Source of the DNA: Betaproteobacteria bacterium
GTDB lineage: Bacteria > Pseudomonadota > Gammaproteobacteria > Burkholderiales > SG8-41
Assembly (NCBI GenBank): GCA_900299145.1
Contig: OMIN01000022.1
Coordinates: forward strand, 1 to 49,159
DNA: 49,159 nucleotides
Reading direction: 5' to 3'
Shown piece after piece: positions 1 through 49,159 of this stretch. The first letter of the stretch is position 1; each line of letters begins with the position of its first letter. The notes under the pieces were generated by a model. The model saw only the letters and a program-made list of their open reading frames with translations. It made no database searches and was not told the DNA's origin. The position numbers were made by a program, and so were the translations under genes.

Positions 1-122
1 TGACTGAAATGCGTTGTGCGGTCAGCGTCACTGCAGCAGCCATGCCCGCGTAGCCATCATCGGTGGCGGCTACGCGGGCATGGCTGCTGCAGTGACGCTG
101 ACCGCACAACGCATTTCAGTCA
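1..122. repeat. Perfect 55-bp fold-back inverted repeat at window edge
   Basis: Bases 1-55 are the exact reverse complement of bases 68-122, separated by a 12-base spacer (56-67). The right arm is genuine coding sequence for the FAD-binding Rossmann motif of the desaturase gene. The left arm is therefore most likely a copied-back artefact of sequencing or assembly at a contig end rather than native upstream DNA. A 55-bp perfect hairpin across a conserved protein motif would be very unusual in a chromosome. Confidence 0.9.
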
Positions 123-1339
123 CTGTTTACGAAGCCGGCCCCGTCCTCGGTGGCCGCGCGCGCCGTGTGGACATCGACGGCGTCATGCTCGACAACGGCC
201 TGCACATCCTCATCGGCGCGTACCGCGAAACGCTGCGGCTGATTGCCAAGGTGCATCCCAAGCCAGCCGATGCGCTGTTGCGCCTGCCGCTTGATTGGCA
301 TGTGCACGAACACCTGCACCTGCGCGCGCCCAAGCTGCCCGCGCCGTTGCATCTGGCGGCGGCGCTGCTCACCGTCAAGGGCGCATCGCTGGGTGAAAGC
401 TGGCGCGCGGTAAGCATGATGCGTTCGTTGCAGGCCACGCGGTTCAAACTTTCGCAGGACACCACAGTGACTGCACTCCTGCAAACCCACGCGCAAGGGC
501 CGGTGCTGACACAGCACCTGTGGAAACCGTTGTGCGTGTCCGCGCTAAACACACCGCCGGATCGGGCCTCGGCGCAGTTGTTCGCCAACGTGCTCCGTGA
601 CGGTTTGAATGCCGACCGCGCGGGCAGCGATTTGTTGATTGCCCGCACGGATTTGAGCGCGTTGTTTCCGGAACCGGCGGTGAAATACGTGCGCGCGCGC
701 GGTGGAGAGGTACACACCAGCCGCCGCGTCACTGCATTCGCGCCATGTGCAAGCGGGTTTCAAATCACCACGGGCAGCAACACCGAAACGTTCACACACG
801 TCATTTGCGCGCTGCCGCCGCATCAGGTCACAGCGTTTCTCACCGGCATCAGCGAACTGGCCAAAACAACTGCGATGATAGACGCGCTTGCCTATCAACC
901 CATTACCAGCGTCTATCTGCAATTCGATGGCAGCGTGCGGCTGCCTTCGCCGATGATCGGACTTGCCGGCGGTTTTTCACACTGGCTGTTCGACCGTGAG
1001 GCCATCTGCTGCCAGCCCGGACTGATCGGCGCCGTTATCAGCGCGGAAGGCCCGCATCTGGAATTAACGCAAGACGAGCTGGCTGCGCGGGTGCACGACG
1101 AACTTGCGTCAAAATTCGGCCCGCTGCCGCCGCTCAAGTGGCGCCGTGTAATCACCGAAAAGCGCGCTACGTTTTCCGCCACCCATGGCCTGCGCCGTCC
1201 ACCACAACAAACACCGTTGAAAAATTTCTGGCTTGCCGGGGATTACACCACCAGCGACTATCCGGCGACGCTGGAGGCCGCCGTGCGCAGCGGCATTGTC
1301 TGCGCGCAAGGCATACTGAACGATCCGGGGGCGCTATAA
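14..1339 (+). CDS. hpnE: Hydroxysqualene dehydroxylase HpnE (5' end corrupted)
   Basis: FAD-dependent amine-oxidase/phytoene-desaturase-like protein of the squalene-associated HpnE family. In hopanoid synthesis it reduces hydroxysqualene made from presqualene diphosphate to squalene. The dinucleotide-binding motif VAIIGGGYAGMAAAV begins at residue 13, followed by YEAGPVLGGRAR. The FAD-closing motif WLAGDYTTSDYPATLEAAV lies near residue 405. The 441-residue length is close to the family norm. The TTG start and first 12 residues fall inside the fold-back repeat and are probably not real, so the authentic start lies beyond the window. hpnC and hpnD usually precede this gene, but upstream sequence is absent. 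The stop codon overlaps a TATAAT hexamer that may serve the next gene. Confidence 0.85.
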   Translation: MCGQRHCSSHARVAIIGGGYAGMAAAVTLTAQRISVTVYEAGPVLGGRARRVDIDGVMLDNGLHILIGAYRETLRLIAKVHPKPADALLRLPLDWHVHEHLHLRAPKLPAPLHLAAALLTVKGASLGESWRAVSMMRSLQATRFKLSQDTTVTALLQTHAQGPVLTQHLWKPLCVSALNTPPDRASAQLFANVLRDGLNADRAGSDLLIARTDLSALFPEPAVKYVRARGGEVHTSRRVTAFAPCASGFQITTGSNTETFTHVICALPPHQVTAFLTGISELAKTTAMIDALAYQPITSVYLQFDGSVRLPSPMIGLAGGFSHWLFDREAICCQPGLIGAVISAEGPHLELTQDELAARVHDELASKFGPLPPLKWRRVITEKRATFSATHGLRRPPQQTPLKNFWLAGDYTTSDYPATLEAAVRSGIVCAQGILNDPGAL

Positions 1340-1340
1340 T
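1335..1340 (+). promoter_or_regulatory. Candidate -10 hexamer for ETF-QO gene
   Basis: A perfect TATAAT overlaps the hpnE stop codon, about 52 bases before the ETF-QO start. No convincing TTGACA-like -35 lies 17 bases upstream (CATACT is there). This is a suggestion only. Confidence 0.3.
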
Positions 1341-1391
1341 ATTTAGCTAATTATTCCGGCATCCAAAACAGTTACACACAGGGAGTCCAAA

Positions 1392-3041
1392 GTGTCAGAA
1401 CGCGAATCCATGGAGTACGACGTCGTTATCGTCGGCGCCGGCCCCGCCGGGCTTGCGGCAGCAATCAAACTGAAGCAACTCGCCGCCGAGCACAGCCACG
1501 AGATCAACGTCTGCGTCATCGAAAAAGGCTCCGAAGTCGGCGCGCATATTCTGTCCGGCGCGGTCATGGACCCGCGCGCGATTAACGAACTGCTGCCGGA
1601 CTGGAAGGAACTCGGCGCGCCGCTCAACACGCCGGTGGTGGAAGACAAATTCATGTTCCTCACCGAGACTTCGCAGATGGGCGTGCCGACGGGCCTGCTG
1701 CCCGCATGTCTGCAAAATCACGGCAACTATGTGATCAGTCTGGGCAGCGTGTGCCGCTGGCTCGGTCAACAAGCCGAAGGCTTGGGCGTGGAAATCTTCC
1801 CCGGCTTTGCCGCTGCCGAGGTGCTCTACGACGACAAAGGGGTGGTGGTGGGTGTCGCCACCGGCGACATGGGCATCGGCAAGGACGGCAAACCCACCGA
1901 CGCACATCAGCCGGGCATGGAGCTACGCGCAAAGTACACGCTGTTCGCCGAAGGCTGCCGCGGCCATTTGGGCCGCCAGTTACAGGACAAATTCAAACTG
2001 CGCGCGGGCGTCGAACCTCAGCTCTATGGCATCGGCATCAAGGAGCTGTGGGAGATCCAGCCGGAAAAACACAAACCCGGCCTCGTCATCCACACCGCCG
2101 GCTGGCCACTGGAAAACGACACTTACGGTGGCTCGTTCTGCTATCACCTAGAAAACAATCAGGTTGCCATCGGCTTTGTGGTGGGCCTGGGCTACACCAA
2201 CCCGTATCTGTCGCCGTTCGACGAATTCCAGCGTTACAAGACGCACCCCGCGATCAAACAATACCTCGAAGGCGGCAAGCGCATTTCCTACGGCGCGCGC
2301 GCCATCAATGCGGGTGGATTGCAGTCGCTGCCCAAGCTCATTTTCCCGGGTGGCGCGTTGATCGGCGACGACGCGGGCTTTCTCAACGCGTCGCGCATCA
2401 AGGGCAGCCACGCCGCGATCAAGTCAGGCATGCTGGCGGCGGATGCGGTGTTTGAATCGGTACGCAAGGGCCGTGCGGGAGACGAACTCAACGATTACCC
2501 GGTGGCGTTTCAGGGCAGTTGGCTTCACGAAGAACTGCATCGCGCACGCAATTTCAAACCGCTGATGTCCAAGGGGCTAGTGGCCGGCACGCTGCTTTTC
2601 GGCATGGATCAGGTGCTGTTTCGCGGCAAGGCGCCGTGGACGCTGCATCATCACGGCCCCGATCACGAATCGCTGAAGAGCAAGCGTGAGTGCGACCCGA
2701 TTGTGTATCCCAAACCCGACGGCGTGATCAGTTTCGACAAACCGTCGTCAGTGTATCTCTCAAACACCAATCACAACGAAGATCAGCCCGTGCACCTAAC
2801 GCTGAAAGACGTCACGGTGCCGATCAAGGTCAACCTCGAACTTTACGATGCCCCGGAGCAGCGCTTTTGCCCGGCGGGCGTTTATGAAATCGTGCGTGAC
2901 GCTGATGGCAATAACCCGCGCCTGCAAATCAATGCGCAAAACTGCGTGCACTGCAAAACCTGTGACATCAAGGATCCCACACAGAATATCGTGTGGGTCA
3001 CGCCGGAGGGTGGCGGCGGGCCGAATTATCCGAATATGTAA
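1392..3041 (+). CDS. Electron transfer flavoprotein-ubiquinone oxidoreductase
   Basis: Membrane-associated FAD and 4Fe-4S enzyme that takes electrons from reduced ETF and passes them to ubiquinone, linking acyl-CoA dehydrogenases to respiration. The Rossmann motif VVIVGAGPAGLAAA is at about residues 11-24. The ETF-QO domain follows. Cluster ligands are visible as Cys493 (FCPAGVYE) and Cys518, Cys521 and Cys524 (CVHCKTCDIKDP). The 549-residue length is full size. A GTG start at 1392 is preferred because GGGAG lies 6 bases upstream; the ATG at 1410 is an alternative. It pairs functionally with etfBA at 19776-21454 and the many acyl-CoA dehydrogenases in the window. Confidence 0.95.
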   Translation: MSERESMEYDVVIVGAGPAGLAAAIKLKQLAAEHSHEINVCVIEKGSEVGAHILSGAVMDPRAINELLPDWKELGAPLNTPVVEDKFMFLTETSQMGVPTGLLPACLQNHGNYVISLGSVCRWLGQQAEGLGVEIFPGFAAAEVLYDDKGVVVGVATGDMGIGKDGKPTDAHQPGMELRAKYTLFAEGCRGHLGRQLQDKFKLRAGVEPQLYGIGIKELWEIQPEKHKPGLVIHTAGWPLENDTYGGSFCYHLENNQVAIGFVVGLGYTNPYLSPFDEFQRYKTHPAIKQYLEGGKRISYGARAINAGGLQSLPKLIFPGGALIGDDAGFLNASRIKGSHAAIKSGMLAADAVFESVRKGRAGDELNDYPVAFQGSWLHEELHRARNFKPLMSKGLVAGTLLFGMDQVLFRGKAPWTLHHHGPDHESLKSKRECDPIVYPKPDGVISFDKPSSVYLSNTNHNEDQPVHLTLKDVTVPIKVNLELYDAPEQRFCPAGVYEIVRDADGNNPRLQINAQNCVHCKTCDIKDPTQNIVWVTPEGGGGPNYPNM

Positions 3042-3129
3042 AGGCAGCAAGCCGCGCGCGGGTGGCGAGTTTCATGCCTGCGGTTTCCGCTGCCTGAGCG
3101 CGCACAGGTTGATAGCTAGCGATTCGATA

Positions 3130-3160
3130 TAAGTATTTGTTTTATATAACTTTTTTATAG
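3130..3160 (+). repeat. Dispersed AT-rich element, copy a
   Basis: Core AAGTATTTG at 3131-3139, then TTTTATATAAC and a TTTTTTATA half. It lies between two convergent genes, ending 4 bases from the stop codon of the chalcone-isomerase-like gene. Confidence 0.7.
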
Positions 3161-3163
3161 CCA

Positions 3164-3775
3164 TCAGAACAACCGCACACTGCCGTCACCACCCAACATG
3201 GCATCACGCAGGCGGCCATCCTCCGGCTTGTCGCCGATCCAAATGCGCAGCATCGCGCGAAAAAAATCCTCGCCCTTCACCACCAGCCTTTCTTCACTGT
3301 TGATGTGGATGTGCGTGCCGCTTGCCGGCAGGTAACTTAACGTAACCACTGCGCCCTTTTTCAGCACGCCTACCTTCAGCATCATGTCGTTCAACTGTCG
3401 CAGCCGCGCTTCGATCAGCGCAAGTTCCATTGGAATATGGTTCGCCGCCAGCGCATTGTTAAGCGAGGCCACCAGTTCCTTGGCGGTAATCTCGTCGGCG
3501 AGCACATGCATGGCGACACGCTTGGCGCCGCCGTCCTTGAGGATCGCTTCAGCCGCCGCCTGTTTCGCCGGCAGGTACAGCGCGCCAACGTAGAGCTTGG
3601 CAAAAGCGAGCTTGGTGCGTACACCCGCGCCGTTGAGTACCAGCGCCGTGCCGCCCGGCAAGGCAATTCGATCTTCGACGCGAACACCTTCGATGTCAGC
3701 CGCGCGCACCGGCATGGCACACACCATGCACAGCAGCCAACCACCCAGGAACGCAATGGTCTTGCGTACGCTCAT
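3164..3775 (-). CDS. Secreted chalcone-isomerase-like (CHI fold) protein
   Basis: 203 residues from the ATG at 3775, which has GGGGAGGA 4 bases upstream; the longer open frame lacks such a site. Residues 1-25 form a signal peptide ending VRA-AD. The rest matches the bacterial chalcone isomerase-like domain, with GTALVLNGAGVRTKLAFAKL and KLYVGALYLPAK near the N-terminus. In plants, related CHI-fold proteins bind fatty acids. Bacterial members are mostly uncharacterised, and flavonoid chemistry is unlikely here. The gene starts 22 bases after the thiolase gene ends, so it is probably the last gene of the fad block. A periplasmic fatty-acid-binding role is inference from that context. Confidence 0.8.
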   Translation of the reverse strand: MSVRKTIAFLGGWLLCMVCAMPVRAADIEGVRVEDRIALPGGTALVLNGAGVRTKLAFAKLYVGALYLPAKQAAAEAILKDGGAKRVAMHVLADEITAKELVASLNNALAANHIPMELALIEARLRQLNDMMLKVGVLKKGAVVTLSYLPASGTHIHINSEERLVVKGEDFFRAMLRIWIGDKPEDGRLRDAMLGGDGSVRLF

Positions 3776-3797
3776 ACGATCCTCCCCGCTACAGTAG

Positions 3798-4997
3798 TCA
3801 AAGCGACTCGAATACACCCGCTGCACCCATGCCGGTACCGATGCACATGGTCACCATGCCGTATTTTTTCTTCGTGCGCTTCAAACCATGCATCAGGGTG
3901 GCAACCCGAATCGCCCCGGTTGCACCGAGCGGATGGCCCAGCGCAATTGCCCCACCGAGCGGATTGATTTTTGAAGTATCCAACCCGAGCTCCTTGATCA
4001 CCGCCAGCGATTGCGCAGCGAAGGCCTCGTTCAACTCGATCCAGTCCAGCGCATCCTGTTTCAGGCCGGTTTGCTGCAACACCTTGGGGATCGCCTTTAC
4101 CGGACCGATGCCCATCACATCCGGCGGCACGCCTGCCACCGCGTAGCCCAGAAAACGCCCCATGGGCGTGGCATTAAAACGCTTCATCGCGGCTTCGCTC
4201 ATCAGCACCACCGCACCGGCGCCGTCGGACATTTGCGAACTGTTGCCCGCCGTCACGCTGCCCTTCACCGAAAACGCGGGCCGCAAACGCGCCAGCCCTT
4301 CGGGCGAAGTCTCTTTGCGAGGGCCTTCATCATGACTTGCCACGCGCGACTTTACCTTCACTTCCCGGCTCACCAGATCGGGCGTCTTTTCATTCACGGT
4401 ATAAGGCGCGATCTCATCCTTGAACTCGCCGCTTTCAATTGCGCGCAATGCACGCCGGTGACTCTCGGCGGCAAACATGTCCTGTTCTTCACGGGTGACT
4501 TTCCATTTCTCGGCAACGCGCTCGGCAGTGATACCCATTCCATAGGCAATGCCGACGTTTTCATCTTTCTCGAAAATCGCGGGACTGAACGATGGCTTGT
4601 TGCCGCCCATCGGCACCATGCTCATGCTTTCCGTGCCTGCGGCGATCATTACATCGGCCTCACCCAGGCGGATACGATCTGCCGCCATCGCCACCGCCTG
4701 CACGCCGGACGAACAAAAACGGTTAATGGTGAGGCCTGACACCGTGTCCGGAAAACCCGCGAGCAAGAGACCAATGCGCGCGACGTTCATGCCCTGCTCC
4801 GCTTCGGGCATGGCACAGCCGACGATGACATCGTCGATGGCTTTCAGATCCATGCCGGAACATTGGGCCACCGCGGCCTTCAGCACATGCGCCAGCAGAT
4901 CGTCGGGACGCACGTTTTTCAGCATGCCGCGCGGCGCTTTGCCAACGGGGCTGCGCGTGGCGGAAACGATGTAGGCATCTTGCACTTGCTTACTCAT
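3798..4997 (-). CDS. fadA: Acetyl-CoA C-acyltransferase (3-ketoacyl-CoA thiolase)
   Basis: Thiolase for the last beta-oxidation step, cleaving 3-ketoacyl-CoA with CoA to acetyl-CoA and a shortened acyl-CoA. It has 399 residues from the ATG at 4997, with AGGAG 8 bases upstream. Catalytic residues are present: nucleophile Cys95 (NRFCSSGVQA), His355 (GHPLGATG) and Cys385 (CIGTGMGAAG). It follows the HAD/crotonase fusion gene by 91 bases, in the same order as Bacillus fadN-fadA. The fad symbol rests on that context; some homologues are annotated as acetyl-CoA acetyltransferases. Confidence 0.92.
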   Translation of the reverse strand: MSKQVQDAYIVSATRSPVGKAPRGMLKNVRPDDLLAHVLKAAVAQCSGMDLKAIDDVIVGCAMPEAEQGMNVARIGLLLAGFPDTVSGLTINRFCSSGVQAVAMAADRIRLGEADVMIAAGTESMSMVPMGGNKPSFSPAIFEKDENVGIAYGMGITAERVAEKWKVTREEQDMFAAESHRRALRAIESGEFKDEIAPYTVNEKTPDLVSREVKVKSRVASHDEGPRKETSPEGLARLRPAFSVKGSVTAGNSSQMSDGAGAVVLMSEAAMKRFNATPMGRFLGYAVAGVPPDVMGIGPVKAIPKVLQQTGLKQDALDWIELNEAFAAQSLAVIKELGLDTSKINPLGGAIALGHPLGATGAIRVATLMHGLKRTKKKYGMVTMCIGTGMGAAGVFESL

Positions 4998-5088
4998 GCT
5001 TCTTCTCCTTGGCATGCAAGGATTGAGGATTGACGCTTGAGCAAGCCCAGCTGTGAGTCACTCAATGCACAATCCCCGATCCTCAATC

Positions 5089-7578
5089 CTAGTTCCTAAG
5101 CGGCCTGCCGGTCTTGAGCATATGCTCAATCCGCGCCTGCGTTTTCTCTGTCGCCAACAGTTCCATGAAATGCTGGCGTTCCAGATCGAGGAACCACTGC
5201 TCGTCGACCAGACTGCCCGCTTCGACGTCGCCACCGCACATCACAGTCGCAACTTTGCAACCGATCAGATGATCGTGTTCGGAAATGTGGCCGCCGGCCA
5301 GCATGTTTTCGAGAACGGTGCGGATGGTGGCAATTTCGCTGCGGCCCGCCGCCGGAATTGCCGTTTGCCGCAACGGCGGACGATAACCGCCAGCCGCCAG
5401 TGCGCGCACTTCGGCCTTGGCGATTTCCAGCAATTCAAAACGGTTCATCACCACTTTGTCGGTAGCACGCAAGTAGCCGATGTCGCGCGCGTGTTCGGCG
5501 CTGCGGCTCACTTCGGGGGTAGCCACTGCCTTGAAATACCTCTGTATAAAGAACGATGTCGCGCCGCCCTTCCCGTCCGCCACCGCGCGCATCGCGAATT
5601 CCTTGCAGCCGCCGCCCGCCGGCAACAGACCCACACCAACTTCGACCAGCCCAAGGTAACTTTCATGTGTAGCCACCGCGCGGTCGCAATGCATCACGAA
5701 TTCACAGCCGCCGCCCAGCGCCAGCCCATCGACTGCGGCCACGGTGGGGATCATCGAATACTTCAGCGCCTGCGTGGTGATCTGAAATTGCTCCACCAGA
5801 TGCTCAACTTCGGCGAGCTTGCCCGCCATCAGTTGATCGGCCACGCCGATTTGCCGCGCGGCTTTCAGCGCCAGCGATTCGGCTTCTTTCTTGAACGAGC
5901 GCAGCAGCTTGCCGAAGCCCGACGGTTTCGATGCCGGGCGCGCGCCACCTGCTGGTGTTTTCTTCAAATTAGCGCCCACCGAAAACGGCGGCTCGGTCTG
6001 CCAGATTACCAACCCGGCGTAATCTTTTTCAGCCACTTCAATGGCCTGCTGCACGCCGTCGAGCACATCATCACCAATCGCATGCATGCGGCTCTTGAAA
6101 CTGACGATGGCGATATCGTCACCGGTGTGCCAGCAACGTACGCCGTCGGTCTCGAATATCGTCGTGCCGTATTGGCGCTCTTCGCCCAACAGTTTGTCGG
6201 AGAACGGCTGGCGCCTATAAACCGGCAATGCAGAGCGCGGCTGATAACTGGTGGCCGTTGGCGCAAACGAACCTTGAGGCGTATGCACGCCTACGCGCGC
6301 CGCATCGGCCGCCCAAGCGGGCAGCGGTGTGGTGGTCATCGCCTTGCCCGCCGCGATGTCTTCCGCGATCCATTTCGCCACCTGTTGCCAGCCCGCCGAC
6401 TGCCAGATTTCAAACGGGCCGGTTTCCCAGCCAAAGCCCCAGCGAATGGCGAAATCCAGATCGCGCGCGTTGTTGGCGATGTCGGCCAGATGCGCCGCGC
6501 AGTAGTGAAACGCATCGCGGTAGACTGCCCACAGAAACTGCGCCTGCGGATGGTTCGACGCATGCAACTGTGCAAAACGCTCACTGACGTTTTTATTCTT
6601 TAGAATTTCTTCCACGCCTTCATCGGCCTTGCCATCTGAGACGCGATATTTTTGTTCTTTTAAATCAAGTACTTGAATATCCCGCCCAACCTTCTGGTAA
6701 ACGCCGCGTTTGGTCTTTTGGCCCAGTGCGCCCTGATCGATCAAACCTTTCAGCCATGCCGGAACGGCGTAATATTTGTGCCACGGGTCATTCGGCAGCG
6801 TGTCCTTCATGGTGTTGACGACATGCGCGAAGGTATCAAGGCCCACCACATCGGCGGTGCGGAAGGTGGCGCTCTTCGGCCGGCCGATCAACGAACCGGT
6901 CAACGCATCCACGGTGTCGAACCCGATACCTAAGCGCTCGGCGTGATGAATCGTCGCCAGCATGGAAAACACGCCCACGCGATTGGCAATGAAATTCGGC
7001 GTGTCCTTGGCGCGAATCACGCCTTTGCCCAAATTGGTGACAAGAAACTTTTCGAGGCTGTCGAGGATTCCCGCTTCGGTTTCCTTGCAAGCGATCAACT
7101 CCACCAGATGCATGTAACGTGGTGGATTGAAAAAATGCACGCCGCAGAAGCGATGCCGCAATTCAGCGGGAAACGCACTCGCCAGCTGATTGATAGACAG
7201 GCCGGACGTGTTGCTGGCAAAAATCGTGTGCTCACCCAGATGCGGCGCGACTTTCTTGTAGAGATCGGATTTCCAGTCCATGCGTTCGGAAATCGCCTCA
7301 ATCACCACGTCGCATTCTTTCAGCAACCCGAGATGCTGATCGTAATTGGCGGGCCGGATCAACCCGGCGCGCGCGGCCGTGGCCAGCGGGCTGGGCTCCA
7401 GCTTGCGCAGATTATCGACGGCTTTGAGCACGTTGCCATTGGGATCGCCCTCTTTCGCGGGCAACTCAAACAGAATGGCTTCAACGTTGGCATTGACGAG
7501 ATGTGCGGCGATTTGCGCGCCCATCACGCCCGCGCCGAGTACGGCGACTTTACGGACGAGAAACGGTGTGGCGGACAT
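5089..7578 (-). CDS. fadN: 3-hydroxyacyl-CoA dehydrogenase/enoyl-CoA hydratase fusion, FadN type
   Basis: 829-residue bifunctional beta-oxidation enzyme from the ATG at 7578 (GGGAG 5 bases upstream). The NAD-binding motif VAVLGAGVMGAQ is at residues 11-22, and the dehydrogenase signature GVHFFNP lies near residue 130. The C-terminal third is a crotonase domain with both hydratase glutamates in place (GGGCE and GLVEVG). The order dehydrogenase-then-crotonase is that of Bacillus FadN, the reverse of E. coli FadB/FadJ. It would convert trans-2-enoyl-CoA to 3-ketoacyl-CoA for the adjacent thiolase. A linker near residues 300-330 is unusually AT-rich at DNA level, without breaking the frame. Confidence 0.93.
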   Translation of the reverse strand: MSATPFLVRKVAVLGAGVMGAQIAAHLVNANVEAILFELPAKEGDPNGNVLKAVDNLRKLEPSPLATAARAGLIRPANYDQHLGLLKECDVVIEAISERMDWKSDLYKKVAPHLGEHTIFASNTSGLSINQLASAFPAELRHRFCGVHFFNPPRYMHLVELIACKETEAGILDSLEKFLVTNLGKGVIRAKDTPNFIANRVGVFSMLATIHHAERLGIGFDTVDALTGSLIGRPKSATFRTADVVGLDTFAHVVNTMKDTLPNDPWHKYYAVPAWLKGLIDQGALGQKTKRGVYQKVGRDIQVLDLKEQKYRVSDGKADEGVEEILKNKNVSERFAQLHASNHPQAQFLWAVYRDAFHYCAAHLADIANNARDLDFAIRWGFGWETGPFEIWQSAGWQQVAKWIAEDIAAGKAMTTTPLPAWAADAARVGVHTPQGSFAPTATSYQPRSALPVYRRQPFSDKLLGEERQYGTTIFETDGVRCWHTGDDIAIVSFKSRMHAIGDDVLDGVQQAIEVAEKDYAGLVIWQTEPPFSVGANLKKTPAGGARPASKPSGFGKLLRSFKKEAESLALKAARQIGVADQLMAGKLAEVEHLVEQFQITTQALKYSMIPTVAAVDGLALGGGCEFVMHCDRAVATHESYLGLVEVGVGLLPAGGGCKEFAMRAVADGKGGATSFFIQRYFKAVATPEVSRSAEHARDIGYLRATDKVVMNRFELLEIAKAEVRALAAGGYRPPLRQTAIPAAGRSEIATIRTVLENMLAGGHISEHDHLIGCKVATVMCGGDVEAGSLVDEQWFLDLERQHFMELLATEKTQARIEHMLKTGRPLRN

Positions 7579-7642
7579 GGAACTCCCTCGAACGGCCATC
7601 GGCAATTCAGGCTGGTTAAGCCATTTTACGCGTTGCGCAAGT

Positions 7643-7673
7643 AAAAAAAAGTCGGGGCAAATCCCTGTCCGGC
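7643..7673 (-). terminator. Probable terminator after fadL
   Basis: Read on the minus strand, an imperfect GC-rich hairpin (GGACAGGG, loop ATTTG, CCCCGAC) is followed directly by eight T. It lies between the fadL stop and the fadN start. Two mismatches in the stem lower confidence. Confidence 0.45.
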
Positions 7674-7696
7674 TTTACCGAATCGTCGCGCTGCGA

Positions 7697-9043
7697 TCAG
7701 AAATTCATGCGCAGCTGCAAACTGAGAATATTGACGTTGTTGCTGTAACTGCCGTTTACGCGGTTCTTGCCGGCGCAGACAATGGCCGGGTTGGCCGCCG
7801 CTTGCGCGGGGCTGCATTCGTCAATCGTCGGGTCCTTCACGAACAGATGCGCATAGCCGAAATCAATCGCCGTGGCCTTGGACACGCGGTACTGACCACC
7901 CAACGCAAGCCAAGTACGATTCCCATCGGGAATGCGTACGGTACGGTCAAAGTCAGGCACTGGCGTCTGGTCGTAAGCAACGCCGCCGCGCAGCGTCCAT
8001 GCATCGTTCACGTGGTAATTTGCACCCAGCGAAAAACGCCACGAATCCTTGTACGACAGCGGCGTGCTCGCCAACAGCACGCCGTTGGTGCGCACAATAT
8101 TCAGGGACTGAACGGTGCTCCACCCCTGCCACGAAACATCGGCCAGCAAATCCCACTTCGGGTTGACCTTGTGGAACAGGCTGGCGGACGCGCTATCTGG
8201 TAGCTTGATGTCGGCGGTTACGCCGCCATCCGGAATTGCAGCCGCCAGCGCGGCAGGCCGTCCGGAAAATGCCGCAGTACCCGTGAGCGTATGTTTGATG
8301 GCAGAACGATAGGACACACCCAGACGCGTAGCCGGACTCAGATTGAACATTGCCCCCAGGTTGTAACCCCAGGAGTTGTCGTCTCCCGTAACGTTGGCAA
8401 TTCCCTCAACGCCCGCGCCGCCGACCGCCGCCAGCGCCGCACCGCCACCCGCGCCAAACGCTGCAGCACTATAGTTCACGGCGTTCGACAACGTGGCATT
8501 GATGCGCTGATAATTGACGCCAAAGCCCAGCGAAATCATGTCGTTGACCTTGTAGGCAACCGACGGATTGATATTGATGGTCTTTACTTCGGATGTAATG
8601 CCGTGAAAACGGCCCATCCATTCCGGCGAATATTCGGTCTTCAGGCCAAATGGCGCGTTCACGCCGATGCCAACAAACACGCTCGGCGTGAGTTGCCAGC
8701 TTAAATACAGGTTCGGCACAAAGGCCAGATCACCCGCATCGCCACCGTTCGACCCCAAACGGGTTTGTAGCGGCGCCAAAGTCGTTGTCCCAGAGTTGTT
8801 GAAACCAGCCTTAGGCGAAATGGCGTGAATTGCGCCCACCACTTGCCGACCTGGCAACAGCGTCATGCCCGCCGGGTTAAAAAATATTGTGCTGGCATCC
8901 TGCGCCGAAGCCGCCTGGCCCGCATAAGCATTGCCTATTCCGCTGGCGTTTTGTTCTATCAGCGCGAATCCCGCCGCGCCGGCTGTGGAACTGGTGACTA
9001 CAAGCGCCACCGAAACCGATGTAGCAATGATTTTACGAAACAT
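7697..9043 (-). CDS. fadL: FadL/OmpP1-family long-chain fatty acid outer-membrane transporter
   Basis: 448-residue beta-barrel protein from the ATG at 9043 (GGGGGAGC 5 bases upstream). A signal peptide ends near TAGAAGFA. The mature N-terminus carries the FadL hatch signature QNASGIGNAYAGQAA, then FFNPAGMTLLPG. The rest alternates as expected of transmembrane strands and ends in NILSLQLRMNF with a terminal Phe. It would admit long-chain fatty acids or other hydrophobic compounds, matching the degradation genes on either side. Some FadL relatives carry aromatic hydrocarbons, so the substrate is not certain. Confidence 0.92.
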   Translation of the reverse strand: MFRKIIATSVSVALVVTSSTAGAAGFALIEQNASGIGNAYAGQAASAQDASTIFFNPAGMTLLPGRQVVGAIHAISPKAGFNNSGTTTLAPLQTRLGSNGGDAGDLAFVPNLYLSWQLTPSVFVGIGVNAPFGLKTEYSPEWMGRFHGITSEVKTININPSVAYKVNDMISLGFGVNYQRINATLSNAVNYSAAAFGAGGGAALAAVGGAGVEGIANVTGDDNSWGYNLGAMFNLSPATRLGVSYRSAIKHTLTGTAAFSGRPAALAAAIPDGGVTADIKLPDSASASLFHKVNPKWDLLADVSWQGWSTVQSLNIVRTNGVLLASTPLSYKDSWRFSLGANYHVNDAWTLRGGVAYDQTPVPDFDRTVRIPDGNRTWLALGGQYRVSKATAIDFGYAHLFVKDPTIDECSPAQAAANPAIVCAGKNRVNGSYSNNVNILSLQLRMNF

Positions 9044-9173
9044 TTTTTGCTCCCCCTGATGGACGACCAAATAAGTTTAGCCTACCAATCCCCCTGAGGA
9101 CAGATTACGCATAATCGCTAATCCCGTTTCCAGCATTAATGCCTACTAATACGTTACTTATTGCGCTATTCCG

Positions 9174-9584
9174 TTAGGGCCGTGGCAATCCTACAACACG
9201 AGGCCGGCGGTTTTCGTCCACTGCCACATAGGTCAACGTGGCCTCGGTCACTTTGACACATTGCTCTTTGTCGGGCCTGCGCTGTGAGTACACTTCAACG
9301 TCGACGGTAATCGACGTGCGCCCCACCTTCACCACCTCGGCGTAGAAACTCACCAGATCACCCACGAACACAGGCTGCCGGAACACAAACGAGTTCACAG
9401 CCACGGTGGCTACACGTCCTTGTGCAGCGCGCAACGCGGGAATGCTGCCGGCCAGATCCACCTGCGACATGATCCAGCCGCCGAAAATATCGCCGGTGTG
9501 GTTGGCATCCGCCGGCATTGGTACGACGCGCAGCGTGGGTTCCTTGCCCTTGGGCAACAGCATCGGTGCTTGGGCATCCGCCAT
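9174..9584 (-). CDS. Acyl-CoA thioesterase, YciA-like hotdog fold
   Basis: 136-residue hotdog-fold hydrolase. The catalytic-loop motif NHTGDIFGGWIMSQVD contains the aspartate characteristic of YciA/BACH acyl-CoA thioesterases. It hydrolyses acyl-CoA to free acid and CoA and could balance CoA pools beside the ligase. Its ATG overlaps the stop of the upstream acyl-CoA synthetase by one base (TGATG), implying translational coupling. Length and motif order fit the family; chain-length preference cannot be read. Confidence 0.88.
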   Translation of the reverse strand: MADAQAPMLLPKGKEPTLRVVPMPADANHTGDIFGGWIMSQVDLAGSIPALRAAQGRVATVAVNSFVFRQPVFVGDLVSFYAEVVKVGRTSITVDVEVYSQRRPDKEQCVKVTEATLTYVAVDENRRPRVVGLPRP

Positions 9585-11401
9585 CAGTGCCCCGCATACA
9601 TGCGATCAACTTCCGCGTTAAATTTCTCCATCACTTTCGGCCGTTTCAGCTTCAGCGTCGGCGTGAGCAAACCGTTTTCAACGCTCCATGGCTCCAGCGA
9701 CACAGTCACGCGGCGTACTTGCGCATAGCCGGGAAATTCTTTCATTTGCGCGCTGACGCGCGCCTTGAGCTCCTGCTCAACCGCTTCACTCGCCAACATC
9801 GAACTGTCGTTGCCCTTCCAACCTTTTTCGGCTGACAGCTTATTCCAGTGTTCCACGTTGGGCACCACGATCACCGACAGATACGGCTTGCCCTCACCCA
9901 GAATCATCACCTGTTCAAACAGCGGATCGCGCAAGATAGCGTTTTCCATGTCCACCGGCGGCAGCTTTTCGCCGTTGGACAGCACGATGATTTCCTTGAT
10001 GCGGCCAGTAATGAATACGTGACCTGTTTCGTCGATGCGTGCGGTGTCACCCGAATTTAACCACCCGTCCGGCTGAATCATTACCCGGGTGGCCGGTTCG
10101 TTATTCCAGTAGCCCATCATGACGTTCGGGCCCTTGATCAGCAGCGCGTTGTTTTCGCCGATCCTGACCTGAATACCCGCGAGCGCCGTACCCACGCTGG
10201 CCGGCAGATTGTCTTCGGGCGAATTGGCGCAGGCGATCGGGCTGGTTTCCGTCAGGCCGTAGCCCTGCAACACGGGCAAGCCCAACCCGATAAACACGCG
10301 TGAAATTTCAGGCGGCAACGCCGCGCCGCCCGACATCGCCGCCCGCATACGCCCTCCCAACCGCGCCAACACTTTGCTCGCCACCAGTTTATTGAGCAAC
10401 GGCCACAGCAGAAATGAAGCTTTCCAGGGCCCGCGCCCCTGCGCATGTTCGAAGCGCGCATAGCCCACGTCGACCGCCGTCATGAACAATTTTTTTCTCA
10501 TGGGCGGGCCTTCATCCAGCTTGGCGCGTATCGTCCCCCAGATGCGCTCGTATATGCGCGGCACGGAAATCAGCAACGTCGGGCGGATCACGCCAAGATC
10601 CTCCGCCAGTTGCGGAATCCCACGCGAGTAAGCGACCGTGGCGCCGCACATTATCGTCAGGTAATACCCGCAAGTACGCTCGAAGGTATGTGACAACGGC
10701 AAAAACGACAAAAAAGAATCGTCGCTGCGTACGGTCAGCCGCTGCAATCCGGCATAGGCGTTACTAAGAATGTTCATATGCGACAGCATCACGCCTTTGG
10801 GCCGGCCCGTGGTGCCGGACGTATAAACAATAGTCGCCAGCGCGTCCGGGTCGCGCGCCACATGCTGTGTCTCGCCGCCCGCTTCGGGCAGCCAATGATC
10901 AATGTCGGAAAGGCGCGGATCGTCGGGCACGCCAGCAGCAGAGTCCAAAGGCTCCACCGTGAGTATGCGTACCAGACCACCCAGTTGTCCCCGCACCTCG
11001 CTGAAAGTTTTCCATTGCGCCTGGGTGCCGAACAGCAGCACCGTACAGCCAGAATCGTTGAGAATGTAGGCCACGTTGTCGGGCCTGTCCTGCGTGTAAA
11101 GCGGCACCACCACCAACCCCAGGCCCAACGCCGCCTGATCGAATATCACCCACTCTGGCGAATTACGCAGCATGACGGCGACGCGATCACCGGCTTTCAG
11201 CCCATCCCTGATCAGCGCCGCCTGCCAGCGCGCAACCTGGTGATCGATCTGCGCCCACGTGTAATCGCGCCAGTTGCCGTGTTTCGTATTGAAATCGCGA
11301 TAGGCCACCGCGTGAGGCGTGCGCTTGACCCGCTCACGCAACAAGCCATCGAGCGTGCCGGCGGCTTCGACCGAAATCACGTATTCCATTGCCTGTGCCA
11401 T
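9584..11401 (-). CDS. Long-chain acyl-CoA synthetase (AMP-forming)
   Basis: 605-residue ANL-superfamily ligase that activates fatty acids to acyl-CoA with ATP. The P-loop-like motif TIVYTSGTTGRPKGVMLSH lies near residues 190-210. The GYGLTE motif and the hinge region GWLNSGDTARIDETGHVFITGR follow. The C-terminal extension with LPPVDMENA is of the eukaryote-like FAA/COG1022 type rather than E. coli FadD. The start is secure, with GAGGAGGTGAGCC directly before the ATG at 11401. It is coupled to the downstream thioesterase gene by a one-base overlap. Confidence 0.93.
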   Translation of the reverse strand: MAQAMEYVISVEAAGTLDGLLRERVKRTPHAVAYRDFNTKHGNWRDYTWAQIDHQVARWQAALIRDGLKAGDRVAVMLRNSPEWVIFDQAALGLGLVVVPLYTQDRPDNVAYILNDSGCTVLLFGTQAQWKTFSEVRGQLGGLVRILTVEPLDSAAGVPDDPRLSDIDHWLPEAGGETQHVARDPDALATIVYTSGTTGRPKGVMLSHMNILSNAYAGLQRLTVRSDDSFLSFLPLSHTFERTCGYYLTIMCGATVAYSRGIPQLAEDLGVIRPTLLISVPRIYERIWGTIRAKLDEGPPMRKKLFMTAVDVGYARFEHAQGRGPWKASFLLWPLLNKLVASKVLARLGGRMRAAMSGGAALPPEISRVFIGLGLPVLQGYGLTETSPIACANSPEDNLPASVGTALAGIQVRIGENNALLIKGPNVMMGYWNNEPATRVMIQPDGWLNSGDTARIDETGHVFITGRIKEIIVLSNGEKLPPVDMENAILRDPLFEQVMILGEGKPYLSVIVVPNVEHWNKLSAEKGWKGNDSSMLASEAVEQELKARVSAQMKEFPGYAQVRRVTVSLEPWSVENGLLTPTLKLKRPKVMEKFNAEVDRMYAGH

Positions 11402-11423
11402 GGCTCACCTCCTCTAAGTGAAA

Positions 11424-11442
11424 GGCTCCTATATCTGGAGCC
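11424..11442. terminator. Small hairpin between SDR and acyl-CoA synthetase genes
   Basis: GGCTCC, loop TATATCT, GGAGCC: a six-pair stem. On the minus strand it is followed by TTTCACTT, a weak T-tract. It could be an internal terminator or processing stem before the synthetase gene. Confidence 0.3.
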
Positions 11443-11462
11443 CTGATGCCCAGCTTTTTTTC

Positions 11463-12293
11463 CTAGTCCAGGAACAAATCAGTATACAGCTTCGCTCCCG
11501 GCGTGACGGCGTAGGGTTCAAAATCGGTCACGCCCGCCTCGCACAGCACCGTTTCGTCGATATAGAAATTGCCGCTGGCCATCCGGCTGTCGCGACTGAA
11601 AATCACGTGAGCGGCATCCGCCATAATCGCCGCCTTGCGGCTCGCCTTGAGTATCGCCTCCGGGAAATTCACCGCAATGGCCACGGTGGCGATGGTGGTG
11701 CGTGGCCACAGCGAGTTCACGGCGATGCCCTGCGCGCGAAATTCCTCCGCCATGCCCAAAGTACACAGGCTCATGCCGTACTTGGCCATCGTATAGGCGA
11801 CGTGTTGCTTGAACCAGTGCGGTTTCATGTTAAGCGGAGGCGACAGCGTCAGCACATGCGGGTTGCGCCCGGCCTCAGCGGATTTCACCAGATGCGGCAG
11901 GCAAGCCTGTGTGCACGCATAGGTGCCGCGCGCATTCACGCCGTGCATCAGGTCGAAACGTTTCATGGATGTGGCCGCCGTGCCGGCCAGAAAAATCGCG
12001 CTGGCGTTATTCACCAGTATGTCGATGCCGCCAAATACCCGTGCCGTTTCGTTAACCGCTGAGGCAATCGCGTTCTCGTCGCGCACGTCCAGTTGCAATG
12101 CCAGCGCCTTACCGCCTGCCGCTTCGACTTCAGCCGCAACCGTATGAATCGTCCCGGGCAATGTGGCATGCGGCTCGCTGGTCTTGCCCGTAATCACAAT
12201 ATTGGCGCCGTCACGCGCACAACGCAGCGCAATTTCACGGCCGATACCGCGGCTCGCGCCGGGGATGAACAGGGTTTTTCCGTTTAGCGACAT
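11463..12293 (-). CDS. SDR-family oxidoreductase, HSDL2-like
   Basis: 276-residue short-chain dehydrogenase from the ATG at 12293, which is 2 bases after the crotonase stop. The cofactor motif GASRGIGREIAL is at residues 12-23. NNASAIF and the catalytic Ser (LTLSPP) and Tyr-Lys pair (YTMAK) are present. The segment TGKTSEPHATLPGTIHTVA is typical of hydroxysteroid-dehydrogenase-like 2 proteins, linked to lipid or branched-acid metabolism in eukaryotes. The bacterial substrate is unknown. Its place among fad genes suggests oxidation or reduction of a hydroxyacyl intermediate. Confidence 0.88.
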   Translation of the reverse strand: MSLNGKTLFIPGASRGIGREIALRCARDGANIVITGKTSEPHATLPGTIHTVAAEVEAAGGKALALQLDVRDENAIASAVNETARVFGGIDILVNNASAIFLAGTAATSMKRFDLMHGVNARGTYACTQACLPHLVKSAEAGRNPHVLTLSPPLNMKPHWFKQHVAYTMAKYGMSLCTLGMAEEFRAQGIAVNSLWPRTTIATVAIAVNFPEAILKASRKAAIMADAAHVIFSRDSRMASGNFYIDETVLCEAGVTDFEPYAVTPGAKLYTDLFLD

Positions 12294-12295
12294 GG

Positions 12296-13087
12296 TTAAC
12301 TCTGCCGCGCGCCAAACACCGCCTTGCGCTTGTCCACGAACGCCGTCACACCTTCGGCAAAGTCCGGCTGCGCGGCACAACGCGAAAAGGCCAGCGCCTC
12401 GGCATCGAGATGCTCTGTAAGCATTTGATTTATTGAGGAATTTACCATGGCCTTGGTCTCGGCATAGGCGGTCGCCGGGCCAGCCGCCAGCTCCCGGGCA
12501 AGCTTTGCAGTAGCGGTATCGAGTTCCGCCAGCGGCACTACGCGATTCACCACGCCCATCATCTGCATCTGTGTGGCATCCACCGATTCAGCCAGCAATA
12601 ACAACTCCATCGCTTTTTGATACCCGATCAAGCGCGGCAAAAACCAGCTCGAGCCGCCGTCGGGGCTGGTGGCGATGCGGCTATAAGCCATGTTGAACTG
12701 CGTGCCCTCGGCGGCGATGATGAGATCACTCGCCAGCATGATGCTCATGCCGCCGCCCGCCACCGCGCCATGCACGCTGGCAATCACCGGCTTGCGCGCG
12801 CGCCGCAGGGCGAGTATGCCGCGATGAAACTCGCCCGCCATTCCAACGATGTCACGCGAAAACGTCGCCAGCCGTTCCTTGAACGAGGCTACATCGCCGC
12901 CCGCCACAAACGCCGCCCCCGCTCCGCGCATTATCACCACGCGTGCGCTGGCGTCCTGTTCAGCGCGCTCGCAAATCGCGCGAAACAGTACGATCGTGTC
13001 CGGATCCAGCGCGTTATATACCTTGGGCCGGTTGAAGGTAATGGTGGCAATTCCGCTGTCAACGCCGTACAGAATATTTTCGCTCAT
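12296..13087 (-). CDS. Crotonase-fold protein, PaaG-like isomerase type
   Basis: 263 residues from the ATG at 13087, 7 bases after the fadE stop. Crotonase-fold signatures are clear: TITFNRPKVYNALD, an oxyanion loop GGDVASF, and HGAVAGGGMS. The two glutamates of a true hydratase are missing (GGGMS replaces GGGCE; AYSRI replaces PEI). Instead it has PDGGSSW, the aspartate motif of PaaG-type enoyl-CoA isomerases. It more likely shifts double bonds, needed for unsaturated fatty acids, than hydrates them. It sits between fadE and the SDR gene in a tight operon. Confidence 0.87.
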   Translation of the reverse strand: MSENILYGVDSGIATITFNRPKVYNALDPDTIVLFRAICERAEQDASARVVIMRGAGAAFVAGGDVASFKERLATFSRDIVGMAGEFHRGILALRRARKPVIASVHGAVAGGGMSIMLASDLIIAAEGTQFNMAYSRIATSPDGGSSWFLPRLIGYQKAMELLLLAESVDATQMQMMGVVNRVVPLAELDTATAKLARELAAGPATAYAETKAMVNSSINQMLTEHLDAEALAFSRCAAQPDFAEGVTAFVDKRKAVFGARQS

Positions 13088-13094
13088 GGCCGTG

Positions 13095-15575
13095 TCACCG
13101 CCGCAAGGCTTCAAAACTGACCGGCTGCGTGGTCTGGAAAAATTCGCTGCGGCCAAAGTCTTTCGGGAAATCGTCCACCATAATGACCTTCCGGCGCAGC
13201 GATTTCGCCCGCGCCAGCGCGTCGGCCTCATCCTGCGTGAGCACGCCCTTGGCAAGCGCATCCGCCGCCAGTTGATCGCCAAATTCGCCGCTGATTTTGC
13301 CCTCACGTTTGGCCGCGCGCATTTTGGCTTCCAGCGGCTCCGCAGCGATCACCGCCAGCAGCGCGGCGTCGATCACACTGACCGGATCGTTGAGTTCCTT
13401 CGGGATGCAAATGCCCGCCGTCAGCCGGTCACGCGCAGCGCCAGGCGTCATCAACAGGCCCACCACTTTATTGCCGAGGGTGTCGGCAGGCGCTTCGAAC
13501 ACACGGCCCCACGGGAATATCGTCATGCGCAACCCCCACGCCGCCAGCCGGTTGGGCAGGTTTTCAAACAGGCCATAGAAAGCCTCCTGCGCGCGGTATA
13601 ACGTGTCCTGCATCGCCCAGTGCATGAGCGGTGAATCCGCGTTGGGCCGGTCGTCATCTTCAAACCGCTTCAACACGCAAGAAGCCAGATACAACTGGCT
13701 CAGAATGTCGCCCAGCCGTGCCGACAGCCGTTCCCGGCGCTTGAGTGACCCGCCGAGCACGAACATCGCGATGTCGGAAGCAAACGCAAACGCGCTGGAA
13801 AGCCGCGTGAGTTGCTGATAGTACCGGCGCGTATCGCGGTCGCCCGGCGCGGACACAAAGTGCGCGCAGGTCAAACCCATCCACGCCGCGCGCGCTTTGT
13901 TGGAAATGGTGAACGCTACATGGCCAAAAAACGCCGCATCGAAATCGCGCAAGGCCCTGGCCTCGTCTTTCTCCTGCGTCGCTTCCATTTCCTTCAACAC
14001 ATACGGGTGGCCGCGAATCGCGCCCTGCCCATAAATAATCATCGAGCGCGTGAGAATGTTCGCACCCTCGACGGTGATGCCGATGGGAATCTGCTGATAA
14101 GCACGGCCCAGATAATTGTTCGGCCCCATGCAAATACCCTTGCCACCATGCACGTCCATCGCATCATTAATCAACTGCCGCCCGCGTTCCGTGAGGTGAT
14201 ACTTGACGATGGCGGAAATCACCGAGGGCTTTTCACCCAGATCAATGGCGCCCGCCGTCATCACACGAGCGGCCTCCATCAGGTACATATTGCCGCCGAT
14301 GCGCGCCATGGCTTCTTCGACGCCCTCGAAGCGGCCGATGGCCATGTTGAACTGCGTGCGCACACGCCCATAACCGCCGGTGGTGCGTGTGGCCAGTTTG
14401 CCCATACCGACCGAACTCGCGGGCAGCGAAATCGAGCGCCCCGCCGCCAGGCAATTCATCAGCATTTTCCAGCCCTGGCCCACGTAATCGACGCCGCCGA
14501 TCACGTAGTCCATCGGCACGAACACATCCTTACCCCAGTTCGGGCCGTTCATGAACGCGCCGTTCAGCGGGAAATGGCGCCGGCCGATATTCACGCCCGG
14601 CGTATTGGTGGGAATCAGGCCCAGCGTAATGCCGCGATCTTCCTCCGGGCCGAGAATGTGATCCGGGTCATACAAACGAAACGCCAGACCCAGCAACGTC
14701 GCCACCGGCCCCAGCGTGATATAGCGCTTCTCCCACGTCAGCCGTATGCCGAGTACGTCAGTTTTACCCTGCCATTCGCCCTTGCACACAACGCCGAAAT
14801 CGGGAATGCCACCCGCGTCCGATCCCGCTTCCGGGCTGGTCAACGCAAAGCACGGCATCTCCAGACCTTTGGCAAGGCGCGGCAGGTAGTAATCCTTTTG
14901 CTCCTTCGTCCCATAGTGCAACAGCAGTTCCGCCGGGCCGAGCGAGTTGGGCACCATCACAGACACCGCCGCCGTGCCGCTGCGCGAAGTGAGCTTGACG
15001 ATGACCGCCGAGTGCATCAACGCGGAAAAGCCTTTCCCGCCGAATTCTTTCGGAATGATCATGCCGAGAAAACCCTGATCCTTGATGTACTGCCACGCCG
15101 CCGGCGGCAGATCATGCAAGTCATTGGTGATTTCCCACTCGTTCACCATCTTGCACAACTCCTCGACCGGACCGTCAAGAAACGCCTGCTCCTCCGCATT
15201 GAGCGTGGGCTTCGGGTATCCATGCAGCTTTTTCCAGTCGGGTTTGCCGCTGAACAGCTCGCCGTCCCACCACACGGTGCCCGCATCAAGCGCTTCTTTT
15301 TCAGTGGACGACATCTGCGGCAAAATCTTGCGGAACGTATCCAGCAACGGCTTCGCCAGCACCGCGCGGCGTATCGGGCCGGGGTTAAACATCAGCGCGA
15401 GAATGCCAAAAATAATCCACGCCAGCGCCAGCGGAACCGGCGGCAGGCAACCGGCAAAACCAGCCAGCAAGAGTCCGGCGGCGGCAGCCAGTGTCCACCA
15501 CAATGCCGGCACGCAAAAATACGCCAGCGCCCAAATCACCGCGATCACTGCACCACAAGCCATAAGCGTTTGCAT
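13095..15575 (-). CDS. fadE: Membrane-anchored acyl-CoA dehydrogenase FadE
   Basis: 826-residue acyl-CoA dehydrogenase of the large FadE type (E. coli FadE is 814). Residues 1-70 hold two or three hydrophobic segments, absent from ordinary soluble family members. The core motifs CFALTSPEAGSDAGGIPD and VHGGKGICMGPNN are present, followed by the long FadE-specific C-terminal helical region. It catalyses the first, ETF-linked oxidation of acyl-CoA. The start has AGGCGG 6 bases upstream. The leader contains copy b of the dispersed AT-rich element about 35 bases before the ATG. Confidence 0.94.
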   Translation of the reverse strand: MQTLMACGAVIAVIWALAYFCVPALWWTLAAAAGLLLAGFAGCLPPVPLALAWIIFGILALMFNPGPIRRAVLAKPLLDTFRKILPQMSSTEKEALDAGTVWWDGELFSGKPDWKKLHGYPKPTLNAEEQAFLDGPVEELCKMVNEWEITNDLHDLPPAAWQYIKDQGFLGMIIPKEFGGKGFSALMHSAVIVKLTSRSGTAAVSVMVPNSLGPAELLLHYGTKEQKDYYLPRLAKGLEMPCFALTSPEAGSDAGGIPDFGVVCKGEWQGKTDVLGIRLTWEKRYITLGPVATLLGLAFRLYDPDHILGPEEDRGITLGLIPTNTPGVNIGRRHFPLNGAFMNGPNWGKDVFVPMDYVIGGVDYVGQGWKMLMNCLAAGRSISLPASSVGMGKLATRTTGGYGRVRTQFNMAIGRFEGVEEAMARIGGNMYLMEAARVMTAGAIDLGEKPSVISAIVKYHLTERGRQLINDAMDVHGGKGICMGPNNYLGRAYQQIPIGITVEGANILTRSMIIYGQGAIRGHPYVLKEMEATQEKDEARALRDFDAAFFGHVAFTISNKARAAWMGLTCAHFVSAPGDRDTRRYYQQLTRLSSAFAFASDIAMFVLGGSLKRRERLSARLGDILSQLYLASCVLKRFEDDDRPNADSPLMHWAMQDTLYRAQEAFYGLFENLPNRLAAWGLRMTIFPWGRVFEAPADTLGNKVVGLLMTPGAARDRLTAGICIPKELNDPVSVIDAALLAVIAAEPLEAKMRAAKREGKISGEFGDQLAADALAKGVLTQDEADALARAKSLRRKVIMVDDFPKDFGRSEFFQTTQPVSFEALRR

Positions 15576-15597
15576 GTGTGCCGCCTGTTTAAAAATT

Positions 15598-15620
15598 ATT
15601 AAATTAAATCAAATACTTAC
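15598..15620 (-). repeat. Dispersed AT-rich element, copy b
   Basis: Minus-strand core AAGTATTTG (15610-15618) followed by ATTTAATTTAA. It lies about 35 bases upstream of fadE in a 187-base gap. In reverse it contains AATCAAATACTTA, an exact fit to the IHF consensus WATCAANNNNTTR. Confidence 0.7.
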
Positions 15621-15762
15621 AAATAATACATCCCGTCTGTTCGCGCGCGGGTTGCCTCCCCGATATCCCGGCGCTGCGAGGCATCTTATCGTGTTTGAGA
15701 CCCGGCACGACGGAACCGCTGAAATACGCGCTAACCCATGGTTGGCAGGCCCGACCGGTCGG

Positions 15763-16728
15763 TCATGCCACAGGCGGCGCGGGCGGTGCGGGCGGTGCGG
15801 GCGGCTGTGAAGCCTCCGCGACCTTCTTGCGTTTGAATATTTTCGGCACGAGCGCGCCAAGCCCCACCAGCGCCAGCAAGGCAATTTTCCAGAACTTCAG
15901 AATAAATACACCGATCATCGCGAGAAGGCCCAGCTTCTTGGCGGCCACGCCGGCCACCAGCGCGGCAAGTCCGTACTCGGCAACCTTGTCTGTGGACGCG
16001 TTGAAATCGTTATAGCGCTTGCCCTCGTTAAAGTTCAGTGCCGCGAGCAGATTGGTGGCCACCGGCTTGTCGCGTTCGATACTCTTTAACGACGTCACCA
16101 GATTCAGGCTGATGTACCCCTCGCGCCCCAAGGCGTAAGTGTTGTAGTTGATCCCCGCGTCCGATGCATCCGCCGCGCCCTTTTCCTTGGATGACAGCGA
16201 CCATAGCAAGCGGTGTGTCGCCGGATCATACGTCGGCGGTTGCACCCAGCCGATGATGTTAACCTCGCCTATGCCGCGCGCACGGCGCTCCTTGTTGACC
16301 TCCTCGGTACCTTCCTTGATGTTCGCGAGCAGTTCGTTGGCCTTCCAGTCCTTGGCGTCGTCGTCCTTGATGTAACCGGCCTTGACGTTGCGCGCGACCA
16401 CGAACCACTCGGCGTCGCCCAACGGCATCACCATGCCCAGCATATCGTCACCCGGCCGGTTGCCCATCACGCGTAGCAAGCGCCCGGCTTCCTGTGCTGG
16501 AATAAACGTTTGCCCCTCGGGGATTTTGAGCACCGCCTGATCAGCCAGTTTGATATCCGCCGGCCCCTTGGTCATCACCGCTCGCGCGGCCTTGAACGCG
16601 GCATCGGCCTCGGCCTTGGGATCCGCCGCCAGCGTCTGCGCCACGGCGACGCCTGCTGTCAGCATCAAGCCGGCGACAACGCCCGATAACCATAACCCGG
16701 GTTTGCAACTTGGAGCGCAAGCGTTCAT
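15763..16728 (-). CDS. DUF2167 membrane protein
   Basis: 321-residue protein with a signal peptide (cleavage near VAVAQ). The body matches DUF2167, including IIGWVQPPTYDPATHRLLW. The C-terminus has one or two membrane segments (GLLAMIGVFILKFWKIALLA) and a proline-alanine tail. The start at 16728 has GGGAG 6 bases upstream. Function is unknown in the family. Here it lies between two acyl-CoA dehydrogenase genes, 14 bases after the first, so it is probably co-transcribed with them. Confidence 0.85.
   Translation of the reverse strand: MNACAPSCKPGLWLSGVVAGLMLTAGVAVAQTLAADPKAEADAAFKAARAVMTKGPADIKLADQAVLKIPEGQTFIPAQEAGRLLRVMGNRPGDDMLGMVMPLGDAEWFVVARNVKAGYIKDDDAKDWKANELLANIKEGTEEVNKERRARGIGEVNIIGWVQPPTYDPATHRLLWSLSSKEKGAADASDAGINYNTYALGREGYISLNLVTSLKSIERDKPVATNLLAALNFNEGKRYNDFNASTDKVAEYGLAALVAGVAAKKLGLLAMIGVFILKFWKIALLALVGLGALVPKIFKRKKVAEASQPPAPPAPPAPPVA
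15773..15806 (-). repeat. 9-bp tandem repeat coding a PPA tail
   Basis: About 3.7 copies of GGCGGTGCG (first copy GGCGGCGCG) at the 3' end of the DUF2167 gene. They encode repeated Pro-Pro-Ala before the terminal Val-Ala. Likely replication slippage in a flexible tail. Confidence 0.8.
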
Positions 16729-16741
16729 GGCAATCTCCCTG

Positions 16742-18523
16742 TCAGAACTGCGATTCCGCCAGCGCCATCACGCTGTCGGCGCCACTCATTACGGTCTGTT
16801 GATAGGCCGCGGCCTGCGGCAGCACATGCTCGCAGTAAAAGCGTGCGGTGGCGAGCTTGGCGTCGAGAAACGCCGTGTCCGCACCCGGCTGCGCGCGCTT
16901 CTTTTGCACGGCTTTAGCGGCACGCGCCATCATCCAGCCGCCACCTACCGTGCCGAACAATTTGAGATAAGGCACTGCCACCGCAAACACGGCGTTCGGA
17001 TTCCTGGGGAACGTCTCGACGATCCAGTGCGTGGCTGCCTCAAGTGCGTCCACGGCAGCAGAGAGCGGCTTGAAGCTGCCCGCGATATCGCTGCCCAGCG
17101 CGGCAACCGTTTTGCGCATTTCGGCAATCACCGCCAGCGCCGTCGCGCCTTTTTCGTAACCGACCTTGCGTCCCACCAGATCGTTGGCCTGTATGCCAGT
17201 GGTACCTTCGTATATGGTGGTGATACGCGCATCGCGCAGGTATTGCGCTGCGCCGGTTTCCTCGACAAACCCCATGCCCCCGTGAATCTGCACGCCGGTG
17301 GAGGCAATTTCCACGCACTGCTCGGTACACCACGCCTTCACCACTGGTATCAGCAAATCGATCAGCGCCTGATTGCGGCGCTTTTCCGCCACGTCAGTGT
17401 GGTGCTTTGCCTTGTCGAGAATCGCTGCCGACATATAAGCGAGCGCGCGCATGGCTTCGATCTGCGACTTCATGTGCATCAGCATGCGCCGCACGTCAGG
17501 GTGGTGAATGATGGTGACGCGGTCGCCGCCGCGTTGGCCGACTTCGCGCCCCTGCACCCGCGTCTTCGCGTATTCCAGCGCGTGCTGATACGCGCGCTCG
17601 GCAATCGCCACGCCTTCCAGCCCCACCGCCAGCCGTGCGTGGTTCATCATGGTAAACATGTACTCCAGCCCGCGATTGGCTTCTCCCACCAGATAGCCGA
17701 CCGCGCCGCCTGCGTCGCCATACTGCATCACGCAGGTCGGGCTGGCGTGGATGCCCAACTTGTGCTCGATGGAAATGCATTTCAGGTCGTTGCGCGCACC
17801 AAGGCTGCCATCGGCATTGATCAAAAACTTCGGCACCACGAACAGCGATATGCCCTTCACGCCTTCGGGCGCGTCCGGCAGGCGTGCCAATACCAGATGC
17901 ACGATGTTGTCCGTCATGTCGTGCTCGCCCCAGGTAATGAAAATCTTGGTGCCGCTGATTTTGTAGTGGTCACCCTCGGGAATGGCACGGGCGCGTATCG
18001 CCGCCAGATCGGACCCCGCCTGCGGCTCGGTGAGATTCATGGTACCGCTCCATTCGCCCGAATTCAATTGCGGCATGTAACGCTGCAACTGCTCGGCCGA
18101 GCCATGCTGCCCCAGCGCCTCCATCACGCCCGAGGTCAGCATCGGACACAGGCTGAACGACATATTGCTGCTGTTCCACATCTCCTGCACCGGGTTGGCG
18201 ACAATATGCGGCAAACCCTGTCCGCCAAATTCGGCAAGGCCACCCAACGCATTCCAGCCGGCCTCGCAGTATTGTTTATAGGCTGCTTTGAACCCGCTGG
18301 GCGAGGTGACCTTGTAATCCGCGAGCTTCGCGCCTTCCTTGTCGCCGACGCGATTCAGCGGCTCCAGCACTTCCTGCGCGAACTTGGCTGCTTCGGTCAG
18401 TACCGCTTCCGTGAGTTCCGCGTTGACTTCCTCGCAACCGGGCAGCTTCGCCACCGCATCAAGGCCTGCGAGTTCATTGATGACAAACAGCATGTCTTTT
18501 AGCGGTGCGACATACGACGACAT
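16742..18523 (-). CDS. Acyl-CoA dehydrogenase, DmdC-type with extended C-terminus
   Basis: 593 residues from the ATG at 18523 (GGAGAT 7 bases upstream). Acyl-CoA dehydrogenase domains are followed by the C-terminal extension seen in DmdC-like and phenylacyl-CoA-type enzymes. Visible motifs are MNLTEPQAGSDLA, KIFITWGEHD, IHGGMGFVEETGAAQYLRD and the catalytic glutamate motif TTIYEGTTGIQANDL. It oxidises an acyl-CoA and passes electrons to ETF. The specific substrate cannot be assigned; DmdC acts on methylmercaptopropionyl-CoA, but many paralogues are general fatty acyl enzymes. It opens the run of fad genes after the Bug gene. Confidence 0.92.
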   Translation of the reverse strand: MSSYVAPLKDMLFVINELAGLDAVAKLPGCEEVNAELTEAVLTEAAKFAQEVLEPLNRVGDKEGAKLADYKVTSPSGFKAAYKQYCEAGWNALGGLAEFGGQGLPHIVANPVQEMWNSSNMSFSLCPMLTSGVMEALGQHGSAEQLQRYMPQLNSGEWSGTMNLTEPQAGSDLAAIRARAIPEGDHYKISGTKIFITWGEHDMTDNIVHLVLARLPDAPEGVKGISLFVVPKFLINADGSLGARNDLKCISIEHKLGIHASPTCVMQYGDAGGAVGYLVGEANRGLEYMFTMMNHARLAVGLEGVAIAERAYQHALEYAKTRVQGREVGQRGGDRVTIIHHPDVRRMLMHMKSQIEAMRALAYMSAAILDKAKHHTDVAEKRRNQALIDLLIPVVKAWCTEQCVEIASTGVQIHGGMGFVEETGAAQYLRDARITTIYEGTTGIQANDLVGRKVGYEKGATALAVIAEMRKTVAALGSDIAGSFKPLSAAVDALEAATHWIVETFPRNPNAVFAVAVPYLKLFGTVGGGWMMARAAKAVQKKRAQPGADTAFLDAKLATARFYCEHVLPQAAAYQQTVMSGADSVMALAESQF

Positions 18524-18631
18524 GGCCCATCTCCATGAAAAATGGCGTGCCCCGGAATGGGTCACGCCACTATGTTACCGCAAAGCCCGTAACGGTTAAT
18601 CGGTACACGCAGCTCTTGACTTGCGCTCCCC

Positions 18632-19603
18632 TCAGTCGGCGCGTTGTATGCCCGCCTGCTGTATCACCTTGAGCCACTTCTCGAATTGCGCCGCGTTGAG
18701 CCGGCCAAGCTCCGCTGGCGTGGATGTTTGTAGCTCGATGCCTTCATGCGCCAGCCGCTGCCGCACGTCAGCCACGGCGAATCGTTGCGTAATCTCGCGG
18801 TTCAGCCGGTTGATGATGTCCGGCGGCGTGCCGGCAGCTGTCACCACGGAATAGGTCTGCTCGACTTCAAAGCCGCGCAAGCCCGACTCGTCGACAGTCG
18901 GAATGTCGGGCGCCAGCGTACTGCGTTTCAAACCGGTCACGCCGAGCGCACGCACGCGCTTCTCGCGCACCTGCGGCAGCGCCGTCAGAAAATTCGCAAA
19001 CATGGTGAACGACTCGCCCTGCAACAGCGACAGCATGGCCGGCGCACCGCCCTTGAACGGCACATGCGTCATTTTCACTTTGGCCAGTGCCTGAAACAGT
19101 TCTCCCGCCAGATGCGACGGACTGCCCTGCCCGGTCGATGTATACGTAATGCGCCCCGCGCCCGCGCGCGTTAACTGAATGAATTCCTGCACCGATTTCA
19201 CCGGCAACGACGGATGCGCGACAAACATGTACGCGGTCGTGCCCAAAAGCGATATCGGTGCGAAATCCTTCACCGGATCGTAGCGGCGGTTCGTCACCAA
19301 TGCCGGCCCGGTAATCAGCGAAGCCGCGCTACCCAACAACAGTGTATGGCCATCTTTCGGCGCACGCGCCACCATCTCCGCCGCAATCGCCCCGCCCGCG
19401 CCGCCGCGATTGTCCACAACGATCTGCTGGTTCAAAGCCGGCGCGACTTTGTCCGCAATCGCGCGCGCCACTGTATCCGTGCCGCCGCCGGGGGTGTTGG
19501 GGACGATGAGGCGGATGGGCTTTGTAGGGTAAGTTTGAGCGAACGTGATGTTCGGTGCAGCACTGAGCAGCAGACACGCCGTAGGGCGCAATAATCGAAG
19601 CAC
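18632..19603 (-). CDS. Bug-family (TctC-like) solute-binding protein 1
   Basis: Periplasmic receptor of the tripartite tricarboxylate transporter type. The hallmark YPTKPIRLIVPNTPGGGTD follows a signal peptide ending ITFAQ. VDNRGGAGG, AHPSLPVKSVQEF and HVPFKGGAPAM are also present. I prefer the GTG at 19603 (323 residues, normal family length). The longer open frame to 19789 runs through a hairpin repeat and terminator and would add 62 unlikely residues. No TctA/TctB membrane genes are in the window, so this is an orphan receptor. Family ligands are mostly carboxylates. Confidence 0.88.
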   Translation of the reverse strand: MLRLLRPTACLLLSAAPNITFAQTYPTKPIRLIVPNTPGGGTDTVARAIADKVAPALNQQIVVDNRGGAGGAIAAEMVARAPKDGHTLLLGSAASLITGPALVTNRRYDPVKDFAPISLLGTTAYMFVAHPSLPVKSVQEFIQLTRAGAGRITYTSTGQGSPSHLAGELFQALAKVKMTHVPFKGGAPAMLSLLQGESFTMFANFLTALPQVREKRVRALGVTGLKRSTLAPDIPTVDESGLRGFEVEQTYSVVTAAGTPPDIINRLNREITQRFAVADVRQRLAHEGIELQTSTPAELGRLNAAQFEKWLKVIQQAGIQRAD

Positions 19604-19661
19604 ATTGCACCGGAAGTTTGCCTTGCCGCGCAACAGCGATTGCGCCCTGCTCACGGCGAGC

Positions 19662-19715
19662 GCGGGCGTCTCGCCCGCAGGAAGCGCCATAACGGCATGC
19701 GGGCGAGATGCCCGC
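19662..19715. repeat. REP-like paired hairpins
   Basis: Two GC-rich palindromes, GCGGGCG-TCT-CGCCCGC (19662-19678) and GCGGGC-GAGAT-GCCCGC (19699-19715), lie 20 bases apart between etfA and the Bug gene. The paired form resembles REP/BIME elements of GC-rich proteobacteria, often mistranslated as short coding tails. Confidence 0.75.
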
Positions 19716-19725
19716 ACTCCTAGCG

Positions 19726-19759
19726 AAAAAAAAGCGCGACCCTTGCGAATCGCGCTTTT
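19726..19759 (-). terminator. Rho-independent terminator of etfBA
   Basis: On the minus strand, AAAAGCGCGA, a 10-base loop, TCGCGCTTTT and further T form a ten-pair stem with an eight-T run. It begins 17 bases after the etfA stop. A-tracts on the other side may let it work in both directions. Confidence 0.85.
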
Positions 19760-19775
19760 GATTTCGGAAAACACG

Positions 19776-20705
19776 CTAGCCGAGTTCACTTACCATTGCA
19801 GGCACGGCCTTGAACAAATCATCCACGATCCAGTAGCTTGCCACCGAGAAAATCGGCGCTTCCGCGTCCTTGTTAATCGCGACGATGACTTTGCTGTCTT
19901 TCATGCCGGCCAAATGCTGAATGGCGCCAGAAATACCTACAGCGACATACAGTTCCGGGGCGACGATCTTGCCGGTTTGCCCGACCTGATAATCGTTCGG
20001 CACGAAGCCGGAATCCACCGCCGCACGCGAAGCACCCACCGCCGCGCCCAGCTTGTCGGCGAGCGGCTCGAGGATTTTGAAGTTCTCGGCGCTGCCCATG
20101 CCACGGCCACCGGAAACGATGATGCGCGCCGCCGTGAGTTCAGGGCGGGCTGACTTCGTCAGTTCCTGACCGTTGAATTTCGACAAGCCCGCATCCGCCG
20201 CCGCCGCGAGGTTTTCCACCGCCGCAGAACCGCCATCCCCGGCGGGATCAAACGCCGTGGCGCGCACGGTGATGACCTTGATCGCGTCAGACGACTGCAC
20301 AGTCGCCATCACGTTGCCCGCGTACGTCGGGCGCACAAACGTATCGGCAGACACCACGCCGCTGATGTCCGAAATCTGCTGCACGTCGAGCAACGCCGCC
20401 ACGCGCGGCATGAAGTTCTTGCCAAAGCCCGTGGCAGGTGCAACGATGTGCGAGTAATTCTTGGCAACGGACAACACCAGCGCCGCCATGTTTTCTGCCA
20501 GCGCGCCGGCGTAGTGCGCCGCATCGGCCACCAGCACTTTGGAAACCCCCGCGACTTTGGCTGCGGTAGCACCCGCGTCCGCACAGCCTTGGCCGGCGAT
20601 CAGCACAGTGACATCGCCGCCGATTTTGGTGGCAGCAGTGATGGTGTTGGCGGTGCCAGGCTTAAGATTTTTGCCGTCGTGTTCGGCGATAACCAGAATT
20701 GCCAT
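19776..20705 (-). CDS. etfA: Electron transfer flavoprotein alpha subunit
   Basis: 309-residue FAD-binding subunit of ETF, which collects electrons from acyl-CoA dehydrogenases and delivers them to ETF-QO. The C-terminal FAD signature is complete: [30 protein letters not shown] and [18 protein letters not shown]. The ATG overlaps the etfB stop by one base (TAATG), so translation is coupled. A strong terminator follows. Confidence 0.96.
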
Positions 20706-21454
20706 TAGATGACCCTCGCTTCATTCTTAAGTTTGGCCACCAGTTCAGCAACGTCGGCAACCTTGACGCCGGCGCTGCGCGACGCAGGCTCGGCCACTTT
20801 CAGTGTTTTCAGACGCGGTTTGATGTCCACACCCAATGCGTCCGGCTTGATGTTTTCCAGCGGCTTTTTCTTCGCCTTCATGATGTTGGGCAGCGTCACA
20901 TAACGCGGCTCATTCAGGCGCAAGTCGGCGGTAACCACCGCGGGCACTTTCACCGTCAGCTTTTCCAGACCACCGTCAATCTCGCGCGTGATCTCGGCGC
21001 TGTCGCCGTTCAGCGTCACGTTCGAAATATGCGTCGCCTGCGGCCAGCCCAGCAGCGCCGCCAGCATCTGGCCGCACTGGTTGGAATCGTCGTCAATCGC
21101 CTGCTTGCCCATGATGACCAGACGTGGTTGTTCTTTTTCCACGATGGCCTTCAACACCTTGGCCACGGCCAGCGGCTGCACTTCCTCGGCGGTCTCAACC
21201 AGAATGCCGCGATCCGCGCCCATCGCCATGGCGGTACGGATGGTTTCCTGGCACTGCAACGGCCCGATGGAAACCACCACGATTTCGGTGACGATGCCGG
21301 CTTCTTTCATGCGCACGGCCTGCTCGACCGCAATTTCGCAAAACGGGTTGATCGTCATTTTGATATTGGCCGTCTCGACCCCGGTACCGTCGGATTTGAC
21401 GCGCACCTTCACATACGGGTCGATCACGCGCTTGGCCGTGACCAGAACTTTCAT
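20705..21454 (-). CDS. etfB: Electron transfer flavoprotein beta subunit
   Basis: 249-residue partner of EtfA that binds AMP and docks dehydrogenases. The N-terminus [19 protein letters not shown] and the recognition loop [12 protein letters not shown] near residue 195 are diagnostic. AAGGAG lies 6 bases before the ATG. It is the first gene of the etfBA pair. The leader has a possible TAAAAT -10 about 70 bases upstream but no clear -35. Confidence 0.96.
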
Positions 21455-21878
21455 TGCTTCTCCTTGGAGGAACGAGTGGAAATGGGCTTGCTGAACTGCT
21501 TGCAGAGGACTCTGAAACCGGAGGGTATTTTAGCTGAAAGTGGGAGGAGGCGAAATCTTTGCGTGAGGCTTGGTTACAGTAAGTATTTGTTTTTATTGAA
21601 TTATTTATAAAGTGGACTAACGTGCCAACCATAAGCCGCCAGAACACCTGCCGGTGTGCGATAGGCCTCACTGGATAGTCTGTCCTCAGTCACATCAATA
21701 GCGATTCAAAGTCTGCCTTGCCCGCCTCGCACAATTGCCGTAGCTTACTTCTTGTGACGATGACCAAAAGCGCCGACACCTACGCACATAGGTTTCCGAG
21801 ACAATCAGACTCTAGCGATGGCGGATAGTCGCTTTCGCGTCGAATTTGAATATTGCTGCATAAAACTAGTTAGCCGTC
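21455..21878. other. 424-base intergenic region upstream of etfB
   Basis: Holds the etfB leader, dispersed-element copy c (21577-21610), a small palindrome ACACC-TGCC-GGTGT (21644-21657), and the GTTAGCC box just before the DUF6000 gene. GC content falls noticeably from about 21570 onwards. No further gene is supported. Confidence 0.6.
21577..21610 (+). repeat. Dispersed AT-rich element, copy c
   Basis: Core AAGTATTTG at 21581-21589, then TTTTTATTGAA and TTATTTATAA. It is one of the longest-conserved copies, about 127 bases upstream of etfB on the opposite strand. Confidence 0.75.
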
Positions 21879-22559
21879 ATGAATTCTCTTGAACGCCACG
21901 TCGCGGGCGCCACCGTAACGCATACCAGCCCGTTCGCTGGCTTGCAGGTGCCCGTCAATATTCAGTTGCTTCCGGCGAATATCCGCGAGACTTGGGTGCA
22001 ACCGCTTTACTTCGGCCTGCGAGAGCCACACGTCAAAGATTTCGTTGCTAATCACCTGCACTTGGTCAACGATGAACTGATCTCCCAGCTCTTGGCTAGC
22101 TTCGACTGGCGTCCGCGCACTGCGGGAGCCTATCTTGCTGCTTTGTCAGACCGACAAGCCTTCACTACTCAAATCGGCCGTCTTCTCCTTAGAAGCGATG
22201 TTTGCTTCGCAGGTTCTGCATACTGCATTGCTTTAGCTCAGTTCAACTCTCCCGAATCCATCCGCTTTCTCGACGAATATCTCACCTACTACCTTACTCG
22301 CCATGATCTCTGGTTCGATCAAGGCGATGCGATGGGTGCACTCGCTTATCTGGATAGATTGAACGGCACCTCTATTGCTGCGCTCCACATGGGTGCTTGG
22401 ATCAAGTTTGTCGAAAATAAAAGCAACTGGAACCTAGCGGGATACGATGTTCGCTTCGAAGAGTGCATGGCCATCCTTCAGGGACTCAAGTCCAATGAGG
22501 GCTAACTCTAAACCCGAGGCGACCACGCCAAAGTGCATCGCCAAAACTTGAACGTTAAC
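21868..22559 (+). mobile_element. Possible integron-cassette-like unit around the DUF6000 gene
   Basis: AGTTAGCC (21868-21875) stands 3 bases before the ATG, the spacing seen in many gene cassettes. Its exact complement GGCTAACT (22500-22507) overlaps the stop codon. After the stop, GCTAAC, 11 bases, GGCGA, 15 bases, TCGCC, 11 bases, GTTAAC form a symmetric imperfect palindrome of 59 bases (22501-22559), the size of a short attC site. Each outer box departs from the attC consensus by one base, and no integrase is present. Confidence 0.3.
21879..22505 (+). CDS. DUF6000-family protein
   Basis: 208-residue soluble protein, no signal peptide. The central segment (GRLLLRSDVCFAGSAYCIAL, YLTYYLTRHDLWFDQGDAMG, ALAYLDRLNGT) matches what I recall of DUF6000, a family without known function. 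Base composition is clearly lower in GC than every neighbour, and codon use is more AT-tolerant, which points to acquisition. No good Shine-Dalgarno site precedes the ATG at 21879. Flanking inverted GTTAGCC/GGCTAAC boxes suggest a cassette origin. Family assignment is from memory and moderately sure. Confidence 0.7.
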   Translation: MNSLERHVAGATVTHTSPFAGLQVPVNIQLLPANIRETWVQPLYFGLREPHVKDFVANHLHLVNDELISQLLASFDWRPRTAGAYLAALSDRQAFTTQIGRLLLRSDVCFAGSAYCIALAQFNSPESIRFLDEYLTYYLTRHDLWFDQGDAMGALAYLDRLNGTSIAALHMGAWIKFVENKSNWNLAGYDVRFEECMAILQGLKSNEG

Positions 22560-22569
22560 ATTTCCCCCC

Positions 22570-23346
22570 ATGTGCGGCCGCTACGTCCCACCCGATGAAG
22601 CCGCTCTAGAGCGCTTCTGGAAAATCGACCGCAAGAATTGGCGGGCGTGGATCGAGCCGGTCTTCAACCTTGCACCGACCACGCAAGTGCCCATTCTGGT
22701 TCGCGCCGACGATGGCGCGCTGGAACTCTTCTGTGCGCGCTGGGGGTTGATTCCGCCTTGGTGGAAGAAAGACATTCCGCCTTCGCTCACCTTCAACGCC
22801 CGCTCCGAAGAAGCCCGCCAGAAGCCGACGTGGCGCCACGGGCTGCGCGCGCAGCGCTGCCTGATGCCGGCGCGGGGCTGGTATGAATGGAATGAGAATG
22901 AACCGGTGCGCAACGAATCAGGCCGCACTGTCAACCAGCCGTATTTTCTTTACAGCCCCAACGCGGAAGTGATCGCCTTCGCCGGCATCTGGGCGGTTTG
23001 GGAAAGCCCCACGGGGCCGGTCATCTCGTGCGCCTTGCTGTCAAAGGCAGCGGCGCCCAGCATCGCGCACATTCACCACCGCATGCCCGTGGTGCTTGCA
23101 CCGGAGCAGTACGACACCTGGCTATCGCAGGCGGCAACCGAAGCCGAGGTGGATGCCGCCATCGCCAAAGCCCGGCAGGATTTCGCGGGCCACCGCGTCA
23201 GCACGCGTGTAAACAATACGCGGAACAATTCGCCCGCGTTGATCGAAGCAGTTGCCGCACAAACTGGCACTGTGGCGCAAGCCAAACCGCCAGCCACGAA
23301 ACGCCGCAGCGCCAGCAAAGTAGACCTTAATAACTCTCTGTTTTAA
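22570..23346 (+). CDS. SRAP-domain protein (HMCES/YedK-like abasic-site protease)
   Basis: 258 residues starting MCGRYVPP: after removal of Met the N-terminal Cys2 forms the thiazolidine crosslink to abasic sites in single-stranded DNA. Further conserved parts are FNARSEEARQKPTWR, RCLMPARGWYEW (Glu) and HHRMPVVL (the active His). Compared with E. coli YedK (222 residues) it has a basic C-terminal tail ending KRRSASKVDLNNSLF. It protects abasic sites during replication. It starts 64 bases after the DUF6000 gene on the same strand but differs in composition. Confidence 0.93.
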   Translation: MCGRYVPPDEAALERFWKIDRKNWRAWIEPVFNLAPTTQVPILVRADDGALELFCARWGLIPPWWKKDIPPSLTFNARSEEARQKPTWRHGLRAQRCLMPARGWYEWNENEPVRNESGRTVNQPYFLYSPNAEVIAFAGIWAVWESPTGPVISCALLSKAAAPSIAHIHHRMPVVLAPEQYDTWLSQAATEAEVDAAIAKARQDFAGHRVSTRVNNTRNNSPALIEAVAAQTGTVAQAKPPATKRRSASKVDLNNSLF

Positions 23347-23414
23347 TTAGTGTTTTTATAGTGTTCGGCAACGCTTGGACTCGCCTGTTTCGTTTGTATC
23401 GCATACGTCGGATG

Positions 23415-23441
23415 CGTTGCATACGTTGCGTACGTTGCATA
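23415..23441. repeat. 9-bp tandem repeat CGTTGCRTA x3
   Basis: CGTTGCATA, CGTTGCGTA, CGTTGCATA directly repeated, with decayed related units just upstream (GCATACGTCGGAT). It lies in the 114-base gap between the convergent SRAP and crotonase genes. Confidence 0.8.
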
Positions 23442-23460
23442 GGCATTGCGAAACCCGCCG

Positions 23461-24246
23461 CTACCGCCCCTTAAATGCCGGCTTGCGCTTTTCCCGAAAC
23501 GCCTTACCCGCTTCGATACGGTCTTCGGTCGACGTAATCAGCGCCGCCAGATCAGCCTCGGCGCGCAGCCCGGCGGGCAAATCCACCTCAAGGCTGTTAC
23601 GCACGGCTTCTTTCGCCAGCAACACGGCGAGCGGCGCGTGGGATGCAATACGATTAGCGAGGGCCTCGGCTGCACTTGTCAGTTCCGCACGCGGCACGAG
23701 CCGGCTGATGAGGCCAATGCGCAAAGCGTCTTCGGCATTCATCTGCTCCGCCGACAGCACCATGTCGAGCGCGCGGCCCAGCCCGACGATGCGCGCAATG
23801 CGCTGCGTGCCGCCCGCGCCGGGCAGCGTGCCGCGTGAGACTTCCGGCAAGCCGAATTTCGAACCTTCCGCGGCGATGCGAATGTCACACGCCATGGCGA
23901 TTTCCAGCCCGCCACCCAGGCAATAACCATGGATCGCCGCGACGATCGGCTTGCGCGCACGGTCAAATGCGCCGATCCAGTGCGCGTGCGCGCGCGTCTG
24001 GCGGAATTTCACCAGCGAATCCACCGCGTTAAAGCCCTTCACGTCCGCGCCCGCGCAGAACGCCCGCTCACCCGCGCCGCTGATAACCATCACGCGCACG
24101 TTGTCATCCGCCTCCGCGCGCGCGATCAATTCGGGCAGCGCGGTACGCACGCCATCGGAAATCGCATTCATCGCCTCGGGGCGATTGAGCGTAATCCACG
24201 CGATCTGGCCGCGCACGTCATACAGCACTTCGCCGGGGTCACTCAT
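23461..24246 (-). CDS. Enoyl-CoA hydratase (both catalytic glutamates present)
   Basis: 261 residues from the ATG at 24246. Crotonase with WITLNRPEAMNAIS, oxyanion loop AFCAGADVKGF, the first glutamate in LGGGLEIAMACD and the second in GLPEVSRGTLPGAGG. It should be a genuine 2-enoyl-CoA hydratase, unlike three other crotonases in this window. Its ATG overlaps the stop of the preceding Bug gene by one base (TGATG), so the receptor and this enzyme are translated together. The substrate may therefore derive from the receptor's ligand. Confidence 0.92.
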   Translation of the reverse strand: MSDPGEVLYDVRGQIAWITLNRPEAMNAISDGVRTALPELIARAEADDNVRVMVISGAGERAFCAGADVKGFNAVDSLVKFRQTRAHAHWIGAFDRARKPIVAAIHGYCLGGGLEIAMACDIRIAAEGSKFGLPEVSRGTLPGAGGTQRIARIVGLGRALDMVLSAEQMNAEDALRIGLISRLVPRAELTSAAEALANRIASHAPLAVLLAKEAVRNSLEVDLPAGLRAEADLAALITSTEDRIEAGKAFREKRKPAFKGR

Positions 24247-25238
24247 CAGTCGATCCTCGCGCCCGCGCGCTTGACGATGTCGCCCCACTTGGCGTACTCG
24301 CTGCGCATGAATTGCGTGAACTGTTCCGGCGTACCGCCCGCCGGTTCCGAGCCGATCAGCGTCACCTTCTCCTTGTAGGACGGCGACGCCACCATGCGGT
24401 TCAACTCTGCATTCAGCCGCTGAATCACCGCGCGCGGCATTGCTGCCGGGCCAACGATGCCCGTCCACGTGGTTGCTTCGTAGCCCGGCACGCCCGCCTC
24501 GGCGATGGTCGGGAATTCCGGCAGCGCTTCGACGCGCCGGGGCCCGCTCACCGCCAGCCCGCGCACGCGCCCACCCTTGGCATGCGGCGTAATCGAGTTG
24601 GTGCTTTCCAGCATGATCTGCACCTGGCCCGCGATTAACTCGGTGATCGCCGCCGCGCCGCCTTTGTACGGCACGTGCACGGCTTGCGTGCCGGTCATGG
24701 TTTTAAACAGCTCAAAGCCCACGTGCCCCGGCGTGCCGTTGCCGCTGGAGGCGTAGTTCAGCTTGCCCGGATTCTGCTTCGCAAACGTGATGAGATCGCG
24801 CACGCTCTTGAACGGCGTGGCGGGCCCCACCGCCAGCAACATTTGCCCGGTGGTAGTCTGGGAAATCGGCGCGAGATCTTTCTGGATATCGATCGGCGGC
24901 TTTTGCAGCATGTTGGGGCTGATCGCCAGCGCGCCGATCATGCCGTAGGCTATGGTGTAGCCGTCCGGCGGCGACTTCGCTGCAATTTCCAGCCCCAGTT
25001 GCAACGCACCGCCGGGCCGGTTGTCGACGATCACCTGCTGCTTCAGGCGCGTGGTGAGTTCGCCCGCGATAATGCGCGCCACCGTGTCACTGGCGCTGCC
25101 GGCGGCTTGCGGCACGACCATGCGAATCGGGCGCGTGGGGTAGTCCTGCGCTGTGGCGGGCGCTGCAAACATCAGAGCACCCAACGCAGGCGCCGCAAAC
25201 CACAAGGTAACGCCGCCGTTCTGCATCAATGAACTCAC
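24246..25238 (-). CDS. Bug-family (TctC-like) solute-binding protein 2
   Basis: 330-residue periplasmic receptor. A signal peptide ends APATAQ, followed by the family signature DYPTRPIRMVVPQAAGSASD. VDNRPGGALQLG and HVPYKGGAAAITEL are also present. GTG at 25238 is preferred since AAGGCGG lies 7 bases upstream; ATG at 25226 is possible. It overlaps the enoyl-CoA hydratase gene by one base. The leader contains dispersed-element copy d. No transporter membrane subunits are near. Confidence 0.9.
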   Translation of the reverse strand: MSSLMQNGGVTLWFAAPALGALMFAAPATAQDYPTRPIRMVVPQAAGSASDTVARIIAGELTTRLKQQVIVDNRPGGALQLGLEIAAKSPPDGYTIAYGMIGALAISPNMLQKPPIDIQKDLAPISQTTTGQMLLAVGPATPFKSVRDLITFAKQNPGKLNYASSGNGTPGHVGFELFKTMTGTQAVHVPYKGGAAAITELIAGQVQIMLESTNSITPHAKGGRVRGLAVSGPRRVEALPEFPTIAEAGVPGYEATTWTGIVGPAAMPRAVIQRLNAELNRMVASPSYKEKVTLIGSEPAGGTPEQFTQFMRSEYAKWGDIVKRAGARID

Positions 25239-25264
25239 GATGACCGCCTTTTCACGCCAAATAA

Positions 25265-25290
25265 ATTGTTTAAAAACAAATACTTACATT
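25265..25290 (-). repeat. Dispersed AT-rich element, copy d
   Basis: Minus-strand core AAGTATTTG (25277-25285), then TTTTTAAACAATTTAT. It lies 8 bases after the stop of Bug gene 3 and about 40 bases before the start of Bug gene 2. Confidence 0.7.
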
Positions 25291-25293
25291 AAA

Positions 25294-26262
25294 TCAATTC
25301 AGCACGATTTTCGCGTCACGGATCACCCGCCCCATGCGCTCGAATTCGCGCTTGATGTGTGCCGCGAATTCCTCCGGCGTGTTACCGGCGGGCAGAACGG
25401 CTTCGCTGTTGAAACGGTCCTGCAGTTCTTTTGACTTAACCACCGTGACAATTTCCTTGTTCAGCCGCTCAATGATCGCGCGAGGCGTACCAGCGGGTGC
25501 AGCCACGCCGTACCACGAACTTGCTTCGTAGCCGGCAAGCCCAGTCTCGGCCACGGTCGGCACATCGGGCAGCGCTTGCGAGCGGCGCGCGCCGGTCATC
25601 GCAATCGCGCGCAGCTTGTTGGCCTTGACATGCGGCAGCATCGCCACCGCGCTGGAAAACATCAGTGGCACCTGCCCGCTTAACAGATCGGTCATCGCCA
25701 ACGACAGCCCTTTGTACGGCACATGCACCATTTTCACGCCTGCCATCATCGAATACAGTTCCGTCGCCAGATGCGTGCCGGTGCCCACGCCATTCGAGGC
25801 ATAGTTGATGGCGGCGGGCTTTGCCTTCGCCAGTGCGGTAAGCTCCTTCATCGTGCGCACCGGCAGCGACGGATGTACCACCACCAGCAGTGGCGCCGAA
25901 GCGATCAAGCTCACCGGCGCAAAATCTTTCAGCGGGTCATACGGCAATTTTTGTTGCGCGTGCGGCACGATGCTCATCACTGCCGCGTTGGCGAGCAGCA
26001 GCGTGTAACCGTCGGCAGGCGCTTTCGCCACCAGCTCCACACCAATAATACCGCCAGCGCCGGGCCGGTTATCGATGACGATTTGCTGGCCCAACGTTGG
26101 CGAAATTTTTTGCCCGATCAACCGCGCGATGGTGTCATTGCCGCCACCGGGCGCGAGCGGCACGATGAGACGGATGGATTTCGTGGGATAGTTTTGCGCG
26201 GGAACCTGCGCCGCCAGCGCCATCAACACCGCCGCACCGGCCCATCGCATCAAACGGCACAT
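25294..26262 (-). CDS. Bug-family (TctC-like) solute-binding protein 3
   Basis: 322-residue periplasmic receptor. A short signal peptide ends QVPAQ, then NYPTKSIRLIVPLAPGGGND. VIDNRPGAGGIIG and HVPYKGLSLAMTDL follow. The ATG at 26262 has no Shine-Dalgarno site; the bases before it are AT-rich and belong to dispersed-element copy e, which also touches the stop of the TonB receptor gene 19 bases away. The next ATG (26250) is no better. It is a close paralogue of Bug 2 and probably duplicated. Confidence 0.9.
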   Translation of the reverse strand: MCRLMRWAGAAVLMALAAQVPAQNYPTKSIRLIVPLAPGGGNDTIARLIGQKISPTLGQQIVIDNRPGAGGIIGVELVAKAPADGYTLLLANAAVMSIVPHAQQKLPYDPLKDFAPVSLIASAPLLVVVHPSLPVRTMKELTALAKAKPAAINYASNGVGTGTHLATELYSMMAGVKMVHVPYKGLSLAMTDLLSGQVPLMFSSAVAMLPHVKANKLRAIAMTGARRSQALPDVPTVAETGLAGYEASSWYGVAAPAGTPRAIIERLNKEIVTVVKSKELQDRFNSEAVLPAGNTPEEFAAHIKREFERMGRVIRDAKIVLN

Positions 26263-26267
26263 TATTT

Positions 26268-26287
26268 TAACTATTTGTTTTTAATAG
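26268..26287 (+). repeat. Dispersed AT-rich element, copy e
   Basis: Variant core AACTATTTG at 26269-26277, then TTTTTAATAGG. It overlaps the stop codon of the TonB receptor gene and forms the leader of Bug gene 3. Confidence 0.6.
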
Positions 26288-28428
26288 GAAAATTCTGCGG
26301 TAATGCCGATCATCGCGTTGCGCCCCGGCGCCGGTTCGTAGTAACGATTGTTGGCCTCCGCCACGATCACCGAGCCGATGTAGTTCTTGTCACCAACGTT
26401 GTCTACGCGCACAAACTCGGTGAGCTTCCAGTTGCGCCCGCGCTGTTGCAGGCCCGCGCGCAGATTGAACACGGTGTAAGCCGCAGCCGATTCGGAGTTT
26501 TGATCATTCACCCACACCTTGCCACTGTGGCGCACTTCCACGCCCGCGTGGAAGCCATATTGCGGGTAACGCCACACCAGCTCGCAATACAGATTGTTCC
26601 CCGCAATGCCCGGCAGCTTGCTGCCTGCCGGCACGGCCACCGCCACCGACGGCGTGCCGGTCACCGTGGTGAAGGGCTGTGTGAAGCGAGCGTTGAGCAG
26701 CGTGTAAGACAGCGCCGTCTCGAAGCCCAGTGGCAGTTTGTGCGCGTAGCCGAATTCCAGACCCTCGCGACGCGTGCCCTGCACGTTCTTGAAATCCGAA
26801 CGCCCGCCGGCGTTGGAATTGACCACGATTTCGTCGGACACATCAATGCGGAACAGCGAAACATTCGCGCGACCGTTGTCACCCACCAGCGCCTTCAAAC
26901 CGATTTCCTTGTGCAGGCTGTTGGCAGGCCGCAGCGCAAAATTCAAACCGGTCGCGCCGCCCGGGCGGTAGGCTAATTCTGCAAACGTCGGCGTCTCGAA
27001 CCCTTTGCCGATATTGGCGTACGCGTTAAACGTCGGCGTGAACTTGTAAATCGCGCCAAACGCCGGCGTGGTACGCGAATAATCCACCCCGCCGCTATCG
27101 TTCGGGTTACCGGTCGCGATGAAATAATCGAGCGACTCGAATTTCACCCGGCTGTGGCGCAGCCCGGTCAGCAGACTCAGATTTTTAATGACCTGCCATT
27201 CGGCCTGCGCGTAGACATCGGTGTTGGAAACCGTGTTGTCTTCGTCGCGCTTTAGTGCGCCGGTGACGCCAAAGTTGTTCAGAAAGCCGCGGCGGCGTTC
27301 CTTCATGCGGTCGTAATCCACACCTGCGGAAAGTGTAAATGGCCCGCCAGCCAGCCGCGTCTCATGCGTCATGCGCAGGGCCGCACCACCGTAGCCGCGA
27401 TCCAGATCCACCACGCCGCCCGAATGTGTTGCCGCCACCTGTGTGGCCGTGGGAATCGCCAGATGTTGCGTTACCTGCCGGTCGCCCAGATACACACGCG
27501 CATTGAGTTTGCCGCCCTGCCACGGCGACACGTCGTAGGTCAGCCCCGCCTGATTCTGCGCGATGCTCTTGCGCGTATTGAAGTTGTAGGCGTTGGTGGG
27601 CGTTGCGCCGGTAAACGTGCCCCCCGCCCCGCGCGGATTTTGCGCCACTTGCGCGGCAGTCAAGCCCAGCGGGTCTTCGGTTTCCGGCTGGTCGAGCGCG
27701 TTCACCACCAGTGTAAACACACCGGCGCTGCCAAGGTCATACTTGAATTTCCCGTTCAAATGATCACGCCGCGCAGCACTGTGATCACGATAGCCGTTGG
27801 TCTCGAAGCGCGAGGCATCAATCACCATGTTAAGCGGCCCATGCTGCCCGCCGTAATTCGCATCGAGCTTGTAGGTGCCGTAGCTGCCATAAAGCCCGCT
27901 CAGTGAAAATGTCGGCTCCTTGGGCCCGTCGGCGGTAAAAATCTGCACCACGCCGCCAGCGGAGTTGCCATAAAGGCTGGCAAACGGGCCGCGCATGACT
28001 TCTATGCTTTTTGCCGACGACAGGCTGAACGTCGCGGCTTGCCCCTGGCCGTCCGGCATGGTGGCAGGGATGCCATCGGCGATAAGGCGCAGACCTCGCA
28101 CGCCGAACGTCGAACGCGCACCGAAACCGCGCGACGAAATCTGCAGATCCTGCGCGTAGTTCTGGCGGTTGGCAACGGTAATGCCCGGCACGCGGTTTAA
28201 CGCCTCGGACAGATTCACCTGTGGATTGGCCTCGCGGATGGTGCGCTGATCGACGGTGTCGATGGCCGCCGGGATATCCATGTTATCGCGCGCGACGCGC
28301 GTGGCGGTCACCGACACTTCGGGCAGCACGGCGGGCTTTTGCGGCGACGGTGCAGTCTGCGCCTGCGCCAGCGTGGCCAGCGCGGCGGCAACCGCGGCTG
28401 CCGATGTCTTCAGTAGCGGAAAAGTCAT
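26281..28428 (-). CDS. TonB-dependent receptor, YncD/PqqU-like
   Basis: 715 residues from the ATG at 28428 (GAGGAA 6 bases upstream; the longer frame is unsupported). A signal peptide ends LAQAQ, then a plug domain and a 22-strand barrel ending in Phe-Ser-Tyr. Motifs NRQNYAQDLQISSRGFGARS, DGIPATMPDGQGQ, MRGPFASLYGNSAGGV and the near-terminal GSVIVAEANNRYYEPAPGRN are, as I recall, the signature of E. coli YncD, shown to import pyrroloquinoline quinone and renamed PqqU. It follows a PQQ-type dehydrogenase gene by 102 bases on the same strand, so PQQ uptake is the best guess. Other TonB substrates cannot be excluded. Confidence 0.85.
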   Translation of the reverse strand: MTFPLLKTSAAAVAAALATLAQAQTAPSPQKPAVLPEVSVTATRVARDNMDIPAAIDTVDQRTIREANPQVNLSEALNRVPGITVANRQNYAQDLQISSRGFGARSTFGVRGLRLIADGIPATMPDGQGQAATFSLSSAKSIEVMRGPFASLYGNSAGGVVQIFTADGPKEPTFSLSGLYGSYGTYKLDANYGGQHGPLNMVIDASRFETNGYRDHSAARRDHLNGKFKYDLGSAGVFTLVVNALDQPETEDPLGLTAAQVAQNPRGAGGTFTGATPTNAYNFNTRKSIAQNQAGLTYDVSPWQGGKLNARVYLGDRQVTQHLAIPTATQVAATHSGGVVDLDRGYGGAALRMTHETRLAGGPFTLSAGVDYDRMKERRRGFLNNFGVTGALKRDEDNTVSNTDVYAQAEWQVIKNLSLLTGLRHSRVKFESLDYFIATGNPNDSGGVDYSRTTPAFGAIYKFTPTFNAYANIGKGFETPTFAELAYRPGGATGLNFALRPANSLHKEIGLKALVGDNGRANVSLFRIDVSDEIVVNSNAGGRSDFKNVQGTRREGLEFGYAHKLPLGFETALSYTLLNARFTQPFTTVTGTPSVAVAVPAGSKLPGIAGNNLYCELVWRYPQYGFHAGVEVRHSGKVWVNDQNSESAAAYTVFNLRAGLQQRGRNWKLTEFVRVDNVGDKNYIGSVIVAEANNRYYEPAPGRNAMIGITAEFSY

Positions 28429-28530
28429 GAGAGTTCCTCGAAACGTTGGCTGGCGCAATGCGTAAGGCTTGCGGCTCTTATCGTCAGTTAGACATTTTGC
28501 CACCAAATTGCGCCGCAAACCGCCGCGCAA

Positions 28531-29811
28531 TCAACGCTTGTAACTGATGCGATACAACGCGCCCGCCAAATCATCCGACACCAGCAGCGCGCCGTCGGGC
28601 ATCACGTGTATGTCCACCGGACGGCCCCAATGGTTAGCGCCATCCAGCCAGCCCTCGGCGAACACCTCGGCCTTCGCGGGCTTGCCGCCCGCATCCAGCG
28701 TCACCTGCGTGAGATTAAAGCCGGCCTTCTGCGCGCGGTTCCACGAGCCGTGATTGGCGATGATGAGGCGGTGCCGGTACGCCGCCGGGAACATCTTGCC
28801 ATCGTAAAAACGCAGGCCCATCGGCGCCACGTGCGCGCCGAGCTTTAGCGCGGGCGCGGCAAACTCGCCGCAGGAACGGCCCTTGCCCAGTTCCGGGTCG
28901 GGCAGGTCGCCCTGATGACAATACGGAAAACCAAAATGCACGCCGCGCCGCGTGCCGCTGGCGATGCGATTCAACGTGTCATTGGGCGTGTCGTCTCCCA
29001 GCCAATCGCGGCCATGGTTGGTGAACCACAGTTCCTTCGTCAGCGGATGAAACGTAATGCCGAGGCTATTGCGCACGCCACGAGCAACCGTTTCCAGCAC
29101 ACCGTTTTTCGGATCAATGCGCACGATCTGAGCATGGGTTTCGGGTGGCACGCAGTTATTACACGGCGCGCCGATGTTGAAATACAGCCATCCGTCCGGC
29201 CCCAACACCAGTGTTTTCCAACCATGATGCTCGTCCTTCGGCAACGCGTCGAACACCACCACCGGCTGGCCCGGCTTGCTAAGGCTTTCTTCGATGTTGT
29301 CAAAGCGCAATATCCGCGACTGCTCCGCCACATAAAGCGCTCCGCCCTGATACACCACGCCATTGGGCCGCTGCAATCCCTTGATTATCGTACGCACCTC
29401 GCGTTTACCGTCGTTCTCCACCACGGCATACACAGCATCCAACTGGCGCGTTCCGACAAACACCGTGCCTTTTGCCCCCTGCGTGATCGAGCGTGCATTC
29501 GGCAACCCCGACGCCCACAACTCAATCGCAAACCCCGGTGGCAGCTTGATTTTGTCGAGCGGAATTTGCGATGCGGGTAAAGCCGTTGCGCCGGGCGGAT
29601 GCGGAACCAACGGGGAATTTCGCATGGATTCGGGCCGGCCCTGCTGCCACATCGGCGGCGGTGGCGCTGACAGCGATTGCTGCGACGGCAGTTGCTGCGG
29701 CGCAGGGATGGTTTGCACGCCGGGTTGCTGGGCGAGCGCGCCGGACGATACCAACACCAGCGCCAGCGCGAAAATCAACCTACGCGGCATGCAGCACAAT
29801 CTCTGAATCAT
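28531..29811 (-). CDS. PQQ-dependent sugar/sorbosone-type dehydrogenase, periplasmic
   Basis: 426 residues with a signal peptide ending GALAQ. A proline/glutamine-rich linker runs to about residue 75. A six-bladed propeller of the soluble glucose/aldose dehydrogenase (sorbosone dehydrogenase) family follows: LPPGFAIELWASGLPNAR, DEHHGWKTLVLGPDGWLY, GVRNSLGITFHP, WFTNHGRDWLGDD, NHGSWNR and GRPVDIHVMPDG. Histidine and Arg-Asn positions used for PQQ binding in the family are present. It oxidises a sugar or aldehyde in the periplasm. The start is taken at 29811 with GGAAAG nearby; ATG at 29790 is an alternative. Three 10-bp repeats lie just upstream. Confidence 0.85.
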   Translation of the reverse strand: MIQRLCCMPRRLIFALALVLVSSGALAQQPGVQTIPAPQQLPSQQSLSAPPPPMWQQGRPESMRNSPLVPHPPGATALPASQIPLDKIKLPPGFAIELWASGLPNARSITQGAKGTVFVGTRQLDAVYAVVENDGKREVRTIIKGLQRPNGVVYQGGALYVAEQSRILRFDNIEESLSKPGQPVVVFDALPKDEHHGWKTLVLGPDGWLYFNIGAPCNNCVPPETHAQIVRIDPKNGVLETVARGVRNSLGITFHPLTKELWFTNHGRDWLGDDTPNDTLNRIASGTRRGVHFGFPYCHQGDLPDPELGKGRSCGEFAAPALKLGAHVAPMGLRFYDGKMFPAAYRHRLIIANHGSWNRAQKAGFNLTQVTLDAGGKPAKAEVFAEGWLDGANHWGRPVDIHVMPDGALLVSDDLAGALYRISYKR

Positions 29812-29833
29812 GACTTTCCGTTGTTAAAAGGCC

Positions 29834-29868
29834 AGTTTGGTAAGTTTTGGTAAGTTTTGGTAAGTTTG
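29834..29868. repeat. 10-bp tandem repeat TAAGTTTTGG upstream of PQQ dehydrogenase
   Basis: Three direct copies at one-helical-turn spacing (last one ends TTTG), starting 23 bases before the dehydrogenase ATG. On the coding strand the unit reads CCAAAACTTA. The phasing suggests an operator for a cooperatively binding regulator, or slippage. Confidence 0.75.
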
Positions 29869-30124
29869 TCATTATGCCGCAAGGCTGGCAGCAGACGACA
29901 AGCTACATTTACCACTGCGCTTCCAAGTCATGCCGCCATGGTCGAAAATCGCCGCGCGTTGTGCAAGGGCCAGCCTCCGGGGAACTGATGATTTCCGGCG
30001 CAGGTCAAAAAAATACTACAGAAAAAAATACGTCTCATCCGCGCCATAGGCTGCGCGCAAGGCTCACTCGCGAGCCCGGGCCGGAACAGACTCACCGGCC
30101 GGATTGAAAATTCCCAAAAATTCA

Positions 30125-30143
30125 TAAGTATTTGTTTTTATTA
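30125..30143 (+). repeat. Dispersed AT-rich element, copy f
   Basis: Core AAGTATTTG at 30126-30134, then TTTTTATTACA and TTTATTT. It lies in the middle of the divergent region, far from both start codons. Confidence 0.7.
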
Positions 30144-30596
30144 CATTTATTTCCGCCGCCGCTGCGCTCCTCCTTGTCCCCCGTCCTCCCCGGCAACACT
30201 TGCGCCCGAATCGCGGAACCGGTAGATTCGCCCGAACTGTCAAGGCAAGGCGTATCCGCTGATCCGCCGCCGGATGATTTCGCATCACACAGAAATTTCC
30301 TAAATAGTTCAAATGGTTATTGTCAGCCGTCTGTTGTCCCGCAGTTCGCGCTCGCTGGCCGCCAGCATCGGCTTTGCGTGCTGGCGTTCGAGCGGCGGGG
30401 ATACAGCGGATGGCGAAGGAGACGGTGAAGCGCCGGTTTTTGGCCCCCGTATCGCCTCCCTCCCGCGCACCATTCCCGGTGCCCGCGCCGCCGCGAATCC
30501 GCGAAGCGCACCGCCCTTCCCTGACAATCGCCCCGATTTTCGCTGTTCCAAACCAGCCGTGGCTGCCTGTTCACGGCGATTTTTCAGGAGATTTTC

Positions 30597-31700
30597 ATGA
30601 ACCGCCGTAAATTTCTGCAAACCGCGTCTGCTATGCCCGCCGCCGCTGCTGCCGCACAATGGCCGCTTTCCGCTTTTGCCGCGGCCGAGGGCGGCAACGC
30701 CTGGCGCATGTTCGAGGTAACCACGCGCGTCGAACTATTGAAGCCGTCGGGCGTTTCCAAGATCTGGCTGCCGGTACCGCTGCTCGCCGACAAGGATTTT
30801 CACAAGTCGCTCGGCAATACGTGGAGCGCGCCAGGCGGCGACGTGCGCTTTGTCACCGAAGACAAGTACAACATGGGTGTCGTCGCCGCGGAAATTCCAG
30901 CAGGCGTCGACAAACCTGCGCTCACCGTGGTGAGCCGCTTCGCCACGCGCGACCGTGAAGTGGATATCAGCAAGCCCAACGGCGCGCCGGCGGAAAACCC
31001 CGCCGTGTTGAAACTCAACCTGCAGCCGACCGAACTGATTCCCACCGACGGCATCGTGCGCGAAACCTCGCGCGACATCCTCAAGAACGTCAAAGGCAAT
31101 GATCTGGTGCGCGCGCGCGCGATTTACGAATGGGTGGTCGACAACACCTTCCGTGACGCCAAGGTACGCGGTTGCGGCTGGGGCGACATCAAGTCGATGC
31201 TCGAAACACGCAATTTCGGTGGTAAGTGCGGCGATCTGAACGCCATGTTTGTGGGGCTGTGCCGCTCGGCTGGCATCCCGGCGCGTGATCTCTATGGCAT
31301 TCGCGTGGCGAAATCGAATCACGGTTACGTCAGCATGGGCGCGAATACCGAAGTGATCAGCCGTGCGCAACACTGCCGTGCAGAATTCTATGTGGCCGGA
31401 TATGGCTGGATCCCCGCCGATCCGGCCGACGTGCGCAAAGTGGTGCTGGAAGAGCCGCCCGGCAATCTCGCGGTCAACGATCCGAAGGTCGAGAAAATGC
31501 GCAAAATGCTCTTCGGCGCGTGGGAAATGAACTGGCTCGCCTACAGCTACGCGCACGACGTGGTGTTGCCCGGCTCCAGGGGGCCGAAGCTGCCGTATCT
31601 CATGTATCCGAACGCCGAAACCGCCGACGGCCGCCTCGATTCGCTCGATCCGGACGCCTTCAAGTACACGCTTACTGCGCGCGAACTGAAATCCGCGTGA
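30597..31700 (+). CDS. Tat-exported transglutaminase-like cysteine protein
   Basis: 367 residues; the ATG at 30597 has CAGGAGA 6 bases upstream. The N-terminus MNRRKFLQTASA is a twin-arginine signal with an alanine-rich h-region. A transglutaminase-like core follows, with catalytic Cys in FGGKCGDLNAMF, His in AQHCRAEFY and Asp in WIPADPADVR. Such proteins act as periplasmic proteases or amide-forming enzymes; the target here is unknown. The next gene starts inside its stop codon (GTGA), pairing it with a TlpA thioredoxin, yet a strong terminator follows at once. Confidence 0.88.
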   Translation: MNRRKFLQTASAMPAAAAAAQWPLSAFAAAEGGNAWRMFEVTTRVELLKPSGVSKIWLPVPLLADKDFHKSLGNTWSAPGGDVRFVTEDKYNMGVVAAEIPAGVDKPALTVVSRFATRDREVDISKPNGAPAENPAVLKLNLQPTELIPTDGIVRETSRDILKNVKGNDLVRARAIYEWVVDNTFRDAKVRGCGWGDIKSMLETRNFGGKCGDLNAMFVGLCRSAGIPARDLYGIRVAKSNHGYVSMGANTEVISRAQHCRAEFYVAGYGWIPADPADVRKVVLEEPPGNLAVNDPKVEKMRKMLFGAWEMNWLAYSYAHDVVLPGSRGPKLPYLMYPNAETADGRLDSLDPDAFKYTLTARELKSA

Positions 31701-32302
31701 AGCGGCGGCAAGTCACACCACGGCGGTTCCGGCCCCGTGGTGTTTTTTTTGACAGTGCAACGACGGCGTGGCTGCGTACTGCGGTCCTGTCGCTATCGTT
31801 ATCGCCATCCCCATTCTTCAGCGGGCTGGCGCTGGCCGCCGAAAAAGCCATCATCAAGGCTGCCAGCGGCGCGCCCGCCCAACCGCTTGCACTGAAGACA
31901 CTGGACGGCGTCACACACGATATTGCGAAACTGCGCGGCAAAGTGGTGCTGGTGAATTTCTGGGCCACGTGGTGCGAGCCTTGCCGCGACGAAATGCCTT
32001 CCATCGAAAAGCTCAAGGCGAAATTGGCGGATCAACCGTTTGAGGTGCTGGCGGTCAACGTCGACGAACCGGAGGCGCGCGTGCGCGCGTTTCTCGAAAA
32101 AACTCCGCTCGCGCTGACCGTCGTGCTCGATCCCGGTAAAGCCGTCACCAAAAGCTGGAACGCACGTATTCTGCCAGCCAGTTACCTCATCGGCCGCGAA
32201 GGCCGCGTGCGCTACACCGTCACCGGCGAAATCGACTGGAGCAGCGAGCGCGCCACGAGCATGGTGAATGAAATGCTGAAAGACATTCCGCGAAAAAAAT
32301 AA
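31697..32302 (+). CDS. TlpA/ResA-like periplasmic thioredoxin
   Basis: 201 residues if begun at the GTG at 31697, which overlaps the transglutaminase stop. The N-terminal 50 residues are basic then hydrophobic (AWLRTAVLSLSLSPSPF), ending near ALAAE, consistent with export. The redoxin domain has VNFWATWCEPCRDEMPSIEK with a CxxC active site, and the cis-Pro segment ARILPASYLIG. It would reduce disulfides in periplasmic partners, for instance during cofactor insertion or for the neighbouring Cys enzyme. No ATG, GTG or TTG exists in frame between 31697 and the domain, so the terminator at 31715-31750 lies within this coding sequence. Confidence 0.85.
   Translation: MKRRQVTPRRFRPRGVFFDSATTAWLRTAVLSLSLSPSPFFSGLALAAEKAIIKAASGAPAQPLALKTLDGVTHDIAKLRGKVVLVNFWATWCEPCRDEMPSIEKLKAKLADQPFEVLAVNVDEPEARVRAFLEKTPLALTVVLDPGKAVTKSWNARILPASYLIGREGRVRYTVTGEIDWSSERATSMVNEMLKDIPRKK
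31715..31750 (+). terminator. Rho-independent terminator or attenuator after the transglutaminase gene
   Basis: CACCACGG (31716-31723), an 11-base loop, and CCGTGGTG (31735-31742) form a perfect eight-pair stem followed by eight T (31743-31750). It is 15 bases after the transglutaminase stop and inside the signal-peptide region of the TlpA frame. Ribosomes entering by the GTGA overlap would melt it, so it may work as an attenuator. Confidence 0.8.
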
Positions 32303-32304
32303 CT

Positions 32305-32325
32305 TAACTAAATCAAATACTTATC
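32305..32325 (-). repeat. Dispersed AT-rich element, copy g
   Basis: Minus-strand core AAGTATTTG (32314-32322), then ATTTAGTTAAGTT. It starts 3 bases after the TlpA stop. In reverse, AATCAAATACTTA fits the IHF consensus exactly. Confidence 0.7.
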
Positions 32326-32367
32326 ACGCTCCATGGTTTTAACCCTGCACAATCCAAAGGACCTGCC

Positions 32368-32475
32368 ATGTTAATCCCCAGCCGTTCCCGCACGCGCAAA
32401 ATCGTCTGCTCCGCGGCCACCCACTGTGGCGCAGCAAAGTATCAATCAACCCGCGGAGGCCGTGATGACCGATAG
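32368..32475 (+). CDS. Possible 35-residue leader ORF
   Basis: ATG at 32368 with AAAGGA 7 bases upstream. It reads 35 basic residues (MLIPSRSRTRKIVC...) and stops inside the start of the ferredoxin gene, overlapping its ATG out of frame. It may be a coupling leader peptide or chance; no homology is recognisable. Confidence 0.2.
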   Translation: MLIPSRSRTRKIVCSAATHCGAAKYQSTRGGRDDR

Positions 32476-33277
32476 CCTCAAGCTCCTCTCGCCCGCCGTC
32501 GGCGCCCCCGTCACCACCAACCCCGCCACCGGCAAACCCCCGCGCTGGAAAATGGCGCTGGATGTCGACCGCTGCATCGGCTGCCATGCCTGCTCCGTCG
32601 CCTGCAAGGTTGAAAACAGTGTACCCCTCGGCCGCTACCGCACCAAAGTCTATTACTGGGAACACGGCAAGTTCCCCAGCGTGAAACGCAACTTTCTGCC
32701 CACGCTATGCATGCAGTGCGAAGACGCACCGTGCCTCAAAGCCTGCCCCACCAACGCCATCAACCGTCTCGCCGACGGCATCGTGCGCATTGATCCCGAC
32801 AAGTGCGATCACGAAGGTAAATGCGAGCAGGCCTGCCCGTACGCCGCCATCGGCTGTGATGAAAACGATGTCGCCGACAAATGCGATTTCTGCTCGCAGC
32901 GCCTGAGCGTCGGCATGGAACCCGCGTGCGTTGAAACCTGCCCGGCGGAAGTGTTTCACTTTGGCGACGCCAACGATCCGCAATCACCTTATTCGCGCTT
33001 CATGGCGCGCCACGGCGCGAAAACCACCGTGTTGAAACCCGAGGAAAACACCAAGCCCTCGGTGGCCTACAAGGGCCACGTCAAGGAAATGGAAAAGAAA
33101 ATTCCCAAGGGCCGCATCCACGATCCGTATTCGTACGAAATCGAAACATGGACGCAGCTTGAATCCGAATTCCCCAAACGCAAGCGCGTGATGTGGGCGA
33201 AGGTCGAGCCGGCGAAAAACATGGTCGAGTACCGGCCCAACCTCGGTGGCATCGGCACCGGCGGGAGGAAAGCATGA
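32465..33277 (+). CDS. Four-cluster 4Fe-4S ferredoxin subunit of a molybdoenzyme (DmsB/TtrB type)
   Basis: 270 residues from the ATG at 32465 (GGAGG 5 bases upstream; a GTG at 32426 is possible). Four Cys groups supply 4Fe-4S clusters: CIGCHACSVAC, CMQCEDAPCLKAC, CDHEGKCEQAC and CDFC...CVETC. This is the electron-transfer beta subunit of DMSO-reductase-family complexes. No signal peptide is seen, as expected for a subunit exported together with a Tat-bearing catalytic partner. Its stop overlaps the catalytic-subunit start (ATGA). The charged C-terminal extension of about 80 residues is longer than in DmsB. Confidence 0.9.
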   Translation: MTDSLKLLSPAVGAPVTTNPATGKPPRWKMALDVDRCIGCHACSVACKVENSVPLGRYRTKVYYWEHGKFPSVKRNFLPTLCMQCEDAPCLKACPTNAINRLADGIVRIDPDKCDHEGKCEQACPYAAIGCDENDVADKCDFCSQRLSVGMEPACVETCPAEVFHFGDANDPQSPYSRFMARHGAKTTVLKPEENTKPSVAYKGHVKEMEKKIPKGRIHDPYSYEIETWTQLESEFPKRKRVMWAKVEPAKNMVEYRPNLGGIGTGGRKA

Positions 33278-35927
33278 AACGCCGCGAGACTCACCATCAC
33301 GGCCGGCTCAACGTGAGCCGCCGCGAGTTTATTAAAACCGGCTTCAGCGCTCTATCCACGCTCGCCGTGGGCGAAACCATCTGGTTGACGCCCACCGATG
33401 CCGAAGCGCAACTCTTCAGCAGCAAGAAAAACCCCTCATCGGCCAGCGCAAAGCCAAACGCCGCGCCAACGGCAAGGGGCGCCTCAAGAACGATTACACC
33501 AAGGCCAAAGTCGTCAAGGGCGTGTGTCTGAATTGTTCCACCGTGTGCGGCATTCAGGGCTACGTCATCGACGGCAAGCTGGTGAAAGTCGGCGGCAACC
33601 CGGAAGACCCCAACAACGGCAAGTCACTCTGCGCCAAGGGCCAAAGCGGTCCAACGATCAACGACTACCCGGAACGGCTGCTGTTTCCATTAAAGCGCGC
33701 CGGCAAGCGAGGTGAAGGCAAATGGACGCGCATCACCTGGGACGAAGCGCACGCCGAGATCGCCCAACGCATCCGCAAGGCGATGGACGACGGCCGCCCG
33801 GAGGAAGTCGCCATCCAGATCGGCCGCTCGCGGCTGGCCGAGGAAATGGGGCGGTTTCTCAATGCCATCGGCTCGCCGTCGCTGTTCAATCACCGCGCGC
33901 TGTGTTCATCCAACAAGCGCGCCTCGAACTATGTGAGTCTCGGCGAAACTGACTGGGAATCCGGCGATTTCGCGCGCAGCAAATACATCATCGACTTCGG
34001 CGCGAACGTCTATGAAGCACATCAGGGCGCCATTCACGCCTGCAAGCGCATTATCCAGGGGCGTTACGACAACGGCGCAAAGTTTGTCTACTTCGACGTG
34101 CGGCTGTCAAATACAGCGGGGCGCGCCGACGAGTGGTTCTGCCCCAACCCCGGCTCTGACGGCGCGATCGCGCTTGCCATGGGCAACGCCATCATCGCGG
34201 CGGGCAAACACGACGCGAAGTGGCTCGACACCTGGAGCAACGTCAATGCCGCCGAACTGAAGGAATGGATTGCGCGCTATACGCCGGAGTGGGCCGAGCA
34301 GGTCTCCGGCATCAAGGCCGCCGACATCCGGCGCGTGGCGCTGGAGTTTGCCGCCGCCGCGCCCGCCGCCGTGGCCTTTACGAATCGCGGATCGGGCGCG
34401 CACTACAACGGCTTTAATAACGACCGCGCCGTCATTCTGCTCAACGCCATCGTCGGCAGCATCGGCAAGCCCGGCGGCTATTGCTACACGTTCGAACCGA
34501 CGCGCGTGCCACCCATGGTGTTCCCGCAACCGTCGCCACAGCCGCCAGCACCCAAGGCCACCAGTGCCATTGAAAACCCGCCGGAATGGCCGCTCGCCAA
34601 CAAATGGCAGCGGATGAAAGTCGGGCAAATCGTCTACCAGTTCATCAAGGAACAGCGCCACAAGATTCAGGTATTGATATCGTACACGGTGGCCTCACCG
34701 CAGACCTGGCCGGAAGGCCGGTCGCTGACGGTGGATGTGCTGTCAGATGAGAAATTGATTCCGTTTCACGCGTGTTCCGACATCGTGTATTCGGAACAGG
34801 CGCACTGGGCGGACATGATTCTGCCCGACGCGAGCTACACCGAACGCTGGGGCTTCGATACCCGCAACAACATGGAGCTGCGCGATTACGTCACGCTGCG
34901 CCAGCCCATTGTTCAGCCGCCAGGCGAGTGCAAGAGTTTTATAGACACGTTGATCGACGTCGCCAAGCGCATCGGGCCGGATACGGCGAAGTACTTCCAG
35001 TTCAAGGATCACGAGGACTGGATCAGGCAGCGTTGCAGCGCACTCACCAAACGCGTGAAAGAAGACGGTTTCGAATACATGAAGGCGCACGGTGTGTGGC
35101 AGGACATGTCGAAGCCCAAGTACTACGATCTTTACAACTGGGATCTAAAGCCGGAAGAAGTCAGCGGCACGCGTGTCGATGACACCACTCAAATCATTTA
35201 TCGCAAGGCCGCCACCGGCGGCGAAAGCCCCGTTGGCATCATGATCGAAGGCAAGCCCAAACGAGGTTTCATCACGCCCTCACGCAAATTCTCGGTGTAT
35301 CACCCGGACATCGAAGCCGCCGCAAAACAAACCGGTTTCACCGAAGATTTCCAGAGCGGCATGCCGGATTACTTCCCGGTGCCGAGCATCGCCAACATGA
35401 AAGGCGACCAGCTGCATCTGATCACTTTCAAGTGGAACGTGCACACGCAGGGCCGCACGCAGTCGCAAAAGTATCTGAGCGAAATCGTGCATCACAACCC
35501 GATGTGGATCAACACCGAAACCGCTGCGCGCCATGGCATCCGCAGCGGTGATCTGGTGGAAATCACCACTTACCGGCCGTACGGGCATATGATGAAAAAC
35601 GGCGGTCAGGTGCTGGGCCGTGCGGTGATCCCCGCACATGTCACCGAGGGTATCCATCCGCGCGTGCTGGCCGTTTCCAACACTTTGGGCAACCCGTGGC
35701 ACGGACGCGCCGCCAACGCGCGTAACGGCCCTAAACAATCGTTGAACGCGTGGGACGACAGCATCATCGCCGAAGACCAGGACTTGATGGAAGACATCTG
35801 GTGGGATGAACGCAACGGCGGCACCGGTGCGGGTTACAACGTCAACGGCATTTTGCCGATACAACCCGCGCCGCTGGTCGGTATGCAGGGCTGGTACGAC
35901 ACGGTGTGCTCGATACGCAAGGTGTAG
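33274..35927 (+). CDS. Tat-exported molybdopterin oxidoreductase catalytic subunit (frameshifted)
   Basis: DMSO-reductase-family enzyme. Translation starts at the ATG at 33274, overlapping the ferredoxin stop (ATGA) with GAGGAA upstream. It gives a Tat signal (SRREFIKTGFSAL) in one frame. The catalytic body (CLNCSTVCGIQG cluster motif, CAKGQSG, possible Mo ligand Cys in NHRALCSSNK, and a C-terminal dinucleotide-binding domain with IVHHNPMWINTETAARHG) is in the -1 frame. The frames meet near AAGAAAAACCCC (33424-33435). One extra A or C there restores a single protein of about 884 residues. Without it the Tat frame stops near 33531. Substrate is unassigned; relatives reduce or oxidise sulfur, arsenic or organic oxides. 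Confidence 0.85.
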
Positions 35928-35951
35928 GTGCACCGGCTCAATGTGCGCGCG

Positions 35952-36008
35952 ATGGCCCGATGCCCGGCAACCTCGTGCGCACGTTGCGGCCGGCATTGCC
36001 CGGGCCAT
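35952..36008. other. Long imperfect stem-loop between the molybdoenzyme gene and egtB
   Basis: ATGGCCCG (35952-35959) pairs with CGGGCCAT (36001-36008). Inside, GCCGGC/CCGGCAAC-type segments pair imperfectly. No T-tract follows, so it is not a classical terminator. It may be an mRNA 3'-end stabiliser. Confidence 0.4.
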
Positions 36009-36053
36009 AGCGCCCCTGAAGTCCAGCACGCAACCCTCGCAGCCTGAAAGCGC

Positions 36054-37346
36054 ATGAACGCACCCCTGCCCGCATCATTGCTGACGCACTACCTCGCCAC
36101 GCGCGCGGCGAGCGCGGCCATTGTCGATGGTTTGTCCGCCGAAGATTGCGCGTTGCAATCCATGCCGGACGCCAGCCCTCTGAAGTGGCATCTCGCTCAC
36201 ACCAGCTGGTTTTTCGAGACCTTCGTGCTGGAGCGCGCACTGCCGGATTATCGCCATTTCGACCCGCTGTTTCGCGTGCTGTTCAACTCGTATTACGTGG
36301 CCGTGGGCGAACGCCATCCGCGGCCGGAGCGCGGGCTTTTGTCACGTCAGCCACTCGCGCAAGTGCTGCGCTATCGCGCGCACGTGGACGAGCGCATGCA
36401 GGCCCTGCTAACCGGCTCGACTGTGCCGGATGCTTGCCGAGAACTGGTCACGCTCGGCATTCACCACGAGCAACAGCATCAGGAGTTGATGCTCACGGAC
36501 TTCAAACACCTGTTATCGCGCAACCCGGCGTTTCCGGCGTTTCGCCCGGCGCACGTTGCCACTAGCACACCCGCACAGCCGTTAGGCTGGCGCCCGTATA
36601 GCGGCGGGCAACACGCCATGGGCAACGCTGGCGCAGGCTTTGCGTTTGACAATGAAGGGCCGCGTCACCGGGTGTTTCTCGAGCCGTACGAACTGGCGAA
36701 CCGGCTGGTCACCAACGGTGAGTGGCTCGCGTTTATCGAAGACGGCGGCTACCGGCGTCAGGAACTGTGGCTGTCCGAAGGCTGGGATATTGCGCGACGA
36801 GAGGGCTGGCAGGCGCCACTGTACTGGTTGCCACCCGGCAGTTCACGCAATGGCGGCTGGCAGCATTTCACGTTGCAAGGGCTGACGCCGCTGGCCGATG
36901 CAGCACTGGCCGCACCGGTTTGCCACGTCAGCTTTTATGAAGCGGACGCCTACGCGCGCTGGGCCGATGCGCGCCTGCCCACCGAGGCTGAGTGGGAAGC
37001 CGCGGCCTCAGCGTGCGCCATCGAAGGCAACTTCGCTGAAGCAGGCGCGCTACGCCCATTGCCCGCGCAGCCGGCGCAAGACGGCCGACCCGCGCAATTC
37101 TTTGGCGACGTGTGGGAATGGACTTCGAGTTCGTATGCGCCCTATCCCGGCTTTCGCGCGGCGCCAGGCGCCGTGGGCGAATACAACGGCAAGTTCATGG
37201 TGAACCAGTACGTGCTGCGCGGCGGCTCGTTCGCCACGCCACGCTCGCACATTCGGGCAAGCTATCGCAATTTCTTTCCGGCGCCGGCGCGCTGGCAGTT
37301 CATCGGCGTGAGGCTGGCACGTTCGCTGGAGCTGACGGCAGCATGA
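36054..37346 (+). CDS. egtB: Ergothioneine biosynthesis protein EgtB
   Basis: 430-residue non-haem iron sulfoxide synthase joining trimethylhistidine (hercynine) with cysteine or gamma-glutamylcysteine using oxygen. The N-terminal DinB-like domain carries the iron histidines in WHLAHTSWFFETF and HHEQQHQEL. The C-terminal formylglycine-enzyme-like domain includes RLPTEAEWEAAA, FGDVWEWTSSSY and RGGSFATP. It lies 126 bases after the molybdoenzyme gene. No egtD methyltransferase is adjacent. The ribosome site is weak (GAAAG). Confidence 0.93.
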   Translation: MNAPLPASLLTHYLATRAASAAIVDGLSAEDCALQSMPDASPLKWHLAHTSWFFETFVLERALPDYRHFDPLFRVLFNSYYVAVGERHPRPERGLLSRQPLAQVLRYRAHVDERMQALLTGSTVPDACRELVTLGIHHEQQHQELMLTDFKHLLSRNPAFPAFRPAHVATSTPAQPLGWRPYSGGQHAMGNAGAGFAFDNEGPRHRVFLEPYELANRLVTNGEWLAFIEDGGYRRQELWLSEGWDIARREGWQAPLYWLPPGSSRNGGWQHFTLQGLTPLADAALAAPVCHVSFYEADAYARWADARLPTEAEWEAAASACAIEGNFAEAGALRPLPAQPAQDGRPAQFFGDVWEWTSSSYAPYPGFRAAPGAVGEYNGKFMVNQYVLRGGSFATPRSHIRASYRNFFPAPARWQFIGVRLARSLELTAA

Positions 37347-37373
37347 GTCGCACAGGTATCACGGCCAAGAAAT

Positions 37374-37396
37374 ATTAAATAAAATCAAATAGTTAC
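37374..37396 (-). repeat. Dispersed AT-rich element, copy h
   Basis: Minus-strand variant core AACTATTTG (37386-37394), then ATTTTATTTAAT. It overlaps the stop codon of the sensor-kinase gene, between convergent genes. In reverse, AATCAAATAGTTA fits the IHF consensus exactly. Confidence 0.65.
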
Positions 37397-39531
37397 TTAA
37401 CAACACTGGTTGAACCGCCCGGCGCCAGCCAGCGCCCCAGCAGCGCGTCGAAAGCCGGCGCGGTAACCGGTTTGGAAATGTAGTCGTTCATCCCCGCCTC
37501 GAGGCACTGCTCGCGGTAGCCGCTGAACGCGTGCGCGGTGAACGCGGCCACCGGCGTGGCCGGCCAGCCGCGCGCGCGCTCGATGTCGCGAATGCGTCGC
37601 GTCGATTCAAAACCATCCATTTCCGGCATCTGGCAATCCATCAGCACCAGGTCCAGCCCGCGCTCGCCACGATTTTCATATTCGCGCGCGCCGATGGCGC
37701 CGTTGCCCGCGTGTACCACGGTAATGCCGCGCGCGGCCAGCATCATCGACGCGATACGTGCGTTTAGCGCATCGTCTTCCACCAGCAGCACACGCTTGCC
37801 GGGATACTGCGGCAGCGCGGCGCGGCGCGCGACGGCGGCTTCCTCGGCTGACGCAGCCGGCAGCGGCAGCTCGATCCAAAAGCGCGAACCTGCGCCGGGC
37901 GTACTGTCGAGCCCGCATTCGCCCAACATCAGATTGACGAGGCCGCGAACCAACGTCAGCCCCAGCCCGGAACCGCCGTGGCGGCGCGTCAGCGAACCAT
38001 CCGCCTGCGTGAACGCCTCGAAAATACGCGCGTGCGCCTCGGCCGGAATGCCCACGCCGGTATCGATGACCTCAATCCGCACTTTGCCCGGCGCGGCGGC
38101 GGCGGCCCGCACTTCGATGCGGCCTTGTGCTGTGAATTTCACCGCGTTGTCCATCAGATTGGCCAATATCTGGCGCAGCCGCGCTGGATCGCCCCTCACA
38201 TGACGCGGCAAGCCCGGCGCCAGGGTGACGGTAAGTTGCACCGATTTGGCAGCGGCCTCCGCCTCAAACAGCCTGGCGGTATCACGCACCGCCAGCTCCA
38301 GATCGAATACCCTGCGCTGGATCTCGAGCTGGCCCGATTCGACGCGCGAAAAATCCAGCACGTCGTCCAATACCGCCATCAACGACTGGCTCGCGCGCCG
38401 GATGTTTTCCAGGTATTCGCGCTGCCGCGGCGCCAGCGTGTCCTGCAGCAGAATTTCCGTCATGCCGAGTACGCCGTTCATCGGCGTGCGCACTTCGTGG
38501 CTCATGTTGGCCATGAACTGCGACTTGGCCAGACTCGAAGCCTCGGCCGCGCTGCGCGCCGCCTCCAGCGCGGCCTCCGCCTGTTTGCGCGCGGTAATGT
38601 CGCGCACGAATAACAGGAATACCTCGCGGTCTTCGACCTGCATGCCGGCCGCCGACACCTCCGCCGGGAATTCATGCCCATTCGTGTGCGTAAACTGCGT
38701 TTCGATCTGGTTCCAACTGCCGGCGGGCAATCGGCAACTGTCCCGATAATCTCGGAACGTACTGCCTCGCCCCTCTCGAAGGCGCGCTGGCACCAAGGGC
38801 AGCAGCGCCTTGCCACGCAGCGCAGCCGGCGCCTCGCCAAAAACCGCCTGCACCGCCGGATTGGCGTATTCGATACGTCCACCAGCATCGACAATCAGCA
38901 CCGCGTCCTGCGCGGTCTCCCACATCGTGCGGTAAAACGCCTCGCTCTTATTGGTACGCGCGCGCAACGCACTAACGTATCCGCCCATGAAACTGAACCA
39001 CGCCAGCGCGGCGGCCAGCATCAGCCACTGGAACATTTCCAGCCGCGCATCAAATTGTCCGGCGTGGTAACGCAGGTCCAGATAAATAATCAGGCCATAG
39101 GCCAGCAACGCCAGCGCCGCCAGCCGCCAAAGTTGCCTGGCCTGAAGCCGGAACACGCCGAACACGAAAATCAGCAACACCCACAATAGGCCGATGCCGC
39201 GCGCAGCGCCGGCGTGATAAACCATGAACATGAGCGCGCAGATGCCCGCCATGATCTGCCATTCCGTCAGGCTGGGGTCCGCGCAACGCAGATTCACGCC
39301 GGTGACAAACGCCAGGTAAAATGCCACGTTGATGGCCACCACGATCAACACGAACGTGACCAGCACATCCATGCCGCAAAACTCCATCCGCGCGGCCAGG
39401 CCCGCCGTAGCCACAGCCAGCAAATAGGCTGCTGCCGCAAGCCGCAAACGCTTCAGGCGCAACGACTGGCGCTCTTGTTCGGTATAGGCCGTGCGCGCCG
39501 GGATGGGCGCACCATCCAGCGGAGAGCTCAA
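37393..39531 (-). CDS. Hybrid sensor histidine kinase with PAS and receiver domains
   Basis: 712 residues. About six membrane helices lie in residues 28-200, then a PAS domain (TMWETAQDAVLIVDAGGRIE) near 205-320. The HisKA phospho-His motif is FMANMSHEVRTPMNGVLGM. The HATPase domain has NLMDNAVKFT, DTGVGIPAEAHARIF and GGSGLGLTLV. A C-terminal receiver has the phospho-Asp in LVLMDCQMPEMDGFE and Lys in ISKPV. No separate regulator or Hpt gene is adjacent, so its output partner is elsewhere. The TTG start at 39531 has GGGAG 8 bases upstream. It is BarA/ArcB-like in domain order. Confidence 0.92.
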   Translation of the reverse strand: MSSPLDGAPIPARTAYTEQERQSLRLKRLRLAAAAYLLAVATAGLAARMEFCGMDVLVTFVLIVVAINVAFYLAFVTGVNLRCADPSLTEWQIMAGICALMFMVYHAGAARGIGLLWVLLIFVFGVFRLQARQLWRLAALALLAYGLIIYLDLRYHAGQFDARLEMFQWLMLAAALAWFSFMGGYVSALRARTNKSEAFYRTMWETAQDAVLIVDAGGRIEYANPAVQAVFGEAPAALRGKALLPLVPARLREGRGSTFRDYRDSCRLPAGSWNQIETQFTHTNGHEFPAEVSAAGMQVEDREVFLLFVRDITARKQAEAALEAARSAAEASSLAKSQFMANMSHEVRTPMNGVLGMTEILLQDTLAPRQREYLENIRRASQSLMAVLDDVLDFSRVESGQLEIQRRVFDLELAVRDTARLFEAEAAAKSVQLTVTLAPGLPRHVRGDPARLRQILANLMDNAVKFTAQGRIEVRAAAAAPGKVRIEVIDTGVGIPAEAHARIFEAFTQADGSLTRRHGGSGLGLTLVRGLVNLMLGECGLDSTPGAGSRFWIELPLPAASAEEAAVARRAALPQYPGKRVLLVEDDALNARIASMMLAARGITVVHAGNGAIGAREYENRGERGLDLVLMDCQMPEMDGFESTRRIRDIERARGWPATPVAAFTAHAFSGYREQCLEAGMNDYISKPVTAPAFDALLGRWLAPGGSTSVVK

Positions 39532-39640
39532 CGGCGGCTCTCCCGCATCAGCAATGAATCCAGATTCAACCGTGTCATGTCAACAGTATCGCATAACACA
39601 CTGGCCGGGGCAGGCCGCTGGCGACCGGACGCCCGCAATA

Positions 39641-40633
39641 CTAGTCGACGCGAATGGCCGCTGCCTTTACCACCGTTTGCCAACGCTGCAAATCCGCCTT
39701 GATCAAGGCGGCGAATTCTTCGCTGGTGGACGTTCGCGCCTCGCCGCCCTGACTGGCGAACCGCTCGCGCACGTCGGCAGCCGCGCCCCCGCGTGCGAGT
39801 TCACTGCTGAGTTTTGCGAGTACAATTTTTGGCGTGGCCGCTGGTGCGAACACGCCGTACCAGGTGCTGCTTTCGTAATCCGGCAAGCCCTGCTCGGCAA
39901 TCGGCCGCACCTCGGGCAGTACCGGTGACCGGGTACGGCTGGTAATGCCCAACGCTTTTAACTTGCCGCTTTTGACCTGCGGCATGGCAATGGAAATGCC
40001 CGCGATCACCAGTTCGATCTGGCCGCCAATCAAGTCGACCACCGCCGGCGCAACCCCTTTATACGGCACATGCAGAATGTCAACCTTCGCCTGCGCCTTG
40101 AAAAGCTCAGTCGCCAGATTGATCACACCACCCACACCCGACGAGCCATAGCGCAACTTGCCCGGATTCGCGCGTGCATGCGTAATAAGTTCCTGCACAT
40201 TGTTCGCCGGCACCGATGGATGCACCACCATCACACCCGGCCCCTCAAACACCAGCCCGATGGGTGCAAAATCACGCTGCACGTCGTACGGCGGCTTGCG
40301 GCTCACCGCGGCATTCATGGTCAGCGCAGTGGACGCCAGCAGCAGCGTGTAACCATCCGGCGTGGATTTGGCGACCAGCTCTGTGCCCACCACCGAACCG
40401 CCGCCTTCGCGATTGAACACCACCACGTTCTGGCCCAGCCGCTGGCCCAGTTTTTCGGCAGTGACACGGCCGATGAAATCCGCGACGCCAGCAGGTGAAT
40501 ACGGCACGACGAGGCGGATGGGTTTAGTGGGATAAGATTGGGCGCCAACGCTTAGCGACAAGCAAAGCGCAGTCGCAATGAACGCCAAAACTAGAAAGCC
40601 ACAGTTATCGCTCCCGCGCAGGCGGGAACCCAT
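39641..40633 (-). CDS. Bug-family (TctC-like) solute-binding protein 4
   Basis: 330 residues from the ATG at 40633, which gives a basic N-terminus and a signal peptide ending SVGAQ. Then come SYPTKPIRLVVPYSPAGVAD, VFNREGGGSVVG and HVPYKGVAPAVVDL. The chosen ATG falls in the outer arm of a REP-like repeat, so the true start may be a TTG at 40588. It is the last gene of the second acyl-CoA operon, about 95 bases after the OB-fold gene. Confidence 0.87.
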   Translation of the reverse strand: MGSRLRGSDNCGFLVLAFIATALCLSLSVGAQSYPTKPIRLVVPYSPAGVADFIGRVTAEKLGQRLGQNVVVFNREGGGSVVGTELVAKSTPDGYTLLLASTALTMNAAVSRKPPYDVQRDFAPIGLVFEGPGVMVVHPSVPANNVQELITHARANPGKLRYGSSGVGGVINLATELFKAQAKVDILHVPYKGVAPAVVDLIGGQIELVIAGISIAMPQVKSGKLKALGITSRTRSPVLPEVRPIAEQGLPDYESSTWYGVFAPAATPKIVLAKLSSELARGGAAADVRERFASQGGEARTSTSEEFAALIKADLQRWQTVVKAAAIRVD

Positions 40634-40636
40634 AAC
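40604..40636. repeat. REP-like palindrome at the Bug gene 5' end
   Basis: TCCCGC-GCAG-GCGGGA (40612-40627) is bracketed by GTTAT (40604-40608) and ATAAC (40632-40636). This is the common GC-rich extragenic palindrome type of proteobacteria. It covers the annotated start codon of Bug gene 4. Confidence 0.75.
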
Positions 40637-40728
40637 ACGACCCGCTGGGGCAGCAAGGCTGAACTCCCGGCTCGTCGGTGATAACACAAGCCGTCCGGCG
40701 CAATAGGGATTGCGTCCTACATCACCCA

Positions 40729-41151
40729 TCATGCACTCACCTCAGCCGTAAATACCGGCAACGTCGTTTCCTCATCATGCGGCCCCTGCTCCTCAAACGC
40801 TACCCGAACCGCCATGCCGATCCGCACGGCATCCGGCGCAACACCGGTCAGCCGCGTCATCAAATGCGGCCCTTCGGCTAACGCCACCACCGCCACCACG
40901 TACGGCACCAGCGCCTCGAATCCCTTGCTCGGCGCGCGATGCACCACGGTAAAACTGTAGACCTCGCCCTTGCCGCTCAACTGCTGCCACGCGAGATCGC
41001 GCGACCCGCAGTGCGGGCAGGTGCTGCGCGGATAAGAATGAAATTTTGCACAGGCTGCACAACGCGGCAGTTTCAATTCGCCCTGGTGCGCCGCCTGCCA
41101 GTACGGCGCGGTCAGTGGGTTGGGCGACGGCAAAGGCCGGGGAAAGTTCAT
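40729..41151 (-). CDS. DUF35 zinc-ribbon/OB-fold partner of a thiolase-like protein
   Basis: 140 residues from the ATG at 41151; the longer frame upstream is the thiolase-like gene read out of phase. An N-terminal rubredoxin-like zinc ribbon has CAAC and CPHC (residues near 32-35 and 46-49). An OB-fold follows, GKGEVYSFTVVHRAPSKGFE. Such proteins bind thiolase-superfamily partners as CoA-ester-binding subunits. In the steroid side-chain pathway the DUF35 part of ChsH2 with Ltp2 forms a retro-aldolase. It follows the thiolase-like gene by 50 bases. Confidence 0.9.
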   Translation of the reverse strand: MNFPRPLPSPNPLTAPYWQAAHQGELKLPRCAACAKFHSYPRSTCPHCGSRDLAWQQLSGKGEVYSFTVVHRAPSKGFEALVPYVVAVVALAEGPHLMTRLTGVAPDAVRIGMAVRVAFEEQGPHDEETTLPVFTAEVSA

Positions 41152-41175
41152 GGCGCGCCTATATCGTATATTGTT

Positions 41176-41206
41176 GTAAATATTTGTTTTTATTGACTTT
41201 TTTATA
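41176..41206 (+). repeat. Dispersed AT-rich element, copy i
   Basis: Variant core AAATATTTG at 41178-41186, then TTTTTATTGAC and TTTTTTATA, very like copies a and c over about 28 bases. It spans the gap next to the stop codon of the thiolase-like gene. Confidence 0.7.
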
Positions 41207-42362
41207 CGCTTAAAATCAGCGTGCAATGGATCGCGATAGTGCCGCCGTTGCCGTGCACCAGCGCCAACTTGGCGTCCTTTACCTGCCGCGCGCCCGCTTG
41301 CCCACGCACCTGCCGCACGCCTTCGAGCACGTGAAAAAGCCCGCCGGGCAATCCCGGATGTGCGCATGACAGCAAGCCGCCATGCGTCGTGACTGGCAGC
41401 TCGCCGCCGAGTGAAATTCGCCCGCCCTGCACGAACGCACCGCCCTCGCCCTTTTTGCAAAAACCCAAGTCTTCGAGTTCGATGATGACGGTAATGGTGA
41501 AGCAATCGTAGAGTTCGGCGACATCGATATCGGCGTGTTTCACGCCAGCCATCTCGAACGCCTTCTTGCCCGATTCCACCGCGCCGCTGAAAGGCAGCTT
41601 CAGTGCCTCGCCGACATAACTGTGACTCAAACCGTAACCCTGCCCCAGCACGCGCACCGGCTTTTGTTTGAGATCACGCGCACGATCCGCGCTGGTCACG
41701 ATCACCGCCGCCGCGCCATCCGACACCAGCGCGCAATCAAAGCGCTTTAGTGGCGAGGTAATCATCGGCGACGCCATGACATCCTGCACGGTGATGGGTT
41801 TGGTCATGTGCGCATTCGGGTTCAGCAGCGCGTGCTTGCGGATGGTCACCGCCACTTCCGCCATCTGTTCGGCGGTGGTGCCGTATTCATACATGTGCCG
41901 TTGCGCGATCAGCGCATAGTTCGACGCCACCAGCGGCCCATACGGCGCCTCAAACTGCGGATGCGCGGCGCCCGATTCCGCCATCGTCTGCACCGCCGAG
42001 GCGCGCGTCTTGTTGGTGAGCAGGTCCTGCCCCGCCACGCACAACACCGTGTTGCACTGGCCCGACGCCACCGCCATCGCCGCGTGATGAATCATCGCGC
42101 AACCCGAAGCGCCGGCCAGGTCCAGTGTCGACAAATACGCCGGCTGCACGCCGAGAAAACTCGACACCACGCCGCACGGCATGTTCCACGGCTCGACGCG
42201 AATTGGCGTGGTGATGAGGCCATCGATATCGGCAAGCGTGAGGCCCGCGTCGTCCAGTGCGGCGTGCGCGGCATCGCTTTGCAGTTGCAGCGCGCTGCGG
42301 TCGGGCACTTTGCCAAGGCGGCTTTCGCCGATGCCTACAATTCTGGTATCAGCGAGATTCAT
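41202..42362 (-). CDS. Thiolase-fold protein lacking catalytic cysteines (SCP2/Ltp2-like)
   Basis: 386 residues of the SCP-x/lipid-transfer thiolase branch. The nucleophile position is glycine: AGASGCAMIHHA around residue 84 replaces C-x-S-G. The C-terminal cysteine motif is LVHGNGGT (His370). The histidine motif remains (AHPGLPGG, His335). This matches non-thiolytic members such as Ltp2, which with a DUF35 partner cleaves beta-hydroxyacyl-CoA by retro-aldol reaction. A DUF35 gene lies directly downstream. Its ATG overlaps the acyl-CoA dehydrogenase stop (ATGA), so the two are co-translated. Database names will often say acetyl-CoA acetyltransferase. Confidence 0.88.
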   Translation of the reverse strand: MNLADTRIVGIGESRLGKVPDRSALQLQSDAAHAALDDAGLTLADIDGLITTPIRVEPWNMPCGVVSSFLGVQPAYLSTLDLAGASGCAMIHHAAMAVASGQCNTVLCVAGQDLLTNKTRASAVQTMAESGAAHPQFEAPYGPLVASNYALIAQRHMYEYGTTAEQMAEVAVTIRKHALLNPNAHMTKPITVQDVMASPMITSPLKRFDCALVSDGAAAVIVTSADRARDLKQKPVRVLGQGYGLSHSYVGEALKLPFSGAVESGKKAFEMAGVKHADIDVAELYDCFTITVIIELEDLGFCKKGEGGAFVQGGRISLGGELPVTTHGGLLSCAHPGLPGGLFHVLEGVRQVRGQAGARQVKDAKLALVHGNGGTIAIHCTLILSV

Positions 42363-43510
42363 GGTACGCGCTTTAGTACGTCTTTCGCAATCAGCATGCG
42401 CTGCACTTCCGACGATCCCTCGCCGATGCGATAGTGCCGCACATCGCGGTACATGCGCTCCACGGGGTAGCCCTGCACGATGCCCATGCCACCGTGAATT
42501 TGCACCGCGCGGTCAGCCACCCGCCCCACCATCTCGGAGCAATACAATTTACACACGCTGGCCGCCGTACCGACGTTCTTGCCTTCATCAATCTGCCGCA
42601 GCGTCTCATAAACCATGAAGCGCGCGGCGGCGATGTCCACTTCGCTATCGGCCAGCATCCACTGAATCGCTTGCCGCTCGGACAAGGGCTTGCCGAACGT
42701 GATTCGCTGTTTGGCGTGCGCCGCCGACATCTCCAGCAGCCGGTCGGCCGTGCCGATACACGAACAGCTCACCGCCATGCGTCCGTCGCGAAGCGATTCC
42801 TTCGCAAGATCAAAACCCTGCCCCGGCTTGCCGAGCACGGCGCTGTCAGGCACTGTGCAGTTGTCGAATTCGATCTCGGCAAGCTTGATCACGTCCGAAC
42901 CCATGGTGGTGTCGACGCGCGTCACGTTAAAGCCCGGCGTGCCACGATCCACCAGAAACGCGGTGACGCCGCCACGCGTACGCTTCACCGGATCGGTGAT
43001 CGCAATCAGCGTAATGAAATCGGCGTCATGCGCGCCGTTGATGTAATGCTTGCGGCCGTTGATCACCCAGCCGCCATCGACCTTCGTTGCCTGCGTGGTC
43101 ATGGCGGAGTTGTCCGAGCCGCCCGCCGGTTCAGTCAGGGCGAACGCCGTGCGCTTGCTGCCGTCCATCAACCCGGTCAGATACTTGTTGCGCTGCTCGG
43201 GCGTACCGTGTCGCGCAATCGCAATCGGCGTCAATCCACCGCCGCCACTGGCAAGCAAGCCAAACACGCGATGCGATCGGCTGAATTCCTCGAGCGCAAT
43301 GCAATACGGAAACAGGCCCATACCCGCGCCGCCCACTTCCACCGGCAGACGCATCGCCAGATAACCGTGCTTGCCAAGCAACGGCAAAATATGCGGCGGC
43401 AATTCACCGGTGGCATCAATGGTCTTTTCCAGCGGCTCGAGTTCCGCCTTGACGAATTTGCGCACGGCATCGCGCATTTGCTGCAACTCGGATGACAATT
43501 CGTATTTCAT
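42359..43510 (-). CDS. Acyl-CoA dehydrogenase (CaiA/short-chain type)
   Basis: 383 residues from the ATG at 43510. Standard acyl-CoA dehydrogenase fold: AFALTEPAGGSDNSAM, INGRKHYINGAHDAD, VQIHGGMGIVQGYPVERMYRD, and the catalytic-glutamate region YRIGEGSSEVQRML. It oxidises an acyl-CoA with ETF as acceptor. It is fully soluble, unlike FadE. The leader is a 9-bp tandem repeat whose units contain AAGG or GAGG, the last one 8 bases from the ATG and serving as ribosome site. The gene overlaps the thiolase-like gene by 4 bases. Confidence 0.93.
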   Translation of the reverse strand: MKYELSSELQQMRDAVRKFVKAELEPLEKTIDATGELPPHILPLLGKHGYLAMRLPVEVGGAGMGLFPYCIALEEFSRSHRVFGLLASGGGGLTPIAIARHGTPEQRNKYLTGLMDGSKRTAFALTEPAGGSDNSAMTTQATKVDGGWVINGRKHYINGAHDADFITLIAITDPVKRTRGGVTAFLVDRGTPGFNVTRVDTTMGSDVIKLAEIEFDNCTVPDSAVLGKPGQGFDLAKESLRDGRMAVSCSCIGTADRLLEMSAAHAKQRITFGKPLSERQAIQWMLADSEVDIAAARFMVYETLRQIDEGKNVGTAASVCKLYCSEMVGRVADRAVQIHGGMGIVQGYPVERMYRDVRHYRIGEGSSEVQRMLIAKDVLKRVP

Positions 43511-43513
43511 GGG

Positions 43514-43549
43514 ATCCTCAGGTTCCTCACGTTCCTTACGTACCTTACG
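43514..43549. repeat. 9-bp tandem repeat in the acyl-CoA dehydrogenase leader
   Basis: Four units of about TTCCTYACG. On the coding strand they read CGTAAGGTA, CGTAAGGAA, CGTGAGGAA, CCTGAGGAT, ending 3 bases before the ATG. Each unit carries a purine-rich Shine-Dalgarno-like core; decayed units continue to about 43570. Confidence 0.8.
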
Positions 43550-43576
43550 TTCCTCTCACACCCCTCACGCCCTTGC

Positions 43577-44299
43577 TCACGCTTCGCCGCCTGCGGCGCG
43601 CCATGCCACCATGGCGCGCTCGGCCCTTTCCAGCGCCTCGCGCTGGGGCTGGCGCATCCATGCCTTGTTCGCTGCGAAGGCGCGCGCGGGCTTGGCCATC
43701 AAATCCCGCGCGAGTTTTTCAGCAGTGGCGGCAACTTCCTCGCGTGGCACAACACGGCGCGCGATCCCGCGCTGCACGGCCTCCGTTGCACTCAGGTTGC
43801 GCGCGCTCTGCACCAGATCATACGCCAGCGCGCTGCCCGTCAGCGGCGCCAATATCGCCATCCCGGCCAGCGGCGGGGAACCCAAGTCAATTTCCGGCAA
43901 GGCAAAAAACGCGTTTTCAGCGGCGATGATCGCGTCGGCAAGTGCTGCAATCATGAACCCGCCGCCGCTCGCCACACCATTCACCGCGGCCACCACCGGC
44001 TTTTCGAATTCGGCCAGCTGCATCAGCACGGCAAAAAATGCCGTGGAGCGCGACTGTCTGTACTGGCGCAGCTCTGCTTCCGGCAGCGCCGGCGCGTACC
44101 GCACATCCACGCCGCCGGAGAACACACGCTCCCCCGCGCCGGTGATCAACACGCCACGAACGGCGGCGGTGTTGCGCGCCTCATGCAGCACCCGTGTCAG
44201 CGCGTGCAACATGTCGACCGTCAGCGAGTTGGCTTTTTGCGGGCGGTTAAACGTGACGGCGAGCAGCCCATCGCGTTGTTCCAACAGTAAATCTGCCAC
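43577..44299 (-). CDS. Crotonase-fold protein, one catalytic glutamate only
   Basis: 240 residues from a GTG at 44299, with AAGGAT 7 bases upstream. Crotonase signatures are VTFNRPQKANSL, the oxyanion loop VFSGGVDVRY, and ASGGGFMIAALAD. The first hydratase glutamate is replaced by Met, while the second is kept in ALPEIDLG. It is slightly short for the family. It may be an isomerase, thioesterase or hydrolase rather than a hydratase. It follows the CoA-ligase gene by 31 bases and precedes the acyl-CoA dehydrogenase in the operon. Confidence 0.87.
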   Translation of the reverse strand: MADLLLEQRDGLLAVTFNRPQKANSLTVDMLHALTRVLHEARNTAAVRGVLITGAGERVFSGGVDVRYAPALPEAELRQYRQSRSTAFFAVLMQLAEFEKPVVAAVNGVASGGGFMIAALADAIIAAENAFFALPEIDLGSPPLAGMAILAPLTGSALAYDLVQSARNLSATEAVQRGIARRVVPREEVAATAEKLARDLMAKPARAFAANKAWMRQPQREALERAERAMVAWRAAGGEA

Positions 44300-44310
44300 A
44301 GAAATATCCT

Positions 44311-44328
44311 TATAAAACAGATACTTAG
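44311..44328 (-). repeat. Dispersed AT-rich element, copy j
   Basis: Minus-strand variant core AAGTATCTG (44318-44326), then TTTTATA. It lies 4 bases after the CoA-ligase stop and about 19 bases before the crotonase start; the least conserved copy. Confidence 0.55.
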
Positions 44329-44330
44329 AA

Positions 44331-46502
44331 TTACATCTTTTTGAGTATCAAGGCATCCACCAGGCGCACGCCCTGCCCGCGCGGCAGCACCATCAGCGGA
44401 TTGATATCGAGCTCCGCGATTTCATCGGCGAAATCCAGCGCAAACCACGACAGCCGCACAATGGCATCACACATCGCATCGACGTCACACGCTGGCGCGC
44501 CGCGCACACCGTCCAGCAGCCGCCGTCCTGCAAGGCTATCCACCATGCGCCGCGCGTCATCGTGCGTGAGCGGCGCAATGCCATGGGCGATATCCTTCAG
44601 CACCTCAACATGCACGCCGCCCAGCGCCACCGACACCACCGTGCCAAAGGTGATGTCGCGCGTGACGCCCAGCATCATCTCGACACCCGCCGGCGTCATT
44701 TCCTGCACCAGCACGCCATCGATTTTTGCGTTGGGTGCATGTCTTGCAGCAGCGGCGAGAATTTCGTTGTGGGCCGTTCGCACGGCAGTTTCACCCGATA
44801 CGTTGAGCCTTACCCCGCCCGCTTCCGTTTTGTGCGCGATGTCTGCCGATTCGATTTTAAGGGCCACCCCAGCGCCAGATGCCGCCACTAGCCCGGCAGC
44901 TGCCTGAACCGCCTCATCCGCCGTGTGCGCCAGCACCTCCCGAGTCACCGGCAGGCCGTACGCCGCCAGCGCAAGTTTGCTCACGCGCTCCGTCAACACA
45001 CGGCCCGGCTGTGACAGCGGCTTCGCCGCATGGGCTGCGGCGTCAGCCGGTAAATCGCGAGCCGCATTGCGCGATGTCTGCGATTCCCGCTCAAACCGCC
45101 GCAGAAATTCACCGTAATCCACCGCCGCGCGCGCTGCGCGCAAACACATGCGTGCATCGCGGTACGCGGGCACGCCGCGTTGATTGAGTGTTGTCACCGT
45201 CACTGCATTGTCTTCCGGGCAATAGCCCGTCCATAGCGTCGCCACGGGTTTACCGACAGTCTCATTCACCTGCACCAAATCGTCGATGCCGCCCAGCGTT
45301 GGCGCCACCAGTATCGGCATCAACACGTCAACGTTGGCATCCTCCGCGATCACTTTCAGTGAATCGGAAAAGAGGCGTGGCGAGCCAGTCATCGCCGACG
45401 TAAGATCGAGTGGGTTGGCGAGCGACACCAGCGACGGCAGTATTTTTTCAAAGCGCGCGCCGGTCGCCGGTGCGAACTCGGCCCACTGCAAACCCAGACT
45501 CGCCGCCGTGTCCGCCACCAGCACGCAATGCCCGCCGGAGCCGGTCAACGCCGCAAGACGCTTGCCGCGCGGCCAGCGGCGCTTCCTCAACAACTTGGCG
45601 AATTCGTACAGCTCATTGCAATCATCCACGCGTATCACGCCAAACTGTTTGAACGCCGCGTCGGCCACATCGTCCGCACCGGTAATCGCGCCGGTGTGCG
45701 ACGCCGCCGCCTTTCGCCCGGCTTCGGTCTTGCCAAACTTCAAAATAATCAGAGGCTTGGCGCGTTCCGCTGCGGCATGCGCCAGCGCGCGGAAGCGTTC
45801 GCCCGAGCGGATGCTTTCCGCCGCGATCAGCACCACATCGCTCGCTTCATCTTCAACGGCAAACTGTGCGAACTCAATGGCATCGATGTCGGCCTCGTTG
45901 CCGCAACTCACCTGATAGCTCACATCCACGCCCGCATCCAGCGAGCGCCACATCACGTTCACCTGCGCCAATCCGCCGCTTTGACCGATCACCGCCACGT
46001 TGCCCGGCACATTACGTTTGCCGCGCACCGCCGAGGTGTTCGTCATCACAAAGCCATCAACGAAGTTGGCAAAGCCGTTGCAGTTCGGCCCCATGATGCG
46101 CATGCCCGTACGCTTAACGAACGCTTTGAGTTCATTCTGCAGGCGCAGGCCTTCCGCGCTGCCAGTCTCGGCAAAGCCGCCGCTCATCACCGTGGCGAAC
46201 GGCACGCCGCGCGCGGCACACGCCTCCAACGCGCTCATCACTTGATGGGCCGCAAGCACAATGCCCACATGCTGCGGTGTTTGCGGCAGATCTGCGACGC
46301 TGGCGTAGCTGGTGCGCCCGAATACCGTCTTGCGCCCCGGATTCACGGGATGAATTTCGCACGCCGATCCACGCGCCGCGCCAAAATCAATCATGGTTTT
46401 GTAGAGCCGCCCGCCGAACTTGGTCAAATCTTCAGACGCGCCTACGATCGCCACCGATTGCGGCGCGAAGAATGTTTTCAATGCGGATTTTGTTTGAGCC
46501 AT
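44331..46502 (-). CDS. Acyl-CoA synthetase, ADP-forming (acetate-CoA ligase family)
   Basis: 723 residues from the ATG at 46502; no clear ribosome site, but 20 bases after the preceding Bug stop. Fused alpha-beta architecture: CoA-binding Rossmann domain (FFAPQSVAIVGASEDLTKFG), succinyl-CoA-synthetase-like domains with the phospho-His loop GSGGHCVLVAD, and a C-terminal ATP-grasp domain (GVALKIESADIAHKTEAGGV, DGVLVQEMTPAGVEMMLG). It makes an acyl-CoA from a carboxylate with ATP, giving ADP and phosphate. Placed after a Bug receptor gene, it probably activates the imported acid. Substrate unknown. Confidence 0.92.
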   Translation of the reverse strand: MAQTKSALKTFFAPQSVAIVGASEDLTKFGGRLYKTMIDFGAARGSACEIHPVNPGRKTVFGRTSYASVADLPQTPQHVGIVLAAHQVMSALEACAARGVPFATVMSGGFAETGSAEGLRLQNELKAFVKRTGMRIMGPNCNGFANFVDGFVMTNTSAVRGKRNVPGNVAVIGQSGGLAQVNVMWRSLDAGVDVSYQVSCGNEADIDAIEFAQFAVEDEASDVVLIAAESIRSGERFRALAHAAAERAKPLIILKFGKTEAGRKAAASHTGAITGADDVADAAFKQFGVIRVDDCNELYEFAKLLRKRRWPRGKRLAALTGSGGHCVLVADTAASLGLQWAEFAPATGARFEKILPSLVSLANPLDLTSAMTGSPRLFSDSLKVIAEDANVDVLMPILVAPTLGGIDDLVQVNETVGKPVATLWTGYCPEDNAVTVTTLNQRGVPAYRDARMCLRAARAAVDYGEFLRRFERESQTSRNAARDLPADAAAHAAKPLSQPGRVLTERVSKLALAAYGLPVTREVLAHTADEAVQAAAGLVAASGAGVALKIESADIAHKTEAGGVRLNVSGETAVRTAHNEILAAAARHAPNAKIDGVLVQEMTPAGVEMMLGVTRDITFGTVVSVALGGVHVEVLKDIAHGIAPLTHDDARRMVDSLAGRRLLDGVRGAPACDVDAMCDAIVRLSWFALDFADEIAELDINPLMVLPRGQGVRLVDALILKKM

Positions 46503-46522
46503 GAGAAACGTTGTTTCGTTTG

Positions 46523-47500
46523 CTACTCGACACGAATATTCGCCTCGCGCACCACCTTGCTCCACTTGGCGTGCTCGGCGTTGATAAATTTCGCAAATTC
46601 CTCGGGCGTACTTGCCACCGCGACGGAGCCGTCGACCGCGAGACGCTCGATCGTGGCGGGCGCGCGCAGGGCCTTTACGATCTCACCGTGCAACCGCTCC
46701 ATGATCACGCGAGAGGTTCCGGCCGGCACCATGATGCCGTTCCAGGTACTGGCGTCGTAACTCGGCAGACCGGCTTCGGCAAAGGTTGGAACATCGGGCG
46801 CAGCTTGCGTGCGCTTGTTTCCTGTAACCGCCAAGGCCCGTATTTTGCCGGTGCGGATGTGTGCCACTACCGCAAGCGGCGCGCCAAACATGGATTGCAC
46901 TTGCCCCGCCAGCAAATCATTCAGCGCCGGCGGCTGGCCGCGATACGGCACGTGCACGATATTGACGCCCGTCATGCCGCGAAACAGTTCACCCGCCAGA
47001 TGTCCCGAACCGCCCGGCCCCGAAGTGCCGTAATTGATTTCACCCGGGCGCGCGCGGGCCAGTGCGACATATTCCTTCACCGATTTCACCGGCAGCGTGG
47101 GATGCACCATCAACAGCAGCGGCTGCATGGTGGTGAGCGACACCGGCGAAAAATCGCGCTGCGAATCGTAAGGCCGGCTTTTGTGCACGTAGGTGGACAG
47201 CACCAGCGTGGTAATGCCGCCGAGAAAAATCGTATACCCATCCGCCGGCGATTTGGCGGCAAGCTGGCCCGCAATGACCCCGCCGCCGCCCGGCCGGTTA
47301 TCGATCACCACCTGTTGCCCCCACGCCTCGCTGAATTTTTGGCCCAACAGGCGCGCAACAATATCGGTGGGACCGCCCGCCGGAAACGGCACGATCATTT
47401 TGAGTGACTTGACCGGATAATTCGGCTGCGTGCCCTGCGAGCAGGCAGCACCCGTTGCAAACAGTGCCACCCCAGCCACCAGCCATTGCACGCCCGCCAT
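46523..47500 (-). CDS. Bug-family (TctC-like) solute-binding protein 5
   Basis: 325 residues from the ATG at 47500, 4 bases after the crotonase stop. A signal peptide ends near TGAACSQG, then NYPVKSLKMIVPFPAGGPTD, VIDNRPGGGGVIAG, HPTLPVKSVKEY and HVPYRGQPPALNDL. The longer frame to 47563 overlaps the upstream gene and is rejected. It sits between a crotonase gene and an acid-CoA ligase gene with no TctAB genes, suggesting capture of the acid that the ligase activates. Confidence 0.9.
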   Translation of the reverse strand: MAGVQWLVAGVALFATGAACSQGTQPNYPVKSLKMIVPFPAGGPTDIVARLLGQKFSEAWGQQVVIDNRPGGGGVIAGQLAAKSPADGYTIFLGGITTLVLSTYVHKSRPYDSQRDFSPVSLTTMQPLLLMVHPTLPVKSVKEYVALARARPGEINYGTSGPGGSGHLAGELFRGMTGVNIVHVPYRGQPPALNDLLAGQVQSMFGAPLAVVAHIRTGKIRALAVTGNKRTQAAPDVPTFAEAGLPSYDASTWNGIMVPAGTSRVIMERLHGEIVKALRAPATIERLAVDGSVAVASTPEEFAKFINAEHAKWSKVVREANIRVE

Positions 47501-47504
47501 CTGG

Positions 47505-48281
47505 CTATCTGCCGGTGAACACAGCGGCGCGCTTTTCCTTGAACGCGGCCACGCCCTCGGCATGGTCCGCGCTCAGCTTGGCGATCTGCTGACAGAGGTT
47601 TTCCTGCTCCAATTGTTCTTCGAGATTGGGTTTATACATCGACTGGAACATTTTCTTGGCGAGCGCCAACGCGAAAGTAGCCGAACCGGCCATCTCCTGC
47701 GCCAGCGCCAGGGCATTGGCTTCGAGCTCGACATCGGGCACTACGCGATTGATCAGGCCCCACGCGTTCGCCTCTTCGGCAGGCAGCATGCGCGCGGTGT
47801 ACACCAGTTCCTTGGCGCGCGCGATGCCCAGGCGCTGCACCAGAAAAAACACCGAGCCGCCGTCGGGGATCAAGCCTATTTTCTTGAATATCTGCGAAAA
47901 CTTCGCGTTGTCCGACGCCACAATAAGATCGCACGCCATCGCCATCGCGAAACCGATACCCGCCGCCACGCCGCGCACCGCCGCGATCACCGGCTTTTCG
48001 AGATTGACAATGGCGTTGATCATGGCGTGGCGCGTCTGCATGCGTGCACGGCCTTCGACCAGACCGAGCGGCGCCATGGACGTGACATCGCTTCCGGAAC
48101 AAAACGCACGCCCCGCGCCGGTAAGAATCACCGCGCGCACGGTTTCGTCCGTCTGATACTGCATGAACAATTCGGTAACACGCAGGTACATCTCATCGGT
48201 CATCGCGTTCAGTTTATCGGCACGATTAAGCGTGACAATGGCGACGTGGCCTTCCTGCTTTACGGAAACAAACGGGGTCAT
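47505..48281 (-). CDS. Crotonase-fold protein, PaaG-like isomerase type
   Basis: 258 residues from the ATG at 48281 (AAGGA 9 bases upstream). Crotonase motifs are VTLNRADKLNAMTDEM, the oxyanion loop AFCSGSDVTSM, and AAGIGFAMAMACD. The first glutamate is absent. The second region reads FKKIGLIPDGGSVFFL, where the Asp of PaaG/epoxidase-type isomerases stands instead of Glu. It is the first clear gene of the second acyl-CoA operon and runs into the Bug gene 4 bases later. Confidence 0.89.
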   Translation of the reverse strand: MTPFVSVKQEGHVAIVTLNRADKLNAMTDEMYLRVTELFMQYQTDETVRAVILTGAGRAFCSGSDVTSMAPLGLVEGRARMQTRHAMINAIVNLEKPVIAAVRGVAAGIGFAMAMACDLIVASDNAKFSQIFKKIGLIPDGGSVFFLVQRLGIARAKELVYTARMLPAEEANAWGLINRVVPDVELEANALALAQEMAGSATFALALAKKMFQSMYKPNLEEQLEQENLCQQIAKLSADHAEGVAAFKEKRAAVFTGR

Positions 48282-48394
48282 GCCGGGGCATCCTTGAGAA
48301 AAAATGAATCGATCACATGGCGGAATCGACAGTCGCCCCGCCACGATTATTTTATTCGATCTGGCCGGCGCCCCGTGTGCAGCCGCGCACCGCC

Positions 48395-49159
48395 TCAAAG
48401 CCGGATGAAAACGCGCCCACTTTCGATGTTGAATCGCTTGCGCGAATCTTTCGCGCCGCCACCCGCGCCATCACGCGCGTAGGCCTCGCTTAGCGACGTC
48501 GATAGCCGTTTGTCCGCGGCGTCCCACGTCATCGGCTTGCCGCTATACGGATCGGCAAACCGTGCGCCGGCTTTCGCCACGAAGTTGCCCACGTCTTCGG
48601 CGGGCACGTCGGCGGCGACGATTTCAGCCGCGAGACCCAGCAGGCGATTCATCGCATCCAGATCATGCAGCCGCAACGCGTACGACGAAAATGACGGCAT
48701 CGCCACGCGCGTGAGGATCTTGCCCATGGGGTTATAGAGATAATCCCACGGCTTCATTTCCACTTCGGTGACTTCGTCACGAATCTCGCGTGCCAGTTGC
48801 GCCGGCGGTTTGCGCAGCCACTGCTGCTTGCCGCTGTAAAACGCATGGGCATCGTTGATGGTGGCGTTGCGCTTATAGAAAAGCAGCAGACGCAGTTTTT
48901 CCGGCCAGTCGGCCTGCACGCCCTTACCGGCAGGGTCGTGCAAAAAGCGTTTCATCATGCCGAATTCACCGGCCATCAATTCATCCAGATTCAGCGCGGC
49001 CGGCTGCAGCGGTTGCAGCATCGCCTGCAGCCGCGGCGCGTGCGGCTTCAAGTCGGCAAGACTGGTTTGCAGCAAGTCCGCCACAAAAGACAATGCCCGC
49101 GTGTAGTTCGCCGCCGCCACCATGCGCCCGACCAGCGTGCGTGATCCAGTCAGCATCAA
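48395..49159 (-). CDS. Conserved hypothetical protein, 5' end beyond the window
   Basis: 254 residues visible; the frame is open to the window edge, so the start is missing. No domain is recognised. Mostly helical and mixed-charge, with EVEMKPWDYLYNPMGKIL mid-way and a C-terminal DPYSGKPMTWDAADKRL. That kind of tail is common in uncharacterised secreted or membrane-attached bacterial proteins. It is separated from the following crotonase gene by 113 bases, so it is probably not in that operon. Confidence 0.7.
   Translation of the reverse strand: MMLTGSRTLVGRMVAAANYTRALSFVADLLQTSLADLKPHAPRLQAMLQPLQPAALNLDELMAGEFGMMKRFLHDPAGKGVQADWPEKLRLLLFYKRNATINDAHAFYSGKQQWLRKPPAQLAREIRDEVTEVEMKPWDYLYNPMGKILTRVAMPSFSSYALRLHDLDAMNRLLGLAAEIVAADVPAEDVGNFVAKAGARFADPYSGKPMTWDAADKRLSTSLSEAYARDGAGGGAKDSRKRFNIESGRVFIRL

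What the first reader, a model, noticed from the sequence alone, without database searches (positions are those of the whole stretch)
3130..44328. Dispersed intergenic AT-rich element, core AAGTATTTG plus T-rich half, ten copies
Seen: exact cores at 3131, 15610(-), 21581, 25277(-), 30126 and 32314(-). Variants lie at 26269, 37386(-), 41178 and 44318(-). Each is followed by TTTTTATT-like sequence, and several (3131, 21581, 41178) extend through TTATTTATA. All lie between genes, none in the compact 3.8-15.5 kb fad run. Seven lie within about 25 bases of a stop codon, in either orientation. At about 60% GC I estimate by hand roughly 0.1 chance copies of the 9-mer on both strands of 49 kb. Inference: a transcription-unit boundary mark, nucleoid-protein site or degenerate miniature element. 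It is not a simple promoter or operator, since several copies lie between convergent 3' ends.
Basis: partly seen in the sequence, partly recalled or inferred. Interest (0 to 1): 0.75.

Follow-up and report, generated by a model that had tools for sequence, protein, structure and literature searches.

The report
Evenly spaced genome-wide IHF-type sites
A lineage of uncultured bacteria, probably from fresh water, carries well over a thousand near-identical short DNA sites, one about every three thousand bases, which look like docking sites for the DNA-bending protein IHF and may either shape the chromosome or mark DNA as the cell's own.

Summary
The 9-mer occurs 476 times in the 5.5 Mb genome, against 21 for the reversed control. 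A matrix finds 244 sites in 769 kb, against 5 in shuffled and 13 in reversed DNA. The full element is ~28 nt: YAA-STAT-YTG-W-TTT..., with a second T-tract at +20 to +25. This is the IHF consensus (WATCAANNNNTTR read backwards), with the T-tract spacing of one lambda attP IHF site. Sites lie mostly between genes, in both orientations and all gene arrangements, far more evenly spaced than random (CV 0.57 against 0.90). Compared positions are kept across species while inner bases vary. The array marks 38 of 39 genomes in four genera of one family; of the other genomes searched in the order only G416 is comparable.

Best reading (0.5): an array of strong IHF sites organising a nucleoid that has IHF but no HU. 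Main rival (0.25): a DNA uptake sequence, because the one array-less member of those genera lacks comEC and dprA matches yet keeps IHF. Binding and function are untested.

The parts
3125..3160 (+). IHF-type element, exact core, between convergent 3' ends (ETF-QO gene and chalcone-isomerase-like gene)
   Evidence: 46.3 bits; gene identities
6645..6680 (-). weak element-like site inside the 3-hydroxyacyl-CoA dehydrogenase gene; may be chance
   Evidence: 26.1 bits; gene
12413..12448 (+). weaker element inside an enoyl-CoA hydratase gene
   Evidence: 29.0 bits; gene
15589..15624 (-). IHF-type element, exact core, upstream of the acyl-CoA dehydrogenase gene
   Evidence: 53.0 bits; gene
21575..21610 (+). 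IHF-type element, exact core, divergent gap
   Evidence: 52.5 bits
23326..23361 (+).
   Evidence: 37.5 bits
25256..25291 (-). IHF-type element, exact core, between two TctC-type genes
   Evidence: 44.9 bits; genes
26263..26298 (+). IHF-type element, CTAT variant, overlapping the 3' end of a TonB-dependent receptor gene
   Evidence: 39.2 bits; gene
30120..30155 (+). IHF-type element, exact core, divergent gap
   Evidence: 45.0 bits
30289..30324 (-). weak element-like site; may be chance
   Evidence: 19.8 bits
32293..32328 (-). IHF-type element, exact core, overlapping the stop codon of a redoxin-domain gene
   Evidence: 39.9 bits; gene
37365..37400 (-). IHF-type element, CTAT variant, between convergent 3' ends
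   Evidence: 45.9 bits
41172..41207 (+). IHF-type element, ATAT variant, at the stop codon of a thiolase gene
   Evidence: 50.6 bits; gene
44297..44332 (-). IHF-type element, TATCTG variant, between two co-directional genes
   Evidence: 36.8 bits

Best explanation
Each copy is a strong binding site of the type used by integration host factor (IHF): a YAANNNNTTG core followed at fixed distance by a T-tract, as in one of the IHF sites of lambda attP. The genome carries roughly 1,550-1,750 of them (extrapolated), one about every 3.3 kb, more evenly spaced than chance and largely indifferent to transcription direction. I propose that IHF occupies them and puts a sharp bend into the chromosome at near-regular intervals, so that the nucleoid is laid out by DNA sequence. 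The own genome codes for IhfA and IhfB and shows no HU, so IHF would carry the DNA-bending load alone. Shown: the motif and its match to IHF sites, numbers, spacing, gene context, kept positions at the places compared, spread by lineage, presence of IHF and absence of an HU match. Inferred: that IHF binds them in vivo, that they bend DNA (bending by IHF is recalled knowledge), and that the array organises the nucleoid.
For: Most conserved columns: Y(-1), A, A, four inner bases, Y, T, G, W, T, T, T, then a T-tract at +20..+25. IHF consensus WATCAANNNNTTR seen in a passage of PMC8942017. Lambda attP holds TAAGTAGTTGATT, TAATATATTGATATTTATATCATTTTA and CAACAAATTGATAAGCAATGCTTTTTT; in the last the T-tract starts at the same +20 (that these are the IHF sites H1, H2 and H' is recalled). 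Just 3' of comEC, 7 of 11 species have the site: CAA or CAG (TAA in one) and TTA stay, with six different inner tetramers. Own IhfA and IhfB exceed the curated NCBIfam cut-offs and match PDB IHF chains. The own genome has two PF00216 proteins and no third; 12 of 14 genus members have exactly two. Four array-less relatives with three PF00216 proteins (G015, G023 of g3, G017 of g5, G022 of g2) have an HU-like one (two of them checked against PDB), and all 18 genomes of other families searched have three or more. Spacing CV 0.57 over 136 intervals against 0.90 +/- 0.07 for random gaps, none of 1000 as low. Scores peak at 38-50 bits, so sites are near consensus rather than a degenerate tail. E. 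coli K-12, 100 kb: 3 sites over 16 bits and none over 24, against 32 and 27 in 109 kb here; with the inner bases masked 4 and 1 against 33 and 27.
Against: Genus member G009 keeps IhfA and IhfB with nearly identical arm segments yet has no array (24 matches against 12 in the control); its extra IhfB-like protein does not obviously explain this. G014 (g2), G016 and G024 (g4) have only two PF00216 proteins and no or hardly any array, so lack of HU is not sufficient. The inner four bases are strongly fixed here (GTAT 108 and CTAT 65 of 269) although the published consensus leaves them free, and they differ in G020, whose IHF arm segments are nearly the same. Position +9 is T in two thirds of own copies where the IHF consensus has A. 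No binding, bending or expression data exist.
Confidence: 0.5

Rival explanations
1. The elements are DNA uptake sequences, as in Pasteurellaceae and Neisseriaceae: the competence machinery prefers DNA that carries one, and biased uptake plus recombination has spread and kept them. The IHF-like form would then be used by a pilus receptor or by IHF itself to give a bend or a narrow groove.
For: Numbers, both-strand balance (238/238), AT-tracts beside the core, presence inside coding sequence (59 of 240 by my gene calls, 37 of them over 60 nt from both gene ends) and even spacing resemble the H. influenzae uptake sequence as described in passages of PMC7811141. G009, the only one of 14 genus genomes without the array, is also the only one without a ComEC match and without a DprA match; dprA is missing from an otherwise conserved gyrB-to-fmt gene order. 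G009 also lacks a GspH/FimT-type pilin match but keeps PilQ and IHF. The gyrB tree, with 11 of the 14 genus genomes, puts G009 inside the array-bearing clade (100/99), so the loss is probably secondary. Inner four bases differ by lineage like dialects.
Against: The motif is the IHF consensus, which a pilus receptor would have to hit by coincidence. G427 (91% complete) has the full array (250 against 2) and no ComEC match. Many relatives have ComEC and DprA and no array. G009 is one event and is confounded: 48% GC in a 100 kb sample, smaller genome, an extra DNABII protein; and it keeps a ComEA-type HHH_3 match, as 13 of 14 do. G008 and G011 also lack a GspH match and carry the array, but they are 62% and 84% complete. 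No uptake data.
Confidence: 0.25
2. The sites are many separate IHF regulatory or insulating sites that each act on neighbouring genes, without a chromosome-wide role.
For: IHF binds DNA at this consensus and has many cellular roles (introduction passage of PMC8942017); sites sit next to genes; positions compared are kept across species.
Against: Similar occupancy of convergent, divergent and co-directional gaps, none in 32 divergent gaps under 100 bp where promoters are crowded, and even spacing are not expected of per-gene regulation. Only part of the family has the array although 45 of 46 relatives searched have PF00216 proteins.
Confidence: 0.12
3. Transcription-unit boundary or terminator mark.
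For: Seven of the ten window copies are near stop codons, and in 10 of 240 sampled copies the TAA of the element is the stop codon of the gene upstream.
Against: No hairpin excess (24 terminator-like sites against 23.7 expected in 20000-38000); short co-directional gaps are occupied as well and divergent gaps of 200-399 bp in 16 of 27 cases. A TAA-starting AT-rich motif in GC-rich DNA will often fall on stop codons.
Confidence: 0.04
4. Relics of a miniature mobile element.
For: High copy number.
Against: Conservation fades within a few bases of the 28-nt unit; the element can overlap the coding ends of its neighbours without lengthening the gap, on few comparisons; even spacing.
Confidence: 0.02

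Closest known systems
IHF binding site of the lambda attP type (consensus WATCAANNNNTTR)
   Same: Same conserved letters, inner four bases that vary when orthologous sites are compared across species, T-tract at the same distance as in the CAACAAATTG...TTTTTT site of lambda attP.
   Different: Normally single sites at promoters, origins or att sites (recalled). Here roughly 1,550-1,750 near-consensus copies, evenly spaced, with inner bases biased to GTAT/CTAT and T rather than A at +9 in the own genome.
Haemophilus uptake signal sequence (USS) and Neisseria DNA uptake sequence (DUS)
   Same: Over a thousand copies, AT-tracts beside the core (USS), relatively even spread, lineage dialects (passages of PMC7811141, and PMC12616744).
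   Different: Core is unrelated to AAGTGCGGT, ACAAGCGGT or the Neisseria DUS (the last recalled) and is an IHF site. None of 136 intervals is under 150 bp, whereas 23% of strong H. influenzae USS lie within 100 bp of another (passage of PMC7811141). Uptake preference is untested.
Repeats that contain an IHF site (recalled: RIP/BIME of E. coli, Correia elements of Neisseria)
   Same: Dispersed, intergenic, hold an IHF site.
   Different: Those are longer palindromic or mobile repeats (recalled); here little but the site is conserved.

Membership tests
IHF binding site | Matches WATCAANNNNTTR (as YAANNNNTTGATW on the T-rich strand) | tested here: met
   matrix: Y .98, A .99, A .92, T/C .94, T 1.0, G .98, A/T 1.0, T .95, T .99; at +9 the consensus A is found in 33% and T in 67% of own copies, A in most copies of the G006, G019 and G416 samples
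IHF binding site | A/T-tract at fixed distance, as in the lambda attP H' site (feature recalled) | tested here: met
   T-tract at +20..+25 in both
IHF binding site | Organism makes IhfA and IhfB | tested here: met
   Genes; family models
IHF binding site | IHF binds and bends the site | not testable with these tools
   Needs gel shift or ChIP
DNA uptake sequence (USS/DUS) | Over-represented short word on both strands, hundreds of copies or more | tested here: met
DNA uptake sequence (USS/DUS) | Carried by organisms with competence genes and lost with them | tested here: inconclusive
   G009 fits; G427 does not
DNA uptake sequence (USS/DUS) | Raises uptake of DNA that carries it | not testable with these tools
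   Needs a competent culture
DNA uptake sequence (USS/DUS) | Core is one of the described USS or DUS dialects | tested here: not met
   Top over-represented 9-mers are TAASTATYT and overlapping words; the two USS cores were seen; the DUS core is recalled
Miniature mobile element | Longer conserved unit whose presence adds length | tested here: not met
   gap lengths, few comparisons
Intrinsic terminator | G+C-rich hairpin before the T-run | tested here: not met
   20000-38000 only: no excess and no listed hairpin at an element

The most novel reading that the evidence does not exclude
An IHF-type site has become the self-recognition mark for natural transformation in a lineage of uncultured Betaproteobacteria: a third origin of uptake sequences, with genus dialects in the inner four bases and the array lost when comEC, dprA and the FimT-type pilin went.
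Probability: 0.25. Interest if true: 0.88.

Novelty: new variant of a known kind. Interest (0 to 1): 0.72.

Why it matters
Either reading is a new use of a known DNA site. If the array shapes the nucleoid, it is a chromosome whose bends are written into the sequence at near-regular intervals, which would let nucleoid architecture be read and compared from genomes alone; the lack of an HU match in the own genome, and the matching DNABII counts in most of its genus, give a testable cause. If it marks DNA for uptake, it is a third lineage with self-recognition in transformation, and G009 is a natural loss experiment. In both cases it makes a long-standing question (why a cell keeps over a thousand copies of a short word) open to direct comparison across some forty related genomes.

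Tried and rejected
Promoter reading: one sigma-70-like match in 20000-38000 against 5.3 expected, and that one lies across the 21575-21610 element on the other strand; convergent gaps are occupied about as often as others. Terminator, boundary and mobile-element readings: see rivals. Rfam: no match in the window at gathering scores. Over-representation by the maximal-order Markov model gave no clear 9-mer winner, because sub-words of the element inflate the expectation; the order-2 model did. A look for another dispersed word in samples of G014 (g2), G020 (g8) and G416 (61-100 kb each) showed none of comparable strength among the 14 top 8-mers printed per genome; samples are small. comEC synteny in G009 could not be followed because gene order breaks beside ihfA. 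Relics of elements in G009: no clear ones in the gyrB region; one IHF-like site there is shared with array-bearing species.

Caveats on counts. Of the 40 own-genome stretches came from contigs that one search had listed as holding the core and 8 were blind; the sample holds 96 exact cores per Mb against 86 genome-wide, so I give 1,550-1,750 rather than the plain 1,750. Gene calls are from my own simple caller (755 genes, 90% coding), so 'inside gene' includes some miscalled starts. Spacing was measured on 8 contigs (136 intervals). In the first gyrB tree one row (G015) was read in the wrong frame; the tree was rebuilt with a frame check and 11 of the 14 genus genomes. In the ComEC tree three rows showed extra stops (L057 slightly, L058 and L125 strongly); I draw nothing from it. 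G010 gave no PF00216 match at all, unexplained. Of 11 comEC-downstream regions four (L052, L056, L058, L059) lack the site. Print searches whose listings showed no such array: (open-licence PMC papers only). Papers PMC12616744, PMC7811141, PMC6907758 and PMC8942017 were seen as passages only; all others as listings.
Full report
Observation. In the whole genome of the window (5.51 Mb, 158 contigs; the window is on contig 22) the 9-mer occurs 476 times, 238 per strand; the same word read backwards occurs 21 times. In 769 kb of this genome the most over-represented 9-mers by an order-2 model are TAACTATTT and TAAGTATTT (42 and 62 found, 0.5 and 1.0 expected). A matrix from position -6 to +29 finds 244 sites over 16 bits against 5 in locally shuffled and 13 in reversed sequence, and 214 over 28 bits against none in either. 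Scores peak at 38-50 bits, far above background. Extrapolated, the genome holds about 1,550-1,750 copies.

Anatomy. The unit is about 28 nt: Y-A-A, four inner bases (mostly GTAT or CTAT here), Y-T-G, W, T-T-T, then an A/T stretch and a T-tract at +20..+25. Outside it conservation fades. It is asymmetric.

Context. Of 240 non-overlapping sites, 177 lie in intergenic gaps, 59 inside my called genes and 4 at stretch ends. Gaps of at least 20 bp are occupied in 124 of 354 co-directional, 27 of 83 convergent and 26 of 95 divergent cases (p = 0.37). Short divergent gaps are avoided (0 of 32 under 100 bp) and short co-directional gaps are not (24 of 106 of 20-49 bp). In co-directional gaps the T-strand is with the genes in 49 and against in 75 (p = 0.02), a slight bias. 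Of the sites inside genes, 37 of 59 are more than 60 nt from both ends, 12 of these over 38 bits; some others fall in the first codons, where the frame reads hydrophobic residues (sequences; the reading is mine). Mean spacing is 3.3 kb with a coefficient of variation of 0.57; 2 of 136 intervals are under 500 bp and 2 over 8 kb. Placing the same number of sites in random gaps gives 0.90 +/- 0.07, never below 0.72 in 1000 trials.

What it matches. Read on the A-rich strand the conserved letters are WAWCARNNNNTTA. The IHF consensus is WATCAANNNNTTR (passage in PMC8942017). I fetched lambda attP as a check: three matching sites appear as TAAGTAGTTGATT, TAATATATTGATATTTATATCATTTTA and CAACAAATTGATAAGCAATGCTTTTTT (their identity as the IHF sites H1, H2 and H' is recalled), the last with its T-tract starting at +20 as in the element. 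PMC6907758 prints the IHF and H-NS motifs in each other's rows as far as I can judge, so I did not rely on it. Just 3' of comEC, 7 of 11 species have the site: CAA or CAG (TAA in one) and TTA stay, while the inner bases read ATAC, TTGG, TAGC, ATGG, TAAG, TCAG, ATAC. Beside one other gene family 9 of 9 species compared, in two gap classes, have the site in the same orientation, with GTAT in five and four other tetramers in the rest. In a third, near-zero gap 6 of 7 species have it; the gap is 2 bp in the species without it and -4 to 3 bp in five with it, 66 in the sixth. On these few comparisons sites arise and decay by substitution, not insertion.

Proteins. The own genome has two PF00216 proteins. 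They are IhfA (104 aa) and IhfB (95 aa): both exceed the curated cut-offs and match PDB IHF chains. No HU is found. Of 14 genus members 12 have exactly two such proteins, G009 has three and G010 none; only some were classified one by one. The best-scoring PF00216 proteins of G015 and G017 match HU chains best; those of G022, G023 and most other families look alike by comparison with own IHF. IHF arm and core segments are nearly the same in own genome, G009 and G020, so the different inner bases in G020 are not obviously explained by IHF changes.

Spread. With TAANNNNTTGWTTTNNT over 399 genomes drawn from the order, strong excess is seen in this family and in one genome of another family, G416 (98 against 5). 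Elsewhere counts stay at 41 or fewer, and those over 30 have controls of 15 or more; mild excess is common (for example 15 against 1 in G111, 20 against 5 in G339), as expected of ordinary IHF-like sites. In the family (74 genomes) the array is present in 13 of 14 of genus g1, 1 of 1 of g6, 21 of 21 of g7 and 3 of 3 of g8, and absent or nearly so in the 35 genomes of g2, g3, g4, g5 and g9 (highest: G014 of g2, 22 against 3, and G456 of g3, 9 against 0). The nearest named relatives by ComEC are uncultured Betaproteobacteria assemblies, probably from fresh water by their isolate names. E. coli K-12 has no such array in 100 kb.

The G009 case. G009 lies inside the array-bearing clade (100/99; its exact place is unresolved) and has no array (24 against 12). 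It is the only one of 14 genus genomes without a ComEC match and without a DprA match. In the order gyrB - 140 aa - 365 aa - ~890 aa - dprA - LysM-like - def - fmt, seen in G013 and G010 (names other than gyrB and dprA are recalled or inferred), dprA alone is missing in G009. It has no GspH/FimT-type pilin match (also missing in G008 and G011, which are incomplete), but has PilQ, a ComEA-type HHH_3 match and IHF. This favours an uptake role. Against that, G009 also has 48% GC in 100 kb, a 4.0 Mb genome and an extra IhfB-like protein, and G427 of g7 has the array without a ComEC match at 91% completeness.

Weighing. The identity with the IHF consensus, including T-tract spacing and inner bases that vary across species, makes IHF the most likely reader (my estimate about 0.85). 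Given that, a chromosome-wide structural role fits even spacing, indifference to transcription and lack of HU; an uptake role fits the G009 losses and the fixed inner bases within a species. I commit to the nucleoid array at 0.5 and uptake at 0.25. What is shown is sequence; binding and function are inferred.

Noticed in passing
L231 (G009), compared with L232 and L233: dprA is missing from an otherwise conserved gene order near gyrB in G009, a genus member that also has no ComEC match; its sampled GC is 48% against about 59-61% in the other genus samples.
   Followed up: partly
own genome and 11 other genus members (PF00216 counts): The own genome codes for IhfA and IhfB and shows no HU, and 11 other genus members also have exactly two PF00216 proteins; HU-like proteins are present in several sister genomes and other families.
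   Followed up: partly
L231, L232, L236, gap beside the gyrB region: A GTTTCACGTGAAAC word (parS-like, recalled) lies in the same gap as an IHF-like site that is kept even in G009.
   Followed up: no
L053, L054, L055, L059, L077, L105, L125: Records titled Bordetella parapertussis are relatives of this uncultured lineage and appear to be mislabelled environmental assemblies.
   Followed up: no
G020, G026, G031 (genus g8): The dispersed sites listed there often have other inner bases (TAACATATTG, TAACTTATTG, TAATCCGTTG), as if each genus had its own dialect (partial listing).
   Followed up: partly
G416 (another family of the order): 98 matches to the element pattern against 5 in the control, the only strong case outside the family; mostly TTGATT type in a 61 kb sample.
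   Followed up: partly
L012 about 4030, L027 about 910 and similar: Strong elements inside the first codons of called genes, where the reading frame gives a hydrophobic, signal-peptide-like stretch.
   Followed up: no
PMC6907758, Table 2: The IHF and H-NS binding motifs appear to be printed in each other's rows.
   Followed up: no
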